Origin: a virus
Direction: 5' to 3' (one strand)
IMG/VR virus record: IMGVR_UViG_3300044684_000179
Span: 1-56,718 of that record
Length of the DNA stretch: 56,718 nucleotides
In this document: piece by piece, positions 1-56,718 of the stretch
Layout of the letters: the number at the start of each line of letters is the position of its first letter
Numbering within the stretch: the first letter of the stretch is position 1
Made by a program: the position numbers and the translations under genes
The notes under the pieces: generated by a model
What the model saw: the letters and a program-made list of their open reading frames with translations, nothing else
Told to the model about the DNA's origin: nothing
Database searches by the model: none

Positions 1-127
1 GGTCCGCTGGACGCAGGAGAACGGCGGCAACGGCTCCGACCCGTTCAAGCTGACCGCGGGCGGCATGATCTCGCAGTATTTCAACCCGTTCATGCCCAAC
101 GGTGGTCAGATGATTCCCATCATGATC
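1..127. repeat. Terminal direct repeat, left copy
   Basis: Bases 1-127 are identical to 56592-56718. A perfect 127-base repeat at both ends of a contig, lying inside one continuous reading frame (the capsid gene), is the usual trace of a circular assembly graph closed with an overlap of that length. It is therefore most likely an assembly overlap and not a biological terminal redundancy. The unit genome is 56,591 bp. Confidence 0.95.
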
Positions 128-358
128 CACCCGAAGGTGCCGCCCGGCACCATCCTCGCGTACTGCGAAGAGCTGCCCGTGTACTACCAGAACAACGAGG
201 TGGCGAACGTGGCCGAGGTGAAGACCCGCCAGGACTACTACCAGATCGACTGGCCGCTGCGCACCCGCCAATACGAAACCGGCGTCTACGCCGAGGAAGT
301 GCTGGCGGTGTATTGCCCGTTCGCGATGGCGACCATCACGAACGTCGCCAACGGCTGA
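1..358 (+). CDS. Major capsid protein, C-terminal part (continues from 55450)
   Basis: This is the 3' end of the capsid gene that starts at 55450; the window edge splits it. The first base is the third base of a codon, the frame runs from base 2, and the stop is TGA at 356-358. Joined across the circle the gene encodes about 499 residues. The C-terminal part contains TRQDYYQIDWPLRTRQYETG and ends in a hydrophobic strand-rich segment, as expected for the P-domain of an HK97-fold capsid. The product forms the icosahedral shell. Confidence 0.85.
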   Translation, partial: VRWTQENGGNGSDPFKLTAGGMISQYFNPFMPNGGQMIPIMIHPKVPPGTILAYCEELPVYYQNNEVANVAEVKTRQDYYQIDWPLRTRQYETGVYAEEVLAVYCPFAMATITNVANG

Positions 359-368
359 TGCCCGAGGC

Positions 369-398
369 ACCGGGCGGCGCCAAAGCGGGCCGCCCGGT
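369..398 (+). other. Perfect 10-bp hairpin after the capsid gene
   Basis: ACCGGGCGGC (369-378) is the exact reverse complement of GCCGCCCGGT (389-398), with a 10-base loop. There is no T-run after it, so it is not a classical terminator. Its place directly after the most strongly expressed structural gene suggests transcript attenuation or 3'-end protection of the capsid mRNA. Confidence 0.6.
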
Positions 399-422
399 CC
401 AAGTCCACAAGCGGAGAACACC

Positions 423-767
423 ATGCGCATGAAAGCACCCGCGGGTTGCACGAGCATCAACTTCGGCGGCGATGTGATCGAGGTGGTCGATGGCTTCGCC
501 ACGATCCCGCAAGAGCTGGTTGCGGACGCGACCTCGCACGGCTTCGTTGTCGCCCCCGAGGGCGACACCTTGAGCGACATCGACCTCGCGGCGGAAGCGA
601 AGTTCGCCGAGGTGAAGCGTAGTCGCCGCAAGAAGGGCGCGCCTGATGCGCCGGCCGATGGCGAACAGTCGAAACAGTCCGGTGAACAGCCGCAGGCTGA
701 GGCGCAGCCGGAGCAGCCGCAGCAGGTCGAGCAGGCGCTCGACGGCGGCGAGCAGCCGCAGGCTTAA
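423..767 (+). CDS. Hypothetical head-region protein with Q/E-rich tail
   Basis: 114 residues between capsid and head-tail connector. The start is chosen for the GGAGAA sequence about 7 bases upstream. The first 60 residues look folded (INFGGDVIEVVDGFATIPQE); the rest is a basic patch (KRSRRKKG) followed by a low-complexity tail of Q, E, P and A. Many phages carry a small protein of this kind, with a short N-terminal beta-rich domain, at this position, but its role is not known. Structural or head-completion function is inferred only from position. Confidence 0.7.
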   Translation: MRMKAPAGCTSINFGGDVIEVVDGFATIPQELVADATSHGFVVAPEGDTLSDIDLAAEAKFAEVKRSRRKKGAPDAPADGEQSKQSGEQPQAEAQPEQPQQVEQALDGGEQPQA

Positions 768-782
768 GCACGAGGGCTGGGC

Positions 783-1340
783 ATGGCCGCGGGCGATCTG
801 ACCGATCTGGCAACCGTCAAGGGGTGGCTCAGTATGACGGGCACGTCTGACGACGGCCTGCTCGCGTCGCTCATTACGGCCTGCTCTGCCGCCATTCAGA
901 GCTACCTGAACCGCAACTTTGCGCAGCAGGCTTACACCGAGCTGCGCAACGGCACCGGCACGAGCCGCATGGTGGTTGCGAACTACCCGCTCGTGTCGGT
1001 GCAATCCGTGCTCGTGAACGGCCAGGCCGTGCAGCAGTCTAGCGATGGATTCACGCAGTACGGGTGGACCTTCGACGACCGCGGCCTGACGATGATCGGC
1101 GATGTGTGGGCGCGCGGCACGCGCAACGTGCAGATCATTTACACCGCCGGCTACGCCTCGGTGCCGCTCGACATCGCGCAGACCTGCGCTGAGTGGGTGG
1201 CGTTCTGCTACCGCGAGCGCGACCGCATCGGCCACGCGAGCAAGAGCGTGCAAGGCGAGACGACCGCCTACATCACCGCCGCGATGCCGCAGCGCGTGCA
1301 GCTCATGCTCTCGCAGTACAAGAAGGTGGTGCCGCTGTGA
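783..1340 (+). CDS. Head-tail connector protein (gp6-like)
   Basis: 185 residues. The N-terminus (LTDLATVKGWLSMTGTSDDG, then LLASLITACSAAIQSYLNR) is the helical start typical of HK97 gp6 / SPP1 gp15-type adaptors, which form a ring below the portal. A central beta region (YPLVSVQSVLVNG; RNVQIIYTAGY) and a C-terminal helix (CAEWVAFCYRERDRIG) complete the family pattern, and the length is normal. The TGA stop overlaps the ATG of the next gene (TGATG), indicating coupled translation. Confidence 0.75.
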   Translation: MAAGDLTDLATVKGWLSMTGTSDDGLLASLITACSAAIQSYLNRNFAQQAYTELRNGTGTSRMVVANYPLVSVQSVLVNGQAVQQSSDGFTQYGWTFDDRGLTMIGDVWARGTRNVQIIYTAGYASVPLDIAQTCAEWVAFCYRERDRIGHASKSVQGETTAYITAAMPQRVQLMLSQYKKVVPL

Positions 1341-1810
1341 TGCTCACCGCCAAGCTGGTGAACGGCGAAAGCCTGATCGCCAACACCAACGCCTTCACCG
1401 CCAAGATGATGGCGCGGCTGCGTGTCATCGTGGCCCGCATCGCCGTCGAAATGGTGGCGCGCGTGAAGGCCGACAAGCTCTCCGATCAGGTTCTGCACGT
1501 GCGCACCGGCCGGCTGCGCCGCTCGATCACCTACCGCATGGAAGAGGGGAAGAACACCGCCAAGGCGGTGGTCGGCACGAACCTCGCCTATGGTCGCGCG
1601 CAGGAGTACGGCTTCAGCGGCGTCGTCTCGGTGCGCGAGCACATGCGTCGCACGAAGACTGGCGACACCACGGTGCGCGCGCACACCATGCGCATGAACC
1701 TGCCGGAACGCAGCTACTTGCGCTCGACCCTGAGCGACATGAAGGATGACATCGCGCAGCGCATCACCGACGCGGTGCTGCACGGCAAGGGCGTGGAGGC
1801 CATCGCATGA
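1340..1810 (+). CDS. HK97 gp10-like head-tail joining protein
   Basis: 156 residues, starting at the ATG that overlaps the preceding stop codon. The segment VRTGRLRRSITYRMEEG, followed by VVGTNLAYGRAQEYGF, is characteristic of the HK97 gp10 / minor capsid family acting at the head-tail interface. The order connector, gp10-like, tail terminator, tail tube matches HK97-like modules. The stop overlaps the next ATG by four bases. Confidence 0.8.
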   Translation: MLTAKLVNGESLIANTNAFTAKMMARLRVIVARIAVEMVARVKADKLSDQVLHVRTGRLRRSITYRMEEGKNTAKAVVGTNLAYGRAQEYGFSGVVSVREHMRRTKTGDTTVRAHTMRMNLPERSYLRSTLSDMKDDIAQRITDAVLHGKGVEAIA

Positions 1811-2232
1811 CGCGCGAGCCCATCTGCCAAGCCCTGTTCACGAAGCTGCAGGCCGCGGCTGGCTTCGTCACGGTGAGCCGCAAGTTCAAGCACTTCGCGG
1901 ATGTGGCGCCGGCCGACCAGCCTGCGCTCATCCTCGTCTACCGGGGCGACAACGTAACGACCGTCCCGGGCCAGCCGAGCGTGACGACGCTTTCGTTCGA
2001 CGCGCTCATCTATGCCCACACCCGCGGCGATCCCGCCGTGGCGCCTTCGTCGGTGATGAACCCGCTGGTTGATGCCGTGGTTTCAGCACTGGCACCGGAG
2101 CCTGTGTCTGGCAAGCAGACGCTCGGCGGCCTCGTGCAGCACGCATGGGTCGAGGGGCGCATCGAGACCGACGAGGGTCTGCTGCAGGACCAGGGCTACG
2201 CCATCGTTCCCATTTCCATCAAGGCGGTCTGA
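1807..2232 (+). CDS. Tail terminator protein (gpU / DUF3168-like)
   Basis: 141 residues with an ATGA overlap to the gp10-like gene. N-terminal helix (REPICQALFTKLQAAAGFVT), then alternating strands (QPALILVYRG; VTTLSFDALIYAHT) and a long helix (NPLVDAVVSAL), the pattern of tail terminators that cap the tube. It lies directly upstream of the tail tube gene, the usual place. No single motif is diagnostic, so the call rests on size, fold pattern and synteny. Confidence 0.65.
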   Translation: MTREPICQALFTKLQAAAGFVTVSRKFKHFADVAPADQPALILVYRGDNVTTVPGQPSVTTLSFDALIYAHTRGDPAVAPSSVMNPLVDAVVSALAPEPVSGKQTLGGLVQHAWVEGRIETDEGLLQDQGYAIVPISIKAV

Positions 2233-2250
2233 CCCGCAAAGGACTCGACC

Positions 2251-3333
2251 ATGCAATACGCATTCGGTGCCGGCAATATGTACGTCACGCAGTTGCAAGA
2301 CGCGCGTGGCAACTCCATCAGCAACCCGACGCCGTACCCGCTCATGGCGCTGCAGGAGGGCTCGCTGTCCTTCTCTGGCGACATCAAGGAGCTGTACGGC
2401 CAGAACCAGTTCGCGGTGGCCGTCGGCCGCGGCAAGATGAAGCTCGAAGCAAACGTGAAGCCGGCGCGCATCTTCGCTGCCGTGTGGAACTCGATCTTCT
2501 TCGGGCAGACTCTCAGCGCCGGCCTGCTGGGCAACTACACCGACACGACCGGCTTCGCCGTGCCGAACACCATCGGCGTCACCGGCGCAACCTCGACGGG
2601 CGGCACCGGCTTCCAGGTCGGCGACATCCTCCAGGCCAGCACCGGCACGGTGTCGTCTGGCGGCGCGAAGGCAACCCTGATGGTGACGGCGGTGACCTCG
2701 GGCAACCCGACCGGCATCCAAGTGCTCACCCCCGGCAGCTACACGGTCGCGCCCACCGCCTCGGCGAGCAACTTCACGAACATCGGCAACGCCTTCACCG
2801 GCGTGGCCGGCAGTGGCACGGGCGCGACGCTCACGTTCACCACGGGCACGGGCACGGTGGCCGCGTCGCCGCCGGTGAATGGCACGCAGGCAGCGCCCGC
2901 CTTCAACGTCTTCGCCGCCGACCTGGGTTGCATCTATGCGTCCACCGGCATGCCGCTCAAGCGCGTGGCGTCGAATCCGTCCGCCGGCCAGTACGCGGTG
3001 AACACGACGACTGGCGTCTACACGTTCGCCTCTGGTGACGCCGGCGCCGTGGTGCTCATCAGCTACCAGTACAGCACCGGCAGCGGCTTTGCGGCCAACA
3101 GCACGGCCTCGATGCAGACCGTGCAGAACCTGCCGATGGGCTACGCGCCGACGTTCAAGGCCGACCTCACGGTGTCCTACCTGGGCAAGCTCACCACGTT
3201 CAGTTTCCCGATGGCGATTGCCACGAAGATGGACCTTGGGTTCAAGAACGAAGACTTCGCAGTGCCGCAGTTCGCTTTCCAGGCGTTCGACCCGGGCAAC
3301 GGCAACGTCATGAGCTGGAGCACGAGCGAGTAA
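2251..3333 (+). CDS. Major tail (tube) protein with inserted domain
   Basis: 360 residues. The N-terminus (LMALQEGSLSFSGDIKELYG, then QNQFAVAVGRGKMKLEANVK) and C-terminus (TFKADLTVSYLGKLTTFSFP; FAFQAFDPGNGNVMSWS) are typical of siphoviral tube proteins. Between about residues 85 and 255 lies a Gly/Thr/Ala-rich segment (TSTGGTGFQVGDILQASTGT; GTGATLTFTTGTGTV) that resembles a surface-exposed beta-sandwich insertion. It sits between the tail terminator and the frameshifted chaperone gene, and a large inverted repeat follows the stop. Confidence 0.8.
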   Translation: MQYAFGAGNMYVTQLQDARGNSISNPTPYPLMALQEGSLSFSGDIKELYGQNQFAVAVGRGKMKLEANVKPARIFAAVWNSIFFGQTLSAGLLGNYTDTTGFAVPNTIGVTGATSTGGTGFQVGDILQASTGTVSSGGAKATLMVTAVTSGNPTGIQVLTPGSYTVAPTASASNFTNIGNAFTGVAGSGTGATLTFTTGTGTVAASPPVNGTQAAPAFNVFAADLGCIYASTGMPLKRVASNPSAGQYAVNTTTGVYTFASGDAGAVVLISYQYSTGSGFAANSTASMQTVQNLPMGYAPTFKADLTVSYLGKLTTFSFPMAIATKMDLGFKNEDFAVPQFAFQAFDPGNGNVMSWSTSE

Positions 3334-3343
3334 TCCACCCACA

Positions 3344-3397
3344 GCATCGGCGCGGCCATATACACTACCGAAACGGTAGTTGAGGCCGCGCCGATGC
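3344..3397. other. Nested inverted repeat enclosing an operator-like palindrome
   Basis: The 14-base arms GCATCGGCGCGGCC (3344-3357) and GGCCGCGCCGATGC (3384-3397) are perfect complements and are followed by GCTTTTGGG. The 26-base loop holds ATATACACTACC, a possible -10 box, and the palindrome ACTACCGAAACGGTAGT. The outer stem could terminate transcripts from the tail tube gene while the loop provides a new start for the chaperone gene. Confidence 0.7.
3365..3379 (+). promoter_or_regulatory. CTACC-N5-GGTAG palindrome (site 1)
   Basis: CTACCGAAACGGTAG, the consensus member of the genome-wide family; here the symmetry extends to 7-base arms (3364-3380). TATACA lies just upstream as a -10-like sequence. 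The site precedes the tail chaperone gene by about 54 bases. Confidence 0.65.
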
Positions 3398-3432
3398 GCT
3401 TTTGGGCCTCGAACAGCGATCAGGAGCAACGA

Positions 3433-3765
3433 ATGGATGAGCAGCAACGCGCGCCGCAGATCGAGGGCGCGAAGGTGAGCATGGGCGGCAAGGATTGGGT
3501 AATCCCGGCTCTGTCTCTCGGGCAGGTGAAGCGCCTGCAAGGCAAGCTCGCGGCGCTGGGCAAGAAGGGCGGCACGGAGCTGCTGCAGGCCACCGACGAT
3601 GTGGTCGAAGTCGTGCACGCGGCGCTCTCGCGCAACTACCCCAACATCAAGCCGGAGGATGTGAGCGACATGCTCGACCTGCGCAACATGGGGCCGGCGG
3701 TACAGGCGGTGATGGGCCAGTCGGGGCTCGTCGAAAAGGGGGAGACGACGGCGGGGAGCCAATAG
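3433..3765 (+). CDS. Tail assembly chaperone, short form (gpG-like)
   Basis: 110 residues, start chosen at the ATG preceded by AGGAGCAACG. The protein is acidic/helical (SLGQVKRLQGKLAALGKKGG; TDDVVEVVHAALSRNYP) as in lambda gpG-type chaperones, which coat the tape measure protein during tail assembly. It lies between tail tube and tape measure genes. Near the 3' end a slippery heptamer allows a -1 shift into an overlapping frame, giving the longer G-T form. Confidence 0.8.
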   Translation: MDEQQRAPQIEGAKVSMGGKDWVIPALSLGQVKRLQGKLAALGKKGGTELLQATDDVVEVVHAALSRNYPNIKPEDVSDMLDLRNMGPAVQAVMGQSGLVEKGETTAGSQ

Positions 3766-4037
3766 ATTGGGATGAGCTGTACGCCCACCTGCTCGCCTGC
3801 TTTCCGGGCTGGACGTGGGAATACATCGACACCCAAATGACGCTGCCCCGCCTGCAAGCGATCACCAAGTACCAGAAGCAGTTCCCGCCAGTTCACGTGC
3901 TCGTTGCGGCCTACATGGGCGCGGGACGCTACCGCGAAGGCTCCGGCTCCGGCGGCATCGAACAGTCGAAGAACAGCGGGCTCGATGAAAACGGCGAAAG
4001 CCTGTTTGACCTGTTCCCGCGCACCCCAGGCACGTAG
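3433..4037 (+). CDS. Tail assembly chaperone, -1 frameshift form (gpGT-like)
   Basis: Reading the gpG frame to the heptamer A-AAG-GGG (3735-3741) and slipping back one base continues as GGDDGGEPIDWDELYAHLLA and ends at TAG 4035-4037. The extension adds about 100 residues, including CFPGWTWEYIDTQMTLPRLQ, the short Trp-rich helical T domain typical of this family (lambda G/GT). The T region has no good start codon of its own, which supports synthesis only by frameshifting. The T domain should recruit tube subunits to the tape measure. Confidence 0.8.
3735..3741 (+). other. Programmed -1 ribosomal frameshift site
   Basis: AAAGGGG in the phase A-AAG-GGG fits the X-XXY-YYZ rule for tandem slippage. 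It is ten codons before the gpG stop, and the -1 frame is open on both sides. G-rich sequence follows (GAGACGACGGCGGGGAGCC), which could slow the ribosome. Confidence 0.75.
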
Positions 4038-4059
4038 CCGGTAACCGAGAGGCACCAGC

Positions 4060-6732
4060 ATGGCAGAAGAAGGCGCAAACGTTGTAGTCGGCGGCGATGT
4101 AAGCGGCGCCACCGAGGCGCTGAAGAAGCTGCAGGAGCAGACCGCAGAGGCCGTTGAGGGCGTCAAGTCGGCGCTCGAAGGGATCAACGGGAAATTCGAG
4201 CTGGTCGGCAAAGCGTTCGCCGCGCTCACGGTCGCCATGGAGGGCGGCAAAGAGCTGGGCGAGTTCGTGAACAAGGCCGCCGAGATGGCGGAATCGGCTG
4301 AAGAGATGGGCCGCGCACTGGGCATCAGCACCAGCGAGGCCAGCACGTTCGCCGTAGCGCTCAACGGCGTGGATGTGAATGTGAACGCGGTGGCGCTGGC
4401 CGGGCGCCGCATCACGATGGCGCTCAACCAGGGCAGCACCGTGTTCGCCCAGCTCGGCGTTGCAACGAAGGATGCCAACGGCAACCTGCGCAACAGCCGC
4501 GACATCATGCTCGATGTCAACGACAAGCTGCGCGAGTTCAAGGCGGGCACCGACCGCAACATCGAGGCTCAGAAAATTTACGGCCGGCAGTACGAAGAGC
4601 TGCTGCCGATGATCGAGCGCTTCACCGGCGAGACCGCTGAGTCGCGCGAGAAGGCCGAAGCGCTCAACCTCGTCATTGGCGAGGAATCCGTCGAAGCCGC
4701 GCACAAGTACATCACCGCCAAGAAGGAAGTTGGCGACGTGATGGAGGGCGTGGAGCGCACCATCGGCGAAGCGCTCATTCCGCGCCTCACCGAGCTGGCC
4801 GAGTGGTTCTCCGGCATCGGCCCGACGGTAGTGACGGCCATGCGCGGCGTCATGGACCTGTACTGCGCCGCCCAAGATGCCGTCAGCGACAGCGTGCGCG
4901 CCCTGTGGGACGTGGCAAAGCAAGCCTTCTCTGCCATCGGCGAGTTGCTGAACGACATATTCGGGCCGGACAGCGCGCCGCAGAGCGGAATGACGCTGTT
5001 CAAGGACACGCTGCAGGTGATCGAAATGCTGTTCATCGGCTTCTCGACCGCCATCAAGATCGGCTGCGAGGGCATTGCCGCAGCCATCGACGTGTTCGTG
5101 GCGCGCATCCACGGCGCGCAAGACGTTCTTTCGCACCTCATGTCTCTCGACTTCGAGGGCGCAAAGAAAGCCTGGGACGATTGGGGAAAGTCCGTCGAAG
5201 AAATCGAGCGGCAGCACCTCGACAACGCGGTGAAAATCGCCCAGGAGGCGCAGGACAAGATCGCCAAGGCAATGGCCGGCGACCCCACGGCCAAGAAGAA
5301 GGGCAACGAGAAGGAAGACGAAGAGGGTGCCAGCGGCAAGCGCTCCAAGGGCAAGATCATCAGCAACAGCGACGCGCCATGGATGGCCGCGCTACAGCAA
5401 CGGCTCGCCATGCGCAAGGAGCTGCTTGCTGAAGAGCTGAAGGCCGTTGAGGATGCGCACAGCAAGGAGCTGCTCGACGAAAAGGCGTTCTATGAGCAGA
5501 AGCTCGCCATCGACACGGCCAACATCAACGCCGACATCGAGGCCAAGCAGGCGCAGTTGCGCAAGGTCAACGCCGACGCCGGCAAGGCCGAAAACTCCGA
5601 CGCCGAGAAGCAAAACGCCCTCAAGGCCCAGCGCTTGCAGCTCGAAGGCGAGATCGCGGTGCTGGTGCAAAAGCGCGCGGCGGCCGAGGCCGAGAACGAG
5701 CGGCAGATGCAAGAGGCGCTGGAGAAGCGCGGCATCGCGATGGCCCAGGCCGAAACCGAGAACCAGAAGAAGCTGCGCGACATCGAGATTGCCGGCAGGG
5801 AGGAAACGCTCAAGCACCTCAAGGACATCGGGCAACTGTCCGACGCTGAAGAGCTTGAGGCGCAGCGCCAGCTCCTGACCGAGAAGTACAACAACGAGAA
5901 GACCGCCATCGAGGCGCAAATCGAGCTGGCGAAGTACAGCGCGGCCGAGCGACAGAAGCTGGAGGATCAGCTCGCGCAGGTGACGGCGCAATACAACGTG
6001 GACATGGTGAAGAACGCGAACGACACCGCGACCGCCATGCAGAAGACGTTCGCCTCGTTCATCGACCCGGTGGTGGCCTCGATGCAGAGCGCCATCACGC
6101 AGATGGTGAACGGCACCATGTCGCTGCGGCACGCCTTCGAGTCGGTAGCGCAGTCGATCATCAAGACCGTGGCCGACATGGTTGCCAAGAAGGTGGCAAC
6201 GTGGCTCGCTGGCGAGGCGATGCAAACCGCCGCCACCATCACCGGCACGACCGTGCGCACTGCAGCCGAGACCACCGCGGCCACTGCGGGCGCCGCGGCC
6301 ACTGTTGCCGCGAAGGCCGGCGAAGCCACCGCCGTGGTGAGCGCCAACGCGGCCGAGGCTGCGAGCGGCGCCGCCGCCTCGGTTGCGCCGACACCATTCG
6401 TCGGGCCGGCGCTGGCCGCTGCGGCTTTCGCCTCGGTCTTTGCGCTGGTGCTCGGCGCCAGTGGCGCCATCAAGTCGGCGCGCGGCGGCTACGACATCCC
6501 CTCCGGCGTGAACCCGATCACCCAGCTTCACGAGGAAGAGATGGTGCTGCCGAAGGGGCCGGCGAACGCGCTGCGCGACATCGCTGAGAACGGGGTGGGG
6601 CGCAGCTCCGGCGACGTGCATTTCCATGTGAACGCGCTTGATGCCGCCAGCGTGAAAGACCTGCTCGTTCGCCACGGCCCGGCCATCGCCGAGTCGCTGC
6701 GCAAGCAAGGCCGCAACTTCGCATTCCTATGA
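4060..6732 (+). CDS. Tail tape measure protein
   Basis: 890 residues, the longest helical protein in the tail module. It sets tail length and is threaded through the tube. Long coiled-coil stretches (around residues 440-660, rich in E, K, A, Q), a hydrophobic helix in the middle (MLFIGFSTAIKIGCEGIAAA) and an Ala-rich C-terminal region with hydrophobic segment (PFVGPALAAAAFASVFALVL) followed by GGYDIPSGVNPITQLHEEE are typical. The C-terminal motif GGYDIP...LHEEEMVLP is common in tape measures of proteobacterial siphophages. The TGA overlaps the next ATG. Confidence 0.9.
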   Translation: MAEEGANVVVGGDVSGATEALKKLQEQTAEAVEGVKSALEGINGKFELVGKAFAALTVAMEGGKELGEFVNKAAEMAESAEEMGRALGISTSEASTFAVALNGVDVNVNAVALAGRRITMALNQGSTVFAQLGVATKDANGNLRNSRDIMLDVNDKLREFKAGTDRNIEAQKIYGRQYEELLPMIERFTGETAESREKAEALNLVIGEESVEAAHKYITAKKEVGDVMEGVERTIGEALIPRLTELAEWFSGIGPTVVTAMRGVMDLYCAAQDAVSDSVRALWDVAKQAFSAIGELLNDIFGPDSAPQSGMTLFKDTLQVIEMLFIGFSTAIKIGCEGIAAAIDVFVARIHGAQDVLSHLMSLDFEGAKKAWDDWGKSVEEIERQHLDNAVKIAQEAQDKIAKAMAGDPTAKKKGNEKEDEEGASGKRSKGKIISNSDAPWMAALQQRLAMRKELLAEELKAVEDAHSKELLDEKAFYEQKLAIDTANINADIEAKQAQLRKVNADAGKAENSDAEKQNALKAQRLQLEGEIAVLVQKRAAAEAENERQMQEALEKRGIAMAQAETENQKKLRDIEIAGREETLKHLKDIGQLSDAEELEAQRQLLTEKYNNEKTAIEAQIELAKYSAAERQKLEDQLAQVTAQYNVDMVKNANDTATAMQKTFASFIDPVVASMQSAITQMVNGTMSLRHAFESVAQSIIKTVADMVAKKVATWLAGEAMQTAATITGTTVRTAAETTAATAGAAATVAAKAGEATAVVSANAAEAASGAAASVAPTPFVGPALAAAAFASVFALVLGASGAIKSARGGYDIPSGVNPITQLHEEEMVLPKGPANALRDIAENGVGRSSGDVHFHVNALDAASVKDLLVRHGPAIAESLRKQGRNFAFL

Positions 6733-7904
6733 GTCAAACCGTCTACCCATCGCTGCCTGGAATCGCCTTCGGTGTGGAGCGCGCTCCAGTGTGGTCGAGC
6801 GACGTGCAGACCACGCCGAGCGGGCGCGAGTACCGGGGTGCGTTCATGACGTACCCGCGCTACCGCTACAAGCTGGTCTACGAGTTCCTGCGCGACACGT
6901 CGGTCTATCCCGAGCTTGCGACGCTGCTCGGATTCTTCAACGCGCGCCAGGGCCAATTCGACACGTTCCTGTTCAGCGATCCGACCGACAACAGCGTGGC
7001 GGGCCAGCAGCTCGGCTCGGGCGACGGAACGACGACCTCCTTCCAGCTCACGCGCACCTACGGCGCGTTCACCGAGCCGGTATATGACCTGAACGGCAGC
7101 CCAACGATCTATCGGCTGGATTGGCAAGGCAATCAGAAGCTCTACAGCAGCTCAAGAACAAATTGGATTGTTCAGTCTGAGGGCTGGAACCTTACCCCAT
7201 GGAGTCTTGTCAATGCAACCGTCACGACAGGCGTTGCATCACTCGACGGCCGCACCGGCGCTGCGACGCTCGTAGAGGACACCACCGCTACGGCGGGCCA
7301 CTATATCGCGCAGAGCGTTTCGTTCGTCTCAGGGCTCGCTTACTGCGTCTCCGTGTACTGCAAGCTAGGCGCAGGCAGCCGGTATGCGGAGCTTGTTCTG
7401 CCGTCAGCAGCGTTCGGCGGCAACATCATCGCAAACCTCGATCTGAACGTCGGGACCGTAGCAGTGTCGGGCGCCGGAGGCACGGCTGGCGCCACGAACA
7501 TGGGCGGAGGGTGGTGGCGCTTTTGGGTGGCTGGAACGGCCAATGCAAGCGCGAGCGGAGGCATCCAGTTCCGCCTTTCAAATGCGCTGACAGCCTACGG
7601 CCCGAGCTACACCGGCGACGGCTCCAGCTCGATCACGTTCTTCGCGCCAATGGTTGAGGCGGGCACAAGCACGCCAACCGCCTACTTCAAGACGACGAGC
7701 GCATCGGCCTCTATCACCGACTACGCCGTCAGCAGTACAGGGCTCGTCACGCTGGCCCAGGCGCCAGCCGTCGGCGCCGCACTCACATGGACCGGCGGCT
7801 ACTACTGGCGCTGCCGCTTCACCAGCGACACGCTCACGGCCGACCAGTTCATGAACAAGCTGTGGTCCGCCAAGACCGTGGATTTCATCACCGTGAAGCC
7901 ATGA
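6729..7904 (+). CDS. DUF2460-family tail tip protein with inserted carbohydrate-binding-like domain
   Basis: 391 residues, whereas DUF2460 proteins (as in gene transfer agents and related phages) are about 210. The N-terminus (GIAFGVERAPVWSSDVQTTP; FFNARQGQFDTFLFSDPTDN) and the C-terminus (TWTGGYYWRCRFTSDTLTAD; LWSAKTVDFITVKP) are canonical. Between residues of about 130 and 320 there is a jelly-roll-like insert (SEGWNLTPWSLVNATVTTGV; GGGWWRFWVAGTANASASGG; APMVEAGTSTPTAYF) like the carbohydrate-binding modules found on tail proteins. It is the first gene of a GTA-like tail tip set and overlaps both neighbours. Confidence 0.85.
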   Translation: MSQTVYPSLPGIAFGVERAPVWSSDVQTTPSGREYRGAFMTYPRYRYKLVYEFLRDTSVYPELATLLGFFNARQGQFDTFLFSDPTDNSVAGQQLGSGDGTTTSFQLTRTYGAFTEPVYDLNGSPTIYRLDWQGNQKLYSSSRTNWIVQSEGWNLTPWSLVNATVTTGVASLDGRTGAATLVEDTTATAGHYIAQSVSFVSGLAYCVSVYCKLGAGSRYAELVLPSAAFGGNIIANLDLNVGTVAVSGAGGTAGATNMGGGWWRFWVAGTANASASGGIQFRLSNALTAYGPSYTGDGSSSITFFAPMVEAGTSTPTAYFKTTSASASITDYAVSSTGLVTLAQAPAVGAALTWTGGYYWRCRFTSDTLTADQFMNKLWSAKTVDFITVKP

Positions 7905-8782
7905 AGACGCCGACCTGGGAACCATCGTCCGGCAACCTGCTTGCGTTCTTGAACGGAACGACGAGCGCCATCATGGCGGACCTCTACACGTTCACGCTCA
8001 CGAGCGGCGCGGTCTATCGCTTCACGAGCGGCGACGTTCCGCTCACCATCAACGGTCATACCTTCCTGCTCGGGCCGCGCTTCGAGCGCAGCAACATCCG
8101 CTGGCTTGTCGGCATCGAGGTGGACACGCTCACCATCGACCTGTTCGCAGATGACAGCATCCTCATCGGCTCCGCGCCGATCATCAGCGCTATCGCCTCT
8201 GGCCTGTTCGACAACGCGACCGTGCTGGTGGAACGCGCATTCTTCAATCAAGCCGGCGCGTGCCAAGGCACGCTTTACCAGTTCGGTGGCGTGGTGCAGG
8301 AGCCGGTGGCATACCGCGGCCACGCCCAGGTGCAGGTGGTGTCGAGCACGAGCCTGCTGAACATCCAGATTCCGACGGCGGTCTATCAACCCGGCTGCCG
8401 CAACACCTGGGCGGACTTGAACTGCAAGGTTGCGAAGGGCGTCTACCTGATTTCGAAGGCGGCCACCAGCACCACCGACTCTGCGCGTTCGACGTTCTCG
8501 GCCAGCTTCACCGGCACTCCCGCCGCCACCGATGGCTACCTGTCCCTCGGTGTGGCGACATGCACGTCCGGTCAGAACGCTGGCGTGAGCCGAACGATCA
8601 AGACGCACGCAGGCGGCGCAGTCACGGTGATTGCGCCATGGCCTTACCCGGTCGCCGTTGGCGACAACTTCAACTTCTACCCGGGCTGCGACAAGACGCA
8701 GAGCACGTGCCAATCGAAGTTCAACAACCTCCCGAACTTCGCGGCCGAGCCGTACATCCCTCAGCCTGAGACGGTGATGTGA
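7901..8782 (+). CDS. DUF2163 / BR0599-family tail tip protein
   Basis: 293 residues; the ATG at 7901 overlaps the DUF2460 stop (ATGA) and marks the true start of a longer frame. N-terminal DUF2163 features include LYTFTLTSGAVYRFTSGDVP and RSNIRWLVGIEVDTLTIDLF. The C-terminal part carries YPGCDKTQSTCQSKFNNLPN, a cysteine-containing signature of the phage BR0599 domain; gene transfer agent homologues use it in the tail hub. It acts with the DUF2460, NlpC/P60 and tip proteins encoded on either side. Confidence 0.9.
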   Translation: MKTPTWEPSSGNLLAFLNGTTSAIMADLYTFTLTSGAVYRFTSGDVPLTINGHTFLLGPRFERSNIRWLVGIEVDTLTIDLFADDSILIGSAPIISAIASGLFDNATVLVERAFFNQAGACQGTLYQFGGVVQEPVAYRGHAQVQVVSSTSLLNIQIPTAVYQPGCRNTWADLNCKVAKGVYLISKAATSTTDSARSTFSASFTGTPAATDGYLSLGVATCTSGQNAGVSRTIKTHAGGAVTVIAPWPYPVAVGDNFNFYPGCDKTQSTCQSKFNNLPNFAAEPYIPQPETVM

Positions 8783-9216
8783 TGGAACTGCGCGAGATGG
8801 AACAACGAGCGGCCGTCGTGCGCGAGGCGCGCGAGTGGCTTGGCACGCCATACCACCATCACGGCCGAGTCAAGGGCATCGGCGTGGATTGCGCGCAGCT
8901 CCTGTGCGGCGTGTTCGAGCGCGCAAGCATGGTGCCACACATCGACCTGGGCAACTATCCGCGCGACTGGCACCTGCACCGCGGCGAAGAGCTGTTCCTT
9001 GGATGGTTGCAGCGCGTCGGCGCGCGCCGCGTTGAACAGCCGCTGTTCGGTGATGTGGCCGTGTTCAGGTGGGGACGTTGCTTCTCGCATGGCGCCGTAA
9101 TGGTCGAGAGCGACCTCGCGCTGCACTCCTACATCGAGACCGGAGTCATCCTCACCCGACTGCACGAAGCCCCGCTTGAGGGGCGCGAAGTCCAATTCTG
9201 GAGCCTGTGGCAATGA
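8782..9216 (+). CDS. NlpC/P60 family tail peptidase
   Basis: 144 residues, start at the ATG overlapping the upstream stop (TGATG). VREAREWLGTPYHHHGRVKG then IGVDCAQLLCGVF supplies the catalytic cysteine of NlpC/P60 cysteine peptidases, and FSHGAVMVE supplies the histidine. These proteins sit in the tail tip of GTA-like and lambda-like (gpK) tails and cut peptidoglycan peptides during DNA entry. Length is normal for the family. Stop overlaps the tip protein start. Confidence 0.9.
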   Translation: MELREMEQRAAVVREAREWLGTPYHHHGRVKGIGVDCAQLLCGVFERASMVPHIDLGNYPRDWHLHRGEELFLGWLQRVGARRVEQPLFGDVAVFRWGRCFSHGAVMVESDLALHSYIETGVILTRLHEAPLEGREVQFWSLWQ

Positions 9217-12200
9217 GCGGCGGCAAGACCATCAGCAACAGCGAAAGCAAGATCGAGGCGCTGCAGCTTCAAAGCAGCGCCTACGGCGTCACCATCCCCG
9301 TTGTCGCTGGCGTGACGCGCATTGCTGGCAACCTCATCGACTACGAGGGCTTCAAGGCGGTTGCGACGACGACCACGCAGGGCGGCAAGGGTGGTGGGGT
9401 GAAGGTGCAGAACACCACCTACACCTACTATGCCTCGGTACTCATGGGCCTCGCTCACGGCCAGATCACCGACGTGCCGCGTATTTGGGTCGGCAAGAAG
9501 CTCTATCAGGCGTCGGGCGCCAGTGCGAGCTACGCGCAGGAGACCGACAACTACAGCGTGCCGGCCGGCGGCGGTACGTTCACAATCACGTCGCCATCGC
9601 AGTTTGGCTCGAACGTTTCGGTGGTCGCGTTCTCCATCCCGGAAATGGGGCCTGAAGTTGTGCTCGCCGAAGGCACCGACTACACGGTCTCGTCAGGCGC
9701 ATACACCTTCCCTTCGGGCTCCATTGCCTGCGGCTACAACGTCTCCGTCACGTACACGCGCCTCGTCACGCAGGCGGGGCAGACAGCATCGCAGCAGCTC
9801 GGCGTCACGCTGTTCACCGGGCCGGCGCAACAGTCGCCGCCATCCTGGCTGACGAGCAACTACCCTTCGCGGGCCATCAACTACCCGAATCTTGCCTACA
9901 TCAGCGCGTACAACTACCAGCTCGGCACCGGCGCGCAGGTAGACAACCATCTGTTCGAAGTGGTCGGGCCGAGCGCGTACTCGCTGGGCTCGTCGATCCC
10001 CGATGTGGACCCGTCGAGCTTCACGGCGAGTGTGCTGCAGAACACGCGCTACGGCGCGCGCCTGCCCGCAGCATTTGTTCCGGCGCCGACGCAGTGGTCC
10101 ACCTATTGCATCGCGTGCAACCTGCTCATGTCGCCAGCTCTCGACACGCAGTTGAGCGCGGCCGACTTCCTGAAGCAGATCACGAACCTCACGAACACCG
10201 CCGTGGTGTGGAGCGACAACCAGCTCAAGTTCATACCCTACGGCGACACCACCGTCACCGGCAACGGCGCCACCTTCACGCCGAACGTCACGCCGGTCTA
10301 CGACCTCACCGACGACGCCTATGTGCCCGATCCGGGCAAGCCGCCAGTGAAGGTGACGCGCAAGGCTGGTGCTGACTGCTACAACCACTTCCGCATCCAG
10401 TTTCAGAATCGTTCGAACGACTACGCGCCAGAGATCGCGGAGGCCAAGGACCAGGCGGACATCGAGGCCAACGGCCTGCGTAGCGCCAACGTGATCGACG
10501 CGCGCACGTTCGTGTGCGACCCCCAGGTGGCCCGCAACATCGCCCAACTGTTGCTGCAGCGCTCGGTGTATGTGCGCCGCACCTTCGAGTTCTCGCTGCC
10601 GTGGGCCTTCGCTTTCTTGGAGCCGATGGACTTGGTGACGCTCACCGATTCATCGCTCAACCTGTCGAAGACCGCGGTTCGTATCACACAGATCGAGGAA
10701 AGCGGCGGCAAGCTCAACTTCACCGCAGAAGACTTCGCGCTCGGCGTCGCGCACGCGGCCACTTACAACACGCAGGTGAGCGCGGGCTACCTGCACAACT
10801 ACAACGTGTCGCCCGGCAGCGTCAACGCGCCGGTGCTGTTCGAAGCGCCGGCCGCACTCACTTCGAGCGGGCTCGAAGTATGGGCCGCAGTGAGCGGTAG
10901 CGGCCAGTATTGGGGCGGCTGCTCGGTGTGGGTTTCGATGGACGGCACGAACTACACCAAGGTGACCACCATCTACGGCGGTAGCCGCTACGGTCAATTC
11001 ACGAGCGGCGTGTCCGGCGGCGTGGCTCCTGTGCAGCTCGTGAATGGTCAGCTTCTGAGCGCTTCGACGGCCGACGCGAATGCGCTATCGACGCTCTGCT
11101 ATGCGGGCGGTGCGAGCCAGGAGTATTTCGCCTACGCGAGCGCGACACTCACCGGCACGAACCAGTACAACCTTGGCGGCCTTGTGCGCGGCGCCTACGG
11201 CACGGCGGGCGGCGCCACGCACTCTGCCGGCGATCCGTTCGTGCGGTGCGACGACTCCATCGCAAAGTCCGGCCCGCTCGACTTGTCGATGATCGGCAAG
11301 ACGATCTACTTCAAGTTCACCTCGTTCAATATCTTCGGCGGGGCTGAAGAGGTGATCTCGGCTGTATCGGCCTACACGTACACAGTCACCGGCTCCATGT
11401 ACAAGGTGAGCACGGACGGCGCGCAGAGCTTCTATCAGGAGACCGACCCCAGCACGCAGCAAGCCATCGGCATCGGAACGATTTGGGTGCAGCCTAGCAC
11501 CGGCATCATGAAGCGCTGGAACGGCACGAGCTGGGATGCCTACAGCGCGCTTGGCACGGCGGACGTGACGTTGGTCAATGGTGGTGGCTGCACTGTCGCC
11601 GGCAACGTCATCACCAAGACCGCGACGAACGCATGGGGCAATGGCGGCGCTTACAGCCAAGAGGGTTACACCGGGGGCGCCTACGCGCAGGCCATGGCGC
11701 CAGCGAACGGTACCGACATTTCCTTTGGCCTCAACACCGATCCAACGACAGACAACAACTGGACGAGCCTCGACTACGCGATTTACTGCGCTGCTTCCGG
11801 CAACGGTCTGTACGCACACGAGAGCGGCGTTCAGTCGGCTCAGATCGGAACGTGGGCGCCGGGTGACGTACTCACGGTTGCATACGACGGCAGCTCAGTC
11901 AAGTACATGCAGAACGGCACCGTCATTCGGTCGGTGACTGTCAGCTCGGGGAAGAAGTTCTACTTCGATAGTGCGCTCTATCAACAGGGCGCGACGCTGA
12001 AGGGCATTCGTTTCGGTCCCATGACCTCGAACGACTGGAGCAGCGTAGGCAATCGACCTAAGCAGTTCCGTGTGATTTCGGCCGGCTACAGTTCGACGAG
12101 CACGCCGTCGCCCGGCGCCGGGCTCTGGAATGGCGAGACCGGGGCCAACTACTACGGGGCAAGCCGCAGTTATAACCTCGCGCTCATTCAGCGATCCACG

Positions 12201-13160
12201 GGCGCCGTTACCTTCTTCGACTACTACGACATCTATGGTGGTGGCGCAGCGGTAGCCGGCACCCTTCATGGCAACTCACTCGCGTACACGCTGAACAACA
12301 CCAGTAGTGACTACATCGCGGTTGTGTGGACGTATGACGAGCCGAACGCGAACCACTACGACAGCACGCTACAGGCAGCGATGAAGCGTTGCGGCGCCAG
12401 CGCAGGCGTCTTCGGCTCACCGCAGTGGCAAGGTCGAGCCGCCTACCTGCTCATTGGCATCTGCGGTTGCGGTGAGGGCAACGGCTTCGAGGCGTATCAG
12501 GGGAGCATCAACAGCGACCCGAACGCATGGTGCGATGCCTCGTTCATCGTCACAGCGCAAGGTCAGTTGATCGTCAGCGGCACCGGCGCGACGCCGCGCA
12601 CCCTTGCCGACTACAGCTACACCGGCGATCTGAATGCAACCTATGGCGCGACGTTCGGAACCAACGTGTACGGCCAAGCGCAGACGAGCAACATCGCGCC
12701 GAACGCCGCAACCCTTGTACTAAAGGACTACATCGCAAACCAGACGCAGTCACTGACCAATAGCGGCCTTGGGGTCAAGCAAGTCACGGTCAATAACACT
12801 ATCAACTACACCAACAACACCGGCGGAACGGTGGACGTTGAGTTGTCCTGGAGCGCGATTCATACCTTCTCGGTAAGCGCGGGCACGCCGACAGGAACGC
12901 TCAGTGCGAGCGGCATGGTCGCTCAATGGACGGTGAACGGCGTTGCGGCCTCGTATACCGAATCAAACGGCATCGACGCGGTCTCGTTGCCAAACGGATC
13001 AAGCAAGACCTGGCGCGTCTCCACCGTGTATCACCTCACGCTGGCTGCTGGCGACGTCCTGGCTGCAAACACCGTGGTGCTCGTCCAAGGAACGGCGAGT
13101 GTGAACTTTACTTTGCAGACGCAAAATGCAATGCTGCGCGCCACCATTGTTAAGCGATAG
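9213..13160 (+). CDS. Central tail tip / host specificity protein (gpJ-like, GTA-type)
   Basis: 1315 residues; start is the ATG overlapping the NlpC/P60 stop, in preference to a GTG two codons earlier. The N-terminal half contains the conserved phage tail hub region (DLTDDAYVPDPGKPPVKVTR; TFEFSLPWAFAFLEPMDLVT). After about residue 720 come C-terminal domains likely to meet the host surface: a lectin/SPRY-like segment (NGGGCTVAGNVITKTATNAW; FGLNTDPTTDNNWTSLDYAI; YDGSSVKYMQNGTVIRSVTV) and beta-rich repeats near the end (NNTINYTNNTGGTVDVELSW). It probably forms the tail tip and carries the receptor-binding parts. Confidence 0.85.
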   Translation: MSGGKTISNSESKIEALQLQSSAYGVTIPVVAGVTRIAGNLIDYEGFKAVATTTTQGGKGGGVKVQNTTYTYYASVLMGLAHGQITDVPRIWVGKKLYQASGASASYAQETDNYSVPAGGGTFTITSPSQFGSNVSVVAFSIPEMGPEVVLAEGTDYTVSSGAYTFPSGSIACGYNVSVTYTRLVTQAGQTASQQLGVTLFTGPAQQSPPSWLTSNYPSRAINYPNLAYISAYNYQLGTGAQVDNHLFEVVGPSAYSLGSSIPDVDPSSFTASVLQNTRYGARLPAAFVPAPTQWSTYCIACNLLMSPALDTQLSAADFLKQITNLTNTAVVWSDNQLKFIPYGDTTVTGNGATFTPNVTPVYDLTDDAYVPDPGKPPVKVTRKAGADCYNHFRIQFQNRSNDYAPEIAEAKDQADIEANGLRSANVIDARTFVCDPQVARNIAQLLLQRSVYVRRTFEFSLPWAFAFLEPMDLVTLTDSSLNLSKTAVRITQIEESGGKLNFTAEDFALGVAHAATYNTQVSAGYLHNYNVSPGSVNAPVLFEAPAALTSSGLEVWAAVSGSGQYWGGCSVWVSMDGTNYTKVTTIYGGSRYGQFTSGVSGGVAPVQLVNGQLLSASTADANALSTLCYAGGASQEYFAYASATLTGTNQYNLGGLVRGAYGTAGGATHSAGDPFVRCDDSIAKSGPLDLSMIGKTIYFKFTSFNIFGGAEEVISAVSAYTYTVTGSMYKVSTDGAQSFYQETDPSTQQAIGIGTIWVQPSTGIMKRWNGTSWDAYSALGTADVTLVNGGGCTVAGNVITKTATNAWGNGGAYSQEGYTGGAYAQAMAPANGTDISFGLNTDPTTDNNWTSLDYAIYCAASGNGLYAHESGVQSAQIGTWAPGDVLTVAYDGSSVKYMQNGTVIRSVTVSSGKKFYFDSALYQQGATLKGIRFGPMTSNDWSSVGNRPKQFRVISAGYSSTSTPSPGAGLWNGETGANYYGASRSYNLALIQRSTGAVTFFDYYDIYGGGAAVAGTLHGNSLAYTLNNTSSDYIAVVWTYDEPNANHYDSTLQAAMKRCGASAGVFGSPQWQGRAAYLLIGICGCGEGNGFEAYQGSINSDPNAWCDASFIVTAQGQLIVSGTGATPRTLADYSYTGDLNATYGATFGTNVYGQAQTSNIAPNAATLVLKDYIANQTQSLTNSGLGVKQVTVNNTINYTNNTGGTVDVELSWSAIHTFSVSAGTPTGTLSASGMVAQWTVNGVAASYTESNGIDAVSLPNGSSKTWRVSTVYHLTLAAGDVLAANTVVLVQGTASVNFTLQTQNAMLRATIVKR

Positions 13161-13171
13161 GGAGGAACACG

Positions 13172-13345
13172 ATGAGATTCAAGTTGGCAATCGTCACTGC
13201 ATGCGCCGTGTTGCTTGCAACAGCATTGGCCGCATGCGGCGGCGGTGGAGACGATGAACCCGCGGCGCAGACCACCATAAGTCGCGACGCATGCAATGAC
13301 CCGGCGGCGAAGCCGGAGAGCTGTTCGCTATTTGTTGGTCCATGA
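13172..13345 (+). CDS. Small lipoprotein (57 aa)
   Basis: A 57-residue product preceded by the strong ribosome site GGAGG six bases before the ATG. MRFKLAIVTACAVLLATALA then ACGGGGDDEP is a signal peptide with lipobox (LAAC) followed by Gly and acidic residues, so a lipid-anchored product is expected. Three more cysteines are in the mature part. It lies between the tail tip gene and the lysis cassette. Small phage lipoproteins at this place (for example T5 Llp type) can block the receptor for superinfecting phage; that role is inference here. Confidence 0.75.
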   Translation: MRFKLAIVTACAVLLATALAACGGGGDDEPAAQTTISRDACNDPAAKPESCSLFVGP

Positions 13346-13485
13346 ATTTCACACCCACCAAGGCGTACGGCTCGCGCCCAGGCTGCAGCCGCCACCACGC
13401 AGGATCAGAAGCTCAATGCTGTGACGTGGAGCGCGCCAAGCGCCGCAACCTGATTGTTCAACTTCGCCCATATCGACTACCATAA
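13342..13485 (+). CDS. Possible small overlapping reading frame (47 aa)
   Basis: An ATG overlapping the lipoprotein stop (ATGA) opens a 47-residue frame that ends within palindrome site 2. The product is Cys/His/Arg-rich (GCSRHHAGSEAQCCD) and resembles nothing known. Stop-start overlap is the normal coupling in this genome, which is the only support; it may be a chance frame. Confidence 0.25.
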   Translation: MNFTPTKAYGSRPGCSRHHAGSEAQCCDVERAKRRNLIVQLRPYRLP

Positions 13486-13491
13486 CGGTAG
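13477..13491 (+). promoter_or_regulatory. CTACC-N5-GGTAG palindrome (site 2)
   Basis: CTACCATAACGGTAG, 23 bases before the first gene of the lysis cassette. The same 15 bases occur before the small terminase gene (45215-45229). Confidence 0.6.
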
Positions 13492-13514
13492 CCGACCACA
13501 GCTGAGGTGGTCAC

Positions 13515-13874
13515 ATGACAGCTCTAACCGCGAGGCCGCGCCCGCTCATGCAATTCGATCTCTGGACCGTCGGGCAAGCCATTGGCGCGTCCGCCGTCAG
13601 TGGCGGCTTCGGCCTTCTGATGCTGCGCAAGTTCATGAAGGGCTGGGTTGCCGACGGCGCGCAGATCGAGACCGTGAATTTGCTGCGCGAGGAAGTGCGG
13701 CGACTCGGTGAAGTGAACACGCAGCTCGCAGAAGAGGTGAACCGCCTGCAGCTCCAGAACGTGAAGCTGCAGCGCGAAATCGCCTCACTGCACGGCCAAC
13801 TGTCCGAGTTCAAGGCGTTCCGCGAGGGGCGCGCTGCAGGCGAGACGGGCTTGCCGGAGGTGCCCACGCAATGA
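13515..13874 (+). CDS. Membrane-anchored coiled-coil protein, lysis cassette
   Basis: 119 residues. One hydrophobic segment near the N-terminus (ASAVSGGFGLLMLRKF, about residues 24-40) is followed by a long coiled coil (LLREEVRRLGEVNTQLAEEV; NRLQLQNVKLQREIASLHGQ). The start follows GAGGTGGTC. The stop overlaps the lysin candidate start. Position at the head of the lysis genes suggests a lysis-related or envelope protein, but no family was recognised. Confidence 0.7.
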   Translation: MTALTARPRPLMQFDLWTVGQAIGASAVSGGFGLLMLRKFMKGWVADGAQIETVNLLREEVRRLGEVNTQLAEEVNRLQLQNVKLQREIASLHGQLSEFKAFREGRAAGETGLPEVPTQ

Positions 13875-14290
13875 AGCTCATCGTCAACCGCGCCGGCACG
13901 CACGGCGACGCCACGCTCGGCGATCTCAGCATCGACGGCCAACCCTTCTGCCACACGCTCGAAGACCTCGTTCGCGAGGTTCCCGGCCAGCCTGTTGAGG
14001 CTTGGAAGGTGCCCGGCGAAACCGCCATCCCGCGCGGCACCTACAAAGTGGTCATCGACTACAGCCCGCGCTTCGGTCGCAACATGCCGCATGTGCTCGA
14101 TGTGCCAGGGTTCGAGGGTGTGCGCATCCACACCGGCAACACGCCGGCCGACACCGAGGGGTGCATTCTCGTCGGATACATCGAGGCCGGCGGCACCATC
14201 GAGCGCTCGCGCGACGCCTTCACCGAGCTGTTCGCCCGCTTGAACGCGGCGATCTCGAACGGTGAGGCGGTCGAAATCGAGGTGCGCTGA
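13871..14290 (+). CDS. DUF5675 family protein, putative endolysin
   Basis: 139 residues. The segment HTLEDLVREVPGQPVEAWKV, then GETAIPRGTYKVVIDYSPRF and VRIHTGNTPADTEGCILVG, is the DUF5675 pattern. The His in RIHTGN and the Cys in DTEGCI are arranged like the catalytic residues of L,D-transpeptidase-fold enzymes, so a peptidoglycan-peptide-cleaving or transferring activity is plausible. No other lysozyme-like gene is seen, and the gene stands between a membrane protein, a holin-like gene and the spanins, which makes it the best candidate for the cell-wall lysis enzyme. Confidence 0.7.
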   Translation: MKLIVNRAGTHGDATLGDLSIDGQPFCHTLEDLVREVPGQPVEAWKVPGETAIPRGTYKVVIDYSPRFGRNMPHVLDVPGFEGVRIHTGNTPADTEGCILVGYIEAGGTIERSRDAFTELFARLNAAISNGEAVEIEVR

Positions 14291-14562
14291 TGCTCGCGTG
14301 GCTGCAATCCTGGCTCCAGCGCCTGCCGCTGCGGCTGCTCCACATGCTCACCGGCCAGGACAACACCACCATCGACATCGGCCGCGTGTCGTGGGCGCTG
14401 TCGTTCGTTGCGGTCGTGGCCGCCGCTGGCGCGAACTGGTGGCACGGCGCAGTGATCGGGCTGCGCGAGCTGGCCGAGTCGCTTGGCATCGTCGCCACCA
14501 CCCATGGGGTCGCGCTGCTTGCAAAGGCTCGCACCGAGCCGCCCGCAAAGGACTCTCCATGA
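14290..14562 (+). CDS. Holin-like small membrane protein
   Basis: 90 residues, ATG overlapping the upstream stop. Two hydrophobic stretches (VSWALSFVAVVAAAGANWW; LAESLGIVATTHGVALLA) separated by a short turn, with charged ends, fit a class II-type holin. It lies between the lysin candidate and the spanin pair. A holin would permeabilise the inner membrane to time lysis. The first 25 residues are unusually rich in Leu and Trp. Confidence 0.65.
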   Translation: MLAWLQSWLQRLPLRLLHMLTGQDNTTIDIGRVSWALSFVAVVAAAGANWWHGAVIGLRELAESLGIVATTHGVALLAKARTEPPAKDSP

Positions 14563-15161
14563 TCGACCTCAGCAATGCGATACCGCTGCCCTGGCGCCTG
14601 CTCTGCATCGTTTGCGCCTTGGTCGCGGCGGCTGCCGGCATCCTTGCTTACGGCGCCAACCGCTTCCATGCGGGCGACGCCATGGGCTACAGCCGCGGAC
14701 ATGCCGAAGCCGTTGCGGTGCAAGGGCAGTGGGACGCCGAGAAGGCACGCCTCAATGCTCTCGCGCTGCAGCAGTCCAACGACGTGCGCAAGTTCGAAGA
14801 GCTGCGTGCGTCCAACATCCAAGGAGCACTCGATGCGAAAGAACGAGAAGCCCAACGTGCTCGCGCTGACGCTGCTGATCTGCGCGGGCAGCTTGCAAGC
14901 CTGCGCGACAGCCTCGCAACAGCCGCAACAGCCGCCGACCTGCCTGCCAGCAGCGCTACCGGCGGCACCGGTGCCGCCCGCGGACCTGATGACGCCGCCA
15001 CCCTCCGACAGCTTCTCGGCGCGTGCAGCGGCCGATATGCGGACGTGGCAGAAGCTGCTGACGCACTCCGCGTCCAACTGAGCGGGGTTCAGGGCTGGGT
15101 GCGCGCGGCATGCGTGGCGCCGGCCGGCGCCCAGGACAACCACCAAGGAGCTACACAGTGA
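14559..15161 (+). CDS. Rz: Inner-membrane spanin (Rz-like)
   Basis: 200 residues; start at the ATG that overlaps the holin stop. One N-terminal membrane helix (LCIVCALVAAAAGILAYGAN) and a periplasmic coiled coil (ALQQSNDVRKFEELRASNIQ; LDAKEREAQRARADAADLRG) give the Rz/i-spanin topology (DUF2514-like). A second spanin gene is embedded in the +1 frame at 14833. The pair should fuse inner and outer membranes at the last step of lysis. Confidence 0.85.
   Translation: MIDLSNAIPLPWRLLCIVCALVAAAAGILAYGANRFHAGDAMGYSRGHAEAVAVQGQWDAEKARLNALALQQSNDVRKFEELRASNIQGALDAKEREAQRARADAADLRGQLASLRDSLATAATAADLPASSATGGTGAARGPDDAATLRQLLGACSGRYADVAEAADALRVQLSGVQGWVRAACVAPAGAQDNHQGATQ
14833..15081 (+). CDS. Rz1: Outer-membrane spanin lipoprotein (Rz1-like), nested in Rz
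   Basis: 82 residues, wholly inside the Rz gene in another frame. It has its own ribosome site (AAGGAG, 7 bases upstream). MRKNEKPNVLALTLLICAGS then LQAC is a signal peptide with lipobox; the mature part is Pro-rich (QQPQQPPTCLPAALPAAPVP), as typical of o-spanins. Partner of the i-spanin. Confidence 0.85.
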   Translation: MRKNEKPNVLALTLLICAGSLQACATASQQPQQPPTCLPAALPAAPVPPADLMTPPPSDSFSARAAADMRTWQKLLTHSASN

Positions 15162-15421
15162 GCATCTTCAAAGACATCGAGGCGGCTGCCGCTGCCGAAC
15201 TTCAGGCCATCGAGCAGAAGCTCGCCCGCGGTGCGCCCGGCGTGCTGCGCGAGGCGCTCCACCTCGGCACGCTGCACGCGCAGATTGCCCAGGTGGAGGA
15301 ACGCTTCAAGCAGGGCGTGGCGACGCTGCGCGACAGCGCTGACGGCAAGATTGCCGAGCTGCGCAAGGCTTGGGGCGAGGCTGTCGCGCCCGAGCCGGCC
15401 GAACCGCCCGCGGCGCAGTAG
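15158..15421 (+). CDS. Small helical protein ending the late operon
   Basis: 87 residues from a GTG overlapping the Rz stop (GTGA), preceded by AAGGAG. The product is almost entirely helical (SIFKDIEAAAAAELQAIEQK; TLHAQIAQVEERFKQGVATL). No family recognised. Its stop lies 7 bases from the stop of the opposing lipoprotein gene, so it ends the rightward late operon. Confidence 0.7.
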   Translation: MSIFKDIEAAAAAELQAIEQKLARGAPGVLREALHLGTLHAQIAQVEERFKQGVATLRDSADGKIAELRKAWGEAVAPEPAEPPAAQ

Positions 15422-15428
15422 CGGCGCC

Positions 15429-15713
15429 TCAGCGATAGCTGTCGGGGATGGTCGGCGCCTGCGCCACCACCCCATCTTTCACGAGCACGCTGACGGCCCG
15501 GCTCTGACCGTTCATGCCGTTGGCGTAGCTCCACGTGTACCGCACGCCCTGCGCGGTAGCGGCCGTCATGTAAGGCGGCCCCATCAGCGCAATCAAGTCG
15601 TGCTCGCTCATGCCGGCCTTGATCTGCCGGGCCTGCGACCAGTCGAAGTTCGTGCCAGCGCAAGCGGCGAGGGCGATGGCCGCGACCGCGGCGACGATGG
15701 TTGCTTTGCGCAT
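15429..15713 (-). CDS. SmpA/OmlA (BamE)-like lipoprotein, moron candidate
   Basis: 94 residues, start at the ATG with AGGAGAGG just upstream. MRKATIVAAVAAIALAAC is a lipoprotein signal. The mature part (FDWSQARQIKAGMSEHDLIA; LMGPPYMTAATAQGVRYTWS) matches the SmpA/OmlA fold, with the KAGMSEHDLIALMGPP helix-turn motif. It is transcribed against the late operon, from between attP and the late genes, the usual place for genes expressed in the lysogen. A degenerate copy of the CTACC palindrome overlaps its ribosome site. Confidence 0.8.
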   Translation of the reverse strand: MRKATIVAAVAAIALAACAGTNFDWSQARQIKAGMSEHDLIALMGPPYMTAATAQGVRYTWSYANGMNGQSRAVSVLVKDGVVAQAPTIPDSYR

Positions 15714-15717
15714 TTCC

Positions 15718-15732
15718 TCTCCTTTTCGGTAA
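15718..15732 (-). promoter_or_regulatory. Degenerate palindrome overlapping the moron ribosome site
   Basis: On the minus strand TTACCGAAAAGGAGA, with TACACT a few bases upstream. The right half has become the ribosome site (AAGGAG). The same arrangement occurs before the genes starting at 25921, 36352, 38618 and 53674. Confidence 0.4.
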
Positions 15733-15803
15733 TAGTGTACCCAGGGGAGACCAAGCGCCCTACGCACGGGACGCGCCAACAGGTAGCCGGAAAGACTAAA
15801 CGG

Positions 15804-15818
15804 CTACCGGAAAGGTAG
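15804..15818. promoter_or_regulatory. CTACC-N5-GGTAG palindrome (site 3) beside attP
   Basis: CTACCGGAAAGGTAG within GGCTACCGGAAAGGTAGC. A partial copy (GGTAGCCGGAAAGACTA) starts at 15782. These lie about 60 bases from the attP core and could bind the repressor or act in integration. Confidence 0.5.
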
Positions 15819-15829
15819 CGCAATATCTT

Positions 15830-15836
15830 TTCCGTA
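15830..15836 (+). other. Putative integrase arm-type site, left
   Basis: TTCCGTA, 41 bases left of the attP core. The same heptamer recurs three times on the right side of the core. Confidence 0.4.
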
Positions 15837-15877
15837 AAAGTGAAGGTAAGTGGTTGTCGCGCAACCCCGCGCCCAAT

Positions 15878-15924
15878 CCTTGACATGGTGGGGGTCGTTG
15901 GTTCGAGTCCAATCGCGCCTACCA
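15878..15924 (+). other. attP: attP core: 3' half of tRNA-Val(GAC)
   Basis: CCTTGACATGGTGG followed by GGGTCGTTGGTTCGAGTCC and AATCGCGCCTACCA reproduces the anticodon loop (GAC) and 3' strand, T arm, acceptor 3' strand and CCA of a tRNA-Val gene. The matching 5' half (D arm, 5' acceptor strand) is absent, so this is not a tRNA gene. Integration here would rebuild a complete host tRNA-Val gene. The integrase gene lies 1.7 kb away with the excisionase candidate behind it. Confidence 0.85.
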
Positions 15925-15931
15925 AAAACAC

Positions 15932-15965
15932 AAGGCCCGACAGTCATTTAGCACTGTCGGGCCTT
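15932..15965 (+). terminator. Strong terminator next to attP
   Basis: AAGGCCCGACAGT (15932-15944) and ACTGTCGGGCCTT (15953-15965) form a perfect 13-bp stem with an 8-base loop, followed by CGTCTTTCT. After integration it would lie just downstream of the rebuilt tRNA gene and could end both tRNA and leftward early transcripts (it also has A-rich sequence, CCAAAAACA, on the other side). Confidence 0.8.
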
Positions 15966-15996
15966 CGTCTTTCTGGTGAGACTGTGGCCGCTGTTC

Positions 15997-16022
15997 TTCC
16001 GTAATTCCGTAGTTCATCCGTA
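15997..16022 (+). repeat. Three TCCGTA direct repeats, putative integrase arm sites, right
   Basis: TTCCGTA at 15997 and 16005 and ATCCGTA at 16016 lie 73-98 bases right of the core. Together with the left copy at 15830 they flank the core in the manner of tyrosine-integrase arm sites. Confidence 0.45.
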
Positions 16023-16042
16023 GATTCAGTGCGCAGACCTCG

Positions 16043-16303
16043 CTACCGGCTTGGTTCCTGACGCACTTGCTCGACCTTGTGGTGCCCGACGTTGCGCTGG
16101 TACGGGTCATAGTGCTGGCGGATTTGTTCATCGGTGTGGCCTTTAAGCTCGGGCATCAGGCTGACCATGAGCGCGCGCCGTGCGGCTGCGGCCGTGGGGA
16201 AGTTCTGGTAGTGCGGGCTCGGGCGCCACTCGAAGCGCGGCGCCGCTCCAGTGGTGAGGCTGCCGCGCTGCGCCGCGTGGCGCTCCATGATGCGCCAGAT
16301 CAT
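16043..16303 (-). CDS. Hypothetical protein, last gene of the early operon
   Basis: 86 residues, start overlapping the upstream stop (ATGA). Sequence includes GAAPRFEWRPSPHYQNFPTA and LMVSLMPELKGHTDEQIRQH. No family recognised. It is the distal end of the leftward early operon next to attP. Confidence 0.6.
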   Translation of the reverse strand: MIWRIMERHAAQRGSLTTGAAPRFEWRPSPHYQNFPTAAAARRALMVSLMPELKGHTDEQIRQHYDPYQRNVGHHKVEQVRQEPSR

Positions 16304-16719
16304 CGCGTCGCCGCGCCCGACTCACTGAGTGCTCGAACAGCGGATACCACGGCGCGGCAGCCATCCACGTCAAACATGCCTATGTGGCAGTTCTCGAACG
16401 AGATGCCCAGCTCGCCGGCCAGCCAGCGGTAGGCCTCGTGCCGGCTCATGCTGCGCGACTTCCAGAGAGGGTCGAACGCGGCATGCGCAGCCTGCTTCGC
16501 CCGGCGCAGTTCGGCGTTCGCCAGCCGCCCGAGCGGCTTGGTGCCGTCACCCTGGCCTTTGCCGGGCTCGTGGCAGCCGGTCCAGGCGCCGCACGGCGCG
16601 CAGCGCCAGAACCGCCTGCCGAACAGGTCCGGGCGGTGCGGGTAGATCGCCGCGCCAGTCACCAGCTCGGCGACCCTGTCGCAGTAGTCGCAGGTGACGC
16701 GACAGCGCGTGATCTTCAT
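16300..16719 (-). CDS. Zinc-finger protein (DUF3268-like)
   Basis: 139 residues. RVTCDYCDRVAELVTGAAIY and FWRCAPCGAWTGCHEPG contain two CxxC pairs that would bind one zinc ion, followed by AFDPLWKSRSMSRHEAYRWL; this is the pattern of the small zinc-finger-containing phage family (DUF3268). Start chosen at the ATG overlapping the upstream stop, not the longer open frame. Role unknown; nucleic-acid binding is possible. Confidence 0.7.
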   Translation of the reverse strand: MKITRCRVTCDYCDRVAELVTGAAIYPHRPDLFGRRFWRCAPCGAWTGCHEPGKGQGDGTKPLGRLANAELRRAKQAAHAAFDPLWKSRSMSRHEAYRWLAGELGISFENCHIGMFDVDGCRAVVSAVRALSESGAATR

Positions 16720-17093
16720 GCTGGCAGGCTCTTCAGCAGCACGGAGCCCTCTTCGGGGTAGTCGTCCGCGCTCACGTAGACGCCGCGACCGCTGTGACCG
16801 GCACCGATGTGCAACCGAACCGCGCAGGCGTCGCCATCGAGGCCGATGGTCTGGCGCAGCATGTCGGCCTCGTCTTCGTCGAGGCGCAAGTCGATGGTGG
16901 GCGCCGAAGCGTTGCTGGCTTGCTTGTCGATCAGCTCCCGAACTTGGGCGAACAGCAGTCCGCAGAGTGCCGATGCTGCTGTCAGCTCGGGCGACGTGCC
17001 GCAGCGGTTGATGGCCTCGCTGAGGCGGTGCGCCAGCTCGATTGCCGGGTGCGCCGGCGCGACCGCTGGTGCGTGGTGATGATGGTGACTCAT
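16716..17093 (-). CDS. Hypothetical protein with natural N-terminal His run
   Basis: 125 residues; GGAGGGAAG precedes the ATG. It begins MSHHHHHAPAVAPAHP, a natural His tract, followed by a helical region (LAHRLSEAINRCGTSPELTA; GLLFAQVRELIDKQASN) and a beta part (RLDEDEADMLRQTIGLDG; VRLHIGAGHSGRGVYVSADD). No family recognised. The His run could bind metal. Confidence 0.6.
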   Translation of the reverse strand: MSHHHHHAPAVAPAHPAIELAHRLSEAINRCGTSPELTAASALCGLLFAQVRELIDKQASNASAPTIDLRLDEDEADMLRQTIGLDGDACAVRLHIGAGHSGRGVYVSADDYPEEGSVLLKSLPA

Positions 17094-17470
17094 TGGCTTC
17101 CCTCCTTGGGTTGGTCCTCGCTGTTGAAGTCCGGCCACAGCCGGCGGCGCTCGCGCATGTCGATGTCGCCACCGCAGTGCTTGCACAGCTTGTGCTCGCT
17201 CGCGCACTCACGGCAGAGGATGTCGGTGTTGGTGTTGGCGTATACCTGCGGCTTCGCGCATGCGGCGCACGGTTGTTCTGTGATGGCTGCGCCGCCGATG
17301 CGCGAGAAGTAGAAGCACGCCTTGCATTCCAGAGCCTTCAGGCGCCGCTGCTTCTCGGCGTCGGCCTCAAGGTCTCGCGCCAGCTTCATTGCGTCAGCAA
17401 CACGGGCCGCCGCCATGCTGCTCTTGTGCGTCATGTAGCTGCGGTCGATGCGCGGTGGGCGGCGGATCAT
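17090..17470 (-). CDS. Zinc-ribbon protein
   Basis: 126 residues. Multiple cysteine pairs (LECKACFYFSRIGG; EQPCAACAKPQVY; DILCRECASEHKLCKHCGGD) indicate two zinc-binding sites after an N-terminal helix (SSMAAARVADAMKLARDLEA). Start at the ATG that overlaps the stop of the small lipoprotein gene upstream. Function unknown. Confidence 0.65.
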   Translation of the reverse strand: MIRRPPRIDRSYMTHKSSMAAARVADAMKLARDLEADAEKQRRLKALECKACFYFSRIGGAAITEQPCAACAKPQVYANTNTDILCRECASEHKLCKHCGGDIDMRERRRLWPDFNSEDQPKEGSQ

Positions 17471-17616
17471 TTGCACAGCACCGGGTTGGCCTGACACTGC
17501 ACCGGCTGGGTGGTGCTGGTGCTGCCCTGGTCTCCGGGCTGGTCGTTCAGCGCTTCGCCGCCACCGCCGCACGCGGCGAGCAGCAGACACGCGAGAGGGC
17601 TTGCAATGTTGCGCAT
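17467..17616 (-). CDS. Small lipoprotein downstream of integrase (49 aa)
   Basis: 49 residues with GGAGG seven bases before the ATG. MRNIASPLACLLLAAC followed by GGGGEALNDQPG is a lipoprotein signal and lipobox; two cysteines are near the end (PVQCQANPVLC). It resembles the 57-residue lipoprotein at 13172 in layout (AAC-GGGG start, C-terminal cysteines). Being beside integrase in the prophage-end region, it may change the host surface or exclude other phages. Confidence 0.7.
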   Translation of the reverse strand: MRNIASPLACLLLAACGGGGEALNDQPGDQGSTSTTQPVQCQANPVLCK

Positions 17617-17631
17617 GATTTCCTCCGTTGT

Positions 17632-18708
17632 TCAGGCCAGCGGCGAGACCTTGCGCACCTTGCGCCGGTCATAAACGCGCCGCATGGTGGCCTCGTTCTG
17701 GTGGGTGTTCGGGTCGCGGCCCTGGCCGAGCATTTCGCTCACGTAGAGCGCACGCAGGTCGTGAGCGCGGAACCACTCGGGCGACTTCGGCCCATCCGGC
17801 GCGTAGGCCCGCATGAGCTTCTGCCAGTTGGTCTTGAAGCCGTCGTCGGTGTATGGCTCGCCGTCGCGGTTGTGGAACAGGTAGCCCGACACGAGGGGCG
17901 GCCGGTTCTTTGCGCGGCGATGCTTGAAGTTCAGCGCCTCGGTGAGCACCATGCGCAGTGTGGGCGTCCACTCGATGAGGTACTTGCGCGGCGCAGCGCC
18001 CGCTTGGTTCTTGTTGCTCAAGCACTCGACGCCGGCCTCGGTGATGGCGGTCTTCGGTAACCGCAGGATTTCGCCGCGGCGCCGGCCGGTGAGAGCTACC
18101 ACGCAGCCGATCACGGCTGTTAGATAGCTCGTGCCGCCGCGGTTCTTTGCGAAGGCGAGGAATGCGTTCAGCTCGGCCACGTCCACGCTCCGATGGCGCG
18201 GAGTCTCGCGGTTGCGTCGGTACCCGCGCACGGGGTTCTCGTCCACCGCGCCGGTGGTCATGCCGTAGACGAACGCGCTCGATAGTGCGCTCATCTCTTT
18301 GTTCGCGCGCACACCGCAGCCCTGGTCCTTGCGCTTCTTCAGGTACTGTTGGCCGTAGGCCGTCTTGTAAGCTCGCGGGGCCATCTCGCCGAAGACTGCG
18401 CACACGTTCTTGAGGCAACGCTCGTAGTCCAGCAGTCCGCGCTCGGACAGCGCGTTGGGGTCGCCCTCGGCGCGCATGCGCTTCTGCTCGGCGATATAGC
18501 CGTCGCACATAGCGCGGATGGTGGTCTCGCCGCTCGGCAGCTCCAGCAGCACCCGCAGCTTCGCTCGGGCCGCCGCCAAATCGGTCCCAAGCGGCTCGCG
18601 CTTGCCGTCGATGCGCGTGAAGTAGGTTTTTGCGCGTGCGCCCTCTTCGCAGTACAGGTGCGGCTCGATACGGTATTGGCGCTGCTTCTTCTCGGTCTTC
18701 GTCGTCAT
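17632..18708 (-). CDS. int: Tyrosine integrase
   Basis: 358 residues; start at the ATG after GGGAGCC. The catalytic set of tyrosine recombinases is visible: Arg in TGRRRGEILRL (about 209-211), HDLR (H316, R319), a second His (H336) and the nucleophile Tyr in MRRVYDRRK (Y346). The N-terminal part (LYCEEGARAKTYFTRIDGKR) is an arm-binding-like region, followed by a core-binding domain (KRMRAEGDPNALSERGLLDY). It should integrate the phage at a tRNA-Val gene via attP (15878-15924). Confidence 0.95.
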   Translation of the reverse strand: MTTKTEKKQRQYRIEPHLYCEEGARAKTYFTRIDGKREPLGTDLAAARAKLRVLLELPSGETTIRAMCDGYIAEQKRMRAEGDPNALSERGLLDYERCLKNVCAVFGEMAPRAYKTAYGQQYLKKRKDQGCGVRANKEMSALSSAFVYGMTTGAVDENPVRGYRRNRETPRHRSVDVAELNAFLAFAKNRGGTSYLTAVIGCVVALTGRRRGEILRLPKTAITEAGVECLSNKNQAGAAPRKYLIEWTPTLRMVLTEALNFKHRRAKNRPPLVSGYLFHNRDGEPYTDDGFKTNWQKLMRAYAPDGPKSPEWFRAHDLRALYVSEMLGQGRDPNTHQNEATMRRVYDRRKVRKVSPLA

Positions 18709-18734
18709 GGTGGCTCCCAGACTGTTGCGGCTGT

Positions 18735-18959
18735 TCAGGCTGACATCGCCGACCAGTTGGGCTCGCTCGATGCGGGCTCGACTCGCGCGCCCGAGGTCGA
18801 GCCCATCTTGGTGTTGTAGTGGCCGCGATCCACGCGCGGCTTGCCCAGCTTGTCGAGCCGGAACTTGAACCCGTTGTTCTTGAGCCAACGAGCCTGTTCC
18901 TTCCCGCGCTTGTAGCCGGTCAGCTCGCGCAGCTCGGCTTCGGTGAGGGTGAGGCTCAT
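18735..18959 (-). CDS. DUF4224 protein, excisionase candidate
   Basis: 74 residues: MSLTLTEAELRELTGYKRGK then EQARWLKNNGFKFRLDKLGK is the DUF4224 pattern, a small winged-helix-like protein usually found directly upstream of phage integrase genes. It probably controls integrase direction (excision). Start overlaps the stop of the next gene upstream. Confidence 0.8.
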   Translation of the reverse strand: MSLTLTEAELRELTGYKRGKEQARWLKNNGFKFRLDKLGKPRVDRGHYNTKMGSTSGARVEPASSEPNWSAMSA

Positions 18960-19165
18960 TGCTTTCCTGCCTTCAGCTCGACCAGCGTCTTGATGGTTGC
19001 CCCGGCGCGCAGGCGATAGCCCGGCAGCGCGAGGCGCTTCAGCGTGTTGCTGTACTTCGAGGCCGCCTTCTTGAGCGCGGCCAGCTCGTCGGGCGCTTCG
19101 ATGCGGCCAAACGGCGCAACGACGTTGCCCTTCAAGTCGATCAACTCGATGGTGTGCGCAGTCAT
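18956..19165 (-). CDS. Hypothetical protein (69 aa)
   Basis: Sequence begins MTAHTIELIDLKGNVVAPFG and ends LPGYRLRAGATIKTLVELKA; a small alpha/beta protein. Overlaps both neighbours by four bases in the early operon. No family recognised. Confidence 0.6.
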   Translation of the reverse strand: MTAHTIELIDLKGNVVAPFGRIEAPDELAALKKAASKYSNTLKRLALPGYRLRAGATIKTLVELKAGKQ

Positions 19166-19545
19166 CGTTGCGCCCCTCCTTCGGGTGGGGTGATGCCGAA
19201 CCGCCCATAGAACTCGACCTTGACCGGGCCGTCCTGGGCATAGGTGGCCGCATAGTGCGCAGCCTCGGCTTTGATGCTTGCCAGCTCAGGCCCTTCGCCC
19301 GAAGCGACGCACATATCGTCCTGCCACACCTCGAACTGGTAGGTCAACGGCACCGCTGCCGCCGCTTGCGGGAGGGTGGAGAGAGCTGCAGACCAGCCAG
19401 ACCATTGATCGGCTGCGCGCCCGTCTTGGTACTCGCCAGCCTCATTCAACTTCAAGGCCCAATCGAGATAGCTCTCAGGCACCTTCCACGTGCGGCGAAT
19501 GTGCGCCTCAAATGCCTGCCGCACCGGGTCATCGTTCGGGGTCAT
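19162..19545 (-). CDS. Hypothetical protein (127 aa)
   Basis: An N-terminal segment DPVRQAFEAHIRRTWKVPES followed by AGEYQDGRAADQWSGWSAAL is like the first part of many small proteins of Burkholderiales phages; a beta region follows (TYQFEVWQDDMCVASGEGPE). Overlaps both neighbours. Function unknown. Confidence 0.6.
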   Translation of the reverse strand: MTPNDDPVRQAFEAHIRRTWKVPESYLDWALKLNEAGEYQDGRAADQWSGWSAALSTLPQAAAAVPLTYQFEVWQDDMCVASGEGPELASIKAEAAHYAATYAQDGPVKVEFYGRFGITPPEGGAQR

Positions 19546-20645
19546 GGCTTCTCCTTCTGTGCCTGCGCGGCGAGGGCGGCGCGAACGTCTGGCAATGCCT
19601 GGGCTGCTCGCTGCTCACACCATGCGAGATCGTCTCCTGGCTCTCGGTCAGCATCGCCTATGTCGGCCAAGGCGGCCTCAGCGATCTCTAACGCGCGCAA
19701 CACCTCCTGCCGCTCTTGCTGCGCTGCTGGGTGCTCTCGGTGGGTGGTGAGGGCCTTCTCTGCGGCAATTGCTCGGTCAAACAACTGCTCGTTGATCTTC
19801 CACGCCTCGCGCGCCTCTTGCTCCCACGTCACCGGCAGCATCGGGTTGCCGTCGTTCGGGCACGGCTCCGTTTCCTCACCGCCTGGGCCGGTAGTGCAGC
19901 TGTTGACGTAGAGGTTCGTGCGCACCAGCGTGAAGCCACACTTGGCGCAATGCACCTTGCCGGGCACGCAGTTCGTCACCGGGCGCGGCTGCATCGCAAG
20001 CCCCTCCACCGCTGGCGCTGCTGCCGACGCCTTGCAGTCGCATTGCTCGATCCGGCCGGCGCAGGAGTGCTCGTCGCCGTTGAGAGCGCATAAGCCGTCG
20101 TCGCAATCTTCGGCGTGAACGAACACCTCCCCGGTGCCGTTGCAATGCTCGCAGTCTGGCGCTGCTGCCGTCAGCCCTGCCACGCACTGCCGCACGTACT
20201 CGGGGACCTCTGAGGGGCAGGCAATTGCAGCCATCCACTGACTTTCGAGAGGGCTTCCGGGTTCGGGGGTTGGGAACGCATCGCGGCATTGAGCCAATGC
20301 GCTGATGAGGTCTTCGGTGGCAGGCTCCTCGTTCATCAGCCCTGCCACGCTGGCGGTGGCGGATGTCTCGGCTTCGGTCAGGCCGTTGAGCATCACGAGG
20401 TCGCTGACGGGGTTCCGCTTGGCGGCGCGTTCAAGCACTCCGGGATTGACCCCTGCGATCCGCGTCATCGGAGGTCGAATCGGCGCCACCGCCTCCTGCG
20501 CCTGCTCGGGCTGGGCGGCCCGAGATTCAGCGAGAGCCTTCTCGCCTTCTTCCATCACGGCATAGGCGCGCTTGAACCACTCGACTTCGCCAGCATTCCA
20601 GGCATCGACGATGGCTTTAAGGGCATGAGCTTCACGGTTCGTCAT
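19542..20645 (-). CDS. Large hypothetical protein with zinc ribbon shared with 42290 gene
   Basis: 367 residues. A cysteine-rich centre (CEHCNGTGEVFVHAEDC; IEQCDC) resembles a DnaJ-type zinc finger. Residues of about 216-298 (GKVHCAKCGFTLVRTNLYVN, then EETEPCPNDGNPMLPVTW) are nearly the same as residues 5-87 of the protein encoded at 42290 on the other strand. The C-terminus resembles the helical REHPAAQQERQEVLRALEIA type. It appears to be assembled from separate modules. Function unknown. Confidence 0.65.
   Translation of the reverse strand: MTNREAHALKAIVDAWNAGEVEWFKRAYAVMEEGEKALAESRAAQPEQAQEAVAPIRPPMTRIAGVNPGVLERAAKRNPVSDLVMLNGLTEAETSATASVAGLMNEEPATEDLISALAQCRDAFPTPEPGSPLESQWMAAIACPSEVPEYVRQCVAGLTAAAPDCEHCNGTGEVFVHAEDCDDGLCALNGDEHSCAGRIEQCDCKASAAAPAVEGLAMQPRPVTNCVPGKVHCAKCGFTLVRTNLYVNSCTTGPGGEETEPCPNDGNPMLPVTWEQEAREAWKINEQLFDRAIAAEKALTTHREHPAAQQERQEVLRALEIAEAALADIGDADREPGDDLAWCEQRAAQALPDVRAALAAQAQKEKP
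19752..20000 (-). repeat. Inverted duplicate of 42302-42550
   Basis: This 249-base segment and 42302-42550 encode 83 aligned residues that are about nine-tenths identical, in genes facing opposite ways. The codon positions differ more than the amino acids, so the copy is not recent or both are under selection. Confidence 0.8.
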
Positions 20646-20851
20646 GCTGATTGCTCCTCGTCGGGTTCCGGGTTCACGCGGTCAGCAAGGCGGCGCAGCC
20701 TGTCAATTTCGCGAGTCAGCGCAAGCTTGACGCTGCCGTAGTGCTTCGGGTCGCCGCGGTAGGCGTCGCTGAACCCGGCAATCTCATTCGCGCGTTGCGA
20801 CAGGATTTCGGCGATCTGAGCGCGCTCGGACTTGGTGAGAGATTCGGTCAT
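20642..20851 (-). CDS. Hypothetical helical protein (69 aa)
   Basis: MTESLTKSERAQIAEILSQR then KLALTREIDRLRRLADRVNP: two helices. ATG overlaps the upstream stop. Unknown role. Confidence 0.6.
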   Translation of the reverse strand: MTESLTKSERAQIAEILSQRANEIAGFSDAYRGDPKHYGSVKLALTREIDRLRRLADRVNPEPDEEQSA

Positions 20852-21549
20852 CACACCCCTCCCTCATCGGCGGATGCCTTGGGGGCGGCCTGCGCCGGGT
20901 GAGCGGTGGAGAGGGCGGCCGCGTAACCGGCGCGGATGAAGTCATAGGCCGCGGCTCCCCGCTTCTCGTGCATGGCCTTGGTCATAATCTCGTCGCACTG
21001 CTCATCCGTCAGTCCCTGCGCCACTGGCTGTGATGCGGCGACAGGAGCGGCGTAGAGGGGGATGCTGCGCGAAGCAGTCCGCTGCGCCGCGCAGTTCACG
21101 GCGACTGCCCCGTCCGACCACGTCACCAAGTTTTCCAGGTCCGTTGCGCTGACCCAGCCCACCGCCTCTGCTGCCCCCTGCTGCGCCACGGGAGGGCGGG
21201 CGGCGAGCATGGCAGACCACGCCTTGGTGGGGCCGTTGATGCGCGTGAAGCCGCCTTCCGGTCCGTAGCAGATAGCCTGCACGGCCGCTTCGAGCATGGC
21301 GGGCGTTGGTGTCACCGGCACCAGCACGCACTCATCGGCCGCCACCGGCTCGGCCTGCGGCTGGGCGGCGAGGGAGGCGAGCGTTTCGGACACAAGCGTC
21401 TCGAACTTCTGCCGGCGGTCGTCCGCACGCCTGTTTGCCGAGTAGCTTTCGCTGTCGGCGTCGGCCCAATAGTCTTGCCCGAGCGCAAATGCCCGGCGCA
21501 GTGCTTTCTCCAGCAGCGCCACGGCCGTCTTGGTGGTGGTGTCGGTCAT
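20851..21549 (-). CDS. Hypothetical protein (232 aa)
   Basis: The N-terminal half has VALLEKALRRAFALGQDYWA; the middle has PVTPTPAMLEAAVQAICYGP and SRSIPLYAAPVAA, and the end QGLTDEQCDEIMTKAMHEKR. The phrases PTPAML and IPLYAAP are frequent in accessory proteins of proteobacterial phages. These proteins are variable and of unknown role. Overlaps both neighbours. Confidence 0.65.
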   Translation of the reverse strand: MTDTTTKTAVALLEKALRRAFALGQDYWADADSESYSANRRADDRRQKFETLVSETLASLAAQPQAEPVAADECVLVPVTPTPAMLEAAVQAICYGPEGGFTRINGPTKAWSAMLAARPPVAQQGAAEAVGWVSATDLENLVTWSDGAVAVNCAAQRTASRSIPLYAAPVAASQPVAQGLTDEQCDEIMTKAMHEKRGAAAYDFIRAGYAAALSTAHPAQAAPKASADEGGV

Positions 21550-21929
21550 GATGTGGCTCCGGTGGCTTTGGCGATTGCGGCCCTACAAAGCGTTAATGCA
21601 TCGATTAGCGCTTGCTTGGTCATGTCCTCACCGGCCAGCACGCCGAGTGATTTCTGGCAGGCCTCCAGCAAATCGTCGGCGGCGGCACGAATCACCTCAT
21701 CAGCCAATGCGCGATGATTCGCCGCTGAAGCCTCATCGCGCGTGTCAGCATCAAAGTGCCTCGCACTTAGCGCATCGGCGGCTGATTTGTCCTTCGTGCT
21801 GTGACAGGGCATGCGCGTGCGAAACACGACAGCTCCGGAAGCGTTGCGAGTCACGATGTCGAAGGGCCACGATTTGTCGATTTCCACCGATAGCGGCCCT
21901 GGCGTGTGCTTCTTGGGATCGGTGGTCAT
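21546..21929 (-). CDS. Hypothetical protein of the HTPGP type (127 aa)
   Basis: Begins MTTDPKKHTPGPLSVEIDKS and contains DIVTRNASGAVVFRTRMPC; the HTPGP start followed by a beta-hairpin is shared by many small phage proteins, including the one encoded at 39553. C-terminal helix LALADEVIRAAADDL-like region. The start is the ATG overlapping the upstream stop. Confidence 0.6.
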   Translation of the reverse strand: MTTDPKKHTPGPLSVEIDKSWPFDIVTRNASGAVVFRTRMPCHSTKDKSAADALSARHFDADTRDEASAANHRALADEVIRAAADDLLEACQKSLGVLAGEDMTKQALIDALTLCRAAIAKATGATS

Positions 21930-22087
21930 GCGGCCTCCGCTTCGTCTTCGAGCACAACAGCCGCAACAGCCTCGAACGGCAGGCACAGCGACTGCGCAAC
22001 AGTTTGGGCGGCCTCGACTTCCGAGGCGCCGAGCTTGCGTGCGCGCTCGAAGGCTTCGAGCACAGCTTGACGTGTGACGATGGTCAT
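21926..22087 (-). CDS. Small hypothetical protein (53 aa)
   Basis: Reading the minus strand gives MTIVTRQAVLEAFERARKLG then ASEVEAAQTVAQSLCLPFEA. It is helical with a possible helix-turn-helix shape (RARKLGASEVEAAQTVAQSL). Both ends overlap neighbouring genes by four bases, which supports a real gene. Confidence 0.6.
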   Translation of the reverse strand: MTIVTRQAVLEAFERARKLGASEVEAAQTVAQSLCLPFEAVAAVVLEDEAEAA

Positions 22088-22962
22088 GCGGCCACCTTCT
22101 TTCCTTCTGCGGCTTCGAGCCAGATGGCCGTCAGCCGCTCACGGAGTGAGGACATGCCGCCGCCGATGCGCACCAGCTTGCCGCCGGCAGCCTTCACGGT
22201 GGCGTCGATGCCGTGGTTGATGAACGCCGTCATGGCGAGGGTCATCTCACAGTGCTGCAGGGCATCGGTGAAGCTGCGGCCCTTTGCGTCGTCCGACTGG
22301 AAGAACCGGATGTCGAAGGCTTCGCCGAACTCGCGCTCGATGAGTGCGCGCTGGTTGTTCAACAGTCCGACGATGGCGATGCGCATGCGCTTCGGCTTTC
22401 CGTCCGGGGCTGGCGTCTGCGCGGCGGCCACGGGCGCAGCGGCGGCCTCCTGCGCTTGCGGCTCAGGGCTCGGAGCCGGCATGCGCAGCACGATCTCGCG
22501 CAGAGCCGCGAGCTGGTCGCTCATGTGCTCGCGCTGGTCGTTGAGTGCGCGCAGCAGGAGCACGTTCTGCTCGACGAGCTTGCTGCATGTGGCCTCGATA
22601 GTGTCCAGGCGCTCGTGCAGGTCGCCAGACACAGCCAGCAGCCGTTGCGCCAGCTCGCGCTCGAAGTGCGCCTTCGCATCGTCCAGGCCGCGCCGCAGCT
22701 CGGCGAGCCTGTCGGCCACGGGGGCGAGGTCCGGGGCGGCGCCGCGCGTTTGGGGCACGCCAGCCCGCGTGCTGCTGGCCTTGTGGTCTTCAATGGCCTT
22801 GCTCGCCACCTGAACGTCGAACAGCCGAACCGTGCGCGTGCCTTGCACGAACGAATGCACGGGGCCGATCTTCGCGCGCTCCAGAATGGCGGCGACCGTC
22901 TTGTGATCGACGCCATGCCGCTGCGCGAGCGTGGCCGCGGTTTCGAGGGTGGAGTTTTCCAC
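22084..22962 (-). CDS. HTH, coiled-coil and DUF2325-like protein
   Basis: 292 residues. An N-terminal HTH-like segment (TAATLAQRHGVDHKTVAAIL) is followed by a coiled coil (LAELRRGLDDAKAHFERELA; LHERLDTIEATCSKLVEQNV), a Pro/Ala linker, and an alpha/beta domain (RMRIAIVGLLNNQRALIERE; MTLAMTAFINHGIDATVKAA) resembling DUF2325. The last domain looks like a small Rossmann-type fold. Possible regulatory or DNA-linked function in the early operon, between the small genes and the MazG-like gene; not proven. Confidence 0.65.
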   Translation of the reverse strand: MENSTLETAATLAQRHGVDHKTVAAILERAKIGPVHSFVQGTRTVRLFDVQVASKAIEDHKASSTRAGVPQTRGAAPDLAPVADRLAELRRGLDDAKAHFERELAQRLLAVSGDLHERLDTIEATCSKLVEQNVLLLRALNDQREHMSDQLAALREIVLRMPAPSPEPQAQEAAAAPVAAAQTPAPDGKPKRMRIAIVGLLNNQRALIEREFGEAFDIRFFQSDDAKGRSFTDALQHCEMTLAMTAFINHGIDATVKAAGGKLVRIGGGMSSLRERLTAIWLEAAEGKKVAA

Positions 22963-22971
22963 GTCCGCCCC

Positions 22972-23445
22972 TCAGAACGACTTGCCGCCGGCTGCGCGCC
23001 GGTGCTCCGGCTTGTGGTCCGCGCGCTGGGCGTTGTAGGCCAGCTTCTCGGCGATGGCGGCGCCAAGGTCGAGACCGAGACCACCGGCGAGGTCGAAGCA
23101 GCGGATGACGGCATCAGCCAGCTCCACCTCCAGCATCGAGCGGTGCGGCAGCTTGTCATCCATCAGCGACTTGCGGTATCCCTCCATGCCTTCGCTGATC
23201 TCGCTGTGGATGAGGCACAGTTTCTCGGGCACGTTGAACTTCGGCCGGCCGGCATCGGTCGGCCGGTGGCGCAGATCGTCGCCAGTGGCGAGGTCCGTCC
23301 ACCAGCCGCCCGCAACTGCGGCCTCGTGGCAGAAGGCTTGCAACTTCCGGCCGACGTTGATGCAGAACAGGTGGTCCAGTTCCGGCGTGGTGCTGCCGCT
23401 CGCGGCTGCTGCAATTTCGATAACGCTCATGGTGTCGTGGCTCAT
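22972..23445 (-). CDS. MazG-like nucleotide pyrophosphohydrolase
   Basis: 157 residues. EKLCLIHSEISEGMEGYRKS and LEVELADAVIRCFDLAGGLG carry the paired acidic motifs (ExxE and ExxD) of all-alpha NTP pyrophosphohydrolases of the MazG/dUTPase type. The end (GAAIAEKLAYNAQRADHKPE) also fits. Such phage enzymes remove unusual nucleotides or lower alarmone signals. Start chosen at the first ATG after GAGGCAACC; a second ATG is five codons later. Confidence 0.8.
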   Translation of the reverse strand: MSHDTMSVIEIAAAASGSTTPELDHLFCINVGRKLQAFCHEAAVAGGWWTDLATGDDLRHRPTDAGRPKFNVPEKLCLIHSEISEGMEGYRKSLMDDKLPHRSMLEVELADAVIRCFDLAGGLGLDLGAAIAEKLAYNAQRADHKPEHRRAAGGKSF

Positions 23446-23465
23446 GCTCGTGGTTGCCTCGTCGA

Positions 23466-23852
23466 TTACTTGCGTTCCACCACTTGCGTGATGCGATAGC
23501 CGGTGTCGGTCTGCATGCCCGCCCACTGCACCTGACAGTAGCGAAGCGCCACCTCGTTGCCGCTCATTGCCGCGTTGTCCACGGCTGCAGCGACGTTTGG
23601 GTCGATGACGCTGAAGGCCCACACGTCGCCGCCGCTGGTGCCGCTCTTGTAGCCGCCGTGGAGCTTCGTGCCGGCCATCACCAGCTCACCCTCCCATGAC
23701 TTGTTCACGATGCCCTTGCGGCTGAACTTCTGCACCACGCCGACGCGAACGCCTTGGCTGTAGCAGTCGGTGTTGGCCGCGAGCGCGGACGAGAAGGGCG
23801 TCAGTACAAGCGCGAGCAGTGCGAAGGCGGCGATGGTGAGTGCGTGTTTCAT
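23466..23852 (-). CDS. Secreted hypothetical protein
   Basis: 128 residues. MKHALTIAAFALLALVLTPF then SSALAANTD is a cleavable signal peptide, so the product is periplasmic. The mature part (CYSQGVRVGVVQKFSRKGIV; KSWEGELVMAGTKL; WAFSVIDPNVAAAVDNAAMS) is a recurrent beta-rich phage family with no known activity. A ribosome site AGGAGAAGC precedes the ATG. Confidence 0.7.
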   Translation of the reverse strand: MKHALTIAAFALLALVLTPFSSALAANTDCYSQGVRVGVVQKFSRKGIVNKSWEGELVMAGTKLHGGYKSGTSGGDVWAFSVIDPNVAAAVDNAAMSGNEVALRYCQVQWAGMQTDTGYRITQVVERK

Positions 23853-23915
23853 GATTGCTTCTCCTGTGTGGTTGAGGTGGTGCCGGGCTTTCACCGGCTG
23901 TGCTGGTGGTCGGTT

Positions 23916-24473
23916 TTAGAACGGGATGTCGTCGTCCATGTCGTCGAAGCCGGTGCCGCTGGTCGTCGGCTGCGAGCGCGGCGCGGGCGCGCGGCCTTCG
24001 CGGGCCTGCGCGTAGGCGTTCGGCTGTTGGCCCTGGCTGCGCTGCTGTTCGCGCTGTTCGCTGGGCGTCATCGGGCGTCCGCGGTCGTGGCCGCCGCCAC
24101 CCCCGTAGTTGCCGCCGCCGCCCTCGCTTCCGTCGCCGCGCTTCGTGATGAGCATGCGCATCACGTCGGCCTTGATCTCGGTGGTGTAGCGGTCATTGCC
24201 GTCCTTGTCCTGCCATTTGCGTGTGCGCAGCGAGCCCTCGAAGTAGGCGAGGTCACCTTGGTGCAGGTAGTCGCCGCACACCTCGGCAAGACGGCCGTAC
24301 ATGACGATGCTGTGCCACTCGGTTTGCTCTTTGCGCTCGCCGCTGTTCTTGTCCTTCCAGCTCTCGCTGGTGGCGACGCGAAGGTTGGCGACTGCGGTGC
24401 CGTCGGGCATGTAGCGCACCTCCGGGTCTTTGCCCAGGCGCGCGACGAGAATGACTTTGTTGACCGTGCTCAT
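23916..24473 (-). CDS. ssb: Single-stranded DNA-binding protein
   Basis: 185 residues. The N-terminal OB fold ([60 protein letters not shown]) is classic SSB. A Gly-rich linker ([15 protein letters not shown]) leads to the acidic tip DDMDDDIPF, which recruits replication and recombination partners. It works with the Gp157, Sak4-like and replication genes in the same operon. Confidence 0.95.
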
Positions 24474-24497
24474 GCTGGTCCTTCTTGTGTGGTGTGG

Positions 24498-25001
24498 TTA
24501 CTTGATGTCCAGGCGCTTGCCGCGCTGGATAACGGCGCCGGGCACTTCGCGCCCAGCCAGCAGGGCCTCTTTCAGCTTGGCCTTGTTAATCTCTTCGTGC
24601 TCGGGGACGAGGGTGAAGAACTCGGCGGGCGCGAACTTCAGCTTGTCCTCATCCACGATCACCAGCGAAGGCGGGTTCGTCTTCACCTTCACATCGAACT
24701 GCACGCCCTTCACTTGGTCGGTGCGAGCCAGCTCCAGGCAGGCGAGCAGGTAGTCGCGCAGGCGGTCGGCCTTTGCTACGCGCGCCTTTAGGCGCTTGTC
24801 CATGTCGTCGCGCGCCGCCTTGATTGCCACCGCCTCGGCTTCGAGGTTCTTGATGAATGCCGCGACAGCGCGCACCTTTTCTTCGAGGTCGCCGCTGATC
24901 GCGTCGAGCGTGTCTTGGAAGGTCTGGTCGTCGAGGTCCAGCGCTTCGAGCTTCGACAGGTCAGCGCGGAACGCCGCGGCGATCTCGTAGAGGTTGCTCA
25001 T
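24498..25001 (-). CDS. Siphovirus Gp157 family protein
   Basis: 167 residues. MSNLYEIAAAFRADLSKLEA, a long coiled coil (DLEEKVRAVAAFIKNLEAEA) and the C-terminal KTNPPSLVIVDEDKL ... VPEHEEINKAKLKEALLAGR match the Gp157 family, usually beside recombination/SSB genes. Streptococcus phage Sfi homologues were linked to phage resistance; here a role in recombination is inferred from neighbours. Overlaps the ATPase gene by four bases. Confidence 0.85.
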   Translation of the reverse strand: MSNLYEIAAAFRADLSKLEALDLDDQTFQDTLDAISGDLEEKVRAVAAFIKNLEAEAVAIKAARDDMDKRLKARVAKADRLRDYLLACLELARTDQVKGVQFDVKVKTNPPSLVIVDEDKLKFAPAEFFTLVPEHEEINKAKLKEALLAGREVPGAVIQRGKRLDIK

Positions 25002-25921
25002 TGCATCGCCCCCTGGTGCTCGGCGCCGTTCACCGGCGGCAAGCCGCTGAGGCGCCGCTGGATGCTCCTGAAGAACCGCGCCGGCAGCTCGTCGAGGTTC
25101 TGCACCCGGTAGGCGCCGCAAATGCGGTCGATGGCTTCGCGGTCGGCCAACTTGCGCAGCTCGGCAAGCTGCGCCGGGCTCATCAGCTCCACGCCGTCTT
25201 CGTTGAAGCGCGGGGCGGTGCTGGGCGCCGGCTCCGCGGTCGCGCTGTTGAGCCAGCCGAGCATCTTGTCGCCCGTGTCAATGCCCGGCGTGAACAGTTG
25301 GCCGTCGAACAGGCGGGTGCGGTCCTTCGTTGCCTGGGCCACGTGATGCGCGTCGATCTCGAACATCACGGTGAACTCGTATTCGATGCCGTCGCGCATC
25401 ACCGGGGCCATGCCGACCTTCTTTGGCACCTGCCTGCCGCGGCTGTCGGTCTCCAGCACGTACTCGGTTTTCGAGCGCATCGTTGCGATGACGTGGCACG
25501 GGCTCTGCAGCATCGCTTCGACCAGTGCGTTGTGGCCTGGGGTTACCTGACGCCACGCCGCGAAGTTGTTGGTGCCGCGGTCGGCCAACTTGCCCTGCTT
25601 GTCCAGGCTGCCGCCTTCGCCTGCCCAGGCATGCGAGAGGCTGTCGATGATGATGGTGGTGTAGCCGGCCTTCTCGAACTCGCGGATGGCCTGCACATAG
25701 CGCTCGGGGCTGTATGGCGGCCCCAGCTCGATCACGTCGAACTCGCCAAGGTCTTCGTACAGCTCGGCAGAACCGCGTTCGGTGTCGATCACGCCCACCT
25801 TGCCGCCGGCCGAAAGGCCGAAGGCAATGAGCAGCGCCGAATAGGTCTTGCCTGCGCCACTCGGCGCTGCGATGCCAACGCGCATCTTTGCGCGCCTCCG
25901 TTGTGCTTTGCGGATTTCCAT
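24998..25921 (-). CDS. RecA-like AAA ATPase (Sak4-like recombinase)
   Basis: 307 residues. Walker A is GIAAPSGAGKTYSALLIA near the N-terminus (about 16-33); Walker B-like TTIIIDSLSHAW follows. The RecA-core layout, the size and the pairing with SSB match Sak4-type single-strand annealing ATPases of phages. The C-terminal region (LMSPAQLAELRKLADREAID; RVQNLDELPARFFRSIQRRL) may be a protein-interaction tail. A CTACC palindrome overlaps the region just before the ribosome site. Confidence 0.85.
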   Translation of the reverse strand: MEIRKAQRRRAKMRVGIAAPSGAGKTYSALLIAFGLSAGGKVGVIDTERGSAELYEDLGEFDVIELGPPYSPERYVQAIREFEKAGYTTIIIDSLSHAWAGEGGSLDKQGKLADRGTNNFAAWRQVTPGHNALVEAMLQSPCHVIATMRSKTEYVLETDSRGRQVPKKVGMAPVMRDGIEYEFTVMFEIDAHHVAQATKDRTRLFDGQLFTPGIDTGDKMLGWLNSATAEPAPSTAPRFNEDGVELMSPAQLAELRKLADREAIDRICGAYRVQNLDELPARFFRSIQRRLSGLPPVNGAEHQGAMQ

Positions 25922-25930
25922 GTGTGACTC

Positions 25931-25945
25931 CTATCCTTTTGGTAG
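25931..25945 (-). promoter_or_regulatory. Palindrome site 4, fused to the ribosome site of the Sak4-like gene
   Basis: On the minus strand CTACCAAAAGGATAG, immediately followed by GAG of the ribosome site, 9 bases before the ATG. Repressor binding here would overlap the translation start region. Confidence 0.6.
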
Positions 25946-25982
25946 TCGAGACGGGCGCACCTATCCCGCGGGCAGGTGCGGG

Positions 25983-26348
25983 TTAGGTCTTCGCGTTGGC
26001 CGCGTTCACCTCGCTCGCGGCGCGGTCTCGAATCTCGGCCGCAACCTCGAACACGTCAGGCGCCTGCATCTCCTGGCCGGCGAGCTTGAGCACGGCCCGC
26101 GTCATGGATGCGGCGATGGTGGTCGCGGTGTCATAGAGCTTGTCGGCGTCGGTGGCCTCGATCAGCTCCGCAGACACCAGCAGCCCCAGCAGCTCGCGAA
26201 TCGTCGCACTCATCGAGAGCAGAGAGGCTGTGTGGTACACGGCCAGCGTGAAGGGCTCGCCGTGGGTCTTGAGCAGCGCCTCAAAGGTTGGCGTCATGTC
26301 ACAGTACACGGCGCGCACCTCCGCGCCGCGGTCGTCGTTCTCTGGCAT
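25983..26348 (-). CDS. Hypothetical helical protein (121 aa)
   Basis: Start chosen at the ATG with AGGAGCC upstream. The protein is largely helical (FEALLKTHGEPFTLAVYHTA; LLGLLVSAELIEATDADKLY; AASMTRAVLKLAGQEMQAPD). It is preceded by the best-looking sigma-70-like promoter of this operon. No family recognised. Confidence 0.65.
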   Translation of the reverse strand: MPENDDRGAEVRAVYCDMTPTFEALLKTHGEPFTLAVYHTASLLSMSATIRELLGLLVSAELIEATDADKLYDTATTIAASMTRAVLKLAGQEMQAPDVFEVAAEIRDRAASEVNAANAKT

Positions 26349-26392
26349 GTTGGCTCCTGTCCAGTCCCAGCCCACCACGGGCCGGTAAGCGA

Positions 26393-26422
26393 ACTATACT
26401 GCCAAAATGGTAGCAAAAGCAA
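26393..26422 (-). promoter_or_regulatory. Promoter with palindrome site 5 in its spacer
   Basis: On the minus strand TTGCTT (26422-26417), an 18-base spacer, then TATAGT (26398-26393). The palindrome CTACCATTTTGGCAG (26413-26399) occupies the spacer directly before the -10 box, so a bound repressor would block RNA polymerase. It drives the 121-residue protein and genes after it. The A-rich stretch beyond it on the plus strand contains CAAAACAGTC and CAAAACAGCC repeats. Confidence 0.6.
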
Positions 26423-26494
26423 GCGGTGCAACCAAAACAGTCGCAAAACTCGCCAAAACAGCCAAATCAGGCCATCCAACAGCGGCGGCGCCGC

Positions 26495-27040
26495 CTACTC
26501 CGGCTGCACCAGCCCGAACCGCTCGAAGTCGGCCCGTATGCGTGCTTCGGTGGGCATGAACACCCGGCTCAGTGCGTCCTTGAGGCGGTACTCGGCCCGC
26601 ATCACCGTCGTGTGGCTCACGTCGAGCTGCCGGGCGAGGGTTCGCAGGGTGGGTGTGCCGGGCTCACAGTTGGCGCAGTAGCGGCGCAAAACGGGCTCCA
26701 GGGGCACGCGCGAGCCTTGGAGGCAGTCGCGCACCTCGGGGAGCGCCAAAAGCGCCCGAATCGCCCGTTCCTTGGCCGCGCCGCGGGCAAAGAATGCCGA
26801 AACGTAGTCGGCGCCGTGCGGCTGCTCCAGCCGGCTCACGTAGCGGCGAATGAGTGCCCCCTGTGCGTGCCAGTCGCGCGCCACCATGCCGCGCGCTCGG
26901 CCGCGGCCGGTCGGCGTGAGCCACTGCGCGAGCGGCGGCCGGGCCATCACCGGGTAGTGCTCGATGTCGAACGCGAAGCGCAGCGCCGCGTCGATGCTCT
27001 GGAACAGCGCGCCGTCGGCAACCTTCGTCAGCTCGACCAT
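26495..27040 (-). CDS. HTH protein, possible antiterminator/late regulator
   Basis: 181 residues; ATG overlapping the upstream stop. RPPLAQWLTPTGRGRARGMV in the first half and a clear helix-turn-helix in the second (PTLRTLARQLDVSHTTVMRA, then EYRLKDALSRVF). The ending promoter-proximal to a new transcription unit and the single HTH suggest a regulator of late genes, comparable to Q-like proteins in position (end of a replication segment), but no family identity was established. Confidence 0.6.
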   Translation of the reverse strand: MVELTKVADGALFQSIDAALRFAFDIEHYPVMARPPLAQWLTPTGRGRARGMVARDWHAQGALIRRYVSRLEQPHGADYVSAFFARGAAKERAIRALLALPEVRDCLQGSRVPLEPVLRRYCANCEPGTPTLRTLARQLDVSHTTVMRAEYRLKDALSRVFMPTEARIRADFERFGLVQPE

Positions 27041-27261
27041 CAGAAGCACGCCTTCACTGCGACGCGCACGGCGTCGTTGCCGATGGCGGCAACCGTGGTT
27101 GAGCCGGCCGACGATCCGATCCCCCTCGTCGTCAAGGCGGCCTCGATGGCGTCGGCAGCGAGGCGCCGCACAACAGCGCTGAGAATGCGCGCCGACGAAT
27201 CGGCGTCCAGTGGCGTTTCGGCGATGGCTTGGCAGATGAGGTCTACCGGCTCGTCGCTCAT
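27040..27261 (-). CDS. Hypothetical protein (73 aa)
   Basis: MSDEPVDLICQAIAETPLDA then SSARILSAVVRRLAADAIEA. Helical and small; overlaps both neighbours. Unknown role. Confidence 0.6.
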   Translation of the reverse strand: MSDEPVDLICQAIAETPLDADSSARILSAVVRRLAADAIEAALTTRGIGSSAGSTTVAAIGNDAVRVAVKACF

Positions 27262-27644
27262 GGCGTCACGGCCTCCACGTTGAAGCCGCCGCCGTCCTTG
27301 CGGATCAGCCAGCAGCGAAAGGGGAACGATGCTGCGGCCACCTTGAGCTTCACGCGCGCGTCGTCGCGCATGAAGCCCTTGGTTTCGCGCAGCTCAAGCA
27401 CGCCGTCCGCGGCGAGCACCGCGAAGTCCGGCGTGTAGCGGCAGTCGTCGCCGAGCTTGAGCGTGATGCCCTCGAAGCGCCACCACAGGATGAGACCCTG
27501 GCGCAGCTCAAGGTCAAGCTGCGCAGCGTAGGCGCTTTCAAGCTGGTTCATCCGCGGCTTCGGCAGGGCGCCGAGGCCGGGCTTCGCCTTGCCGCCGCCC
27601 GCCGGCAGCAGCAGCCCGAGGTCTTTGGCGCGAATCGGCTTCAC
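27258..27644 (-). CDS. DUF1064 family nuclease-like protein
   Basis: 128 residues from a GTG overlapping the Ref-like gene stop (GTGA). QLESAYAAQLDLELRQGLIL then FEGITLKLGDDCRYTPDFAV and LELRETKGFMRDDARVKLKV is the DUF1064 pattern: E, PDF and E-x-K residues of a PD-(D/E)XK nuclease. Phage members are thought to process recombination intermediates. Adjacent Ref-like nuclease supports a DNA role. Confidence 0.8.
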   Translation of the reverse strand: MKPIRAKDLGLLLPAGGGKAKPGLGALPKPRMNQLESAYAAQLDLELRQGLILWWRFEGITLKLGDDCRYTPDFAVLAADGVLELRETKGFMRDDARVKLKVAAASFPFRCWLIRKDGGGFNVEAVTP

Positions 27645-27928
27645 GCTGCAGCACCTAGCAACTCGTGCTGCACCTCGCGCAGCAGCTCGCGCTCGGGCCA
27701 GAACGTGCGCGCCCACAGTTTCGTTCCGATGGTGTGGATGCCGTACTTGCCGCGGTGGTGTGGGTAGCAGAGCGGGATCGTGTCGAAGTCGCTGGCGCGC
27801 ATGCGCCCGGTGCCCTCGCGCACGTGATGCACCTCGGCTGGCGTTTCGCCAAGCTGCAGCTTGCGGCAGACAATGCAGCACATTGCTGCGACGCGTCCCA
27901 TGTGACGCTTCTCCGCTTCGGTGCTCAT
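27641..27928 (-). CDS. Ref-like HNH nuclease (P1 Ref family)
   Basis: 95 residues: MCCIVCRKLQLGETPAEVHH, then VREGTGRMRASDFDTIPLCY and PHHRGKYGIHTIGTKLWART. The CxxC, HH and HxxxxGxH-type pattern is that of the recombination enhancement function nuclease (RecA-dependent in phage P1). P1 Ref is about twice as long; this protein holds only the C-terminal nuclease domain, as usual for this subfamily. Confidence 0.85.
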   Translation of the reverse strand: MSTEAEKRHMGRVAAMCCIVCRKLQLGETPAEVHHVREGTGRMRASDFDTIPLCYPHHRGKYGIHTIGTKLWARTFWPERELLREVQHELLGAAA

Positions 27929-28131
27929 GCCAGCTTGCGCTCCGCAATCCAGTCGAGCAGCCGCCGCGCATTCACCCGGATGATGTGGCCGCGCGGCCCG
28001 TAGTACAGCGTTTCTCCGCGGGGCATGTCGCCTGGGCGCTTGGCGCCGGGCGCGAAGTGCAGCTCGACCGCGCTGAGGCCCGCCCGGATGGCCGCTTCAG
28101 CTTGCGCTCGCATTTGAACCGCCGCGTTCAC
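27925..28131 (-). CDS. Small hypothetical protein (68 aa)
   Basis: GTG start overlapping the upstream stop. Contains QAEAAIRAGLSAVELHFAPG and TLYYGPRGHIIRVNARRLLD. Possible small DNA-binding or alpha/beta protein; not recognised. Confidence 0.55.
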   Translation of the reverse strand: MNAAVQMRAQAEAAIRAGLSAVELHFAPGAKRPGDMPRGETLYYGPRGHIIRVNARRLLDWIAERKLA

Positions 28132-28697
28132 GCCGGCACCTCGTAGCGCTCGCGCCAGTCGCGGTACTCGGCCATCAGCCGGCGAAACAGCGCCGCAGCC
28201 TGAGCGCTGTGGTCCAGCTCGCGGCGGCTGTCCACCCGGCAGCGCTTGCGCATGTACTCGGCCGCCATCTCGGGGCCGCTTTTGGCGCGATCTACCAGTC
28301 CGTCGCGGGCCAATGAGGCGAACCGCTGAAAATCCTCGGTCGCGCAAATGATGGCTGCGTCGCGCGCGAGAGCACCGCCCTTGCTGGCTTGCGAGCAGCC
28401 CGGCGCATGATGATCCTTCGTGCCCGACTTGCATTCGAGGCACAGCCACCGCTCGGCGCCCGCGGGGCCTTTCGGCGGCTCCTGTGCGGCCTGCACCGGC
28501 TGTTCGTCGTCGCCGATCTCCACGAGCACGCACGCGAGGCGCTGGCCGGCGGTATTGCCCTTGCGGACGGTCATAGCGCGAAAGGCTTCGAGGTCGGAGG
28601 GGTCGGCCAGCCAGAACGTCACCTTGCAGCCGCTGTTGTGCGACTCGCTCCAGCCGGCAAGCTGCACCTCGCCTTGAAACGTCGGCTGAACGTTCAC
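28128..28697 (-). CDS. Hypothetical protein with Cys cluster (189 aa)
   Basis: GTG start overlapping the upstream stop (GTGA). The N-terminus (MNVQPTFQGEVQLAGWSESH; GCKVTFWLADPSDLEAFRAM) is beta-rich; the centre has LCLECKSGTKDHHAPGC (possible zinc site) and the C-terminus is helical (AEYMRKRCRVDSRRELDHSA). This N-terminal domain recurs in betaproteobacterial phages without known function. Confidence 0.65.
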   Translation of the reverse strand: MNVQPTFQGEVQLAGWSESHNSGCKVTFWLADPSDLEAFRAMTVRKGNTAGQRLACVLVEIGDDEQPVQAAQEPPKGPAGAERWLCLECKSGTKDHHAPGCSQASKGGALARDAAIICATEDFQRFASLARDGLVDRAKSGPEMAAEYMRKRCRVDSRRELDHSAQAAALFRRLMAEYRDWRERYEVPA

Positions 28698-28804
28698 CGA
28701 TGCACCTCCTGCGCGTGCGGGCGCTCGGTGATCGCGACCAGCGCGACGAGCGGGCTGATGAGAAGCGCGAACAACACGAGGGCGCAGAACATGATGCGTT
28801 TCAT
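28694..28804 (-). CDS. Tiny membrane protein (36 aa)
   Basis: MKRIMFCALVLFALLISPLV then ALVAITERPHAQEVHR: one hydrophobic helix and a charged tail. ATG and stop both overlap neighbours by four bases, and GGAGGAT precedes the start. Function unknown. Confidence 0.6.
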   Translation of the reverse strand: MKRIMFCALVLFALLISPLVALVAITERPHAQEVHR

Positions 28805-29142
28805 CGAACGATCCTCCAGTGGGGTTGCATGCGAGCGTGACTGCGCACGTCGCGGCTCTTGTTCCATTCGCCTGTGCGCTCGATGAGGCCGCGACGCGCC
28901 ATCAGCAACGTCACCGCGCCCCAGGCGTTTGGCGACGGCGGCGCCTTCAGGCCGCACAGCAGCGCGAAGTCGCGGGCGCCCTCGAACAGCGCCCCGCGCG
29001 ATCCGGCCTGGCTGAAGAACTGCAGCGCCAGCGCGATGGCGCGGTCCTGCCATTCATCGCCGGCATTGCGCAGCACTCGCGCGCAGTCGAGGTCGCGCGC
29101 CTCAACCGACCCTTCGAGATCAATACGCAGTTGGGTAGACAT
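28801..29142 (-). CDS. Hypothetical protein (113 aa)
   Basis: MSTQLRIDLEGSVEARDLDC then ARVLRNAGDEWQDRAIALAL and MARRGLIERTGEWNKSRDVR. A winged-helix-like end (LMARRGLIERTG) may bind DNA. Start chosen as the ATG that avoids a long overlap; it still overlaps the upstream gene by 23 bases. Confidence 0.6.
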   Translation of the reverse strand: MSTQLRIDLEGSVEARDLDCARVLRNAGDEWQDRAIALALQFFSQAGSRGALFEGARDFALLCGLKAPPSPNAWGAVTLLMARRGLIERTGEWNKSRDVRSHARMQPHWRIVR

Positions 29143-29662
29143 CCTCGATACGCTCCAGCGCTTCGGCGACGTGCGCCATGTGGTTGGTGGCAACAGCCTT
29201 GGCGGGCGGCTGTTGGCGGCCCTCCATGGACGTGATGAACGAGCCCAACATCACTTGGGCTCGATAGACCCAATGCCGGTATCCCTTCACGGGGCGGCGC
29301 GTGCCGTCCGGCATGTGGACGCAGTTGCTCGGGTCTAGGTCGTAGCCGTGCGTCGCAAGGCGTGTCCATGCTTCGCGCATGCGCTGCTCGTCCTCGGCGC
29401 CGGTGCGCAGCCGCGAGAAGTAGCGCAGGCCGATGACGATCTCGTTGGTGAGCGGCCCGTGCGCGCGGTTCATGTGGTCAGTGATCGACGGCCACAGCAG
29501 CGACGAGGCGCCGAAGTGATACGAGCAAAGCCACTCGCCGCCGTCGCCCACACTGCCCGCCAGCAGGCAACCGTGCGCCGCACAGTTGTGCGACAGCGGC
29601 CGGCTACTGTCCGCATTGGCGGCGCTCGCCTTGTCGGGCACGAGTCCCTTGAAGCCCTTCAT
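29120..29662 (-). CDS. Hypothetical protein with Cys/His cluster (180 aa)
   Basis: HNCAAHGCLLAGSVGDGGEW followed by LCSYHFGA gives a four-ligand Cys/His site near the N-terminus. The centre (FSRLRTGAEDEQRMREAWTR) and end (RHWVYRAQVMLGSFITSMEG) are helical. It directly follows the replication initiator and may be part of the replication set; unknown otherwise. Confidence 0.65.
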   Translation of the reverse strand: MKGFKGLVPDKASAANADSSRPLSHNCAAHGCLLAGSVGDGGEWLCSYHFGASSLLWPSITDHMNRAHGPLTNEIVIGLRYFSRLRTGAEDEQRMREAWTRLATHGYDLDPSNCVHMPDGTRRPVKGYRHWVYRAQVMLGSFITSMEGRQQPPAKAVATNHMAHVAEALERIEDVYPTAY

Positions 29663-30456
29663 GCCGCAGCCCCTTCACGCTGATCGTGATAGCGACCCTC
29701 GGCGACCTTCACGAAGTTCGTCGGCAGCATGAGCCAATCGAAGTCGGCGCGGAACGCGCGCTGACCGGCTCCGCGAGGCGGCACGCGGCCCATGAGGAAG
29801 CGCGAGCGCTTCACGTGCGCGAACAGGTTGCGAAAGAACTGCAGCCCCTCGGCCTGCGGCAGCTTGTCCGCGGCGCATACCTCGCGCCAGCGCGCTTGCA
29901 CGTAGCGGCGGCGCGAATCGTTGAGCACCGCCACCTGCGGCAGCTCTGGCAGCTCCGCGGCGTATGCCTCGACGATGGCCTCGTAGGGGCAGGGCGGCAC
30001 CTTGTAGCCATCCACCTCGCCTACCGCTGCGCGCACGATGTCGCTCAAATCCGCGACCGCCGGCGCATCGTCAGCCGCCTGCGCGTCAGAACCCTCGCGA
30101 ACCCTCGCGAACAGTCGCGACTCGGTTGTCAGCTCGGGCAGCTTGGACTTCGAGGGCTTGTCGATCTTCTGGTGCAGCAGCCAGTTCGTGATCTGGATGT
30201 AGGTGTTACCTTCGATGCGGTAGCGCGCGATGCAGTCCTGCGATTCCAGCTCGTCGAGCCAGCGCGGGATGAGCGCCTTCGCGTCGTCGTCGTAGGGGTA
30301 GAGCTTGCCGGCGATGAGATCGGGATGCCCCCGAAGCCGGCCCTCGTCGTCGGCCATCGTGAACAGCAAGATGAAGCACAGTCGTGCCTCCCTGCTCACG
30401 CGGCCCAGGCTCTCCGATTCGGGCAGCTCGGGCTTGATAGTGCGAATGCGAGGCAT
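29659..30456 (-). CDS. Replication initiator-like protein
   Basis: 265 residues. The N-terminus MPRIRTIKPELPESESLGRV, then SREARLCFILLFTMADDEGR and LRGHPDLIAGKLYPYDDDAK, is a well-known winged-helix domain of phage replication proteins (O-/DnaD-like). The C-terminal part (RYVQARWREVCAADKLPQAE; FFRNLFAHVKRSRFLMGRVP) resembles helicase-loader or DNA-binding regions. The middle of the gene contains three tandem 10-base repeats (30091-30120), so the origin may lie within this gene, as in lambda O. Confidence 0.8.
   Translation of the reverse strand: MPRIRTIKPELPESESLGRVSREARLCFILLFTMADDEGRLRGHPDLIAGKLYPYDDDAKALIPRWLDELESQDCIARYRIEGNTYIQITNWLLHQKIDKPSKSKLPELTTESRLFARVREGSDAQAADDAPAVADLSDIVRAAVGEVDGYKVPPCPYEAIVEAYAAELPELPQVAVLNDSRRRYVQARWREVCAADKLPQAEGLQFFRNLFAHVKRSRFLMGRVPPRGAGQRAFRADFDWLMLPTNFVKVAEGRYHDQREGAAA
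30091..30120. repeat. Three tandem decamers (ACCCTCGCGA type), origin candidate
   Basis: ACCCTCGCGA, ACCCTCGCGA and ACAGTCGCGA follow one another with no gap inside the replication gene. Similar phased units occur at 40601-40650, 40781-40820 and 43734-43763. Confidence 0.6.
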
Positions 30457-30469
30457 GGCCTACCCCGCA

Positions 30470-30859
30470 TCAAGCTGCTGTCGCGATAGCGGCGGCGCGC
30501 TCTGCAAGCCCTTCGGCCTCGCGCGCCAGCTCGCGCACCTCTTCCGGCGTGCCCGCGCGCTCGGCGCGCGCCAGCGCTTCGCGCGCCGAGCGCAACGCAC
30601 TCTCTGCGCGCAGCTTCTGGATTTCCGCGCGCTTCTTCTTCAGCTCGACAGCCGGCAGCATCAGACGGTCCAGGGTGAGCACGTTGCCGCTGGCCGCAAT
30701 GAGGCGATGCGCGAGGTTCGCGCTGGGCCGCTTGCGGTAGTTGACGATGTGTTCGAGGTACTTCACGCCCACCTGCTTGCCGTGTTCGTCTACGCACTTG
30801 GCAGCAAGCGCCTTGACGGCTTCCCTGCCGTACTGCTCGCGGTACTCGAAGAGGTCCAT
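30470..30859 (-). CDS. Cro-like DNA-binding regulator
   Basis: 129 residues, first gene of the leftward early operon. VDEHGKQVGVKYLEHIVNYR then KRPSANLAHRLIAASGNVLT is a helix-turn-helix of the Cro/CI type that selects among related operators, followed by a coiled coil (ELKKKRAEIQKLRAESALRS). Divergent from the repressor gene across the 480-base immunity region, which is the classic lysis-lysogeny arrangement. The DNA target may be the CTACC palindrome. Confidence 0.7.
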   Translation of the reverse strand: MDLFEYREQYGREAVKALAAKCVDEHGKQVGVKYLEHIVNYRKRPSANLAHRLIAASGNVLTLDRLMLPAVELKKKRAEIQKLRAESALRSAREALARAERAGTPEEVRELAREAEGLAERAAAIATAA

Positions 30860-30928
30860 GTGTTGTCGTGTTCCTGTGAACTAGGGGGTGTCGGCGACCG
30901 CCTTGTGCGTGGCAGGTCGCAGTAAGCG

Positions 30929-30943
30929 ATAACAAAAAGGTAG
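30929..30943 (-). promoter_or_regulatory. Palindrome site 6 at the early leftward promoter
   Basis: Minus strand CTACCTTTTTGTTAT, followed by CG. The left half of the palindrome has changed so that GTTAT/TTATCG could serve as the -10 box, as in site 10 (40560), where TATATT overlaps the site end. Located 70 bases before the Cro-like start codon. Confidence 0.5.
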
Positions 30944-31221
30944 CGAACAGGCAGAGAGTACCGGGTTGCGGCAAGAAAGGCAACACGGCCAGGGCAATCC
31001 CTAGAGCCGCACGCGGACGATGCCTTACCTATGTGCGTGGCGTGATCTCGATGCGAACGCAAGCGCCGCGGCGCGATCTCGGTATAGGTGCGGTAGTTGC
31101 TACCAAATCGCTTGCGCGTGGTAGCCATTGCGCAAACGCCGGTAACTCATTGGTGACTAATACCGCTGTAAGCGCGGCTTACCCGATGCCACAATGCACG
31201 CACCCGCCCGACGGGTGCCGG

Positions 31222-31236
31222 CTACCAATTAGGTTG
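31222..31236 (+). promoter_or_regulatory. Degenerate palindrome over the repressor -35 box
   Basis: CTACCAATTAGGTTG: its right half contains the first bases of TTGACA (31234-31239), so binding would affect repressor transcription (autoregulation). Confidence 0.45.
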
Positions 31237-31262
31237 ACATGAGCGGGCATAGCAACCATATT
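31234..31262 (+). promoter_or_regulatory. Repressor promoter
   Basis: TTGACA (31234-31239), a 17-base spacer and CATATT (31257-31262). It gives a leader of about 70 bases before the repressor ATG at 31342. Confidence 0.6.
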
Positions 31263-31341
31263 GGCACCAGTAGAAACCCGGCACCCAAATGCCGCCCGAT
31301 GCGCTACCGCGTGTCGATCAACTTCACGGGATGGACTAGCA

Positions 31342-31935
31342 ATGCGTACCCAAGCAGTTAAAGAACCGTTCAATGTCGCTCTCGTGAGCGTCAAAAGCCG
31401 TCCCGTCAAACGGAGCCCCGGGAGTGCTGCCTTGGCCTCAGATAAGAGCATCTACGACATTCGATTCGAGAACTTCCAGCTACTGTTCTCGGCCTTCAAG
31501 GTAAAGCTCAAGCGTGACTTCCCCGGCGAGCCGGATCGAGGCATGCTGCGCAAGTTCGCAAGCCGCGCCGGCCTCGACGAGCGCTATGCGAGCCACCTGA
31601 ATGTGCGTCGCAAGACAGTGGGCAGCAACACGGCCCGCTCGATGGAGACGGCGCTCGGCTTGCCGGTGAACTTCATGGATCACCCGCACCCCGAGCTGGG
31701 CGAGGAAGCGGTCATTGCGCTGTTGGAGGGCCGCAAGCCTGAGCTGCGTCAGGTGCCTAGCCAAGGCGCGATGCCGGGGCTTCCCGACCTAAGCACCGAC
31801 AAGGGCCTGGAGACCTTCGTCAAGGCTGCGGTGGACGTGTACCGCTGGAGCCCGGAGCGCGCGCAGGCCGCGATGGTTGCGCTGCTGCTCGAACGCCTGA
31901 GCAAGGGCGGTAAGGATGACGGTAACGGTTCCTGA
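31342..31935 (+). CDS. Phage repressor (HTH)
   Basis: 197 residues; a single rightward gene facing away from the Cro-like gene. LRKFASRAGLDERYASHLNV then RRKTVGSNTARSMETALGLP is a lambda-repressor-like HTH whose second part (ARSMETALGLPVNFMDHPHP) is common in phage repressors. There is an N-terminal extension (FENFQLLFSAFKVKLKRDFP) and a C-terminal helical tail, but no S24 self-cleavage domain, so induction by RecA-driven cleavage is not expected from this protein. The start is uncertain; other in-frame starts lie upstream (TTG 31261). Confidence 0.7.
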   Translation: MRTQAVKEPFNVALVSVKSRPVKRSPGSAALASDKSIYDIRFENFQLLFSAFKVKLKRDFPGEPDRGMLRKFASRAGLDERYASHLNVRRKTVGSNTARSMETALGLPVNFMDHPHPELGEEAVIALLEGRKPELRQVPSQGAMPGLPDLSTDKGLETFVKAAVDVYRWSPERAQAAMVALLLERLSKGGKDDGNGS

Positions 31936-32070
31936 TTGAGTGCAGAACTACCATTGAAGTACCCGTCACCACTGCCTATACTGGTCGCTCGACCTGTGAC
32001 GGGTGACACGCTCTAGCGCCCGTTGCGTGCAGTGGTCCGGCAGGCTCAGTCTTTGAGCCACCCAGCAGCC

Positions 32071-32304
32071 ATGATGGTCGAACAGTTGAACAACATCAGG
32101 GCGGCACGGGCCGGCAAACGTATGGGTACGCTAGAACAGGGTGCAGCACGGGAGAACGCATTTGTCGCAATGCTGGAGAAGGTTCCGGCAGAGCAGCGTG
32201 CGGAGGTGCTGCGCGAGCTGATTACCCTGGCAAATCTTCACACGGTCCCCATCATTGACGACGAGGAACCGGAGCCGCCGGCAGCCGCTCTACTCGCGGC
32301 CTGA
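32071..32304 (+). CDS. Small helical protein downstream of the repressor
   Basis: 77 residues from ATG 32071. MMVEQLNNIRAARAGKRMGT then AMLEKVPAEQRAEVLRELIT: helical with acidic end. It lies 135 bases after the repressor and probably in the same transcript. Could be a partner of the repressor; unrecognised. An alternative start is TTG 32023. Confidence 0.55.
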   Translation: MMVEQLNNIRAARAGKRMGTLEQGAARENAFVAMLEKVPAEQRAEVLRELITLANLHTVPIIDDEEPEPPAAALLAA

Positions 32305-32305
32305 A

Positions 32306-32596
32306 TCAGTGCATCGCCCAGGCGAGGCAGAGCAGCAGCACAATCCCGAGCGCCCAGGCGGCGCCGCGCGACTTCGAGCTGCCGCCACTCGGCAGAGTGC
32401 CGCCCTTCGCGGGCGGGCGCGTTTCGACATAGGAGAGACCTGCGCCGATAGCGCTGTAGGTGGCGCGCGTGCCGCGCTTCGACAGGTTCAGTGTGACGCC
32501 GCTGCCACCCAGACTCGTGCTCACGCCTGACTTCGAGAGGTTCATGCGCACGCCGGGCAACACCTTGATGCTCTTGCGGAAGCGAAAGAAGCCCAT
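32306..32596 (-). CDS. DUF4236 family protein with membrane tail
   Basis: 96 residues. MGFFRFRKSIKVLPGVRMNL then SKSGVSTSLGGSGVTLNLSK is the DUF4236 signature, followed by a linker and a C-terminal membrane helix (AWALGIVLLLCLAWAM). The family is widespread in phages and bacteria and has no known role. It is the last gene of the second leftward operon; its stop is one base from the stop of the opposing gene. Confidence 0.85.
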   Translation of the reverse strand: MGFFRFRKSIKVLPGVRMNLSKSGVSTSLGGSGVTLNLSKRGTRATYSAIGAGLSYVETRPPAKGGTLPSGGSSKSRGAAWALGIVLLLCLAWAMH

Positions 32597-32599
32597 TGC

Positions 32600-32956
32600 T
32601 CAATCCTCCACGGCTACCGCGTTGCGGTCAACCTGCTGCTCCTGCTCGCGGTAGAGCAGATGCCACACGGCGCGGTACAGGCGCGAGCGCCACGGCACAC
32701 GCGCCGTACTGTTGAAGTCGCCGTAGTCGATCCCGCGTGTCGCGTTCGCTGCCGCCTTCGCCACCGTGTCGCGCGGGGCCTCAATGCGATAGCGGTAGTC
32801 CTCTTCCGCGGTGATGGTCTCGGCGTAGGTGTGGCGACCGGCGTGGCGCAGGAAACGCTCGGCATCGCCAGGGAACCGGCCGCACACCAACATCGAGTGC
32901 TTGTTGCTTGGATGCTCGGTGATAGACACGAAACAGTCGCTGGTCATGATCCACAT
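32600..32956 (-). CDS. Conserved phage protein of unknown function (118 aa)
   Basis: MWIMTSDCFVSITEHPSNKH and FPGDAERFLRHAGRHTYAET, ending RLYRAVWHLLYREQEQQVDR, match a common family of small phage proteins that begin MW-x-T and contain a short DYxYR segment. The family's role is unknown. The ATG has a ribosome site (AAGGAAG). Confidence 0.7.
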   Translation of the reverse strand: MWIMTSDCFVSITEHPSNKHSMLVCGRFPGDAERFLRHAGRHTYAETITAEEDYRYRIEAPRDTVAKAAANATRGIDYGDFNSTARVPWRSRLYRAVWHLLYREQEQQVDRNAVAVED

Positions 32957-33114
32957 GAGGTACTTCCTTCGTCGGCTCGTTCGGCCGGGTAGTCGATGGC
33001 CTCGTCGCGGGCCTGTTGAATGAGGCGGTCGGCCAGCTTGTCGGTCGCCGCCTCGATGTCGTCGTCGTTGTGGCCGAGGCTGCGCAGCGAGCGCGCTAAA
33101 AGTCGCTCGCTCAT
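32944..33114 (-). CDS. Small hypothetical protein (56 aa)
   Basis: Minus-strand frame MSERLLARSLRSLGHNDDDI then EAATDKLADRLIQQARDEAI. The ATG overlaps the upstream stop and the end overlaps the next gene by 13 bases. Helical, acidic. Likely real because of the couplings. Confidence 0.6.
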   Translation of the reverse strand: MSERLLARSLRSLGHNDDDIEAATDKLADRLIQQARDEAIDYPAERADEGSTSCGS

Positions 33115-33593
33115 TGCTGCACCAGCTCGGCCGGCACCATCACCACGTCACCCTTCTTGCTGGCGACGTAGCAGCGCATGGCGGCGACGAGGGGCTCTTT
33201 CGCAATCGCTTCGTGTGTGCCTTGCCCCTCCCACCCAAAGCGAACGGCGCGCCACTTGCCGTACCAGTCGCCGCCTTCCAGTAGCGGGCCGACCTCGATC
33301 TTTTCGCGCCCGATGATCGGGCCGCCCTGCGCCCAATCGCACCAGGGCCGAAAGTTGACCGCAAAGCGGAAGTCCGGCGTGCGCATGATCTTGAGGGCGC
33401 GCACCGGCGCCTCGACGCCGAACACCACGCAGACATCCGGGTCGCCGTCTTCGGCTTTCGCGTCAACTCCGCAACCCATGCCATGCCGGAAGGCGTAGGT
33501 GAGCCCTTCGCATGAAGGGTCGATCTGCGCGACCGCGTAGCCGAGCGCCGGCCCGGTCAGCTCGCTCGTCTTCACTTCGATCATCGTGCTCAT
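33111..33593 (-). CDS. DUF2591 (NinX-like) protein
   Basis: 160 residues. MIEVKTSELTGPALGYAVAQ and PDFRFAVNFRPWCDWAQGGP, IIGREKIEVGPLLEGGDWYG, then YVASKKGDVVMVPAELV are the DUF2591 family features. Members are found in nin-type regions; activity unknown. Confidence 0.85.
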   Translation of the reverse strand: MSTMIEVKTSELTGPALGYAVAQIDPSCEGLTYAFRHGMGCGVDAKAEDGDPDVCVVFGVEAPVRALKIMRTPDFRFAVNFRPWCDWAQGGPIIGREKIEVGPLLEGGDWYGKWRAVRFGWEGQGTHEAIAKEPLVAAMRCYVASKKGDVVMVPAELVQQ

Positions 33594-33778
33594 GCTGCGG
33601 CTCCCTGTTCACGCGCAGCCATGCGGCGGTCGAAGTCGGCCCACATTTCGACGGTGGCGACGAATTCGCCGTTCAGCAGAAGACGGACGGCGTAGGCGTG
33701 CGAGGACTCCACGGTCAGGTCCGGCCGATGTTTCGCGATCCACTCGCGCACAGCCGGCATGGCTTCGCTCATCTTCAT
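33590..33778 (-). CDS. Hypothetical protein (62 aa)
   Basis: MKMSEAMPAVREWIAKHRPD then LTVESSHAYAVRLLLNGEFV; ATG overlaps the upstream lipoprotein stop. A small alpha/beta protein of unknown role. Confidence 0.6.
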   Translation of the reverse strand: MKMSEAMPAVREWIAKHRPDLTVESSHAYAVRLLLNGEFVATVEMWADFDRRMAAREQGAAA

Positions 33779-34014
33779 GCGCGCCTCCTGCAGATCGGCT
33801 TGCCTGCGGCATCGAGCCGAGGCGTGATGGAGGCGCCCATACCGAACAGGCCGGGCGTCACAAGGTACTGGCATCCGGTGAGCGCATCGGTGCGCGGCGT
33901 GAAGCCGCTACGCCCACCCGGCGGGTCGCTGTCGTCGCGCGGCGTGCACGAGTCGAGCGTCAGCGAGATTGCAAGCAGGGCCACGATAGGCCAGAGGATC
34001 GGGTGCAGCTTCAT
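33775..34014 (-). CDS. Small lipoprotein (79 aa)
   Basis: MKLHPILWPIVALLAISLTL then DSCTPRDDSDPPGG is a lipoprotein signal with Cys in the LDSC lipobox. The rest (TGCQYLVTPGLFGMGASITP; RLDAAGKPICR) contains two cysteines and resembles small DUF6440-type phage proteins. Overlaps both neighbours. Confidence 0.65.
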   Translation of the reverse strand: MKLHPILWPIVALLAISLTLDSCTPRDDSDPPGGRSGFTPRTDALTGCQYLVTPGLFGMGASITPRLDAAGKPICRRRA

Positions 34015-34250
34015 TGCAGGGTCTCCGTGGTCTCGCCGGTCTCGTGCTCGGCGTAGGCATCGAACGGCCACGCATCGGCCGGGGCCGGCGCATGCGCTCG
34101 CACGGTGCCGTCGGGCGTGCGCGGCAGGCGCAGCAGCTTCCCGCAGGCGGGGCAGTAGTGGTGGGTGCAGGTCGGATCGGCCTCGAAGTCCGCCCGCGCG
34201 TCAGCGGGCAGGGGTTGACCGGTGCCTTCGCAGCGCTGTGTGGTGTTCAC
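34011..34250 (-). CDS. Zinc-ribbon protein (79 aa)
   Basis: FEADPTCTHHYCPACGKLLR has a CTHHYCPAC zinc site; an acidic tail follows (WPFDAYAEHETGETTE). Unknown role. Confidence 0.6.
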   Translation of the reverse strand: MNTTQRCEGTGQPLPADARADFEADPTCTHHYCPACGKLLRLPRTPDGTVRAHAPAPADAWPFDAYAEHETGETTETLQ

Positions 34251-34465
34251 AGAATCCTCCCGAGTCGGTCTTGCACTTCCGTGCGCAGCAGCCCGAGCGC
34301 TTCACCATCGCGGCCTGCGCGCAACAGCTCGAACGCGCGCTGCACGAACTCGTCGCTGCAGGTTGCGGAGTAGTCGTTGCGCCCCTCCAGCTCTTCCGCC
34401 AGCTCTTCGGTGCTGATCTCAGACAAGTCAACTTCAACTTCCGTTGTGACGTAGACGCGGGTCAT
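34247..34465 (-). CDS. Hypothetical acidic protein (72 aa)
   Basis: MTRVYVTTEVEVDLSEISTE then ELAEELEGRNDYSATCSDEF. Common small protein type in phages (a beta-hairpin and a helix). Unknown role. Confidence 0.6.
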   Translation of the reverse strand: MTRVYVTTEVEVDLSEISTEELAEELEGRNDYSATCSDEFVQRAFELLRAGRDGEALGLLRTEVQDRLGRIL

Positions 34466-34466
34466 G

Positions 34467-34952
34467 TCAGAGCCCCCGCGGCGTGATCGGCGCGAGGGCC
34501 TGAGCGATCAGCGGGTGAACGGCGCCCGTGCCGGGGTAGTTGGCCGGATCGTTCGCGCCCTCGGCGTCCTCCAGCGCGGCGCGCGCGTCGGCAAACGCCT
34601 TGAACTCGCCCAGGCCGGGCCGGCTCATCGGTACGCCGTGGCGCTCGCAGTGCTCCAGCAGCCCGCGCAGGGCATCGCGCAGCTTCGGCGCCGCGGCGTA
34701 CAGGCTCGCCAGCTCGCGGCTTTCGGCATCGTCGGCCGGGCCGGTGAGTGCCATCACGTCGCCCGTTTCGGCGCACAGCACAGCCGCATGCCTCTTGCCG
34801 TTGCCGAGTTCACAGGTCGGCAAGGGGTTGCCGCGCGCGGCCTCTTCGTCGTTCGTGGCGCGCACGGTGCAGAGCGCCATGATGCCGCCGTCTGGCAGCG
34901 TGGCGTGGATGGTTGCGGTGCCCACGTATGGGCGGCGGGTCGGTCTGGTCAT
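34467..34952 (-). CDS. Hypothetical protein (161 aa)
   Basis: The N-terminal strand region (TATIHATLPDGGIMALCTVR) and LASLYAAAPKLRDALRGLLE with HCERHGVPM are like small accessory phage proteins of the HTPGPW type, which contain an AAPKLL segment. Unknown role. Confidence 0.6.
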   Translation of the reverse strand: MTRPTRRPYVGTATIHATLPDGGIMALCTVRATNDEEAARGNPLPTCELGNGKRHAAVLCAETGDVMALTGPADDAESRELASLYAAAPKLRDALRGLLEHCERHGVPMSRPGLGEFKAFADARAALEDAEGANDPANYPGTGAVHPLIAQALAPITPRGL

Positions 34953-34979
34953 GGTTGGCTCCGGTGAACAGTCGAACAG

Positions 34980-35105
34980 TCAGAAGGGCGCCGAGTGGCA
35001 GCGCGCGGCGCGCTCGCGTCGCAGCTCGCGCAGGTGGCGCCACTGGCGGCGCAGCTCGCGCCAGCCGGCGCGCAGCGCGGCCCAGGCGTCGCGGGCGGCG
35101 CTCAT
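34980..35105 (-). CDS. Tiny Arg/Trp-rich protein (41 aa)
   Basis: MSAARDAWAALRAGWRELRR then QWRHLRELRRERAARCHSAP, a strongly basic amphipathic helix. The ATG overlaps the upstream stop. Could bind nucleic acid or membranes; no family. Confidence 0.5.
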   Translation of the reverse strand: MSAARDAWAALRAGWRELRRQWRHLRELRRERAARCHSAPF

Positions 35106-35458
35106 GCGGCTGCCCCTTTGGCGCGCGCAATGGCAGCGCTGGCGGTGCGCTGAATCTCGGCGAGCGTGTTGGCGGTGGGCGCGGCGGGGCGCAGCGAGGC
35201 GTCGGCGCGGAACGCGGCGCGCAGTGCCGCCTCGGCCGGCGGGAAGATGCGCTCGTGCGTCGCGGTATCCGCCACCAGCGATGCCGCGTCGGCGGCGACG
35301 GCCGCGGCGTCGTAGGCTGACGGCGGCGGCGTCATCCTCCCGTCGCGCACATCGAGCAGCATTTGGGCGAGCGTGAGCACCGTGGCGATCAGCAGCGGCT
35401 GATCGGCGTTCGCGATGGCCTGGGCGAAGATGCCCAGGCGACGATCATTCGAGGTCAT
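35102..35458 (-). CDS. Hypothetical helical protein (118 aa)
   Basis: MTSNDRRLGIFAQAIANADQ then PLLIATVLTLAQMLLDVRDG; Ala-rich and helical. Between the tiny basic protein and the VWA-like gene. Unknown role. Confidence 0.6.
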   Translation of the reverse strand: MTSNDRRLGIFAQAIANADQPLLIATVLTLAQMLLDVRDGRMTPPPSAYDAAAVAADAASLVADTATHERIFPPAEAALRAAFRADASLRPAAPTANTLAEIQRTASAAIARAKGAAA

Positions 35459-35482
35459 GAGGTCTCCCGTGATGTGGTGGGA

Positions 35483-36352
35483 TCAGACGGCGGCCAGCTC
35501 GCCGGAGAACTTCGCAACGGTCTTTTCAACCCATGCCAGCGGGTCGCGCAGCACTTCGGCCGCGTTGCCTTCTTCGGTCATCGAGACGGCAGGCAGGTAG
35601 AGCGTTTCGCCGGGCAGCGCCAGCAGCTCGCGCACGCGGGCCACGTAGGCGGGGCTCTCCACTGCGCCGTAGCGGCTACCGCGCAGCGTTGCCCATTGCC
35701 CGTCGAAACCGTGCAGCAGCTCGGATGCGCCGTAGAACAGGCGCCGCGCCGCAGCCACATCCGACAGCAGCCACGCGGCTGTCGCTAGGTCGAGCGGTGC
35801 CGTGTTGATGCGGCAGCTCACGATGGAGGCCCGCTCTTTGGCATCCAGGCCGGGCGCTCGGCTGTCGCAGCCCATCACGCAGCCCACCTCCAAGGAAACC
35901 GGCCGCACGGCGGCCAGCGCCATCACGGCAGCCAGTGCGGCCACGCCGCGCGTGCGCATGTCCTTCGCCTTTACGCCGCCGGAACAGGTGAGGTCAACGA
36001 ACACCGACAGGGGCGCGCTTTCGTCGCCCTGCGTGGCCGGTGTGCGCATGCACTCGGGCTCGCCCGCCAGCGCCTCGGGCACCACGGGGTAGCAGCCCGC
36101 CACGTCCGCCACATCCACCCAGCGCGAGGTTTCGAGGTTCAGCGCGAGGCGGCCCAGCAGCGCCTCGGCATCGCGCACAGCGGAATCGTTGCCGGCGCGA
36201 GCGTATTGCAGCGCCTTGGGGCCGGTGGTGCTGCCGTAGAAGCTGCGAATGTCGTGAGCCTGCACTCGGGTGCAGCGGTTGCTCTCCAGCCAGTCGGCCA
36301 GCTCCGCGGAACTGTCGAATTGCACCCGGTTGATGGAATCGTCGCGATACAT
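35483..36352 (-). CDS. VWA-like partner of the MoxR ATPase
   Basis: 289 residues. After an N-terminal alpha-rich region, APLSVFVDLTCSGGVKAKDM (about 114-132) has a DxTxS-type sequence (D120, T122, S124) at the end of a hydrophobic strand, as in a VWA metal site, followed by helices and strand (PVSLEVGCVMG). It is encoded directly after the MoxR-type ATPase, in the fixed pairing seen for MoxR/VWA systems. The assignment as VWA is inference. A palindrome-derived ribosome site precedes it. Confidence 0.6.
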   Translation of the reverse strand: MYRDDSINRVQFDSSAELADWLESNRCTRVQAHDIRSFYGSTTGPKALQYARAGNDSAVRDAEALLGRLALNLETSRWVDVADVAGCYPVVPEALAGEPECMRTPATQGDESAPLSVFVDLTCSGGVKAKDMRTRGVAALAAVMALAAVRPVSLEVGCVMGCDSRAPGLDAKERASIVSCRINTAPLDLATAAWLLSDVAAARRLFYGASELLHGFDGQWATLRGSRYGAVESPAYVARVRELLALPGETLYLPAVSMTEEGNAAEVLRDPLAWVEKTVAKFSGELAAV

Positions 36353-36357
36353 GATGG

Positions 36358-36372
36358 CTCCCGTTTTGGTAG
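36358..36372 (-). promoter_or_regulatory. Palindrome site 7, fused to the ribosome site of the VWA-like gene
   Basis: Minus strand CTACCAAAACGGGAG; the last five bases serve as Shine-Dalgarno (GGGAG) six bases before the ATG. Lies in the 35-base gap between two genes of one operon. Confidence 0.55.
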
Positions 36373-36387
36373 TCGTTGCGGGCGTGC

Positions 36388-37797
36388 TTAAGCAACCATC
36401 GCCCACTGCTGCGCGCTCATCCCCTTGCGCAGCACCAGCTCGCGCACCGCGGCCACTGGCAAGCCCTGGTCGAGCAGCGAGGCGCCGTAAATCGTGGCGC
36501 GCGGGGTCACGTGCACACCCTTGACGCCCTTTTCCGCCACCTTGCGGCGGAACGCCTGCACCTCGCGCACCCACTCTTTGCGGGCGCACAGTTGGGCTTC
36601 GAGCGCTTCGTCAATATTCCACTCCACCATCACGAAGCGGTCGAGCGTTGCTGCGTCGAGCTTCATGCGGCCGGTGAACTCGGCGGTAGCCCCCAGGCCC
36701 GTCGTATTGGCCGCGGCCACGATCACGCAATCCGGGTGCCGTTCAATCATGCCGTCGGGGAACGCCATCACACCGTTGGCGAGCGCCGCATTGAAGGCGA
36801 CCACGGCCTGCGCCACGCTGCCGTCGATCTCATCGAACAGGTACACCCCACCGCTCTCCCAGGCATCCCTGAAGGGTGTGCGCACCAGCTTGCCGTGGGC
36901 ATCAACAAAGCCCGTCAGCTCATACTTCGTCGAAAGCGCGCCGTTGCAGTAGAAGCCCAGGCCCAGCGCCTTCGCGGCATTGCGCGCTGCCGTGGTCTTT
37001 CCGGTGCCCGGGGGGCCGTAGAGCCACACGTTCAGGCGGTGCCCGTCCGGTTGCTTCGCGGCGCACAGGTGCAACAGGGTCTCGAACTTCTCATGCTGCG
37101 CGCCCTCTACCTTGAACGTGCCCCGCTCGCTGGTCACGTTGAGGTCGCGCGCCGGAATCGCCGCCAGCCTCGCCTCCACAGCCTCCAGCAGCAGCGCGCC
37201 GCGCTCGTTGAGCATCGGTTCCACAATGCCGCGCACCTCGTCAGCGTCAAGCCCGGCTTTGCCTGTCGCCAGCAGCTCAGCGAGCAGCGCAGCCAGCTTG
37301 CCCGCGGCATCGGCCGGGTTCGCTGCCGGCGGCGTGGCGGCGCGCTCCTGTGCAACCGCGGGGGCCGGCGTTGCGGCGGGAGTCGGCGCGGCAGCGGTCG
37401 GCGCGGGAATGGCGGCAAGGTGGGCCGCGGAAGCCGCCTCAGAGAGCCCCAACACGGTCATGGCAGTGCTCACGAGGTCGTCAACCGGGCAGGCGCGGCC
37501 TTCGCGAGCGCGCTTCTCGCGGGTGCGGCCGGTTTCCTCGGCGGCCTTGCGGGCATCGAAGGCGCGCGAGGCGCCGGGCACAAACTCGAAATCTGCCGGG
37601 TCTTGCCCCGCGGCCTCAATCGCCGCGAACAAGTCGGGCGCCGGCCGGGCCGCCAGAATGAGGCGCATTTCCGGCAGCGTCACGCGCTCCCAATCGGCTT
37701 TGTAGCCCAGGCGAGCGAGCAGGGCGGCGGTACCCTCTTTGCCCAGGTTCAGGAGGTCAAACTGCGCGGTGGTGGTGGTCATCGTCGCGGTGCTCAT
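36388..37797 (-). CDS. MoxR-type AAA+ ATPase
   Basis: 469 residues. Walker A is GPPGTGKT (261-268), Walker B VYLFDEID (318-325), sensor 1 Asn in AAAN (361-364) and an arginine region LDRF (385-388). The N-terminal half is Ala/Pro-rich and possibly a substrate-binding region (LLNLGKEGTAALLARLGYKA). MoxR ATPases remodel a protein or metal complex together with a VWA partner, encoded next. Its promoter region has palindrome site 8. Confidence 0.9.
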   Translation of the reverse strand: MSTATMTTTTAQFDLLNLGKEGTAALLARLGYKADWERVTLPEMRLILAARPAPDLFAAIEAAGQDPADFEFVPGASRAFDARKAAEETGRTREKRAREGRACPVDDLVSTAMTVLGLSEAASAAHLAAIPAPTAAAPTPAATPAPAVAQERAATPPAANPADAAGKLAALLAELLATGKAGLDADEVRGIVEPMLNERGALLLEAVEARLAAIPARDLNVTSERGTFKVEGAQHEKFETLLHLCAAKQPDGHRLNVWLYGPPGTGKTTAARNAAKALGLGFYCNGALSTKYELTGFVDAHGKLVRTPFRDAWESGGVYLFDEIDGSVAQAVVAFNAALANGVMAFPDGMIERHPDCVIVAAANTTGLGATAEFTGRMKLDAATLDRFVMVEWNIDEALEAQLCARKEWVREVQAFRRKVAEKGVKGVHVTPRATIYGASLLDQGLPVAAVRELVLRKGMSAQQWAMVA

Positions 37798-37857
37798 GGT
37801 GGGTTGCGGTTCCTGTTGTCTGCCCGGCGCCACTGCGGTGCCGTTGGGGTGTATTGT

Positions 37858-37872
37858 GTACCAAAAAGGTAG
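37858..37872 (-). promoter_or_regulatory. Palindrome site 8 before the MoxR ATPase gene
   Basis: Minus strand CTACCTTTTTGGTAC, preceded by TTGCAG and followed by ACAATAC (a -10-like sequence). Located 60 bases before the ATG. Confidence 0.55.
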
Positions 37873-37967
37873 CTGCAACCGCTATCTAACAGTCTATTTT
37901 ATAGGGGTTTACCCCTAATTTTGGCTTGGAATTGAGGTGAGGCAAGGGCCCCAGAACAGCCAAAACA

Positions 37968-37988
37968 GCCGAAACGGTAGTTTTCGGC
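37968..37988 (-). terminator. Terminator between DUF6011-like and MoxR genes
   Basis: On the minus strand GCCGAAA-ACTACCG-TTTCGGC followed by TGTTTTGGCTGTTCTGG. A 7-bp stem with a T-rich tail 10 bases after the stop of the upstream gene. Its loop contains a CTACC half-site. Confidence 0.5.
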
Positions 37989-37997
37989 CCCACAGGC

Positions 37998-38618
37998 TCA
38001 CCAGCCGAGCCGTCCGGCGCATACCGGGCCAATTCCGCGGGCAAGGCTGTCCGCGTCGGTGAGCGGCCGGGCGCACACCGAACAGTGCCCGGTCAGCCGG
38101 CCGTGTCGTTCCGCTGCGCTGGCTGGCGATGCAGCAGCCTCGACGATGGCCGCCTGATCCTCCAGGCTGCAGGCCATCGAACGATGGAACGCGCCGCCGG
38201 TGATCTTGCCAAGGTACGTGCCGCCGCGCGTGACGTACAGCGCGCCAGGGTTCTTGCCGCCGGGTTTTGACGGCTTGAATGTGAACACACCGAGCTGCAG
38301 CTTTGGCCGCTGCAGGCCGCTTGCGCGGGCCGCCTCGAATGCGCGCTCGATGGCGCTCACGTCCACGACGGGCGCCGGGTTGCGCGCCTGCTCGGCTTCG
38401 CGCTGGAGCTGGCGCTGGATCGCTTCGAGCTGCCGCGCGGTGAGGGCGCCGTAGTTGCGCAAGCCGAAGCGCAGGCTGTCGGCGAACTGCGATTCGCTGC
38501 GCGACAGCCACGCAGCTTCCGCCGGGTGCTCGGCGGCCCACTGCGCCGCAGCAGCTTGGCGCGGGCTTCGGCGCTGGATCGGCACGATGAGCTGACTGCT
38601 GTAGGTCGTCGTTTGCAT
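37998..38618 (-). CDS. DUF6011-like zinc-binding protein
   Basis: 206 residues. The end TGHCSVCARPLTDADSLARG then IGPVCAGRLGW is the DUF6011 motif (CxxC, then IGPxC), a probable zinc site. The centre has LGVFTFKPSKPGGKNPGALY and VTRGGTYLGKITGGAFH, a beta-rich domain found in phage proteins of this kind; the N-terminus is helical. Start at the ATG preceded by GGGAG, which is part of palindrome site 9. Confidence 0.75.
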   Translation of the reverse strand: MQTTTYSSQLIVPIQRRSPRQAAAAQWAAEHPAEAAWLSRSESQFADSLRFGLRNYGALTARQLEAIQRQLQREAEQARNPAPVVDVSAIERAFEAARASGLQRPKLQLGVFTFKPSKPGGKNPGALYVTRGGTYLGKITGGAFHRSMACSLEDQAAIVEAAASPASAAERHGRLTGHCSVCARPLTDADSLARGIGPVCAGRLGW

Positions 38619-38624
38619 GATTAG

Positions 38625-38639
38625 CTCCCGAAAAGGTAG
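38625..38639 (-). promoter_or_regulatory. Palindrome site 9, fused to a ribosome site
   Basis: Minus strand CTACCTTTTCGGGAG, 6 bases before the ATG of the DUF6011-like gene; GGGAG is the ribosome site. Confidence 0.55.
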
Positions 38640-38668
38640 TCGATGCGGGCGCGCAAAGGCCGGGGCGC

Positions 38669-39556
38669 TTACTTCGGCTCGGGCAGTGCGTTGGGGTAGT
38701 GCTTGGCGATGATTCGGTTCAACTGCTCGACCAGATCGAGGCGCTTGAACCGGACGTGTCCGGCGCCATTGCGGAAGCACTTGACGATCATGTAGTCGTC
38801 GGCCGCGTCCGGGTCGCTCTTGCTGCTCACCTTGTTGAGCAGCGACCACCAGCCGCCGCGATGGTCCGGCTCAGGTTTTCCTTCGAGGACGCGGAACACG
38901 CGCGTCAAGTCGTCCAGCCTGTCGCTGGCGCGGTGATTCAGACAGCCAAGGCTTTCGCCGCTCGAACCGTAGCGCCCAGGGATCACTGAGCCGCGCAAGC
39001 ACTTGATGACAATGCGCTTGCCGAATTTCTGCGGCAGGTTGGTCTTGTAGTCCCAGGCCAGATGCCGGAACACCTCGACGACGCCGCGCTCGAAAATGTC
39101 GCTGCGGCTGTCGTGCAGCATCTTGAAGGTGCTGCGAATGTTGGCGTCTGTCAGCTCAGGGAAGTCGCCCTCGCTGATGGACTTGTCCCAGGTCTCACGC
39201 GCTTTCGCATCCATGAGTGAGCGCATGCCGCTCTGCGCCATGAGGTACTGCCACGCGGCCGCATCGACACCCACGCGCAACAGCCGCTCCACCTCGGCAA
39301 CGTCGCGCGCCTCCATGTGCCAACGCCGGCCGCGCCAGTCGTTGCCCAGGTAGCAGTCGGAGATCGCGCGCTCGCCGCTGTGTCCGCGGCTGAAACTCGT
39401 GCTGATCGTGAAGCGCGGCATGCCCAGGTGCCCGTCGCCAGCGATCATTGCGGCGTCGCGGATCAGCTCGACGGCCTGTAGCAGCTTCGCCATTACCGCC
39501 GCCCGTTGGTTGACGAGGTTGGCGATGCTGACGCTGGGAACGATGTCGGTGCTCAT
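38669..39556 (-). CDS. DUF4942 family protein
   Basis: 295 residues. MDAKARETWDKSISEGDFPE, TFKMLHDSRSDIFERGVVEV and FRHLAWDYKTNLPQKFGKRI followed by VIKCL match DUF4942, a domain found in phage proteins and sometimes fused to DNA methyltransferases. Here it stands alone. The C-terminus (SKSDPDAADDYMIVKCFRNG; AGHVRFKRLDLVEQLNRIIA) may be an added module. Role unknown. Confidence 0.8.
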   Translation of the reverse strand: MSTDIVPSVSIANLVNQRAAVMAKLLQAVELIRDAAMIAGDGHLGMPRFTISTSFSRGHSGERAISDCYLGNDWRGRRWHMEARDVAEVERLLRVGVDAAAWQYLMAQSGMRSLMDAKARETWDKSISEGDFPELTDANIRSTFKMLHDSRSDIFERGVVEVFRHLAWDYKTNLPQKFGKRIVIKCLRGSVIPGRYGSSGESLGCLNHRASDRLDDLTRVFRVLEGKPEPDHRGGWWSLLNKVSSKSDPDAADDYMIVKCFRNGAGHVRFKRLDLVEQLNRIIAKHYPNALPEPK

Positions 39557-39870
39557 GCTTGCTCTCCGGCGGTTGTTGTGATGGCCGCGCGCACCTCATC
39601 CAGCCAGCCGGCGATGAGGGCAGCAGGCCCGGTGCGGCGCGGGTCGCTTTCGAGGATGGCGCTCATACTGGCTTCGAGCTTCAGCAGCGCCTGCAGCAGC
39701 TTGGGAGCAGCCGCGATCAGCTGTGCGTTCGCAAGTTGCTCGGCGGTCCATTGCTCGCCGTTGTGGCGCAGCGCGAACAGCCACTTGCCGCCGGCAGTGA
39801 TGACGCAATACTCGTTCGCGTCGCCTTGCGAACGGACTTCCCACGGCCCCGGGGTGTGCTTGGTGTTCAT
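39553..39870 (-). CDS. HTPGPW family hypothetical protein
   Basis: 105 residues beginning MNTKHTPGPWEVRSQGDANE, then ANAQLIAAAPKLLQALLKLE. The HTPGPW start and the N-x-x-LIAAAPxLL helix are a very common phage protein pattern with unknown function. ATG overlaps nothing; its stop overlaps the DUF4942 start. Confidence 0.8.
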   Translation of the reverse strand: MNTKHTPGPWEVRSQGDANEYCVITAGGKWLFALRHNGEQWTAEQLANAQLIAAAPKLLQALLKLEASMSAILESDPRRTGPAALIAGWLDEVRAAITTTAGEQA

Positions 39871-39901
39871 GCTTCATCCCCAGTGGTACGGCCGGCGGCG
39901 C

Positions 39902-40258
39902 TCACCGCACCCACCTCACGAGCGCTCGCACGTCGTCGAGCGTCACGAAGGGCGGCAGGTCGGCCGTGTTGCCCTCGTCATCGTGGTCCAGCATCACACC
40001 CACACCCGCCAGCGTTCGGCCGGCGAGCTTGAACATGCGCACATGCTCGGGCGCGCGCAGCAGCCCCTCGTCATCCACCCACAGATCAACCAGCGGATGA
40101 ATGCGCGCGAGATCAACCGTCACGCAGTCGATGCGCTTGTAGAGCGCCTGCAGCGTCAGGCCCTCGCCGTCTGCCGTGATGCTTTCTTCGGTCACGGCCT
40201 GGTTCTTCGGGTCGATGACGATGCAGCGATATACCCGGGTGAGAGTTTCAGTGTTCAT
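39902..40258 (-). CDS. DUF3846 family protein
   Basis: 118 residues. LTLQALYKRIDCVTVDLARI and PLVDLWVDDEGLLRAPEHVR, then AGRTLAGVGVMLDHDDEGNT, match DUF3846, in which LQ-x-VxG, DE and the N-x-A pattern recur. These are small proteins of phages and plasmids of unknown function. Confidence 0.8.
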   Translation of the reverse strand: MNTETLTRVYRCIVIDPKNQAVTEESITADGEGLTLQALYKRIDCVTVDLARIHPLVDLWVDDEGLLRAPEHVRMFKLAGRTLAGVGVMLDHDDEGNTADLPPFVTLDDVRALVRWVR

Positions 40259-40296
40259 GGTGGCTCCAGTAAATGCGGCTATGCCGCGGGGTTTAG

Positions 40297-40506
40297 TCAG
40301 CGCTCCAGGCTGGCGGTTTGCGCAAGGTCCGGCGGAATATCGCCGCCGCGCTGCAGCTCTGCCAAAAAATCAGCCCATGCGCCTTGCGTGTCGGCGAGGT
40401 AAACCAGCCGGTCGCCCGCGCGCACGCGGCGGCGGGGGAGGTTCGGGTGGGCTTGCCAGAACGCGCGGCGCACCTGCCGCTGCGTCGTGTACGTGGGTGC
40501 ATTCAT
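40297..40506 (-). CDS. Hypothetical protein, first gene of second leftward operon
   Basis: 69 residues from ATG 40506 with AGGAGCGGAAG upstream. MNAPTYTTQRQVRRAFWQAH then PNLPRRRVRAGDRLVYLADT. Small basic protein, recurrent in phages without function. Confidence 0.65.
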   Translation of the reverse strand: MNAPTYTTQRQVRRAFWQAHPNLPRRRVRAGDRLVYLADTQGAWADFLAELQRGGDIPPDLAQTASLER

Positions 40507-40556
40507 GGTCTTCCGCTCCTGTGTGTTGGGCGGCGTGGGAAGCCCGCCCTGCCGCA

Positions 40557-40584
40557 AATATACCAAAAAGGTAGCGGCTACCAA
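40557..40584 (-). promoter_or_regulatory. Leftward promoter with palindrome site 10
   Basis: On the minus strand TTGGTA (40584-40579), 16 bases, then TATATT (40562-40557). The palindrome CTACCTTTTTGGTAT (40574-40560) fills the spacer and overlaps the -10 box, so repressor binding would shut off the 40506-32306 operon. Confidence 0.6.
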
Positions 40585-40600
40585 GTCACTAGGGAAAACA

Positions 40601-40650
40601 CCTATCGCGAGCACTCTGGAGGTCTCGCGAAGGTTCGCGAGTGCTCTGGA
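40601..40650. repeat. Five phased decamers (TCGCGA/TCTGGA)
   Basis: Five 10-base units end TCGCGA, TCTGGA, TCGCGA, TCGCGA, TCTGGA. A perfect period of 10 bases places all on one face of the helix. Confidence 0.6.
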
Positions 40651-40780
40651 TGCTTTCTCCAACGGTTCCCGAGCGCTTGCGGGTGATGAGCCGTGGTTCC
40701 TGCGGCGACCTACGCGATGTCACACCCCTGATGCGCTCCAACTCATTGACGTAGAAGGAGTTTCTACCGAGCCCGGTGCA

Positions 40781-40820
40781 TGCTTCGCGAATCCTCGCGA
40801 GCATTCGTGAAGCCTCGTTG
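40781..40820. repeat. Four phased decamers, degenerate TCGCGA units
   Basis: TGCTTCGCGA, ATCCTCGCGA, GCATTCGTGA, AGCCTCGTTG: consecutive 10-base units, the last two degenerate. Confidence 0.5.
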
Positions 40821-40855
40821 TAGGACCAAGGAAGGGACCAAGGAGGGGACCATTG

Positions 40856-40885
40856 AGTACCTTCAGCCTGACGGCTTCAGGTACT
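40856..40885. other. Interrupted hairpin before the PAPS-reductase operon
   Basis: AGTACCT-TC-AGCC-TGAC-GGCT-TC-AGGTACT: two paired blocks separated by a symmetrical TC/TC internal loop. Not followed by a T-run; may be a protein-binding site or RNA element. Confidence 0.45.
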
Positions 40886-40949
40886 TGCCGGAACGGCTCG
40901 CGCCGTTGCCGGCGCTGCACTGGCGGCACCGGAAGGTAGCGAAAACGGC

Positions 40950-40978
40950 TTGCAAGTAGCCGCCAATGCGTCCACAAT
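40950..40978 (+). promoter_or_regulatory. Promoter of the 41080 operon
   Basis: TTGCAA (40950-40955), 17 bases, CACAAT (40973-40978). About 100 bases before the GTG start of the PAPS-reductase-like gene. GGTAGCGAAAACGGC lies just upstream (a half palindrome). Confidence 0.5.
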
Positions 40979-41079
40979 GGTTGTCCCGGTGGGTGCATTG
41001 CGTGGTGCCGTGCGCTGTCTCCCGCGGCCTCGCGCGCCGCACCTGCCGGGGCCGTTCAACCGTTGCCCCAGGAGCCCAC

Positions 41080-41838
41080 GTGGTCGCAACAACCAGCCAA
41101 GAACTCATCGCTGAGATTCGGGGTATTACCCCCGAGATACTCGTTTCTTTCAGCCGCGGCAAAGATTCCATCGCAACCTATTTGCGGGTTCGCGAGAAAT
41201 TCGAGAATGTCGTGCCCTATACCTACGAGGTAGTGCCTGGGCTCGAATTTGTCGAGGAATCGTTGGCCTATTACGAAAAACTCATGGGTCGGCGCATCAT
41301 TCGGTTGCCGTCGCCAGGATTCCCGCGGCTGCTGAACAACCTCGTGTTCCAGCCGCCCGACCGCATCGAGCGCATCGAGTACCTGCGCATGCCCGAGTGG
41401 TCGCACGACGACCTGCAGCTTGCGGCCTGCGACGACGCGGGGCTCGATTACGACACGGCCTACAACGCAGTCGGCGTGCGCGCAAAGGACAGCGCCATGC
41501 GCGCGCTCATCATCAAGAAGCACGGGCCGGTCAACCACGTGCGCCGCATCTTCTACCCGATCTTCGACTGGTCGAAGGAAGAGGTGATCGACTGCATCAA
41601 GCGCGCCGGCTGGAAGCTACCCATCGACTACCGCTACTTCAGCAGCAGCTTCGATGGCCTGTACCTCAAGTTCGCGCTGCCCATCAAGCGCTTCTTCCCG
41701 CGCGACTGGCAGCGCCTGTGCGACTACTTCCCGCTGCTGGAGCTGGAGGTGCTGCGCTACGAGTCTGCCGTCAAGCGCGGCGAGCAGCCGCCCTACATCC
41801 CGCCCGATCTCACCGCCTACGAAGGAGCCCTCTCGTGA
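41080..41838 (+). CDS. PAPS reductase-like protein (adenine nucleotide alpha hydrolase fold)
   Basis: 252 residues from GTG 41080, chosen for AGGAG seven bases upstream. PEILVSFSRGKDSIATYLRV carries the SxGKDS PP-loop that binds ATP in PAPS reductase, DndC-like and related enzymes. The rest (YLRMPEWSHDDLQLAACDDA; RRIFYPIFDWSKEEVIDCIK; GWKLPIDYRYFSSSFDGLYL) is a phage subfamily. A sulfur transfer or nucleotide role is possible; no phosphorothioation partner genes are seen. The first 60 codons use more A/T than the neighbours. Confidence 0.85.
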   Translation: MVATTSQELIAEIRGITPEILVSFSRGKDSIATYLRVREKFENVVPYTYEVVPGLEFVEESLAYYEKLMGRRIIRLPSPGFPRLLNNLVFQPPDRIERIEYLRMPEWSHDDLQLAACDDAGLDYDTAYNAVGVRAKDSAMRALIIKKHGPVNHVRRIFYPIFDWSKEEVIDCIKRAGWKLPIDYRYFSSSFDGLYLKFALPIKRFFPRDWQRLCDYFPLLELEVLRYESAVKRGEQPPYIPPDLTAYEGALS

Positions 41839-42293
41839 GCCTGTTACCCAAGGATCAACCCAACCTGCTCGGCGCCGCCGGCATGTCCATCGCGCCGGCC
41901 GGCAAGCCGCTCACGGCCGGCGCCGCCAGCCTCATCGAGGCGCCGGCCGCTGAGACCGGGCCGCTTGATGAGGTGGACGGTGAGACGAGCGAAGAGGTGG
42001 CCGCGAAGCAAGCCGAGCTGGCTCGCGCCATCCTCTCGAATCGCGAGCAGCGCGAAGGCCAGAAGAAGGCCATCGAGCTGGCGAACGACACCGAGTTCTG
42101 GTTCGCCGTGTACTTCCAGACGCGCGAGCAGAAGGAAGCCTTTCTGCGCGCCATCGGCTATGGCGGCGCTCAAGACCCTGACAAGTACCTCGACGGCCAG
42201 GAGCTTGCCGAGAAGCAGGGCATCAAGCTCCCCGCGCGCCCGGCGCCGTACAAGGTCGGCCGCATCGACAAGAAGCTGGCGGACCTGACATGA
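41835..42293 (+). CDS. Hypothetical protein coupled to the PAPS-reductase gene
   Basis: 152 residues from a GTG overlapping the upstream stop (GTGA). After a flexible start, EEVAAKQAELARAILSNREQ, REGQKKAIELANDTEFWFAV and YFQTREQKEAFLRAIGYGGA form a compact helical domain. In several phages a small protein of this type follows a PAPS-reductase-like gene, so the two probably act together. Function unknown. Confidence 0.7.
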   Translation: MSLLPKDQPNLLGAAGMSIAPAGKPLTAGAASLIEAPAAETGPLDEVDGETSEEVAAKQAELARAILSNREQREGQKKAIELANDTEFWFAVYFQTREQKEAFLRAIGYGGAQDPDKYLDGQELAEKQGIKLPARPAPYKVGRIDKKLADLT

Positions 42294-42799
42294 GCGAACA
42301 GTTGGCAATGCAGCCGAAGCCGATCACGAACTGCGTGCCCGGCAAGGTGCACTGCGCGAAATGCGGCTTCACGCTGGTTCGCACGAATCTGTACGTCAAC
42401 AGCGGCACCGCCGGCCCAGGTGGTGAGGAAACGGAACCTTGCCCGAACGACGGCAATCCGATGCTGCCGGTGACGTGGGAGCGGGAGGCACGCGAAGGCT
42501 GGAAGCTCAACGAGCAGTTGTTCGACCGAGCAATTGCCGCGGAGAAGAAAGTCGCGGCGCAGTCCCGCTTCGGCCTCACGCCGCGCCAGCACCTCGAAAG
42601 CGCGATCAAGTGGATCGACGAGCGGCGCGCCCGGTTGCACGCCACCCACTGTTCCATCCATCAGCCGTCCGCGCGCTGCAGTTGTGGCCTGCATCGCACG
42701 CTTTGCGACTTGTACGCGCTGCGTGATGTTCTGCCTGACACCGGCACGGGTGACGCGGCGGTGGCGGATGCGAGCGACAGCGAAGGTGGTGAGCTGTGA
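42290..42799 (+). CDS. Zinc-ribbon protein sharing a module with the 19542 gene
   Basis: 169 residues. Residues 5-87 (QPKPITNCVPGKVHCAKCGF; TLVRTNLYVNSGTAGPGGEE; TEPCPNDGNPMLPVTWEREA) form a zinc ribbon that is about nine-tenths identical to part of the 367-residue protein on the opposite strand. The C-terminal half (HATHCSIHQPSARCSCGLHR) holds a second Cys/His cluster. Unknown role. Confidence 0.7.
   Translation: MSEQLAMQPKPITNCVPGKVHCAKCGFTLVRTNLYVNSGTAGPGGEETEPCPNDGNPMLPVTWEREAREGWKLNEQLFDRAIAAEKKVAAQSRFGLTPRQHLESAIKWIDERRARLHATHCSIHQPSARCSCGLHRTLCDLYALRDVLPDTGTGDAAVADASDSEGGEL
42302..42550 (+). repeat. Inverted duplicate of 19752-20000
   Basis: 249 bases encoding the zinc-ribbon module also found, inverted, within the 19542 gene. 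Confidence 0.8.
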
Positions 42800-43251
42800 G
42801 CGCCGATCTAAGCCACATGCACGGCGCCGAGGTGCGCATGTTGCGCGAGCAGTTGGAGGCGGCCCGAGTCGAGAACGCGCGCCTTCTGCAGCTCATCAAT
42901 ACGCCAGAGCTGCACGACTTTGCCAAGGGCACGCGCCTCGAAGCCGTCCATCAGCGGGAACGCTGGGGTACCGAGCACGACGCCGGAAAGTCGCCTGAGG
43001 ACTGGTTCTGGCTGGTGGGCTACCTCGCCGGCAAGGCCCTACATCACCACAAGGAGGCGCAGCGCCTGCAGCAGCAGCCAATCCACCCGGGAAGCTCCGA
43101 CGAGGCGGCATTGCGGCACGCCGAAGAGAAGGCGCTCCATCACGCCATCAGCACCGCCGCGGCGCTGGCGAACTGGCACGCCGCCATCACCGGCACCAGC
43201 ACCGTCATGCGCCCAGGCATCAAGCCGCCGGCCGCCTTGGAGGCTGCGTGA
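42796..43251 (+). CDS. Hypothetical protein with N-terminal coiled coil (151 aa)
   Basis: GTG start overlapping the upstream stop. EVRMLREQLEAARVENARLL is a coiled coil; EAVHQRERWGTEHDAGKSPE followed by DWFWLVGYLAGKALHHHKEA is a conserved phage segment (QRxRWGxxHD...PxDWFWLxGYLAGKAL) of unknown role. The last part (HHAISTAAALANWHAAITGT) completes that family, whose histidines and acids suggest metal binding. Function unknown. Confidence 0.75.
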   Translation: MSADLSHMHGAEVRMLREQLEAARVENARLLQLINTPELHDFAKGTRLEAVHQRERWGTEHDAGKSPEDWFWLVGYLAGKALHHHKEAQRLQQQPIHPGSSDEAALRHAEEKALHHAISTAAALANWHAAITGTSTVMRPGIKPPAALEAA

Positions 43252-43502
43252 CCAGCAGCGTAAGCGCCGTCGAAAAGCTGTGGCTCCAGAACAAGGAGCT
43301 GCAGAGCAAGGTCGCTGATCTTGAGCGGCGCCTCGCTGACTTGGCGGGAGTCATTCAACGCCGCAACGAGGAAGTCACACACCTCGCGCGCCTGAATGCC
43401 GAACTCAGGACCAGCCTGAACGTGCAGCGCACGCGCACATCACGCCTCACCAAGCGACTGGCCGCACTAAGCCAGGTCAAACAGTCAAAGGACAACCAAT
43501 GA
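43248..43502 (+). CDS. Coiled-coil protein (84 aa)
   Basis: GTG start overlapping the upstream stop. LWLQNKELQSKVADLERRLA then LNAELRTSLNVQRTRTSRLT: one continuous coiled coil. Unknown partner. Confidence 0.65.
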   Translation: MTSSVSAVEKLWLQNKELQSKVADLERRLADLAGVIQRRNEEVTHLARLNAELRTSLNVQRTRTSRLTKRLAALSQVKQSKDNQ

Positions 43503-43669
43503 ACAGCCGTAGCACACAACCCATTGGCCGCGCCGGGCGCCCGCTCACGCCCGCCGAGACACACGAGCGCGCTCTGTTCGTCATCGGCGCCATCGGCATC
43601 GCCTCCGTCTTCGCGATGGTCTTCGACCTTGTGCGCTGGGCGTGCGCCTTCTACGGAATCGGCCAATGA
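43499..43669 (+). CDS. Small membrane protein (56 aa)
   Basis: MNSRSTQPIGRAGRPLTPAE then LFVIGAIGIASVFAMVFDLV, one membrane helix followed by RWACAFYGIGQ. ATG and stop overlap neighbours by four bases. Unknown role. Confidence 0.65.
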   Translation: MNSRSTQPIGRAGRPLTPAETHERALFVIGAIGIASVFAMVFDLVRWACAFYGIGQ

Positions 43670-43941
43670 GCAGCAACCCCTTCGGATTCGGTGGCTCGGC
43701 CACCTACGCGAACGGCGGCGACCCCTCCGGCACGCCTCGCGAGCCCTCGCGAATCCTCGCGAACATTCAGGAGGCAACGGAAGCGCTGGCAAAGCTCGGC
43801 GGCCCGCCCGGCGGCTTCATGCTCATCACCCCGCGGGGCGAGCTGTTCGTCGCGCCCACCTACGACGAGCTGATGCGCCTGACCGCGCACATGCACTCGC
43901 TGCTGCGCCCATCGCCGCTCAACCACCCCATCTCCTTCTGA
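43666..43941 (+). CDS. Hypothetical protein (91 aa) containing decamer repeats
   Basis: MSSNPFGFGGSATYANGGDP then ILANIQEATEALAKLGGPPG. The codons for PREPSRILAN contain three tandem TCGCGA decamers (43734-43763). Start is the ATG overlapping the upstream stop. Unknown role. Confidence 0.6.
   Translation: MSSNPFGFGGSATYANGGDPSGTPREPSRILANIQEATEALAKLGGPPGGFMLITPRGELFVAPTYDELMRLTAHMHSLLRPSPLNHPISF
43734..43763. repeat. Three tandem decamers (CCTCGCGA type)
   Basis: GCCTCGCGAG, CCCTCGCGAA, TCCTCGCGAA in direct succession inside a small gene. Confidence 0.6.
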
Positions 43942-43943
43942 CC

Positions 43944-44189
43944 ATGACGCTCGCCGAATCCGTCTGGAACCTGCACCGCACGCTCGAAGCGCACAACCCG
44001 GCGCTGCTATCGCGCATCCACACGAAGCCAACCATCGAAGCGCTGCGCACGGTATGCGTCGAGTACGGCCAGCCCGAGCCACTGCCCAGCGAGCGCGTGG
44101 CCGCATGCTGCGAGCGACTGTGCGCGGCCATCGTCGAGACGGACAACCCGCCGGCGCCGGCTGCGCCGATTCAACTGGAGAAACCATGA
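43944..44189 (+). CDS. Hypothetical protein (81 aa)
   Basis: MTLAESVWNLHRTLEAHNPA then LLSRIHTKPTIEALRTVCVE; helical. Stop overlaps the Gp49-family gene start. Unknown role. Confidence 0.6.
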   Translation: MTLAESVWNLHRTLEAHNPALLSRIHTKPTIEALRTVCVEYGQPEPLPSERVAACCERLCAAIVETDNPPAPAAPIQLEKP

Positions 44190-44527
44190 ACGACAACGCC
44201 ATCGAGGCGGAAATCCAAGCGAAGGGCCTCACCGCGCCGCGCGTGACGCCGCAGGACATCGAAGAGAACATTGCGGAGGCGGTCTACATCAGCCCCGGCG
44301 ATTACCTGCGCCCCGGTCACCCCGCTTCGGTGCTGACCATTTGCATCCTGGTGCTGCGCAACGGCTTCACGGTGACCGGCGAGAGCGCCTGCGCAAGTCC
44401 CGAGAACTTCGACGCCGAGCTGGGCAAGAAGATCGCGCGCCAGAACGCCATCAGCAAGGTCTGGCCGCTGATGGGCTACGCGCTGCGCGAGAGGCTGGCG
44501 ACACAGCCTGAAACGGTAGCCGGGTAG
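44186..44527 (+). CDS. Gp49-family protein (N4 Gp49 / Sf6 gp66)
   Basis: 113 residues. YISPGDYLRPGHPASVLTIC, ILVLRNGFTVTGESACASPE, NFDAELGKKIARQNAISKVW and PLMGYALRERLA match the N4 Gp49/Sf6 gp66 family point for point. The family is common in phages; activity unknown. Confidence 0.9.
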   Translation: MNDNAIEAEIQAKGLTAPRVTPQDIEENIAEAVYISPGDYLRPGHPASVLTICILVLRNGFTVTGESACASPENFDAELGKKIARQNAISKVWPLMGYALRERLATQPETVAG

Positions 44528-44556
44528 TTGACACGACGCACCAACAGGCGCACACT
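44528..44556 (+). promoter_or_regulatory. Promoter-like sequence after the Gp49 gene
   Basis: TTGACA (44528-44533), exact -35 consensus, 17 bases, then CACACT (44551-44556). It begins one base after the Gp49-family stop codon. Confidence 0.45.
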
Positions 44557-44562
44557 TCCGAC

Positions 44563-44695
44563 AGGCTGCGATAAGTCTCAACGCACTCGACGGTGGCTCC
44601 CCGAGAGTACGTTGGACCCGCAGCCGAACTACCTCCTGCGAGCGTTTCATGGCCGCGAGAAGGCCCGCCCGGTGAAAGCTGGGCGGGCCTTTCTC
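44563..44695 (+). ncRNA. Possible small RNA of about 130 nt
   Basis: The 130 bases between a consensus-like promoter (44528-44556) and a strong terminator (44660-44691) contain no supported reading frame in the sense strand. A short transcript would result. The segment includes inverted stretches (GGCTGCG near 44573 and CGCAGCC near 44616). A leader with attenuation for the late region is an alternative. Confidence 0.35.
44660..44691 (+). terminator. Strong terminator before the late operon
   Basis: AAGGCCCGCCC (44660-44670) and GGGCGGGCCTT (44681-44691) form a perfect 11-bp stem with a 10-base loop, followed by TTCTCATT. It separates the accessory operon from the late region. Confidence 0.8.
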
Positions 44696-44741
44696 ATTGG
44701 CGAACAGCTCGCGCAACTCGAACAGTCACCGGAGAGCATCC

Positions 44742-45014
44742 ATGGCAACCAACCCGTTCGCGCCGAAGAAGACCGCGGCGCAAAAGCAGCAGGCCGCGAC
44801 GCGCACTGGCAGCACGGTCAAGATCGCCGGCAGCAAGAACATGACGAACAAGCAGGTGAAGGCCGCCGGCACCTCGGGCTTCAGCTTCAAGGGCTCTGGC
44901 CGCAGCCAAGCCTACATCGCTGGCGCGAAGGCGGCACTCAAGGGTGGTGCAACTGCCGCCCAGGCCCACCGCGCCGGCTCGGCGGCCGACAGCGCGGCTT
45001 ACACCGGCGCCTGA
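44742..45014 (+). CDS. Small basic protein (90 aa)
   Basis: MATNPFAPKKTAAQKQQAAT, then AGSKNMTNKQVKAAGTSGFS and AYIAGAKAALKGGATAAQAH: low complexity, strongly basic. GGAGAGC precedes the ATG. Possibly DNA-binding or packaged; unknown. Confidence 0.65.
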   Translation: MATNPFAPKKTAAQKQQAATRTGSTVKIAGSKNMTNKQVKAAGTSGFSFKGSGRSQAYIAGAKAALKGGATAAQAHRAGSAADSAAYTGA

Positions 45015-45199
45015 TGCCGCAACAGCCCAAGCAGCCCTCGCGCATTCAACGCATGAGGGCTGCCGGCTACACGCCGCGGGAAGCGCGCCTCGTGTGCGAC
45101 GCCTACGGCAAGCGTTTCGCACGGCAGGTGCTGCCAGCCCACAACTGCACGCCTGACGTGCTGCCGGAGCGCGATACCCCGCCGCCTCGTCTCGACTGA
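45014..45199 (+). CDS. Small basic protein (61 aa)
   Basis: MPQQPKQPSRIQRMRAAGYT then PREARLVCDAYGKRFARQVL. ATG overlaps the upstream stop. The MRAAGYTPREARLV segment looks like a helix-turn-helix. Last gene before the terminase genes. Confidence 0.6.
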   Translation: MPQQPKQPSRIQRMRAAGYTPREARLVCDAYGKRFARQVLPAHNCTPDVLPERDTPPPRLD

Positions 45200-45214
45200 T
45201 CGGCCTCGTGTCGG

Positions 45215-45229
45215 CTACCATAACGGTAG
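45215..45229 (+). promoter_or_regulatory. CTACC-N5-GGTAG palindrome (site 11) before terminase
   Basis: CTACCATAACGGTAG (arms extend to GCTACC/GGTAGC), 41 bases before the small terminase ATG; identical to site 2 before the lysis cassette. Confidence 0.65.
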
Positions 45230-45270
45230 CGATACCAGATTTTCCGATCTAGAAAAGAGGCAGCACCGAA

Positions 45271-45744
45271 ATGGCAGAGCAGGCACAGCCCAAGCCGAAG
45301 CGCAAGCGCGCGCCGGCCAAGAAGGTGGCAGGCGACAAGCCGAAGAAGCGAATGGGCCGCCCGCCATTCGAGCCTACCGACGAGCAGCGCGCGCACGTGC
45401 AGCGGCTGAAGCTGGTGGACACGCCGAACGAGCACATCGCCTCGATCCTCGGGATCGACGAGAAGACGCTCGTCAAGCACTTCGGCTACGAGCTGGACCT
45501 GTCGAAGCATGACCTGCTCGCCAACGTCGGCGCCACGCTCTACCAGAAGGCTCTCGGCGGCGACACGGCCGCAATGATCTTCTACCTGAAGACGAAGGGC
45601 CGCTGGGCTGAGACCGTCAAGCAGGAAATCACTGGCGCCAACGGTGAACCACTCGCGCCGGCCCTGCCGCCTCTGCTCATGGTGGGCTTCGTCGATGGAA
45701 GCGCAGACGACAGCGCCGATCAAGCCGCGTCGAACGCAGGCTGA
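45271..45744 (+). CDS. terS: Terminase small subunit
   Basis: 157 residues. A basic N-terminus (KPKRKRAPAKKVAGDKPKKR) is followed by a homeodomain-like HTH (QRLKLVDTPNEHIASILGID, EKTLVKHFGYEL) that should recognise the packaging site and by an oligomerisation region (ATLYQKALGGDTAAMIFYLK). Directly upstream of and overlapping the large subunit gene. Confidence 0.85.
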   Translation: MAEQAQPKPKRKRAPAKKVAGDKPKKRMGRPPFEPTDEQRAHVQRLKLVDTPNEHIASILGIDEKTLVKHFGYELDLSKHDLLANVGATLYQKALGGDTAAMIFYLKTKGRWAETVKQEITGANGEPLAPALPPLLMVGFVDGSADDSADQAASNAG

Positions 45745-47212
45745 GAAGCGGCTCACCGCCGCCCAGCGTCGCGAGCAGGCCGCGGCGCGGGCAGCCGCAT
45801 TGGCCGCCGAGCGCGCGATGGCCGGGCGCAAGCGCACCGATGTGATGTTCCCGGCGAAGCTGCGTTTCCTGTTCCGCGCTCGCCGCTACAAGGTGGCGCA
45901 CGGTGGCCGTGGCGGCGCGAAGTCATGGGGCTTCGCTCGCGCGCTCATCCTACGCGCCTACAACGGAACCACGCGCGTGCTTTGCGCACGCGAGTTCCAG
46001 AACAGCATCACCGAGTCGGTGCACAAGCTGCTGGTCAACCAGATCGACTCGATGGGCCTCACCGCTCACTTCGATGTCACGCAGACCAGCATCAAGTGCA
46101 AGCACAACGGCTCGGAGTTCATCTTCTCTGGCATCCGCAACAACGTCACCAAGATCAAGTCGATGGAAGGCATCGACGTGTGCTGGGTGGAGGAAGCGGA
46201 GAAGGTATCGAACGAGTCGTGGGAAGTGCTCATCCCCACGATCCGCAAGCCGGGCAGCGAGATTTGGGTGTCGTTCAACCCGAACCTCGAAACCGACCCG
46301 ACCTACATCCGCTTCGTCGTCAATCAGCCCGACGACTGCGAAGTGGTGCAAATCAACTGGCGCGACAACCCGTGGTTCCCGGATGAGCTGCGCCGGGAGA
46401 TGGAATACCTCAAGCGGGTGGACTTCGACGCCTACCTGCACGTGTGGGAAGGCCACTGCCGCAACAACAGCGATGCGCAGATTCTGCGCGGCAAGTGCTT
46501 TGTCGAGAGCTTCGAGCCGAACACCGGCGTGGATGAAGCTGGCAAGCCGCTGGAGTGGAACGGGCCGTACTTCGGCGCGGATTGGGGCTTCGCGCAAGAC
46601 CCGACGACGCTGGTGAAGTGCTGGATTCAGGGTCGCACGCTCTACATCGAGCACGAGGCTTACGGCATCGGCGTGGACATCGACGCCACGCCGGCCATGT
46701 TCCAGCGCGTGCCGGGCGCCGACGAGCGCGCCATCATCCGCGCCGACAGCGCGCGACCCGAGACGATCAGCTACATGCAGCGGCACGGCTTCGGCGCCAT
46801 GCGTGGCGTCGAGAAGTGGGCCGGCAGCGTCGAAGACGGCATCGCGTTCCTGCGCAGCTTCGAGCGCATCGTCATCCACCCGCGCTGCGAGCACACCGCG
46901 CTCGAAGGCAAGCTGTGGTCCTACAAGGTGGACAAGCTCACCAAGGACGTGAAGGCCGAGGTGATGGATGCGCACAACCACTGCTGGGACGCGGTTCGCT
47001 ACGCGCTGCAGCCGCTCATTCGCCGCGGCTCGAACATGGGCCTCGTCGATTTCATTCGCGCGCAGGTCGTGGGTCAGCGCCAGCAACAGCCAGCGGCAGG
47101 ACAGGGGGCAACGACTGTTGCTGAGGTGAAGAGCCCTGGCACCGCGCCGCACGAGATTTCGAAGCCCTGGACCAAGGCCGCGCTCGACCGGGCGCGCAAC
47201 CAGAACCGATAG
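45695..47212 (+). CDS. terL: Terminase large subunit
   Basis: 505 residues, start at ATG 45695 inside the end of terS (50-base overlap). ATPase motifs: Walker A-like VAHGGRGGAKSWGFA (about 67-81), Walker B VCWVEEAEKV; the RNase H-like nuclease domain begins with GADWGFAQDPTTLVKCW and contains RADSARPETISYM and the acid in DAHNHCWDAVRY. PBSX/Terminase_3 family. It translocates DNA into the prohead and cuts it. Confidence 0.95.
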   Translation: MEAQTTAPIKPRRTQAEKRLTAAQRREQAAARAAALAAERAMAGRKRTDVMFPAKLRFLFRARRYKVAHGGRGGAKSWGFARALILRAYNGTTRVLCAREFQNSITESVHKLLVNQIDSMGLTAHFDVTQTSIKCKHNGSEFIFSGIRNNVTKIKSMEGIDVCWVEEAEKVSNESWEVLIPTIRKPGSEIWVSFNPNLETDPTYIRFVVNQPDDCEVVQINWRDNPWFPDELRREMEYLKRVDFDAYLHVWEGHCRNNSDAQILRGKCFVESFEPNTGVDEAGKPLEWNGPYFGADWGFAQDPTTLVKCWIQGRTLYIEHEAYGIGVDIDATPAMFQRVPGADERAIIRADSARPETISYMQRHGFGAMRGVEKWAGSVEDGIAFLRSFERIVIHPRCEHTALEGKLWSYKVDKLTKDVKAEVMDAHNHCWDAVRYALQPLIRRGSNMGLVDFIRAQVVGQRQQQPAAGQGATTVAEVKSPGTAPHEISKPWTKAALDRARNQNR

Positions 47213-47221
47213 GAGGCCAGC

Positions 47222-47491
47222 ATGGGTCAGTACGTCATCACCATCCACGGCACCGGCAAGCACCACAACTTCAAGCTGCGTGCCGGCGATCCCGCAAAGG
47301 GCGAGCGCGCCGACTCGCACAACTACCTCGTGCAGCGCGAGGATGGCAGGGGCTACGAGCGCACGTCGCCCGGCGATGCCGACGAGCTGGCGCGCGAAAT
47401 GGTCGAGCTGCTGCGCAAGCACGGCCACGTCGTCACGCACGCCGCCTTCACGGTGGGCGGCAGCGAATCGCTCATGGGCGGCACGCTGTAA
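47222..47491 (+). CDS. Hypothetical protein between terminase and portal (89 aa)
   Basis: AGGAGGCC precedes the ATG. MGQYVITIHGTGKHHNFKLR then ELAREMVELLRKHGHVVTHA, an alpha/beta fold. A common small gene in such phages; unknown role. Confidence 0.65.
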   Translation: MGQYVITIHGTGKHHNFKLRAGDPAKGERADSHNYLVQREDGRGYERTSPGDADELAREMVELLRKHGHVVTHAAFTVGGSESLMGGTL

Positions 47492-47524
47492 GCCGCCATC
47501 ACAACGAACACCGAAAGCTACGAC

Positions 47525-49969
47525 ATGCCCGATCCTCAAGGCGGCAGCAAGACGGCCATCGACCAAGCCATGATTCAGCACGCGCTGAAGAACGTCAGCT
47601 ACAGCGCCAACATCGACCCAACGCAGGCGTGGATGGGGCCGCTGCGCCCGATTCAGCCGGTGGTGCCTCCGCAACTGGCGGCCAGCGTCATCGCGCGGGC
47701 GCTCGACTACCCGGCCGGCTACAACCTGCGCCAGCGCCCGCGTGCCGGCGAGAACGTCACGTTCGAGCAGATGCGCAACCTCGCCGAGTCGTGCGACGTG
47801 CTGCGACTGGTGATCGAGACGCGCAAGGATCAAATGGAGCTGCAGTCGTTCTCCGTCGTGCCTATGGACGAGCACAGCCGGCCCGACGCGCGCTGCGAAG
47901 AGGTGGAGGCGTTCTTCAAGCTGCCCGACGGCGAGAACACATACGACCAGTGGCAGCGCATGGTGCTCGAAGACCTGTTCGTGCTTGACGCGGTTGCGAT
48001 CTACCCGTGGCTCGCGCAGGACGGCTCGCCATTCCGCTTCGAGCTGATCGCGCCCGAGACCATCAAGCGCGTGATCGACGAGCGTGGACGCACGCCGCTG
48101 CCGCCTGACCCCGCTTACCAGCAGGTGCTCAAGGGTGTGCCGGCCGTGAACTACACCGCCGACGAGCTGATCTATCGCGTGCGCAACAAGCGCTCGCACC
48201 GCATCTACGGCTACTCGCCGGTCGAGCAGATCATCATCACGGTGAACACGGCCATCCGCCGCGCCGTGCATCAGCTCCAGTTCTACACCGAGGGCTCGAC
48301 GCCTGACCTTCTGTTCTCGTGCCCGCCGGACTGGAACATGGATCAGGTGCGCGACTTCAACGACTGGTGGCAGTCGATGTTGCAGGGCAACACGGCTGCG
48401 CGCCGCGCCGGCCTGTTCATCCCCGCCGGCGTGGCGCCGATCAACACGAAGGACGGCGCGCTCACCGACAAGTTCGACGAGTGGCTGGCGCGCATCGTGT
48501 GCTACGCCTTCAGCGTGTCGCCTACGCCTTTTGTGGCGCAGGTGAATCGGGCCACCGCAGAGAGCGCGCAGGAGGCCGCGCTGCTCGAAGGTCTCGCGCC
48601 GATCATGAAGTGGATGAAGGGGCTGCTCGACTTCATCATCTGGAAGTATTTCGGCTACACCGACCTGCAGGTGAAGTGGGACGAGAACCGCAGCATCGAT
48701 CCGGCGGTGCAGTCGGCCACCGACGACCGCGACATCCGCAACGGCTCGAAGACCATCAACGAGGTGCGCCAGACGCGCGGCCTCGATCCGGTGGACGGCG
48801 GCGACAAGCCGCTCATCATCCTGCCCAACGGCCCGGTCGAGCTGGCGACCGCGGTGAAGGTGAACACGCAGAACCTGCTGAACCCGCCGCCACCGCCGAC
48901 GCCGCCCGGCGCGCCGCCTGGTCACGCCGAGCCGCAGCCAGGCGGCCAACAGCCGCAGCAACAGCCGGCGGGCAAGGGCGCACAGCAGCAACAGCCGCAA
49001 GGCCAGACCACGCAGAAGATCGCGAAGGGTGCTGCCCGCCCAAAAGCGCAACCCGCCGTTTCGCCTATTGACCGGGATCGCCCGGCCATCGCGGCGCTGC
49101 GGCGGGTGATGACCAAGACAGTGGCGAAGCGCTTGAGCGGCAGCATCAAGGCCAACGTGATCGCGAGCGCTGTGAAGGCGTATAGCCACCATGCGCAGGG
49201 CAAGCCCCAGGCTGTCGGCAAGACCGTGCGCGCGCCACGCCTGCGGTGCGCCGCCGGCTGCCGGCACGAAGGCTGCGGCGCGAGCCTCATTGCCAAGGCT
49301 GATCCGCCCGACTTCGACACCAGCGGCGACAAACGCATCGCGCAGGCCATCCTTGACCAGCTCGATCTCGGCGCCTTCGACGTGCTCACGCCTGAAGTGC
49401 AGGCCGTCATCGAGCAGGTGCTCAAGGATGCTGGCAGCGAGGCGCTGCAACAGGTCGGCATCGACGACCAGGGCATCACCGACGTGGTGAACCAGAACGC
49501 GGTGGACTACGCAAAGGATCGTGCCGCCGAGCTGGTGAGCCGCATCAGCGATAGCACGCGCGAGATGCTGCGCTCGGACATCGCCCAGGCGCTCGACGAG
49601 GGCTGGAGCAATGACGACCTCGCCGACGCGCTGGCCGACAACTACGGCTTCAGCGACGACCGCGCCGAAACCATCGCGCGCACCGAAACCGCCTACGCCG
49701 ATGTGCAAGGCAACCTCGACGCCTACCGCGAAAGCGGCGTGGTCAGCCTCAAGCAGTGGATCACCGGCGACGGCTGTTGCGACGCCTGCGACGAACTGGA
49801 TGGCGTCACGATTGGGCTCGACGACACCTTCAACGCCGACGGCGACGAGATCGACGGCCCACCATACCACCCGAACTGCCGCTGCGACGTGATCCCGGTG
49901 CTTGCCGACGAGAGCGACGCGGACGCAGCCGACCGGCTCGCCGGCTCGGATGACGACAGCGAAGATTGA
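47525..49969 (+). CDS. Portal protein fused to a MuF-type head morphogenesis domain
   Basis: 814 residues. Residues of about 1-430 are a portal (FEQMRNLAESCDVLRLVIET; AVNYTADELIYRVRNKRSHR; IYGYSPVEQIIITVNTAIRR; FSVSPTPFVAQVNRATAESA). A Pro/Gln-rich linker (PPPPPTPPGAPPGH) and a Cys/His patch (LRCAAGCRHEGCGASL) lead to a C-terminal MuF/SPP1 gp7-like domain (AETIARTETAYADVQGNLDA; WITGDGCCDACDELDG; PPYHPNCRCDVIPV). The two are separate genes in most phages. The portal forms the packaging ring. Confidence 0.9.
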   Translation: MPDPQGGSKTAIDQAMIQHALKNVSYSANIDPTQAWMGPLRPIQPVVPPQLAASVIARALDYPAGYNLRQRPRAGENVTFEQMRNLAESCDVLRLVIETRKDQMELQSFSVVPMDEHSRPDARCEEVEAFFKLPDGENTYDQWQRMVLEDLFVLDAVAIYPWLAQDGSPFRFELIAPETIKRVIDERGRTPLPPDPAYQQVLKGVPAVNYTADELIYRVRNKRSHRIYGYSPVEQIIITVNTAIRRAVHQLQFYTEGSTPDLLFSCPPDWNMDQVRDFNDWWQSMLQGNTAARRAGLFIPAGVAPINTKDGALTDKFDEWLARIVCYAFSVSPTPFVAQVNRATAESAQEAALLEGLAPIMKWMKGLLDFIIWKYFGYTDLQVKWDENRSIDPAVQSATDDRDIRNGSKTINEVRQTRGLDPVDGGDKPLIILPNGPVELATAVKVNTQNLLNPPPPPTPPGAPPGHAEPQPGGQQPQQQPAGKGAQQQQPQGQTTQKIAKGAARPKAQPAVSPIDRDRPAIAALRRVMTKTVAKRLSGSIKANVIASAVKAYSHHAQGKPQAVGKTVRAPRLRCAAGCRHEGCGASLIAKADPPDFDTSGDKRIAQAILDQLDLGAFDVLTPEVQAVIEQVLKDAGSEALQQVGIDDQGITDVVNQNAVDYAKDRAAELVSRISDSTREMLRSDIAQALDEGWSNDDLADALADNYGFSDDRAETIARTETAYADVQGNLDAYRESGVVSLKQWITGDGCCDACDELDGVTIGLDDTFNADGDEIDGPPYHPNCRCDVIPVLADESDADAADRLAGSDDDSED

Positions 49970-49994
49970 CCGCCAACCCTGAAAGGAAAGGATC

Positions 49995-50294
49995 ATGGGA
50001 ATGCACCGTGTCATGCCACCGGCCAACGGCCAAGCGAGCACCACCAGCAAGGTGAACGGCCGCACCTACACCTGCGCCGCGGGCGCCACCATCGACGTGC
50101 CCGACTTCGACGGCGACCAGCTCGAAGCGAACGGCTGGCTCAAGGCCGCAGCCGGCGGCGTGGGTTCGACCGCGCAACGCCCGAGCTACGGCGCAGCCGA
50201 CAAGGGCAAGCAGTTCCACGACTCCACGCTCGGCAAGAACATCGTGTGGGACGGCAAGAACTGGCGCGACCCGACGAACGGCTCGGCGATTTAG
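49995..50294 (+). CDS. Small structural protein sharing a domain with the SGNH protein
   Basis: 99 residues; AAAGGAAAGG before the ATG. KVNGRTYTCAAGATIDVPDF then DGDQLEANGWLKA is the same module as the N-terminus of the following 662-residue protein (ANGRTYTCAQGSSISVPDF). This module may attach proteins to the virion. The rest (STLGKNIVWDGKNWRDPTNG) resembles a tail/decoration tip fragment. Confidence 0.7.
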   Translation: MGMHRVMPPANGQASTTSKVNGRTYTCAAGATIDVPDFDGDQLEANGWLKAAAGGVGSTAQRPSYGAADKGKQFHDSTLGKNIVWDGKNWRDPTNGSAI

Positions 50295-50330
50295 GCTGCA
50301 CGCCGAAGCGCCAAGCCACGCCTGCAGCAA

Positions 50331-50345
50331 CTACCGAAAGGGTAG
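50331..50345 (+). promoter_or_regulatory. CTACC-N5-GGTAG palindrome (site 12)
   Basis: CTACCGAAAGGGTAG with arms extended to CAACTACC/GGTAGTTG (50328-50348), 38 bases before the SGNH hydrolase gene. Confidence 0.6.
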
Positions 50346-50383
50346 TTGTGCGGGCACAATCACATGCAAGGGACTGCTGACCG

Positions 50384-52372
50384 ATGACGAACATTCGACT
50401 CACCCCGCCATCCGGCATCACCTCGATGCAGGCCAACGGCCGCACCTACACCTGCGCGCAGGGCTCTTCCATCTCCGTGCCGGACTTCGATGCGGCCGTG
50501 CTGATGTCCAACGGCTGGACTGTCGTGAACGCATCGCTGCTCACGGTCCTCGCGGCCAACGTGCCATCGACGGCCTACCAGGGCGCGGGCGTGGTGCTGC
50601 AGGACGAGAACGGCGTTGTGTACTCGTGGAGCGGTTCGGTGTACGAGCCGGCCTCCATCAGTGCGAACAACACGCCGCCGATGCTGCCTGTTGGCAGCCG
50701 CCGCCTGCCCATTGCGCTGGCGAACGTGCTGCAGCAGCCCGGCTACGTGAACCGGGCCGGCGTGGCGGGCGACAGCATCAGCTCGGGCATCACCGCCGCA
50801 CCGGTGCACGCGAACCACGCGGGCATCACAGAAAGCCTTGTCGCGTCCAACGGCGGTCTGAACGGCGCTCTGTGCTCGACCTGCGTGCTGTTCACTGGCG
50901 CTGTGCGCACGTGCGCAACTGGCAACGGCACGCTCACCTACAACCCGACGACGAACACGCTCACCTGGGCAGCCAATGGCGACACCGCCGGCACGCCTGT
51001 GGTGTGCGACCGCACGAAGCCGGTGAAGCTGTCCTCGGGCACGCCGGGCAATGAAATCTACGTGACGATTCGGCCGAAGCTCGGCACGGCCAACAAGCTG
51101 CCGGGTGTTCTTACCACCGACACGAGCATCAACGTCGGCGCCGTCGGGAACGGCTACTTCCCCGTGCTGCACTCGGTTGCCGCCTGCTATGCGGACTGGC
51201 TGCGCGCAGACCTGCATGGCAGCTACGAGATCGTGGGCAAATGGGCCGAGAGCGGCAACTGCACGAACAACATCGTTGACCAGCTCCCCGAGATCGTGGC
51301 ATCCGGCATCGATGAGCTGTTCCTCATGGTTGGCACGAACGACCCAGGCAACGGCCTCACGACAGCGCAGACGCAGGCGAATTTCCAGACGATCTTCCAG
51401 ACGCTGAACAACGCCGGCATCAAGGTCTCGGTCATCTCGATCACTCCGCGCGGCGATGCGGCGAACCAGTCCTACATCCTCGGCATGAACCGCTGGCTGT
51501 CAGAGTATTGCCAAGACCCGACGAACCCGCGCCACTTGCTGCAGTACATCGACCTGTACCAGCAGCTTTGCAGCTCGACGGTTGCCTATGCGAGCGGCGC
51601 GCCTTACGACATCAACACCGCGATGTTCCGGGCCGACGATCTGCACCCGGGTGACCTCGGCGGCATGACCATTTCTGCCGGCATCGCGGCAGTGAAGAAG
51701 GACAAAACGTTGCCGGTGCGCTATGAGCATCCGAACCAGCTCTACGACGCAACGAACAACCCCTACGGCAATCTCATCACCAACCCGCAGATGCTGGTGG
51801 GCAGCACGCGCCCCGGCACGGTGGCGGGCGGCAAGACGCCAGGGACCGGCACCATCAACGGTACGGTGCCTGACGACTACACGGTCTGGAACCAGTCAGG
51901 AAGCAACGTCGTTACGGTCAGCTCGCCGTCGCGCTCGTCCATCGACGCGAGCGACACGACGCCGGGCAACTGGTGTCAGCTCGCGTTCTCGACGACCTTC
52001 GGTGGCGTCACCACGCTGTACATCCCGTTCACGCTCGCGAACATCGCGCTGCTGGCGCTCTACGAGTTCGGCTTCGACTTCGCGGTGGACAACCCGAGCC
52101 TGCTCACACGCTTCGACGCGCAGCTCATGTTCAACGGCGCCGACCGCATCTCGTGCGGCCAATACAACGGGGAGAACTGGAGCGTCGGCGCCGCGCCCAC
52201 CACGTTCACCCGCCGTTTCTGGAAGTCACCGCGCTGGATGACGCCTTCGAGCTGGGCCTGGGCAGGCCAAGGCGGCAACCCGACACCCACGCAGTTGCGC
52301 GTGAACATCAACCCGAGCGCGGCGTGCAACGTCTACCTCGGCAACTTCTACTTCCGTCGCATTCGGAGCTAA
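50384..52372 (+). CDS. Virion-associated SGNH/GDSL esterase-like protein
   Basis: 662 residues. An N-terminal attachment module (residues 17-45) shared with the 99-residue protein is followed by an SGNH hydrolase: GDSISSG (S131 nucleophile), MVGTNDPGNG (about 315-324, N319) and DDLHPGD (D418, H421). About 185 residues lie between blocks I and III, an insertion. The C-terminal 200 residues (STTFGGVTTLYIPFTLANIA; VDNPSLLTRFDAQLMFNGAD) look like a jelly-roll carbohydrate-binding domain. It probably deacetylates host surface polysaccharide. Confidence 0.8.
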   Translation: MTNIRLTPPSGITSMQANGRTYTCAQGSSISVPDFDAAVLMSNGWTVVNASLLTVLAANVPSTAYQGAGVVLQDENGVVYSWSGSVYEPASISANNTPPMLPVGSRRLPIALANVLQQPGYVNRAGVAGDSISSGITAAPVHANHAGITESLVASNGGLNGALCSTCVLFTGAVRTCATGNGTLTYNPTTNTLTWAANGDTAGTPVVCDRTKPVKLSSGTPGNEIYVTIRPKLGTANKLPGVLTTDTSINVGAVGNGYFPVLHSVAACYADWLRADLHGSYEIVGKWAESGNCTNNIVDQLPEIVASGIDELFLMVGTNDPGNGLTTAQTQANFQTIFQTLNNAGIKVSVISITPRGDAANQSYILGMNRWLSEYCQDPTNPRHLLQYIDLYQQLCSSTVAYASGAPYDINTAMFRADDLHPGDLGGMTISAGIAAVKKDKTLPVRYEHPNQLYDATNNPYGNLITNPQMLVGSTRPGTVAGGKTPGTGTINGTVPDDYTVWNQSGSNVVTVSSPSRSSIDASDTTPGNWCQLAFSTTFGGVTTLYIPFTLANIALLALYEFGFDFAVDNPSLLTRFDAQLMFNGADRISCGQYNGENWSVGAAPTTFTRRFWKSPRWMTPSSWAWAGQGGNPTPTQLRVNINPSAACNVYLGNFYFRRIRS

Positions 52373-52375
52373 CCC

Positions 52376-53578
52376 ATGATCCCAGCCACCCCGAAGATCG
52401 CTGCGCTCGACTACACCCGCGACCTGTCGCCTGCGCGACAGGCGTTGCTCGCGCGCTTCCCCTTCGTCATCTTCGATTTCGTGCTTGCGCAGCTCGGCCC
52501 GAGCGGCATCGGTGCCACGCTCACGTTCCTGCAGGCGCTGCGCAATGCCGGCGCAAAGGTCGCGCAGTACGTTGTGCTCAACGAATGGCCCGACCCGCTC
52601 ACCGCCACGAGCGAGCAGTACAGCTACTGGCAACAGCTCTGCGCGCAGAGCTGGTGGGTGCAGCAGGCAGGCGGCGGCAAGACCGCAAGCACCACGCAAG
52701 CCGGCTCGAACCTCATCAACGTCACGCGCGAGACGATGCCGGACAGCCAGGGGCGCCACGTGCCGCAAGCCAAGGCGGCCTGGGACTTCGCGACCTACCT
52801 GCAGCAGCTCTTCGGCCACATCGACATGCTGTTCGTGGACAACTCGATGTTCCAGCCGCGCGCCGCGGCGGATTGGAATTGCGACGGGGTGAACGAGACG
52901 CCGCAGCAGGCCGCTGCGGCGTTCCGCACGGGCTTGGCCGACTACTACACGGCGCTGCAGGCGCTCGTGCCCGGCGTCGGAATCATCGGCAACAGCGACT
53001 GCGACACCAGCACGGCCGGCGGCTATGGCTGCAGCCTCAGCAAGCCCGAGCTGGTGGGCATGGCGCAGGGCGGCTTTTTGGAGGCGGTCGTCGGCAAGAG
53101 CTACAGCCTGGAGGGCTTCGCTGGCGTGGGCGCCGTGCTCAAGTACATCCGCAGCGCCATCAACTCGACGCGCGGCCAGCTCGCGCTCGTCGGCGCCTAC
53201 GCTGATCTGACCTCGCCGGCCGGCATTCAGACCGCGCGCTACGGCCTGTGTATCAGCATGCTCGAAGACGGCTACTACGTGCTCAACGCCGCCACCGGCG
53301 GCGCGCCGCAGTGGCTCGATGAATACGACCAGCGCATCGGCGACCCCGCGGACACGCCGCAGAGCGCCCCGGCCGCCGGATTCAACGGCCTGTTCGCGCG
53401 GCGCTACACGAACGGCTTGGTGCTGGTGAACCCAACGACGGCGGCCATCACGGTGGACCTGTCGGCGCAGAACCTGCGTCGCTTCTCGGGATCGCAAGAC
53501 CCGGTGACGAACAACGGCCAGCGCGCAACCCAGGTGAGCGTGCCGGCGAAGGATGGCCTGCTGCTGCTGGCATGCTAA
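52376..53578 (+). CDS. Putative TIM-barrel glycosidase (GHL15-like)
   Basis: 400 residues. Alternating strands and helices with KIAALDYTRDLSPARQALLA, FVIFDFVLAQLG, AQYVVLNEWPD, GHIDMLFVDNSMFQ and GLFARRYTNGLVLVNPTTAA follow the pattern of the putative glycoside hydrolase GHL15 group, in which FVDN carries a possible catalytic Asp. It begins three bases after the SGNH gene, so the two are coupled and may digest the same polysaccharide. Substrate unknown. Confidence 0.65.
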   Translation: MIPATPKIAALDYTRDLSPARQALLARFPFVIFDFVLAQLGPSGIGATLTFLQALRNAGAKVAQYVVLNEWPDPLTATSEQYSYWQQLCAQSWWVQQAGGGKTASTTQAGSNLINVTRETMPDSQGRHVPQAKAAWDFATYLQQLFGHIDMLFVDNSMFQPRAAADWNCDGVNETPQQAAAAFRTGLADYYTALQALVPGVGIIGNSDCDTSTAGGYGCSLSKPELVGMAQGGFLEAVVGKSYSLEGFAGVGAVLKYIRSAINSTRGQLALVGAYADLTSPAGIQTARYGLCISMLEDGYYVLNAATGGAPQWLDEYDQRIGDPADTPQSAPAAGFNGLFARRYTNGLVLVNPTTAAITVDLSAQNLRRFSGSQDPVTNNGQRATQVSVPAKDGLLLLAC

Positions 53579-53600
53579 TGCCCACCCACTGACTCGGTGC

Positions 53601-53628
53601 GGCAACGGTGGCATCGCCCACTGTTGCC
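53601..53628 (+). other. Hairpin between glycosidase and protease genes
   Basis: GGCAACGGTGG (53601-53611) pairs with CCACTGTTGCC (53618-53628), one G-T pair, loop CATCGC. No T-run; may slow transcription ahead of the next promoter-like sequence (TTATACACT, 53642-53650). Confidence 0.5.
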
Positions 53629-53656
53629 AACAGCCGAATGGTTATACACTCCGCAA

Positions 53657-53671
53657 CTACCAAAAGGATAG
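53657..53671 (+). promoter_or_regulatory. Palindrome site 13, fused to the protease ribosome site
   Basis: CTACCAAAAGGATAG, two bases before ATG 53674; AAAGGA serves as ribosome site. TTATACACT is upstream as a -10-like sequence. Confidence 0.6.
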
Positions 53672-53673
53672 CG

Positions 53674-55302
53674 ATGAGCAAGAACGCCGATCCTCGCTTC
53701 TACGCCGAGATTTCCAAGGTCGATGATGAGCAGCGCATGGTCTACGGCTATGCCTCGACCGTGAGCGCCGACAGCCAAGGCGAGCGCGTCACCAAGGCCG
53801 CGATGGAAGGCGCCATCACCGACTACATGAAGTTCGCCAACATCCGCGAGATGCACCAGCCGTCCGCGGTTGGCATCGCGAAGTCGGCCGAGGTGGACGA
53901 CAAGGGCATCTACATCGCCGCCAAGGTGGTCGATGACGACGCCTGGAAGAAGGTGAAGGAGGGCGTCTACAAGGGCTTCAGCATCGGCGGCAAGTCGATC
54001 AACAAGGTCGATGGCGTCATCAGCGCTATGCGCCTGACCGAAATCAGTCTCGTGGATCGGCCCGCCAATCCCGAGTGCGTCATCGAAGTGTGGAAAGGCG
54101 AAGGCATCGACATGAGCAAGAGCATGCAGGAAGCGCAGCGCGCAGCCGTTCTCGAACTGGCCGATCTGCTGGACAAGGGCGCAGTCGATCCCGCGGCGCT
54201 GCTGGCGTTCGCCAAGGGCGACAAGGGCGCTGCGCTCGCCGCGGCTGCGCCTGCGCCGGTTCCTGCTGGTCAAGCTGTGCCCGCAACGACTACCGAAACG
54301 GTGGCTGTCGAAGTGGCCGCAAAGAACGCCGCCGAAGCGCCAGCTCCTGCGCCCGCAACGGCAGCAGCCGCCGAGCCTCCTGTCGCTGCGCCTGCCGCTG
54401 AGCCTGCTCCGGCGGCTCCGGCGACTGCGGGAGAAGTCGGCAAAGCGGCGCCGACCGGCGACATCAAGAAGGGCATGGCGACCACGGCCCAGCTTGCGCT
54501 GCTGCTCAAGCAGCTCGCCTACCTGACGCAGAACCAGAACGACGAGGCATCGCGCGAGAAGGACAACTCAGCGGTGCCCGGCATGCTGCACGACCTGCTG
54601 GTGCAAGGCGGCAAGGCGCTGGTGGCGATGGCGACCGAAGAGGCTGCCGAGCTGGCGTCGAATGTGGACCCGGGCAACCAAGCCGAGGATCAGACCTACG
54701 TGGCGCCGGCCAGCAGCGTTGCACCATTCGGCTACAGCGACAAGCCGGGCGACATCCTCAAGGCTGTCACCGGCTTGCAGGACACCATCGCCAAGGCGGG
54801 CGCGAAGTTCTCGGCTGACACGAAGGACAAGCTCGCGAAGGCCCACGCCGCGGTGAAGCAGGCCAGCGACCACCTCGACAGCCTGAACTACAAGGGCGGC
54901 GACGACGACTGCAACGATGGCGCCGGCATGGGCAAGGCCGCCACGTCCGAGGCCATCTCGAAGATGGAGAGCCAGCTCGCCGAAGTGACGAAGCAGCGCG
55001 ACGAAGAGATCGCCAAGCGCCAAGCCACCGAGGCGCAACTGTCCGACCTGGGCAAGCAGGTCGAAGACCTGAAGAAGCGCTTCGACAAGCTGCCGGCGGC
55101 GGCGCCGCGCGGTCGCCTGCTCGCCATCGCCAAGGGTGACGACGTAGGCGGCGAGCCGCAAGCGGCGGCACCGGCCTCCGCGCAGCCCGAGCCCATCCGC
55201 AAGGCGGACGGCTCCATCGACCACGAAGCCACCGCGGTGGCGGTGCTCAAGAGCGTGCACGCCACCGGCGGCCGCCCGCTCACCGGCATGCCGCTCCGCT
55301 AA
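53674..55302 (+). CDS. Prohead protease (XkdF-like) fused to scaffold
   Basis: 542 residues; start at the ATG directly after the palindrome. Residues 1-150 are an XkdF-like serine protease: YGYASTVSADSQGERVTKAA, REMHQPSAVGIAKSAEVDDK (H61), VKEGVYKGFSIGGKSI (S103) and LTEISLVDRPANPEC. The remainder is an Ala/Pro-rich linker, a helical region and a coiled coil (MESQLAEVTKQRDEEIAKRQ) typical of scaffold. An internal Met (GIDMSKSMQ, about 147) could allow a separate scaffold product. It cleaves the scaffold during head maturation. Confidence 0.85.
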   Translation: MSKNADPRFYAEISKVDDEQRMVYGYASTVSADSQGERVTKAAMEGAITDYMKFANIREMHQPSAVGIAKSAEVDDKGIYIAAKVVDDDAWKKVKEGVYKGFSIGGKSINKVDGVISAMRLTEISLVDRPANPECVIEVWKGEGIDMSKSMQEAQRAAVLELADLLDKGAVDPAALLAFAKGDKGAALAAAAPAPVPAGQAVPATTTETVAVEVAAKNAAEAPAPAPATAAAAEPPVAAPAAEPAPAAPATAGEVGKAAPTGDIKKGMATTAQLALLLKQLAYLTQNQNDEASREKDNSAVPGMLHDLLVQGGKALVAMATEEAAELASNVDPGNQAEDQTYVAPASSVAPFGYSDKPGDILKAVTGLQDTIAKAGAKFSADTKDKLAKAHAAVKQASDHLDSLNYKGGDDDCNDGAGMGKAATSEAISKMESQLAEVTKQRDEEIAKRQATEAQLSDLGKQVEDLKKRFDKLPAAAPRGRLLAIAKGDDVGGEPQAAAPASAQPEPIRKADGSIDHEATAVAVLKSVHATGGRPLTGMPLR

Positions 55303-55333
55303 ACAGACCTCGACCCCAACCGCAACGCAGCCC

Positions 55334-55347
55334 GGCGCTTCGGCGCC
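55334..55347 (+). other. TTCG tetraloop hairpin before the capsid gene
   Basis: GGCGC-TTCG-GCGCC, a stable tetraloop hairpin 30 bases after the protease stop; it could protect the capsid transcript end or attenuate read-through. Confidence 0.4.
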
Positions 55348-55410
55348 GCCCTCAACCTCAAACCAGACCCCGGCGTCGTGCGCGCATTCCTGAAGTCGCG
55401 CCCTCGTCAA

Positions 55411-55425
55411 CTACCAAAACGGTAG
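55411..55425 (+). promoter_or_regulatory. CTACC-N5-GGTAG palindrome (site 14) before capsid
   Basis: CTACCAAAACGGTAG, 24 bases before the capsid ATG, close to its ribosome site (CGGAGAACC). Confidence 0.6.
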
Positions 55426-55449
55426 CACACACCTTTCGGAGAACCCGAG

Positions 55450-56718
55450 ATGAATGCACAAGCCACTCAGGAAACGCTCGATCTGATGAAGGGCGCGCTG
55501 TCCACCCCCAGCGACGACATCAGCAAGAGCATCACCACCGGCTCCGGTCTGGTCGCCTACGACCTCCAGGCCCCGGCCAAGAACCTCTATCCGGTCTTCA
55601 CGCCGCTGCGCAACAAGATTCCGCGCGTCGGCGGCGGCACGGGCACCGCGACCAACTGGCGTCAGGTGCGCTCGATCCTCGGCTCCGGCTTCGACAACAA
55701 CGGCTGGATTCCTGAAGGTCAGCGCTCGGGTCGCATGAGCTACAGCACCGCGACCAAGGCGGCCAGCTACATCACCATCGGCGAAGAAGATTCGGTGACG
55801 TTCGAGGCCGTGAACGCGGGCAAGTCGTTCGAAGACTTGCGCGCCACCATGGGCATCCGCCTCCTGCAGAAGACGATGCTCAAGGAGGAAAACGCGATCC
55901 TGGGTGGCAACGCCTCCCTCGCGCTGGGCACGCCCACCGCTCCGACGCTGGCCGCCTCCGGCACCGGCGCCACGCTGCCGGCCGCCACCTACTCGGTGAT
56001 CGTCGTTGCGCTCACCCAGGAGGGCTACTACAACTCGTCGCTGTCGGCGGGCGTGGCGACCACCAAGACCGTCACGGGCGCTGACGGCGCGACCTACAAC
56101 GTGAACGGCGGCAGCTCGAACAAGTCGAGCAATGCCACCCAGGCCGTCACGCTGGGTCAGACGCTCACCGCAACCGTGCCCGTCGTCACCGGCGCCGTGG
56201 CCTATGCGTGGTTCGTCGGCACCGCAGGCAGCGAGACGCTGCAGGCGATCACCACGATCAACAGCGCCTCGTTCGCCGCGCCGCTGGCCGGCAGCCGTCA
56301 GGCGGCCACCGCCATCAGCGCCGATTGCTCCACCAACAGCCTGGGCTTCGACGGCCTGCTGTCCACCGCGTTCAACGCCAGCTCTGGCGCCGTGAACATC
56401 GTGCAGGCCACCGGCTCGGCCGGCGTCGGCACGCCGCTCACCAGCTCGGGCCGCGGTTCGGTGGTCGAGATCGACCAAGTGCTGCAGAGCATGTGGGACC
56501 AATACCAGCTCTCGGCCACGGTGATCTACGTGAACAGCCAGGAGCTGAAGAACATCACCACCAAGGTGATCGGCACCGGCAATGCGGCCCTGGTCCGCTG
56601 GACGCAGGAGAACGGCGGCAACGGCTCCGACCCGTTCAAGCTGACCGCGGGCGGCATGATCTCGCAGTATTTCAACCCGTTCATGCCCAACGGTGGTCAG
56701 ATGATTCCCATCATGATC
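55450..56718 (+). CDS. Major capsid protein, N-terminal part (continues at 1-358)
   Basis: 423 codons to the window edge, then 76 further residues after joining at base 128. The N-terminus (TLDLMKGALSTPSDDISKSI; KIPRVGGGTGTATNWRQVRS) and the region IGEEDSVTFEAVNAGKSFED are typical of HK97-fold capsids without a delta domain. Between about residues 165 and 290 lies a beta-rich insertion with Ig/FN3-like repetition (AATYSVIVVALTQEGYYNSS; GAVAYAWFVGTAGSETLQAI). Forms the shell; the insertion is likely surface-exposed. Confidence 0.9.
   Translation, partial: MNAQATQETLDLMKGALSTPSDDISKSITTGSGLVAYDLQAPAKNLYPVFTPLRNKIPRVGGGTGTATNWRQVRSILGSGFDNNGWIPEGQRSGRMSYSTATKAASYITIGEEDSVTFEAVNAGKSFEDLRATMGIRLLQKTMLKEENAILGGNASLALGTPTAPTLAASGTGATLPAATYSVIVVALTQEGYYNSSLSAGVATTKTVTGADGATYNVNGGSSNKSSNATQAVTLGQTLTATVPVVTGAVAYAWFVGTAGSETLQAITTINSASFAAPLAGSRQAATAISADCSTNSLGFDGLLSTAFNASSGAVNIVQATGSAGVGTPLTSSGRGSVVEIDQVLQSMWDQYQLSATVIYVNSQELKNITTKVIGTGNAALVRWTQENGGNGSDPFKLTAGGMISQYFNPFMPNGGQMIPIMI
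56592..56718. repeat. Terminal direct repeat, right copy
   Basis: Identical to bases 1-127. See the left copy for the interpretation. Confidence 0.95.

Follow-up and report, generated by a model that had tools for sequence, protein, structure and literature searches.

Dispersed CTACC-N5-GGTAG palindromes as likely operators of a phage-encoded lysogeny repressor

The cluster A mycobacteriophages (L5, Bxb1, and TipsytheTRex) carry many repressor sites genome-wide, in promoters and short intergenic gaps, and, in the excerpts cited, the site letters vary between relatives together with the repressors (PMC6550527, PMC9283540). In phage P1, 22 C1 operators served by one repressor are dispersed over a single temperate genome (PMC8546580); the cited sections give a 17-bp asymmetric operator consensus and a repressor that Lxc assists and Coi antagonizes (PMC8546580, PMC8198154). 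The SPBRE of SPbeta, a 15-bp element repeated at several intergenic places, was found in silico and later proven to be the site of the master repressor MrpR, which has a tyrosine-recombinase fold and for which the cited part of the paper describes peaks in promoter regions (PMC10516654). The cluster O mycobacteriophages, in the excerpt cited, are not obviously temperate and contain over 30 copies of 17-bp palindromes, TGTTCGG-N3-CCGAACA, with invariant halves, many intergenic and about a third in coding regions (PMC4351075). The Rep protein of Salmonella phage SPC32H and the Gifsy-type repressors are described in the cited passages as HTH proteins inactivated by an antirepressor rather than by autocleavage (PMC9638917, PMC9986798, PMC3121763). 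Abstract-level precedents for roadblocks include a controller protein acting on elongation (PMC6237814) and LacI at O3 (PMC3711431). A word-based search of open PMC papers, in which the motif letters were not queried, yielded, among the matches listed, nothing on stoperators of proteobacterial phages.

The window, that is, the whole 56,718-nt record analyzed here, has terminal repeats of 127 bp and carries genes for an integrase and for a repressor-like protein, g52 (31342); it is probably a temperate phage, for which a proteobacterial host is plausible. The palindrome CTACC-N5-GGTAG occurs in this record in 6 exact copies (mean of 60 shuffles, 0.0) and at 16 sites with at most one mismatch (shuffle mean 0.5, largest 2), in agreement with the genome-wide enrichment proposed in a previous, sequence-only reading. 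At ≤2 mismatches, there are 34 matches compared with 9.84 ± 2.90 (largest 18) in 100 dinucleotide shuffles. Among all 5-mer palindromes with spacers of 0–12, CTACC with spacer 5 ranks first in the record, and CTACC is also first when the ranking is restricted to upstream DNA. Placement at gene starts, likewise claimed in the earlier reading, was recovered: 14 of the 16 sites are intergenic, although intergenic DNA makes up 7.5% of the record, and 12 of the 16 have a called start within 80 bp downstream, these distances and the intergenic status carrying the errors of a simple gene caller. The extended form of the site is R-CTACC-RAAAN-GGTAG-Y; the 40 aligned sites were hand-picked, with two-mismatch ones included, and were turned to make the centre A-rich. 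The phage carries about 17 copies, mostly preceding genes; two-mismatch matches within genes were left out of this set, shuffles yielding about 10 matches at ≤2 mismatches in the record. The sites and the two candidate readers are as follows.

3365–3379, plus strand: operator-like site, exact, 53 bp upstream of late gene g07 (3433)
13477–13491, plus strand: operator-like site, exact, 56 bp upstream of g15 (13548)
15804–15818, minus strand: operator-like site, exact, 90 bp upstream of g20 (15713, minus)
25931–25945, minus strand: operator-like site, 1 mismatch, 45 bp upstream of the called start of g39 (25885)
26399–26413, minus strand: operator-like site, 1 mismatch, 50 bp upstream of g40 (26348, minus), adjoining a -10-like TATAGT (by eye)
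30470–30859, minus strand: g51, 129 aa, Cro-like position, possible second reader, with a pattern Y..H...RK resembling that of g52
30929–30943, minus strand: operator-like site, 2 mismatches, 69 bp upstream of g51 (30859, minus)
31222–31236, plus strand: operator-like site, 1 mismatch, on the -35 (TTGACA, 31234) of a promoter-like site upstream of g52
31342–31935, plus strand: g52, 197 aa, immunity repressor candidate, HTH, no S24 peptidase match
31948–31962, plus strand: weak, uncertain site, 2 mismatches, overlapping TTGAAG-17-TATACT ahead of g53 (32071)
36358–36372, minus strand: operator-like site, 1 mismatch, 5 bp upstream of the g65 start
37858–37872, minus strand: operator-like site, 1 mismatch, 60 bp upstream of the AAA ATPase gene g66, immediately following TTGCAG (by eye)
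38625–38639, minus strand: operator-like site, 1 mismatch, 6 bp upstream of the g67 start
40560–40574, minus strand: operator-like site, 1 mismatch, 53 bp upstream of g71, in the spacer and -10 of TTGGTA-16-TATATT
40578–40592, minus strand: second site of a tandem pair, 2 mismatches, 18 bp from 40560, overlapping the -35
45215–45229, plus strand: operator-like site, exact, 41 bp upstream of the terminase small subunit gene g82
50331–50345, plus strand: operator-like site, exact, 38 bp upstream of g87
53657–53671, plus strand: operator-like site, 1 mismatch, 2 bp upstream of the g89 start
54290–54304, plus strand: intragenic site, 1 mismatch, within g89
55411–55425, plus strand: operator-like site, exact, 24 bp upstream of the putative major capsid gene g90

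All 14 coordinates previously given as full or near-full copies are correct (6 exact, 7 with one mismatch, and one, 30929, with two). Of the copies previously called weaker, two were retained, each with a single mismatch (31222 and 54290); 15718 (TCTCCTTTTCGGTAA) has four, coincides, by eye, with the position expected on the minus strand for the ribosome-binding site of g20 (15713), and was dropped. Site 40578 is an addition to the earlier set. A one-mismatch match within a gene (41219) and a two-mismatch match (37966) are uncertain as sites. With 54290 and 31948 left out, the distance to the called start codon is 24–105 bp for 13 of 16 sites and 2–6 bp for the other three; site 25931 lies 9 bp from an alternative g39 start (25921). 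g39 is an AAA/Sak4-like gene, and g15 opens a gene group containing a spanin-like gene (14559). Site 15804 is flanked by TTGCGC and TTTAGT, a promoter read by eye.

This site system would work like the L5 stoperators or the P1 C1 operators, yet it is neither. As in cluster A, many sites lie in promoters (here, at 31222 and 40560) and short intergenic gaps, but cluster A stoperators, as described in the cited excerpts, are 13-bp, asymmetric, monomer-bound, and oriented with transcription, whereas the site here is a 15-bp palindrome with partial polarity. The dispersal over the genome of one probably temperate phage, most likely with a single repressor, recalls P1, whose operators are asymmetric rather than palindromic, and the intergenic repetition of a 15-bp element in one prophage recalls SPBRE, although the confident part of the g52 model is an HTH fold, not a recombinase. 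The AAA/TTT-rich centre, the many copies, and the frequent intergenic placement recall the cluster O palindromes, from which our sites differ in the points given above for the excerpted description. Unlike the cluster K Start-Associated Sequences, which are non-palindromic and typically 3–7 bp from start codons, the sites here are palindromic and mostly 24–105 bp away.

The gene product g52 is the probable immunity repressor. Its predicted fold best matches SPC32H Rep (Z 10.1, with 76 residues aligned at rmsd 2.2 and 26% identity; next-best structural match, 6.9), and it shares with the SPC32H Rep and Gifsy-type repressors this HTH fold and the absence of an S24 peptidase match; the cited passages on those repressors mention no genome-wide operator set (PMC9638917, PMC9986798, PMC3121763). 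Cluster A repressors combine an HTH with a stoperator domain; in g52, the Rep match covers residues 33–123, and the remainder of the model, which is of modest quality overall (pLDDT 67, from a two-row alignment), is of low confidence. Foldseek with this model gave no match reaching E 0.001, searches of Pfam and NCBIfam to E 0.1 were negative, and, as a single query, g52 found no relative in viral contigs, genome contigs, phages, or plasmids; g51 as a single query found none among viral contigs. In the Gifsy phages, LexA controls the antirepressor; the record has no CTGT-N8-ACAG box, the LexA box form searched, although other LexA boxes and unfamiliar antirepressors may be present.

Judging from the sequence, we consider it likely that the palindromes are operators for a lysogeny repressor that the phage itself encodes, most probably g52, and that the copies in the late operon act as roadblocks. 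Under this model, g52, whose HTH is of the XRE/lambda-repressor fold and in which no LexA-type peptidase domain was detected, would read both half-sites as a dimer. Bound repressor would block initiation at the leftward early promoters and at the promoter of g52 itself, the sites there overlapping or adjoining the -35/-10 region; the overlap of site 31222 with the -35 ahead of g52 makes autoregulation likely. In the late rightward operon and ahead of some internal early genes, the sites lie just upstream of start codons without a recognizable promoter, and there bound repressor would most likely stop or attenuate RNA polymerase leaking in from elsewhere, so that the prophage would be shut down one gene at a time; stopping an elongating polymerase is the action for which stoperators are named. 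The Cro-like g51 might be a competitor of g52 for the sites. The late sites could also belong to undetected internal promoters.

The promoter data bear on this model. The earlier reading placed sites next to the -10 box in promoters at 40557 and 26393: the former passes the promoter scan (TTGGTA-16-TATATT at 40584–40557, with site 40560 covering the spacer and -10), whereas the latter, despite TATAGT directly following site 26399, falls below the threshold. Between 41200 and 56718, the scan found no sigma-70-like promoter (1.1 expected by chance), which makes a special promoter conceivable, and the sites precede genes of both early and late units. The palindrome might, then, be a phage-specific promoter element at which a phage activator switches on both sets of units. 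We regard this as unlikely, and the alternative, already raised in the earlier reading, is weakened by the sites located 2–8 bp from start codons (36358, 38625, and 53657; 10016 and 17772 in the relative G031; 4063 and 5470 in the relative G048), a gap too short to hold a -10 box and a transcription start. Further, site 40560 occupies a place typical of a repressor, although MerR-type activators likewise bind the promoter spacer/-10 region, and no shared second box was seen, by eye, beside the late sites.

Comparison with relatives favours g52 as the reader. The motif recurs, mostly in intergenic DNA, in the metagenomic phages G048, G032, G034, L391, and L400, all of which encode a g52 homologue. 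Sites with at most one mismatch number 6 in G048 (shuffle mean 0.28; 4 intergenic), 8 in G034 (0.20; 4 intergenic), and 4 in G032 (0.13; 3 intergenic); G031, a close but partial relative with the motif and without a g52 match, has 8 (0.27; 5 intergenic). The scan based on the g52 alignment gave 12 sites in L391, most without a called start nearby, 7 in L392, and 5 in L400 (shuffles 0.00–0.17). G034 and G035 (L401 and L402) are one phage group, and L391/L392, L393–L395, and L403/L404 are each probably one, so the members do not count as independent. Each of 11 related records in which g52 has no match contains 0 or 1 site; many records are partial, so that the absence of g52 is weak evidence. 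The most distant g52 homologues (L405–L414) have no sites in 9 of 10 loci and one in the tenth, and the six of the ten that were aligned have a different helix. G007, with a g52 homologue (37%) of the same helix type, has zero sites at ≤1 mismatch; at ≤2 mismatches, it has 19 matches (7 intergenic) compared with 6.7 in shuffles (largest 12).

Site places are shared across relatives as well. Upstream of the terminase small subunit gene, G031 has a site at 40 bp and G048 one at 43 bp. Sites also precede the homologue of g51 in G048 (873) and its positional counterpart in G034 (8316), and 18-bp tandem pairs (two in G048) and overlaps with Shine-Dalgarno sequences recur. In upstream-DNA rankings, CTACC comes first in G048, second in G032, and third in G034, and lies outside the best six palindromes in G031, where it is first in the whole-locus rankings of L098 and L366; among spacer-5 palindromes, it is second in L400 and outside the best three in L399 (G032), L401 (G034), and L390 (part of G048). 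It is outside the best 12 in G007, G001, G004, and G006. Low-complexity and C+G-rich words head many of these rankings. A TerL scan returned at least 80 loci; G031 was not among the matches listed and was reached via g89, and none of 30 records drawn from the listed matches contains the exact motif. An exact-site scan of viral contigs gave at least 80 stretches, with one match in each listed stretch, and these were taken for chance after near-copies were counted. Alignment of the capsid protein against genome contigs gave no match and hence no named host.

In other g52 branches, the site itself is altered. Standard sites with at most one mismatch are absent from L393, L394, L395, L397, L398, L403, and L404. 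In L403 and L404, the top spacer-5 palindrome is CTATC-N5-GATAG, with 4 and 6 copies versus 0.03. CTACC-N5-GAGAG occurs 7, 7, 8, and 8 times in L393, L395, L397, and L398 (versus 0.57, 0.35, 0.70, and 0.65) and appears, less surely, to be the altered code of another branch, this pattern having been picked after looking and one L397 shuffle having reached 7. L396, with a g52 homologue, has no standard site with at most one mismatch and 2 of the GAGAG type (shuffles 0.45). Since the motif mostly travels with g52 and turns over in its other branches, a single phage-coded regulator reading all copies, as the sequence-only reading assumed, is most likely.

That this regulator is instead the Cro-like g51, with the sites tuning lytic rather than lysogenic expression, seems similarly improbable. 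A site lies upstream of g51 itself, the Y..H...RK pattern is common to both proteins, and G048 and G032 have the motif together with homologues of both g51 and g52, which makes these two relatives uninformative on the choice between the candidates. However, G034 and G035 have the motif without a detectable g51 match, the small gene at the place of g51 having 20% identity to it, and in the wider scan the motif goes, some exceptions aside, with the helix type of g52. That the sites serve partition (parS-like), packaging, or the binding of a host protein is very improbable: genome-spread palindromes can serve partition, as in phage N15, but the integrase and the att-like tRNA end indicate integration, the 47 of 89 called genes that were scanned gave no match to a ParA or ParB family, and the motif is associated with the phage repressor gene. 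Least credible of all is an RNA hairpin or translation-start element acting in mRNA like the Start-Associated Sequences, which is suggested by sites close to start codons and by Shine-Dalgarno letters in some downstream halves (36358 and 38625) but was rejected because only 12 of 37 sites (hand-picked, two-mismatch ones included) allow all five RNA pairs, double compensatory changes are absent, and there are sites on promoter elements, which precede the expected transcript.

Returning to g52 as the reader of operators and roadblocks, it is quite possible, although we would not call it probable, that a widespread temperate phage family silences its whole genome in this manner, with one short HTH repressor and about 5–20 co-evolving 15-bp sites per genome, some of them separating late structural genes and some even merged with ribosome-binding sites. 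Immunity of the stoperator type would then rest on ordinary dimeric operators, with letter codes that differ between branches (CTACC, CTATC, and CTACC/GAGAG) and hence, probably, different immunities. If so, whole-genome silencing from dispersed sites would reach beyond mycobacteriophages, P1, and SPbeta to a plain lambda-fold repressor with palindromic operators, and the question arises whether a symmetric dimer bound within a late operon can serve as a roadblock, possibly with directionality. The repressor branches with changed half-sites would provide a natural series for reading an HTH recognition code and material for predicting mutual immunity of these phages from sequence.

The g89 gene, a probable prohead protease gene, contains a site in G031 (13546) and in G048 as well as in the record. 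A TT..V peptide common to the three suggests that coding may explain these intragenic sites, which were therefore dropped as proof of roadblocks.

The sites further show a polarity that was absent from the earlier reading: imperfect copies usually keep intact the half-site facing oncoming RNA polymerase. With sites inside called genes and those without a start within 130 bp left out, 17 of the 19 one-mismatch intergenic sites of five genomes carry their mismatch in the downstream half; in the two-mismatch sites, the mismatches are downstream in 16, upstream in 6, and in both halves in 3. G032 is an exception, with two of its three one-mismatch sites reversed. The polarity may be produced by overlap with -10 boxes and Shine-Dalgarno sequences; by eye, the downstream half of sites 36358 and 38625, GGGAG, can serve as a Shine-Dalgarno sequence too.

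The palindrome CTACC-N5-GGTAG is a real, repeated feature of this genome and recurs in related phages. A motif search with a shuffled control produced 16 sites with at most one mismatch in the window compared to 0.5 in 60 shuffled sequences (largest count, 2), six exact copies compared to 0.0, and 34 matches with at most two mismatches compared to 9.84 ± 2.90; among all 5-mer palindromes with spacers of 0 to 12, this one ranks first in the window. The sequence-only reading had located the copies at gene starts, and the counts bear this out: our simple gene caller places 14 of the 16 between genes, although intergenic DNA comprises 7.5% of the record, and 12 precede a called start by no more than 80 bp. 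Alignment of 40 sites from the window and two relatives, G031 and G048 (hand-picked, each turned to make the center A-rich), gives the consensus R-CTACC-RAAAN-GGTAG-Y, so that some symmetry reaches 17 bp.

By gene content, the window is closest to G031 (IMGVR_UViG_3300041585_000069, 30,959 bases, numbered on its reverse complement), which shares the late region, most protein matches being 40–80% identical, and carries 8 sites (at most one mismatch, as in all counts below unless indicated otherwise; shuffles, 0.27), 5 of these intergenic. The capsid alignment found 75 viral loci; among L098 and the 74 of these 75 that were counted, three or more sites are present only in L098 and L366, both from G031, and L297, from G048, the other loci having 0–2. 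One of 40 capsid-relative records, G048, encodes a match to g52, the candidate phage repressor (53% over residues 32–129, E 3e-31), and has 6 sites (shuffles, 0.28), 4 of them intergenic. A site precedes the terminase small subunit gene by 43 bp in G048, 41 in the window and 40 in G031; here, the site is kept and the flanks differ. At the place of g06, G031 and G048 have a site, together with about nine shared bases before it, and the window has none. Another G048 site precedes the gene next after the portal gene, and two-mismatch sites in that record also stand before the homolog of g51 (the gene in the Cro-like position) and two further genes. In L333, a capsid relative in which g52 found no match, four ATATACG-N6-CGTATAA-like palindromes spaced 27 bp apart (13062–13162) precede a gene and are perhaps an operator array of that phage's own.

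Additional homologs of g52 were identified in G032 (44%), G034/G035 (41%) and G007 (37%). G034 contains 8 sites (shuffles, 0.20; 4 intergenic), with C+G-rich rather than A-rich centers, and G032 contains 4 (0.13; 3 intergenic); G007 has none despite its g52 homolog, and 19 at up to two mismatches compared to 6.7 (largest shuffle, 12), 7 of these intergenic. In 11 related records that gave no match to g52 (G050, G055, G086, G083, G054, G001, G004, G006, G033, G042 and G041), the count never exceeds one site, and none of the 5 sites in total is intergenic; many records are partial, so that lack of a match there is not proof of absence. A second scan, in which viral_contigs was searched with the g52 alignment alone, covered 25 loci of 118 pattern matches. 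Sites were found in L391 (12, 10 intergenic; shuffles, 0.17), L392 (7, 5 intergenic; 0.00), L400 (5, 4 intergenic; 0.17), L401 and L402 (5 each; the same as G034/G035), L399 (4; equal to G032) and L390 (1; part of G048), and none in L393–L398, L403 and L404. Nine of the ten most distant loci, L405–L414, have no sites and one has a single site; all six that were aligned have a different HTH helix.

In L403 and L404, the top spacer-5 palindrome is CTATC-N5-GATAG, with 4 and 6 copies compared to 0.03, of which all 4 and 5, respectively, are intergenic. CTACC-N5-GAGAG, a pattern picked after the data were seen, occurs 7, 7, 8 and 8 times in L393, L395, L397 and L398 (shuffles, 0.57, 0.35, 0.70 and 0.65, one L397 shuffle reaching 7), only twice in L396 and once in each of the controls L405 and L409; L391, whose own sites are near this pattern, has 5 matches. 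Thus, in branches lacking the standard motif, spacing and placement persist, and the letters differ by repressor branch.

The g52 product (31342–31935, plus strand) consists of 197 amino acids and weakly matches the transcriptional regulators phrog_5736 and phrog_12107; its homologs yield stronger PHROG regulator matches, with E down to 1.5e-11. No Pfam or NCBIfam match was obtained up to E 0.1, and hence no S24 peptidase was detected. The structural model, built from a two-row alignment (mean pLDDT 67, about 90 in the HTH region), finds its best match in the Rep protein from Salmonella phage SPC32H (Foldseek E 2.9e-3, with no match better than 0.001; VIA-align Z 10.1, rmsd 2.2 over 76 residues, 26% identity, next row 6.9). 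SPC32H Rep is described as able to dimerize and tetramerize and as bound by an antirepressor (PMC9638917, PMC9986798). The window contains no CTGT-N8-ACAG LexA box. The g51 gene (30470–30859, minus strand) occupies the place expected for cro. Lambda CI and Cro read the same operators; by analogy, g51 and g52 may both read one operator set because they share the pattern Y..H...RK.

The sites are best read as a dispersed operator set to which the phage repressor would bind, presumably with a role in lysogeny. At promoters, bound repressor would block initiation. The 31222 site overlaps the -35 box of TTGACA-17-CATATT, before g52, and the 40560 site fills the spacer of TTGGTA-16-TATATT. The earlier claim of sites inside promoters thus stands for 40560; at 26399, as at 15804 and 37858, the similar arrangement was recognized by eye and falls below the scan threshold. 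The 40560 site has a partner 18 bp away, at 40578, and G048 has two tandem pairs of this 18-bp type (7216/7234 and 11801/11819), with TATAAT at the pair junction. Of 19 intergenic sites with a single mismatch, taken from five genomes, 17 carry it in the half that lies downstream in the direction of transcription, both exceptions being G032 sites; among two-mismatch sites, 16 are down, 6 up (3 of these being second members of tandem pairs) and 3 both. Overlap with -10 boxes and with ribosome sites accounts for part of this polarity; for the rest, the stronger half may face RNA polymerase.

Other sites lie at gene starts within operons:

3365, 13477, 25931, 36358, 38625, 45215, 50331, 53657, 55411: gene-start sites within operons

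The scan found no promoter-like match between 41200 and 56718 (1.1 expected by chance). Within the late operon, the repressor would most likely act as a roadblock, an action reported for the bacterial controller protein C.Kpn2I during elongation (PMC6237814). The proposed likeness to stoperators is retained at the level of function: the sites would work like those of L5 (PMC6550527, PMC9283540), the C1 operators of P1, 22 per genome (PMC8546580), and SPBRE of SPbeta (PMC10516654). The three systems differ from the present one, which we do not file under any of them because its site is palindromic and its repressor is of another type. The palindromes most alike in form, 17 bp long and of unknown function, come from Cluster O phages (PMC4351075); the present case suggests a way of searching for what reads them.

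GGGAG, the downstream half at 36358 and 38625, could double as a Shine-Dalgarno sequence 5–6 bp before ATG, as could AGGAG at 4063 and 5470 of G048, sites that precede their starts by 5 and 7 bp. By eye, a long inverted repeat, GCATCGGCGCGGCC ... GGCCGCGCCGATGC, possibly a terminator, was recognized in the g06/g07 gap (3344–3397), with the 3365 site in its loop. The genes g86 and g87 (50001–52372) start with similar sequences (NGRTYTCA..., VPDFD), as if from one duplicated gene start, and a site precedes g87 only. Within g89, the probable prohead protease gene, an in-frame internal ATG at 54475 follows a linker in KKGM or AKGM context in the window, G031 and G048, and is a possible start for a scaffold protein.

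Both ends of the 56,718-base window (1–127 and 56592–56718) carry the same 127-base direct repeat, within a putative capsid gene, so that the contig closes to a circle. The minus strand carries genes for replication and recombination, and the plus strand those for packaging, head, tail and lysis; the calls also include the following:

17632–18708, minus strand: integrase (phrog_1)

Beside it, 49 bases (15878–15926) match a portion of a short phage record exactly and read like a tRNA 3' end, a putative attP; ARAGORN found no whole tRNA in the window. Given the integrase and the adjoining att-like tRNA end, the phage is very probably temperate. Directly after that end, a strong terminator-like hairpin of 13 pairs (15932–15965) is listed on both strands. 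Protein and sequence similarities tend toward phages that infect Pseudomonadota and related bacteria, including Pseudomonas phages (SSB region, 73–78%), Brevundimonas phages (capsid, 42%) and Nitratiruptor phages (terminase, 53–54%).

A second repeated element forms four clusters:

30094–30121, 40624–40641, 40784–40811, 43736–43773: CTCGCGAA-NN-TTCGCGAG and 10-bp tandem runs of it

At up to three mismatches, it occurs 10 times in the window compared to 0.94 by chance, with 8 of the 10 copies in these clusters, one of which lies within the replication-initiation-like gene g50. No excess of TCGCGA is seen in G031, G048, G034 or G032. The element could be a set of origin iterons or the site of a second regulator.

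Follow-up and report, generated by a model that had tools for sequence, protein, structure and literature searches.

We analyzed the full 56,718 nt of the virus record IMGVR_UViG_3300044684_000179 (hereafter the window), in which a nested inverted repeat separates two putative tail genes. Just ahead of position 2251 lies a tail-terminator-like gene, and the product of the gene at 4060 resembles a tape measure protein; from these neighbors, the frame at 2251–3333 is assigned the position of the major tail tube gene and the frame at 3433–3765 that of the tail assembly chaperone. Both genes have PHROG matches solely of unknown function. The gap between the first frame and the ATG at 3433 is 99 nt long and is mostly filled by the repeat, whose arms GCATCGGCGCGGCC and GGCCGCGCCGATGC are 100% complementary over 14 bp and lie 26 nt apart; a perfect repeat of 14 bp is what a preliminary description of this DNA had claimed. 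The enclosed 26 nt read ATATACACTACCGAAACGGTAGTTGA and contain the dyad CTACCGAAACGGTAG, which can itself pair over 7 bp (ACTACCG/CGGTAGT) around an AAA loop; RNA of 3344–3397 is therefore predicted to fold as one long hairpin. Rfam gave no match for the element, and a search of positions 3300–3450 against phages returned none. Near the stop of the chaperone-position frame, within its overlap with a -1 frame ORF that extends to 4037, lies A_AAG_GGG (3735–3741), a likely site of programmed -1 frameshifting; the lambda G/GT pair is the precedent for such frameshifting in tail chaperone genes.

The record carries a 127-bp direct terminal repeat (1–127 and 56592–56718) which makes it probable that the phage genome is complete and either circular or circularly permuted; the gene at the capsid position spans the record end, from 55450 through the end to 358. 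A stretch at 15878–15926 resembles a tRNA 3′ end and is 96 to 100% identical in three phage records, and ARAGORN detected no complete tRNA. Lying near a weak tyrosine-integrase match (17632–18708), this stretch is a likely attP, and the phage is therefore probably temperate.

Table 1. Features of the tail gene gap, the candidate repressor gene, and the candidate operators of the window.
Feature	Coordinates	Strand	Remarks
Putative major tail tube gene	2251..3333	+	position between tail-terminator-like and tape measure genes
Outer stem, 5′ arm	3344..3357	+	perfect 14-bp
-10-like box TATACACT	3359..3366	+	without supported -35
Candidate operator dyad CTACCGAAACGGTAG	3365..3379	.	top-scoring window site with matrix from another phage's sites
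Outer stem, 3′ arm	3384..3397	+	tail GCTTTTGGG directly after
Putative tail assembly chaperone gene	3433..3765	+	by position; overlaps -1 frame ORF to 4037
Candidate operator, perfect	13477..13491	+	23 nt before 13515; place resembles pre-lysis-cassette operators in two other phages
Candidate operator, perfect	15804..15818	.	gap preceding attP-like tRNA 3′ end (15878–15926)
Candidate operator, 1 mismatch	25931..25945	-	9 nt upstream of minus-strand gene 24998–25921
Candidate operator, 1 mismatch	26399..26413	-	between -35 TTGCTT and -10 TATAGT, before 25983–26348
Operator-like, 2 mismatches	30929..30943	-	69 nt upstream of gene 30470–30859
Candidate operator, 1 mismatch	31222..31236	+	overlaps -35 of TTGACA-17-CATATT upstream of repressor gene
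HTH repressor, candidate dyad binder	31342..31935	+	197 aa; helix ERYASHLN
Candidate operator, 1 mismatch	36358..36372	-	5 nt upstream of gene 35483–36352
Candidate operator, 1 mismatch	37858..37872	-	60 nt upstream of AAA ATPase gene 36388–37797
Candidate operator, 1 mismatch	38625..38639	-	6 nt upstream of gene 37998–38618
Candidate operator, 1 mismatch	40560..40574	-	overlaps promoter-like pair TTGGTA-16-TATATT, before 40297–40506
Candidate operator, perfect	45215..45229	+	41 nt upstream of terminase small subunit-like gene (45271)
Candidate operator, perfect	50331..50345	+	38 nt upstream of 50384 (GDSL lipase-like protein)
Candidate operator, 1 mismatch	53657..53671	+	2 nt upstream of head maturation protease-like gene (53674)
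Candidate operator, perfect	55411..55425	+	24 nt upstream of 55450 (capsid-position gene; PHROG of unknown function)

Folding of RNA 3334–3410 yielded -46.8 kcal/mol (z = -7.5), a value that none of 200 shuffles equaled. When the gap was shuffled locally with dinucleotide content preserved, none of 500 sequences reached a 14-bp repeat, the longest being 10 bp. Genome-wide, there is one other perfect 14-bp inverted repeat whose arms are separated by less than 60 nt, and it lies inside a coding gene. Because of this second repeat and a G+C content of 65%, the 14-bp stem alone is only mildly unusual: improbable at its location, not extraordinary genome-wide.

The preliminary description had proposed conservation of both stems as a check, and the relatives of the tail tube gene do not bear it out. 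At 11 such loci, some of which are one virus present in two collections, only 3 to 5 nt separate the stop codon from the next ATG; there is no operator in the gap and no arm longer than 7 bp within the first 150 nt. Judged by these loci, the stem is not conserved, and of the sequences compared, only those of the window's lineage have the insert at all. A tail tube search in phages with the same repressor family (see below) matched 0 of 9 records, in a search run without a positive control, so the site at 3365 cannot be followed by descent. Nor did an outer stem of more than 6 bp surround any of the other window operators among 14 tested, and a search for the combined stem-plus-operator pattern returned 51 stretches, none with an outer stem above 7 bp. 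One of these stretches, with two perfect and four one-mismatch sites and lacking a family repressor, was taken as a chance occurrence in G+C-rich DNA (L232). A portal protein search of viral contigs gave no confirmed match.

The palindrome in the loop, which the preliminary description had called conserved, belongs to a dispersed family. The window holds 6 exact and 10 one-mismatch copies of CTACC-N5-GGTAG, compared with means of 0 and 0.32 (maxima 0 and 2) in 100 dinucleotide shuffles, and the enrichment of CTACC/GGTAG is specific to a spacing of 5, other spacings giving nothing comparable. Fourteen of these 16 dyads are intergenic, the exceptions at 41219 and 54290 lying within genes. Scored with a weight matrix that came entirely from another phage (13 sites in L086 and L118), the dyad at 3365 ranks first in the window, and 15 of the 16 top sites are intergenic (binomial 6e-17), the intergenic share of this 93%-coding window being 6.9% by our own hand-corrected gene calls. 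The family and its intergenic placement are computed directly from the DNA. Where measured (13 sites), the dyad precedes the next start codon by 2 to 69 nt, and all six late sites that have a downstream gene lie within 2 to 53 nt of its start codon. In the late part (41080–56718 plus 1–15421), six of the eight gaps of at least 60 nt hold a dyad. The mismatch of the intergenic one-mismatch sites falls in the gene-proximal half in 8 of 8 cases; the corresponding numbers in relatives are 7 proximal, 2 distal, and 3 ambiguous, numbers to which L086 and L149 each contribute their orthologous sites. Four dyad 15-mers tried against literature text had no occurrence there.

Two details of individual sites are recorded here. 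At 25931, 36358, 38625, and 53657, the degenerate dyad half coincides with the purine-rich ribosome-binding region, and operator and Shine–Dalgarno sequence appear to share bases. At 40560–40592, adjoining one-mismatch and two-mismatch operators lie over the minus-strand promoter-like pair, as GGTAGCCGCTACC and then TTTTT.

An exact 15-mer scan of viral contigs gave at least 120 loci, mostly single sites and chance-like. Among the matches listed, only contig L086 (with L118, from the same contig) has many sites, with 4 perfect and 7 one-mismatch copies in 12.8 kb around a gene for a small HTH protein (7121–7528). This protein is 43% identical over 88 aa to the window product 31432–31935, which is the C-terminal part of the 31342–31935 frame; by this homology to a protein surrounded by dyads, the latter is the candidate repressor gene. 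It lies behind a sigma-70-like promoter, TTGACA-17-CATATT, the -35 of which is overlapped by the dyad copy at 31222. Operators therefore adjoin their own repressor gene both in the window and in L086, where sites flank it.

Used alone as query, the window protein found no relative in viral contigs, phages, or plasmids; the L086 protein and an alignment as queries recovered the repressor family. HTH_3 is detected, with a best E of 2.2e-4, in four of five family members; the one without it is the window protein. The family matches PHROG transcriptional regulators, and its profile matches the phage CI chain 7nkv in the PDB (E 2e-5). In an AlphaFold model of the window protein, the HTH core is predicted with confidence and the C-terminal part, which contains a helix pair, only weakly (pLDDT 45–96 by block, pTM 0.53); the model's best fold match is 5d50, a Salmonella-phage repressor (E 1.6e-3). 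From these data and the helix comparison below, it is very probable that the dyad at 3365–3379 is an operator of the phage's own HTH repressor. A protein bound at the loop palindrome, as proposed earlier, is supported by this reasoning, and the protein is most likely the product of 31342–31935.

To compare recognition helix and operator, 59 locus rows were scanned for dyads. The alignment search had given 40 loci with family members, and in the order of a Herbaspirillum genome 13 of 399 genomes gave 14 distant members; distant phage matches, including Shiga-toxin-converting phages, were left out of the comparison. The six EPDRGML-type rows whose helix is SH[IL]N (four phage records) all carry 11 to 16 CTACC-N5-GGTAG sites, versus no perfect and at most one one-mismatch site in each of the other 53 rows. 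The repressors of L086 and L149 are 90% identical, so the SH records amount to about three lineages. A distant protein of SHLK type (L212) is accompanied by no CTACC-N5-GGTAG sites. Records with an SQ helix instead carry GATAC-N7-GTATC, with 10, 11, 13, 4, 9, and 3 sites in six records and 0 to 2 for reversed-pattern controls; this dyad keeps the same TAC-N7-GTA frame. The SQ class is incomplete, since the SQ/SN-type loci L188, L163, and L190 have 0, 0, and 1 GATAC dyads. Overall, CTACC-N5-GGTAG is the dyad that accompanies SH[IL]N helices, and GATAC-N7-GTATC the one that accompanies most helices of SQ type.

The extent of the network varies among relatives. All 14 sites of G001 lie in 1977–17937 and all 13 of G003 in 26780–37981, so a whole-genome operator network is not general. 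Both specificities recur near lysis-type genes. The SH-type phage G002 has a perfect CTACC dyad 35 nt upstream of a small gene, behind which comes a gene for a GH19 endolysin. In the SQ-type G005, the same kind of gene pair (GH19) is preceded by a perfect GATAC dyad, and a terminator-like hairpin with its T-run separates this dyad from the gene. The perfect site at 13477 in the window lies 23 nt ahead of 13515, before a DUF5675 gene; the window gene would, by inference, act in lysis. Operators of either specificity at the entry to lysis-type cassettes argue for direct control of late genes.

The preferred reading of the locus, to which we assign a probability of roughly three in four, is a stoperator-like repressor roadblock in the lysogen combined with an RNA hairpin in lytic growth, the site being one of about 15 operators. 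These operators would precede early genes, packaging and head genes, the putative tail chaperone gene, and the lysis-position gene. In the lysogen, the dyad between the tube and chaperone genes would be occupied by the repressor, probably in dimeric form, and stray elongating polymerase would be halted there. In lytic growth, with the repressor gone, the same DNA would be transcribed into the 54-nt hairpin. This RNA may reduce read-through, shield the tube message at its 3′ end, or do nothing. The repressor gene and the helix–operator covariation are computed from sequence; binding, roadblock, and hairpin effect are inferred. A halted polymerase would presumably stop before the 3′ arm is made, so that roadblock and hairpin would act in different states. 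Taken singly, the roadblock at 3365 has about even odds; it would be the simplest role there, because late genes lie on both sides and no promoter was found. It is not the sole possible mode of action, given that the late sites sit 2 to 53 nt before start codons. Attenuation by the hairpin is the less probable part, at about one chance in three. More tentative still is the full two-state element, with a DNA roadblock in the lysogen and a lytic RNA hairpin that tunes the tail tube/chaperone ratio, in a phage family that would have palindromic operators immediately upstream of packaging, head, tail, and lysis genes.

Two other explanations of the locus are each improbable. By the first, the repeat is a plain intrinsic terminator or attenuator between the tube and chaperone genes, and the loop palindrome is incidental. 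Tail genes are needed in unequal amounts, and the 54-nt hairpin is a stable, perfect, G+C-rich intergenic stem (-40.6 kcal/mol) of a length not reached in the local shuffles. For the earlier suggestion of a terminator for tail tube transcripts, the stem is strong and the T-run weak. The tail GCTTTTGGG has four T, beginning 2 nt past the stem (nT 1.13), and the terminator d-score is -23.7 compared with +2.8 for the window's best terminator-like hairpin (44660–44691), a difference that is not decisive since the hairpin beside the attP-like stretch also scores below 0. The consensus terminator scanner is restricted to loops of 3 to 8 nt; a hairpin with a loop of 26 nt is outside its reach, and the lack of a hit says nothing against a terminator. 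Against this explanation also stand the membership of the loop dyad in an approximately 15-site family that tracks a repressor and the lack of such a stem at the 11 tail-tube-relative loci. An intrinsic terminator at 3344–3397 is, from its predicted features, doubtful.

By the second explanation, the site is an operator with a promoter, and the repressor controls a separate start for the chaperone and tape measure genes; this also seems unlikely. The -10-like box that had been described in the loop exists, as TATACACT just before the dyad, and this 8-mer recurs in the window only at 53643, again just upstream of a dyad, which is why we keep a weak promoter at 3365 as possible. Operators elsewhere do overlap or adjoin promoter-like pairs (31222, 26399, 40560, and 53657). 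No acceptable -35 partner was found at 3365, however: the best sigma-70 pair is CCCACA-17-TACACT, no better than local shuffles (p = 0.29), no sigma-70 promoter at 3340–3370 scores above chance, and a consensus promoter scan lists none at the loop. Local-shuffle p values for promoter-like pairs were 0.002 at 31222, 0.014 at 53657, 0.024 at 40560, 0.03 at 26399, and 0.04 at 45215 (uncorrected, 14 tests); those at 3365, 13477, 50331, 55411, and five others were not significant. By these pairs, 53657 and 45215 could be promoter operators. The earlier idea that a bound protein would both stop incoming polymerase and control a new start is thus divided: a block fits a site with late genes on both sides, and a start is not supported.

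It is far less probable that the CTACC-loop-GGTAG repeats are RNA elements, 5′ leader hairpins for boxB-like antitermination or translational control. A stem of 5 with a loop of 5 resembles the lambda boxB layout, several dyads overlap the ribosome-binding region, the sites lie 2 to 69 nt before start codons, and the late-region spacers are A-rich on the sense strand. We set this explanation aside mainly because early-region spacers are T-rich on the sense strand at five of eight sites. In several one-mismatch sites, moreover, the stem is disrupted and no second change restores it, a defect that would matter less to a DNA half-site; covariation ties the dyad to a helix that recognizes DNA; and some sites overlap promoter-like pairs, from which they would not be transcribed. 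An artifact of chance or composition, for which the two perfect 14-bp repeats at 65% G+C could be cited, is scarcely credible in view of the dyad statistics and the helix covariation.

The dispersed candidate operators have known counterparts. Actinophage phiC31 has conserved inverted repeats that are palindromic repressor sites dispersed in intergenic regions, in another host group and with a sequence other than that of the window dyads. Direct silencing of late genes by an immunity repressor is best known in actinobacterial phages; the sites there are asymmetric, whence the stoperator idea. L5 and other cluster A mycobacteriophages have 20 to 30 repressor sites genome-wide, in promoters and short intergenic spaces, through which the L5 repressor silences lytic genes in the lysogen; these stoperators are 13-bp, asymmetric, and oriented with transcription, with predicted monomer binding and a second "stoperator" domain (PMC9283540, PMC6550527). 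The window resembles L5 in its many candidate repressor sites, 15 of the top 16 intergenic, and differs in that its sites are palindromes of 15 bp and its candidate repressor is a short HTH protein from another family. Since the window dyad is palindromic, with partial orientation through the gene-proximal mismatches, the system is classed among dispersed repressor operators and not as an L5 stoperator.

Phage P1, a phage of Gram-negative bacteria, has 22 asymmetric 17-bp C1 operators widely dispersed over its genome, and an activated late promoter drives its late genes (PMC8546580). The window operators are likewise dispersed; they differ in being 15-bp palindromes of another sequence. In the T1-like phages Stevie and TLS, oriented intergenic repeats have been likened to stoperators by their authors; they are asymmetric (22 bp in Stevie), without an assigned function, and present in lytic phages (PMC4319613, PMC11447400). 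The window dyads are likewise dispersed and intergenic and, unlike them, palindromic. About fifteen sites along the genome suggest that the repressor shuts late genes directly, not just via one switch. A similar layout appears here in a different repressor family, whose operators are true palindromes and fall into two specificities matched to the recognition helix. Two points could therefore be studied in one system: the ability of an operator with dyad symmetry to halt elongating polymerase, and the way in which a change of repressor specificity is accompanied by change in the operator network. With its nested hairpin, the site is a ready-made construct for telling roadblock and hairpin effects apart.

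Two side observations follow. The GDSL lipase-like protein encoded at 50384–52372, amid structural genes, has an N-terminal segment that resembles, by eye, that of the 50001–50294 protein. In an SQ-type phage (L223:1515–1612), an operator stands before a lysis-type gene and is followed by a canonical terminator-like hairpin with TTTTTCTTTTT and then by the start codon, a second operator-plus-hairpin arrangement.

Follow-up and report, generated by a model that had tools for sequence, protein, structure and literature searches.

Phased TCGCGA repeats and the initiator gene

The TCGCGA decamers of the phage studied here are likely iterons of its own O-like replication initiator, with the active origin most probably located at 40.6-40.9 kb and the other arrays acting as extra initiator sites; we infer both initiator binding and origin use. 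The window that was analyzed is the whole IMG/VR virus record IMGVR_UViG_3300044684_000179 (56,718 bases), in which the presence of tail, portal, terminase and integrase genes indicates a temperate tailed phage or prophage.

A previous sequence-only reading had reported tandem decamers ending in TCGCGA, phased at exactly 10 bp, at four loci, and all four arrays were recovered at these positions. The first lies on the minus strand within the initiator gene (30091-30120; exact TCGCGA at 30095, 30105, and 30115). Two are intergenic and lie on the plus strand at 40601-40650 and 40781-40820. The fourth, also on the plus strand, occupies 43734-43772 inside a small ORF (43666-43941) and consists of three exact TCGCGA (43737, 43747, and 43757) followed by TCAGGA at 43767. 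No AGGA repeats were found beside this fourth array and no relative of the small ORF was identified among viral contigs; the array at 43734-43763 could serve as an additional site for binding or titration.

The record contains 33 TCGCGA hexamers, and all pairs less than 60 bp apart are spaced by 10, 20, or 30 bp. A genome-wide search for the 10-bp period, as the sequence-only reading had proposed, returned six exact pairs, which are confined to the four loci; in 200 simulations with a third-order Markov model the average was 0.01 pairs and no run gave more than one, so that the phasing is far from chance frequency. The reversed pattern does not occur in the record. When two mismatches were allowed, the excess was weak (18 compared to 10.8), which indicates that the signal is carried by the exact arrays. 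The wider repeat unit is the palindrome YTCGCGAR, with one unit per helical turn.

The initiator gene (29659-30456, minus strand) encodes a protein of 265 aa that matches PHROG replication initiation families. The best match was phrog_5810 (E 8.6e-39); the N-terminal half matches phrog_16167, phrog_1408, and phrog_2149, and the C-terminal half matches phrog_22470 and the O-like family phrog_345 (E 3.7e-23). With its matches to phrog_5810 and phrog_345 the gene qualifies as an O-like initiator gene, as found in lambda-type systems. In an AlphaFold2 model (mean pLDDT 84) a confidently predicted N-terminal winged-helix domain (residues ∼1-107) and a C-terminal helical domain (∼150-257) are connected by a disordered linker (∼117-149, pLDDT <50). 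Foldseek grouped the winged-helix domain with DNA-binding wHTH proteins of a generic kind, none of the matches reaching E ≤ 0.001, and searches of the PDB by sequence and by fold yielded generic winged-helix proteins only and no lambda-O-like match.

The in-gene array corresponds to gene nt 337-366 (codons 113-122). It is thus located at the interdomain linker, with residues 113-122 at the edge of the segment with pLDDT <50, and its position equals that of the linker array of most relatives. The residues encoded by the array form the beginning of the linker, in which the choice of amino acids is least critical. The site at which relatives carry an N-terminal array (30310-30345, minus strand) has no TCGCGA unit in this phage, and its protein sequence reads HPDLIA instead of SRMLAS. 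Neither AGGA repeats nor an AT-rich stretch follow the in-gene array, so that the gene has no adjoining candidate strand-opening element; AGGA repeats are found at 40823-40851 instead. Among the 115 related genes only one other (L047) lacks both the first array and the AGGA repeats, and this gene carries TAGTACC repeats instead.

Conservation of the arrays in the initiator gene family

In a protein search that was blind to the arrays, all 16 relatives sharing the N-terminal domain carried in-gene TCGCGA arrays, compared to none of the nine relatives sharing the C-terminal domain only. The set of relatives was enlarged by alignment-based scans of GTDB genomes and IMG/VR, which resulted in 116 distinct initiator genes, namely that of this phage and 115 found by protein search. 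A further 30 loci found by DNA pattern were left out of the statistics, because they had been selected for having the motif. Judged by record titles, the hosts of the relatives include Hydrogenophaga, Luteibacter, Acidovorax, Herminiimonas, Variovorax, Methylorubrum, and Afipia; named prophages with the in-gene layout are found, for example, in Hydrogenophaga pseudoflava and Variovorax guangxiensis.

At least one in-gene array was present in 111 of the 116 genes and two arrays were present in 91, typically near gene nt 123 and nt 337 (nt 113-143 and 334-358), ∼214 bp apart in the relatives. Since 73 of the 116 genes are similar to each other, cluster counts matter: arrays occurred in 51 of the 56 clusters formed at 80% identity and in 11 of the 14 formed at 70%. 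After codon-preserving synonymous shuffling, a mean of 2.04 and a maximum of 6 of the 116 genes retained an array (100 rounds). Exact units were spaced by 10 bp in 248 cases and by 11 bp in two. A step of 10 bp shifts the reading frame from one unit to the next, and along the arrays the hexamer is accordingly translated as S-R, (L/F)-A, and R-E (192, 187, and 83 times, respectively), with all three frames being common. The sequence-only reading had held that codon constraint does not cause the spacing, and the three frames in the relatives together with the loss of the arrays upon shuffling bear this out. It is the DNA, not the protein, that is conserved at the arrays.

In most relatives the linker array is followed by tandem G-rich repeats, for example GGATCAAGGATCAAGG, GGACCAAGGACC, and GGAAGGGAAGGG. 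At least four NGGA words within 45 nt of the linker were found in 109 of 115 relatives, whereas among downstream control stretches of these genes this density was reached in 5 of 84. Outside the initiator gene, ∼2.5 Mb of DNA around the genes contained a single two-unit pair (L209); the entry L109 is the in-gene pair of arrays within a frame-broken gene. Fifty whole viral records had one to four pairs each, and among those listed the pairs cluster in one stretch per record. Arrays outside the gene are therefore nearly unique to this phage, and the initiator gene is the ancestral location of the arrays.

The PHROG families matched by the initiator (5810, 16167, 1408, and 2149) also include more distant proteins such as Mycobacterium phage Bernal13 gp48 and Gordonia phage Bantam gp88. 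In Bernal13, TCGCGA units in the corresponding linker are followed by GGAACAGG repeats, with the units 11 bp apart compared to 10 bp here, and Bantam gp88 contains an inside match to a 29-bp stretch of the intergenic module described below. The annotations of the records examined for phages of this type do not mention an origin. In other distant homologs different phased repeats occupy the linker position: TCACTGA/TCAGTGA in PSonyx and Kp4865-4, TCRCCGA-like units in SOVA965, and TCSCCGA at 11 bp in Streptomyces prophages. The phased-repeat motif thus changes with the initiator clade, which is expected if the initiator is the reader, although this falls short of proof. A description of TCGCGA iterons in phages was not found in the open-access literature, an absence that weighs little.

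An origin-like module between divergent genes

The two intergenic arrays are located in a divergent region (40507-41082) that separates a block of leftward genes from a rightward block with a PAPS-reductase-like gene at its start. The first array consists of TCGCGA, TCTGGA, TCGCGA, TCGCGA, and TCTGGA at 10 bp (exact units at 40605, 40625, and 40635; TCTGGA at 40615 and 40645). The second follows 180 bp after the first and consists of TCGCGA (40785 and 40795), TCGTGA (40805), and TCGTTG (40815). The two TCTGGA units of the first array and the degenerate character of the second had both been noticed in the sequence-only reading. With their TCTGGA and TCGTGA units, the two intergenic arrays do not reach the perfection of the in-gene array.

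Directly behind the second array, the plus strand carries AGGA repeats at 40823-40851, GGACCAAGGAAG GGACCAAGGAGG GGACC with a 12-bp period (in full GGACCAAGGAAGGGACCAAGGAGGGGACC), which form the densest plus-strand AGGA cluster of the record. The 22-mer GGACCAAGGAAGGGACCAAGGA was identified in six IMG/VR contigs, in all six within the linker segment of the initiator gene of the family; two of these genes (L064 and L065) have a degenerate array immediately in front of the 22-mer. The segment 40770-40870 could be aligned to gene nt 333-406 of the relatives, which comprise the array and the AGGA repeats, over 60-75 bp with ∼80% identity (E 3e-10), compared to nothing better than E 0.3 for the DNA flanking the same loci. 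This homology is short and partly repetitive and could reflect convergence on the same parts. The stretch 40605-40851 resembles the entire origin, copied to a new place ∼10.5 kb away from the initiator gene. The idea that it is a degraded duplicate of the initiator gene was rejected, as no coding similarity was detected beyond what the repeats produce.

Tentatively, an inverted repeat (GTACCTTCAGCC-TGAC-GGCTTCAGGTAC, 40857-40884, plus strand) and further stems can be drawn after the AGGA repeats, and the fold of single-stranded DNA for 40820-40930 had a z-score of -2.91. A conserved hairpin after the repeats is not claimed: 97 relatives scored 6.0 compared to 4.9 and 5.1 for the controls, a slight excess. 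The sign of the AT skew changes near 41 kb; the GC skew showed no clear turning point at either the in-gene or the intergenic site. Rfam gave no match, and DNA searches of the intergenic region against named phages returned no match or short weak matches only. Two contigs are related by the PAPS-reductase gene, both without arrays, and no relatives by portal were found in IMG/VR.

Proposed mechanism and comparison with lambda

In phage lambda, the origin is located in the middle of the O gene, where iterons are bound by the O product next to a strand-opening segment (PMC7466680). The family described here resembles lambda O and ori-lambda, including their relatives in Stx phages, in having mid-gene iterons and an N-terminal DNA-binding part joined by a linker to a C-terminal part, with binding being predicted here. 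It differs in its unit YTCGCGAR, which recurs at a spacing of exactly 10 bp and forms two clusters ∼214 bp apart in the relatives, and in the neighboring element, which consists of AGGA-type G-rich repeats instead of the AT-rich tract of lambda; in addition, this phage has a full module outside the gene.

The origin of the family would lie inside the initiator gene and comprise one array where the wHTH is encoded, another ∼214 bp further on where the linker is encoded, and then the AGGA-type repeats. Initiator molecules are proposed to align cooperatively on one face of the DNA at the phased iterons and to distort it, and strand opening or helicase entry would occur at the adjoining repeats. 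The C-terminal domain of the initiator might recruit the host helicase; since the record yielded no DnaB_C match that would indicate a helicase gene of the DnaB type, recruitment from the host is an assumption.

Of the options raised in the sequence-only reading, that of origin iterons is strongly supported by the conservation of the arrays in the initiator family, their lambda-O-like position and the second conserved repeat element beside them. Since the complete module of an array, an array 180 bp on and AGGA repeats is found at 40605-40851, the working origin was most probably transferred or copied from the initiator gene to this place, and the arrays at 30091-30120 and 43734-43763 would remain as extra initiator sites that are vestigial, regulatory or a second origin. 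The chances appear about even for a stronger version, in which the lambda-type origin has left the initiator gene, a single array remains of the in-gene copy and the complete homologous module works from the non-coding divergent region 10.5 kb away.

Alternative explanations

The layout is also reminiscent of Bacillus phage SPP1, in which the initiator G38P binds oriL within gene 38 and oriR 12 kb away (PMC3485210); oriR is thought to stall the replication fork and acts late (PMC3485210). By analogy, replication could start early at the in-gene array, and initiator bound to the intergenic arrays, at a distance of 10.5 kb, could stall the fork and start concatemer-forming replication. Like SPP1, the phage has a site for the initiator in its own gene and a distant region, the arrays of like units at 40605-40820 and 43737-43762, at which binding is predicted, and the record encodes proteins resembling a Holliday junction resolvase and Sak4. 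In contrast to SPP1, however, the module is more complete at the distant site than in the gene, where the first array and the AGGA repeats are absent, and relatives with an in-gene origin show no second site among the records listed. A two-origin system of this kind is possible, although clearly less probable than an origin at 40.6-40.9 kb served by the phage's own initiator.

That the extra arrays are not origins, and instead lower the amount of free initiator as titration or copy-control sites (iteron decoys or handcuffing), is unlikely. Two of the three places hold little besides arrays, as decoys would, but the AGGA repeats and twin arrays at 40605-40851 exceed the needs of a decoy.

Still more doubtful is that the arrays are operator or partition sites of another DNA-binding protein, such as a repressor or a ParB- or ParR-like protein. 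Phased repeats in a divergent promoter region do resemble operators and centromeres, and a promoter-like site is present at 40584-40557. In the 115 relatives, however, the arrays sit in the initiator gene and almost never elsewhere. They track this gene and nothing else, which weakens the sequence-only suggestion of a second regulator; its suggestion of a partition site lost ground because no match to ParB_N (PF02195) or AAA_31/ParA (PF13614) was found anywhere in the record, so that no ParA- or ParB-type gene was detected beside the repeats, as would be expected for a ParABS or ParMRC locus.

Finally, that protein-level repeats or codon bias account for the arrays in coding DNA, and chance for the others, fits with three relevant stretches being in coding DNA of a GC-rich genome, but is refuted by the codon-preserving shuffles and the Markov simulations, in addition to the non-triplet spacing, the use of three reading frames and the intergenic position of two sites, and is considered practically negligible.

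Implications

For a large family of uncultivated phages, the analysis allows the predicted origin to be defined from sequence: the initiator gene is located and the origin is read within it. This definition also covers prophages of Burkholderiales, Rhizobiales, Xanthomonadales, and other Proteobacteria. Inside the protein-coding linker it reveals strong selection at the level of the DNA, with one hexamer in three frames, and the clade-dependent motif makes the protein-DNA specificity of the initiator predictable and testable. The phage itself is a natural case of an origin that is seemingly separated from its gene, which makes a direct test of the purpose of the in-gene position possible. If the origin has indeed left, the initiator gene would be freed from carrying it in its coding sequence and the origin would be a separate, mobile module.

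The initiator of the window (29659-30456, minus strand) looks modular. Its N-terminal half matches the family of initiator genes that carry TCGCGA arrays in their N-terminal part and linker, whereas the C-terminal half (151-257) shares 53% identity with replication proteins of the Pseudomonas phage phi297 type; these proteins show no similarity to the initiator in the N-terminal part.

In Streptomyces prophages (L111-L148), the linker of the initiator homologues contains TCSCCGA repeats with 11-bp spacing, at about nt 400-470 of the gene. The position in the gene is thus unchanged, but the iteron code there is another one.

TCGCGA arrays with 10-bp spacing were also observed in the viral contigs or contig parts L008 (10477), L012 (3649) and L015 (1521), and no recognisable homologue of the window initiator was identified in these three. 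In a Bradyrhizobium uaiense prophage (L109, about 10001-10303), the initiator frame, as read here, is broken after 12 codons, but both of its TCGCGA arrays are intact.

Both main intergenic regions of the window contain GGTAGC/GCTACC motifs (40562-40582, 40935-40940, 30939-30944 and 31080-31125), some of them arranged as inverted repeats (GGTAGCGGCTACC). The motifs may be sites for another regulator.

In Mycobacterium phage Bernal13 (L068, 3000-3880), TCGCGA units are located 11 bp apart in both the linker and the N-terminal part and are followed by GGAACAGG repeats. Bernal13 is a cultured phage, and this stretch is probably its origin, which has not been annotated.
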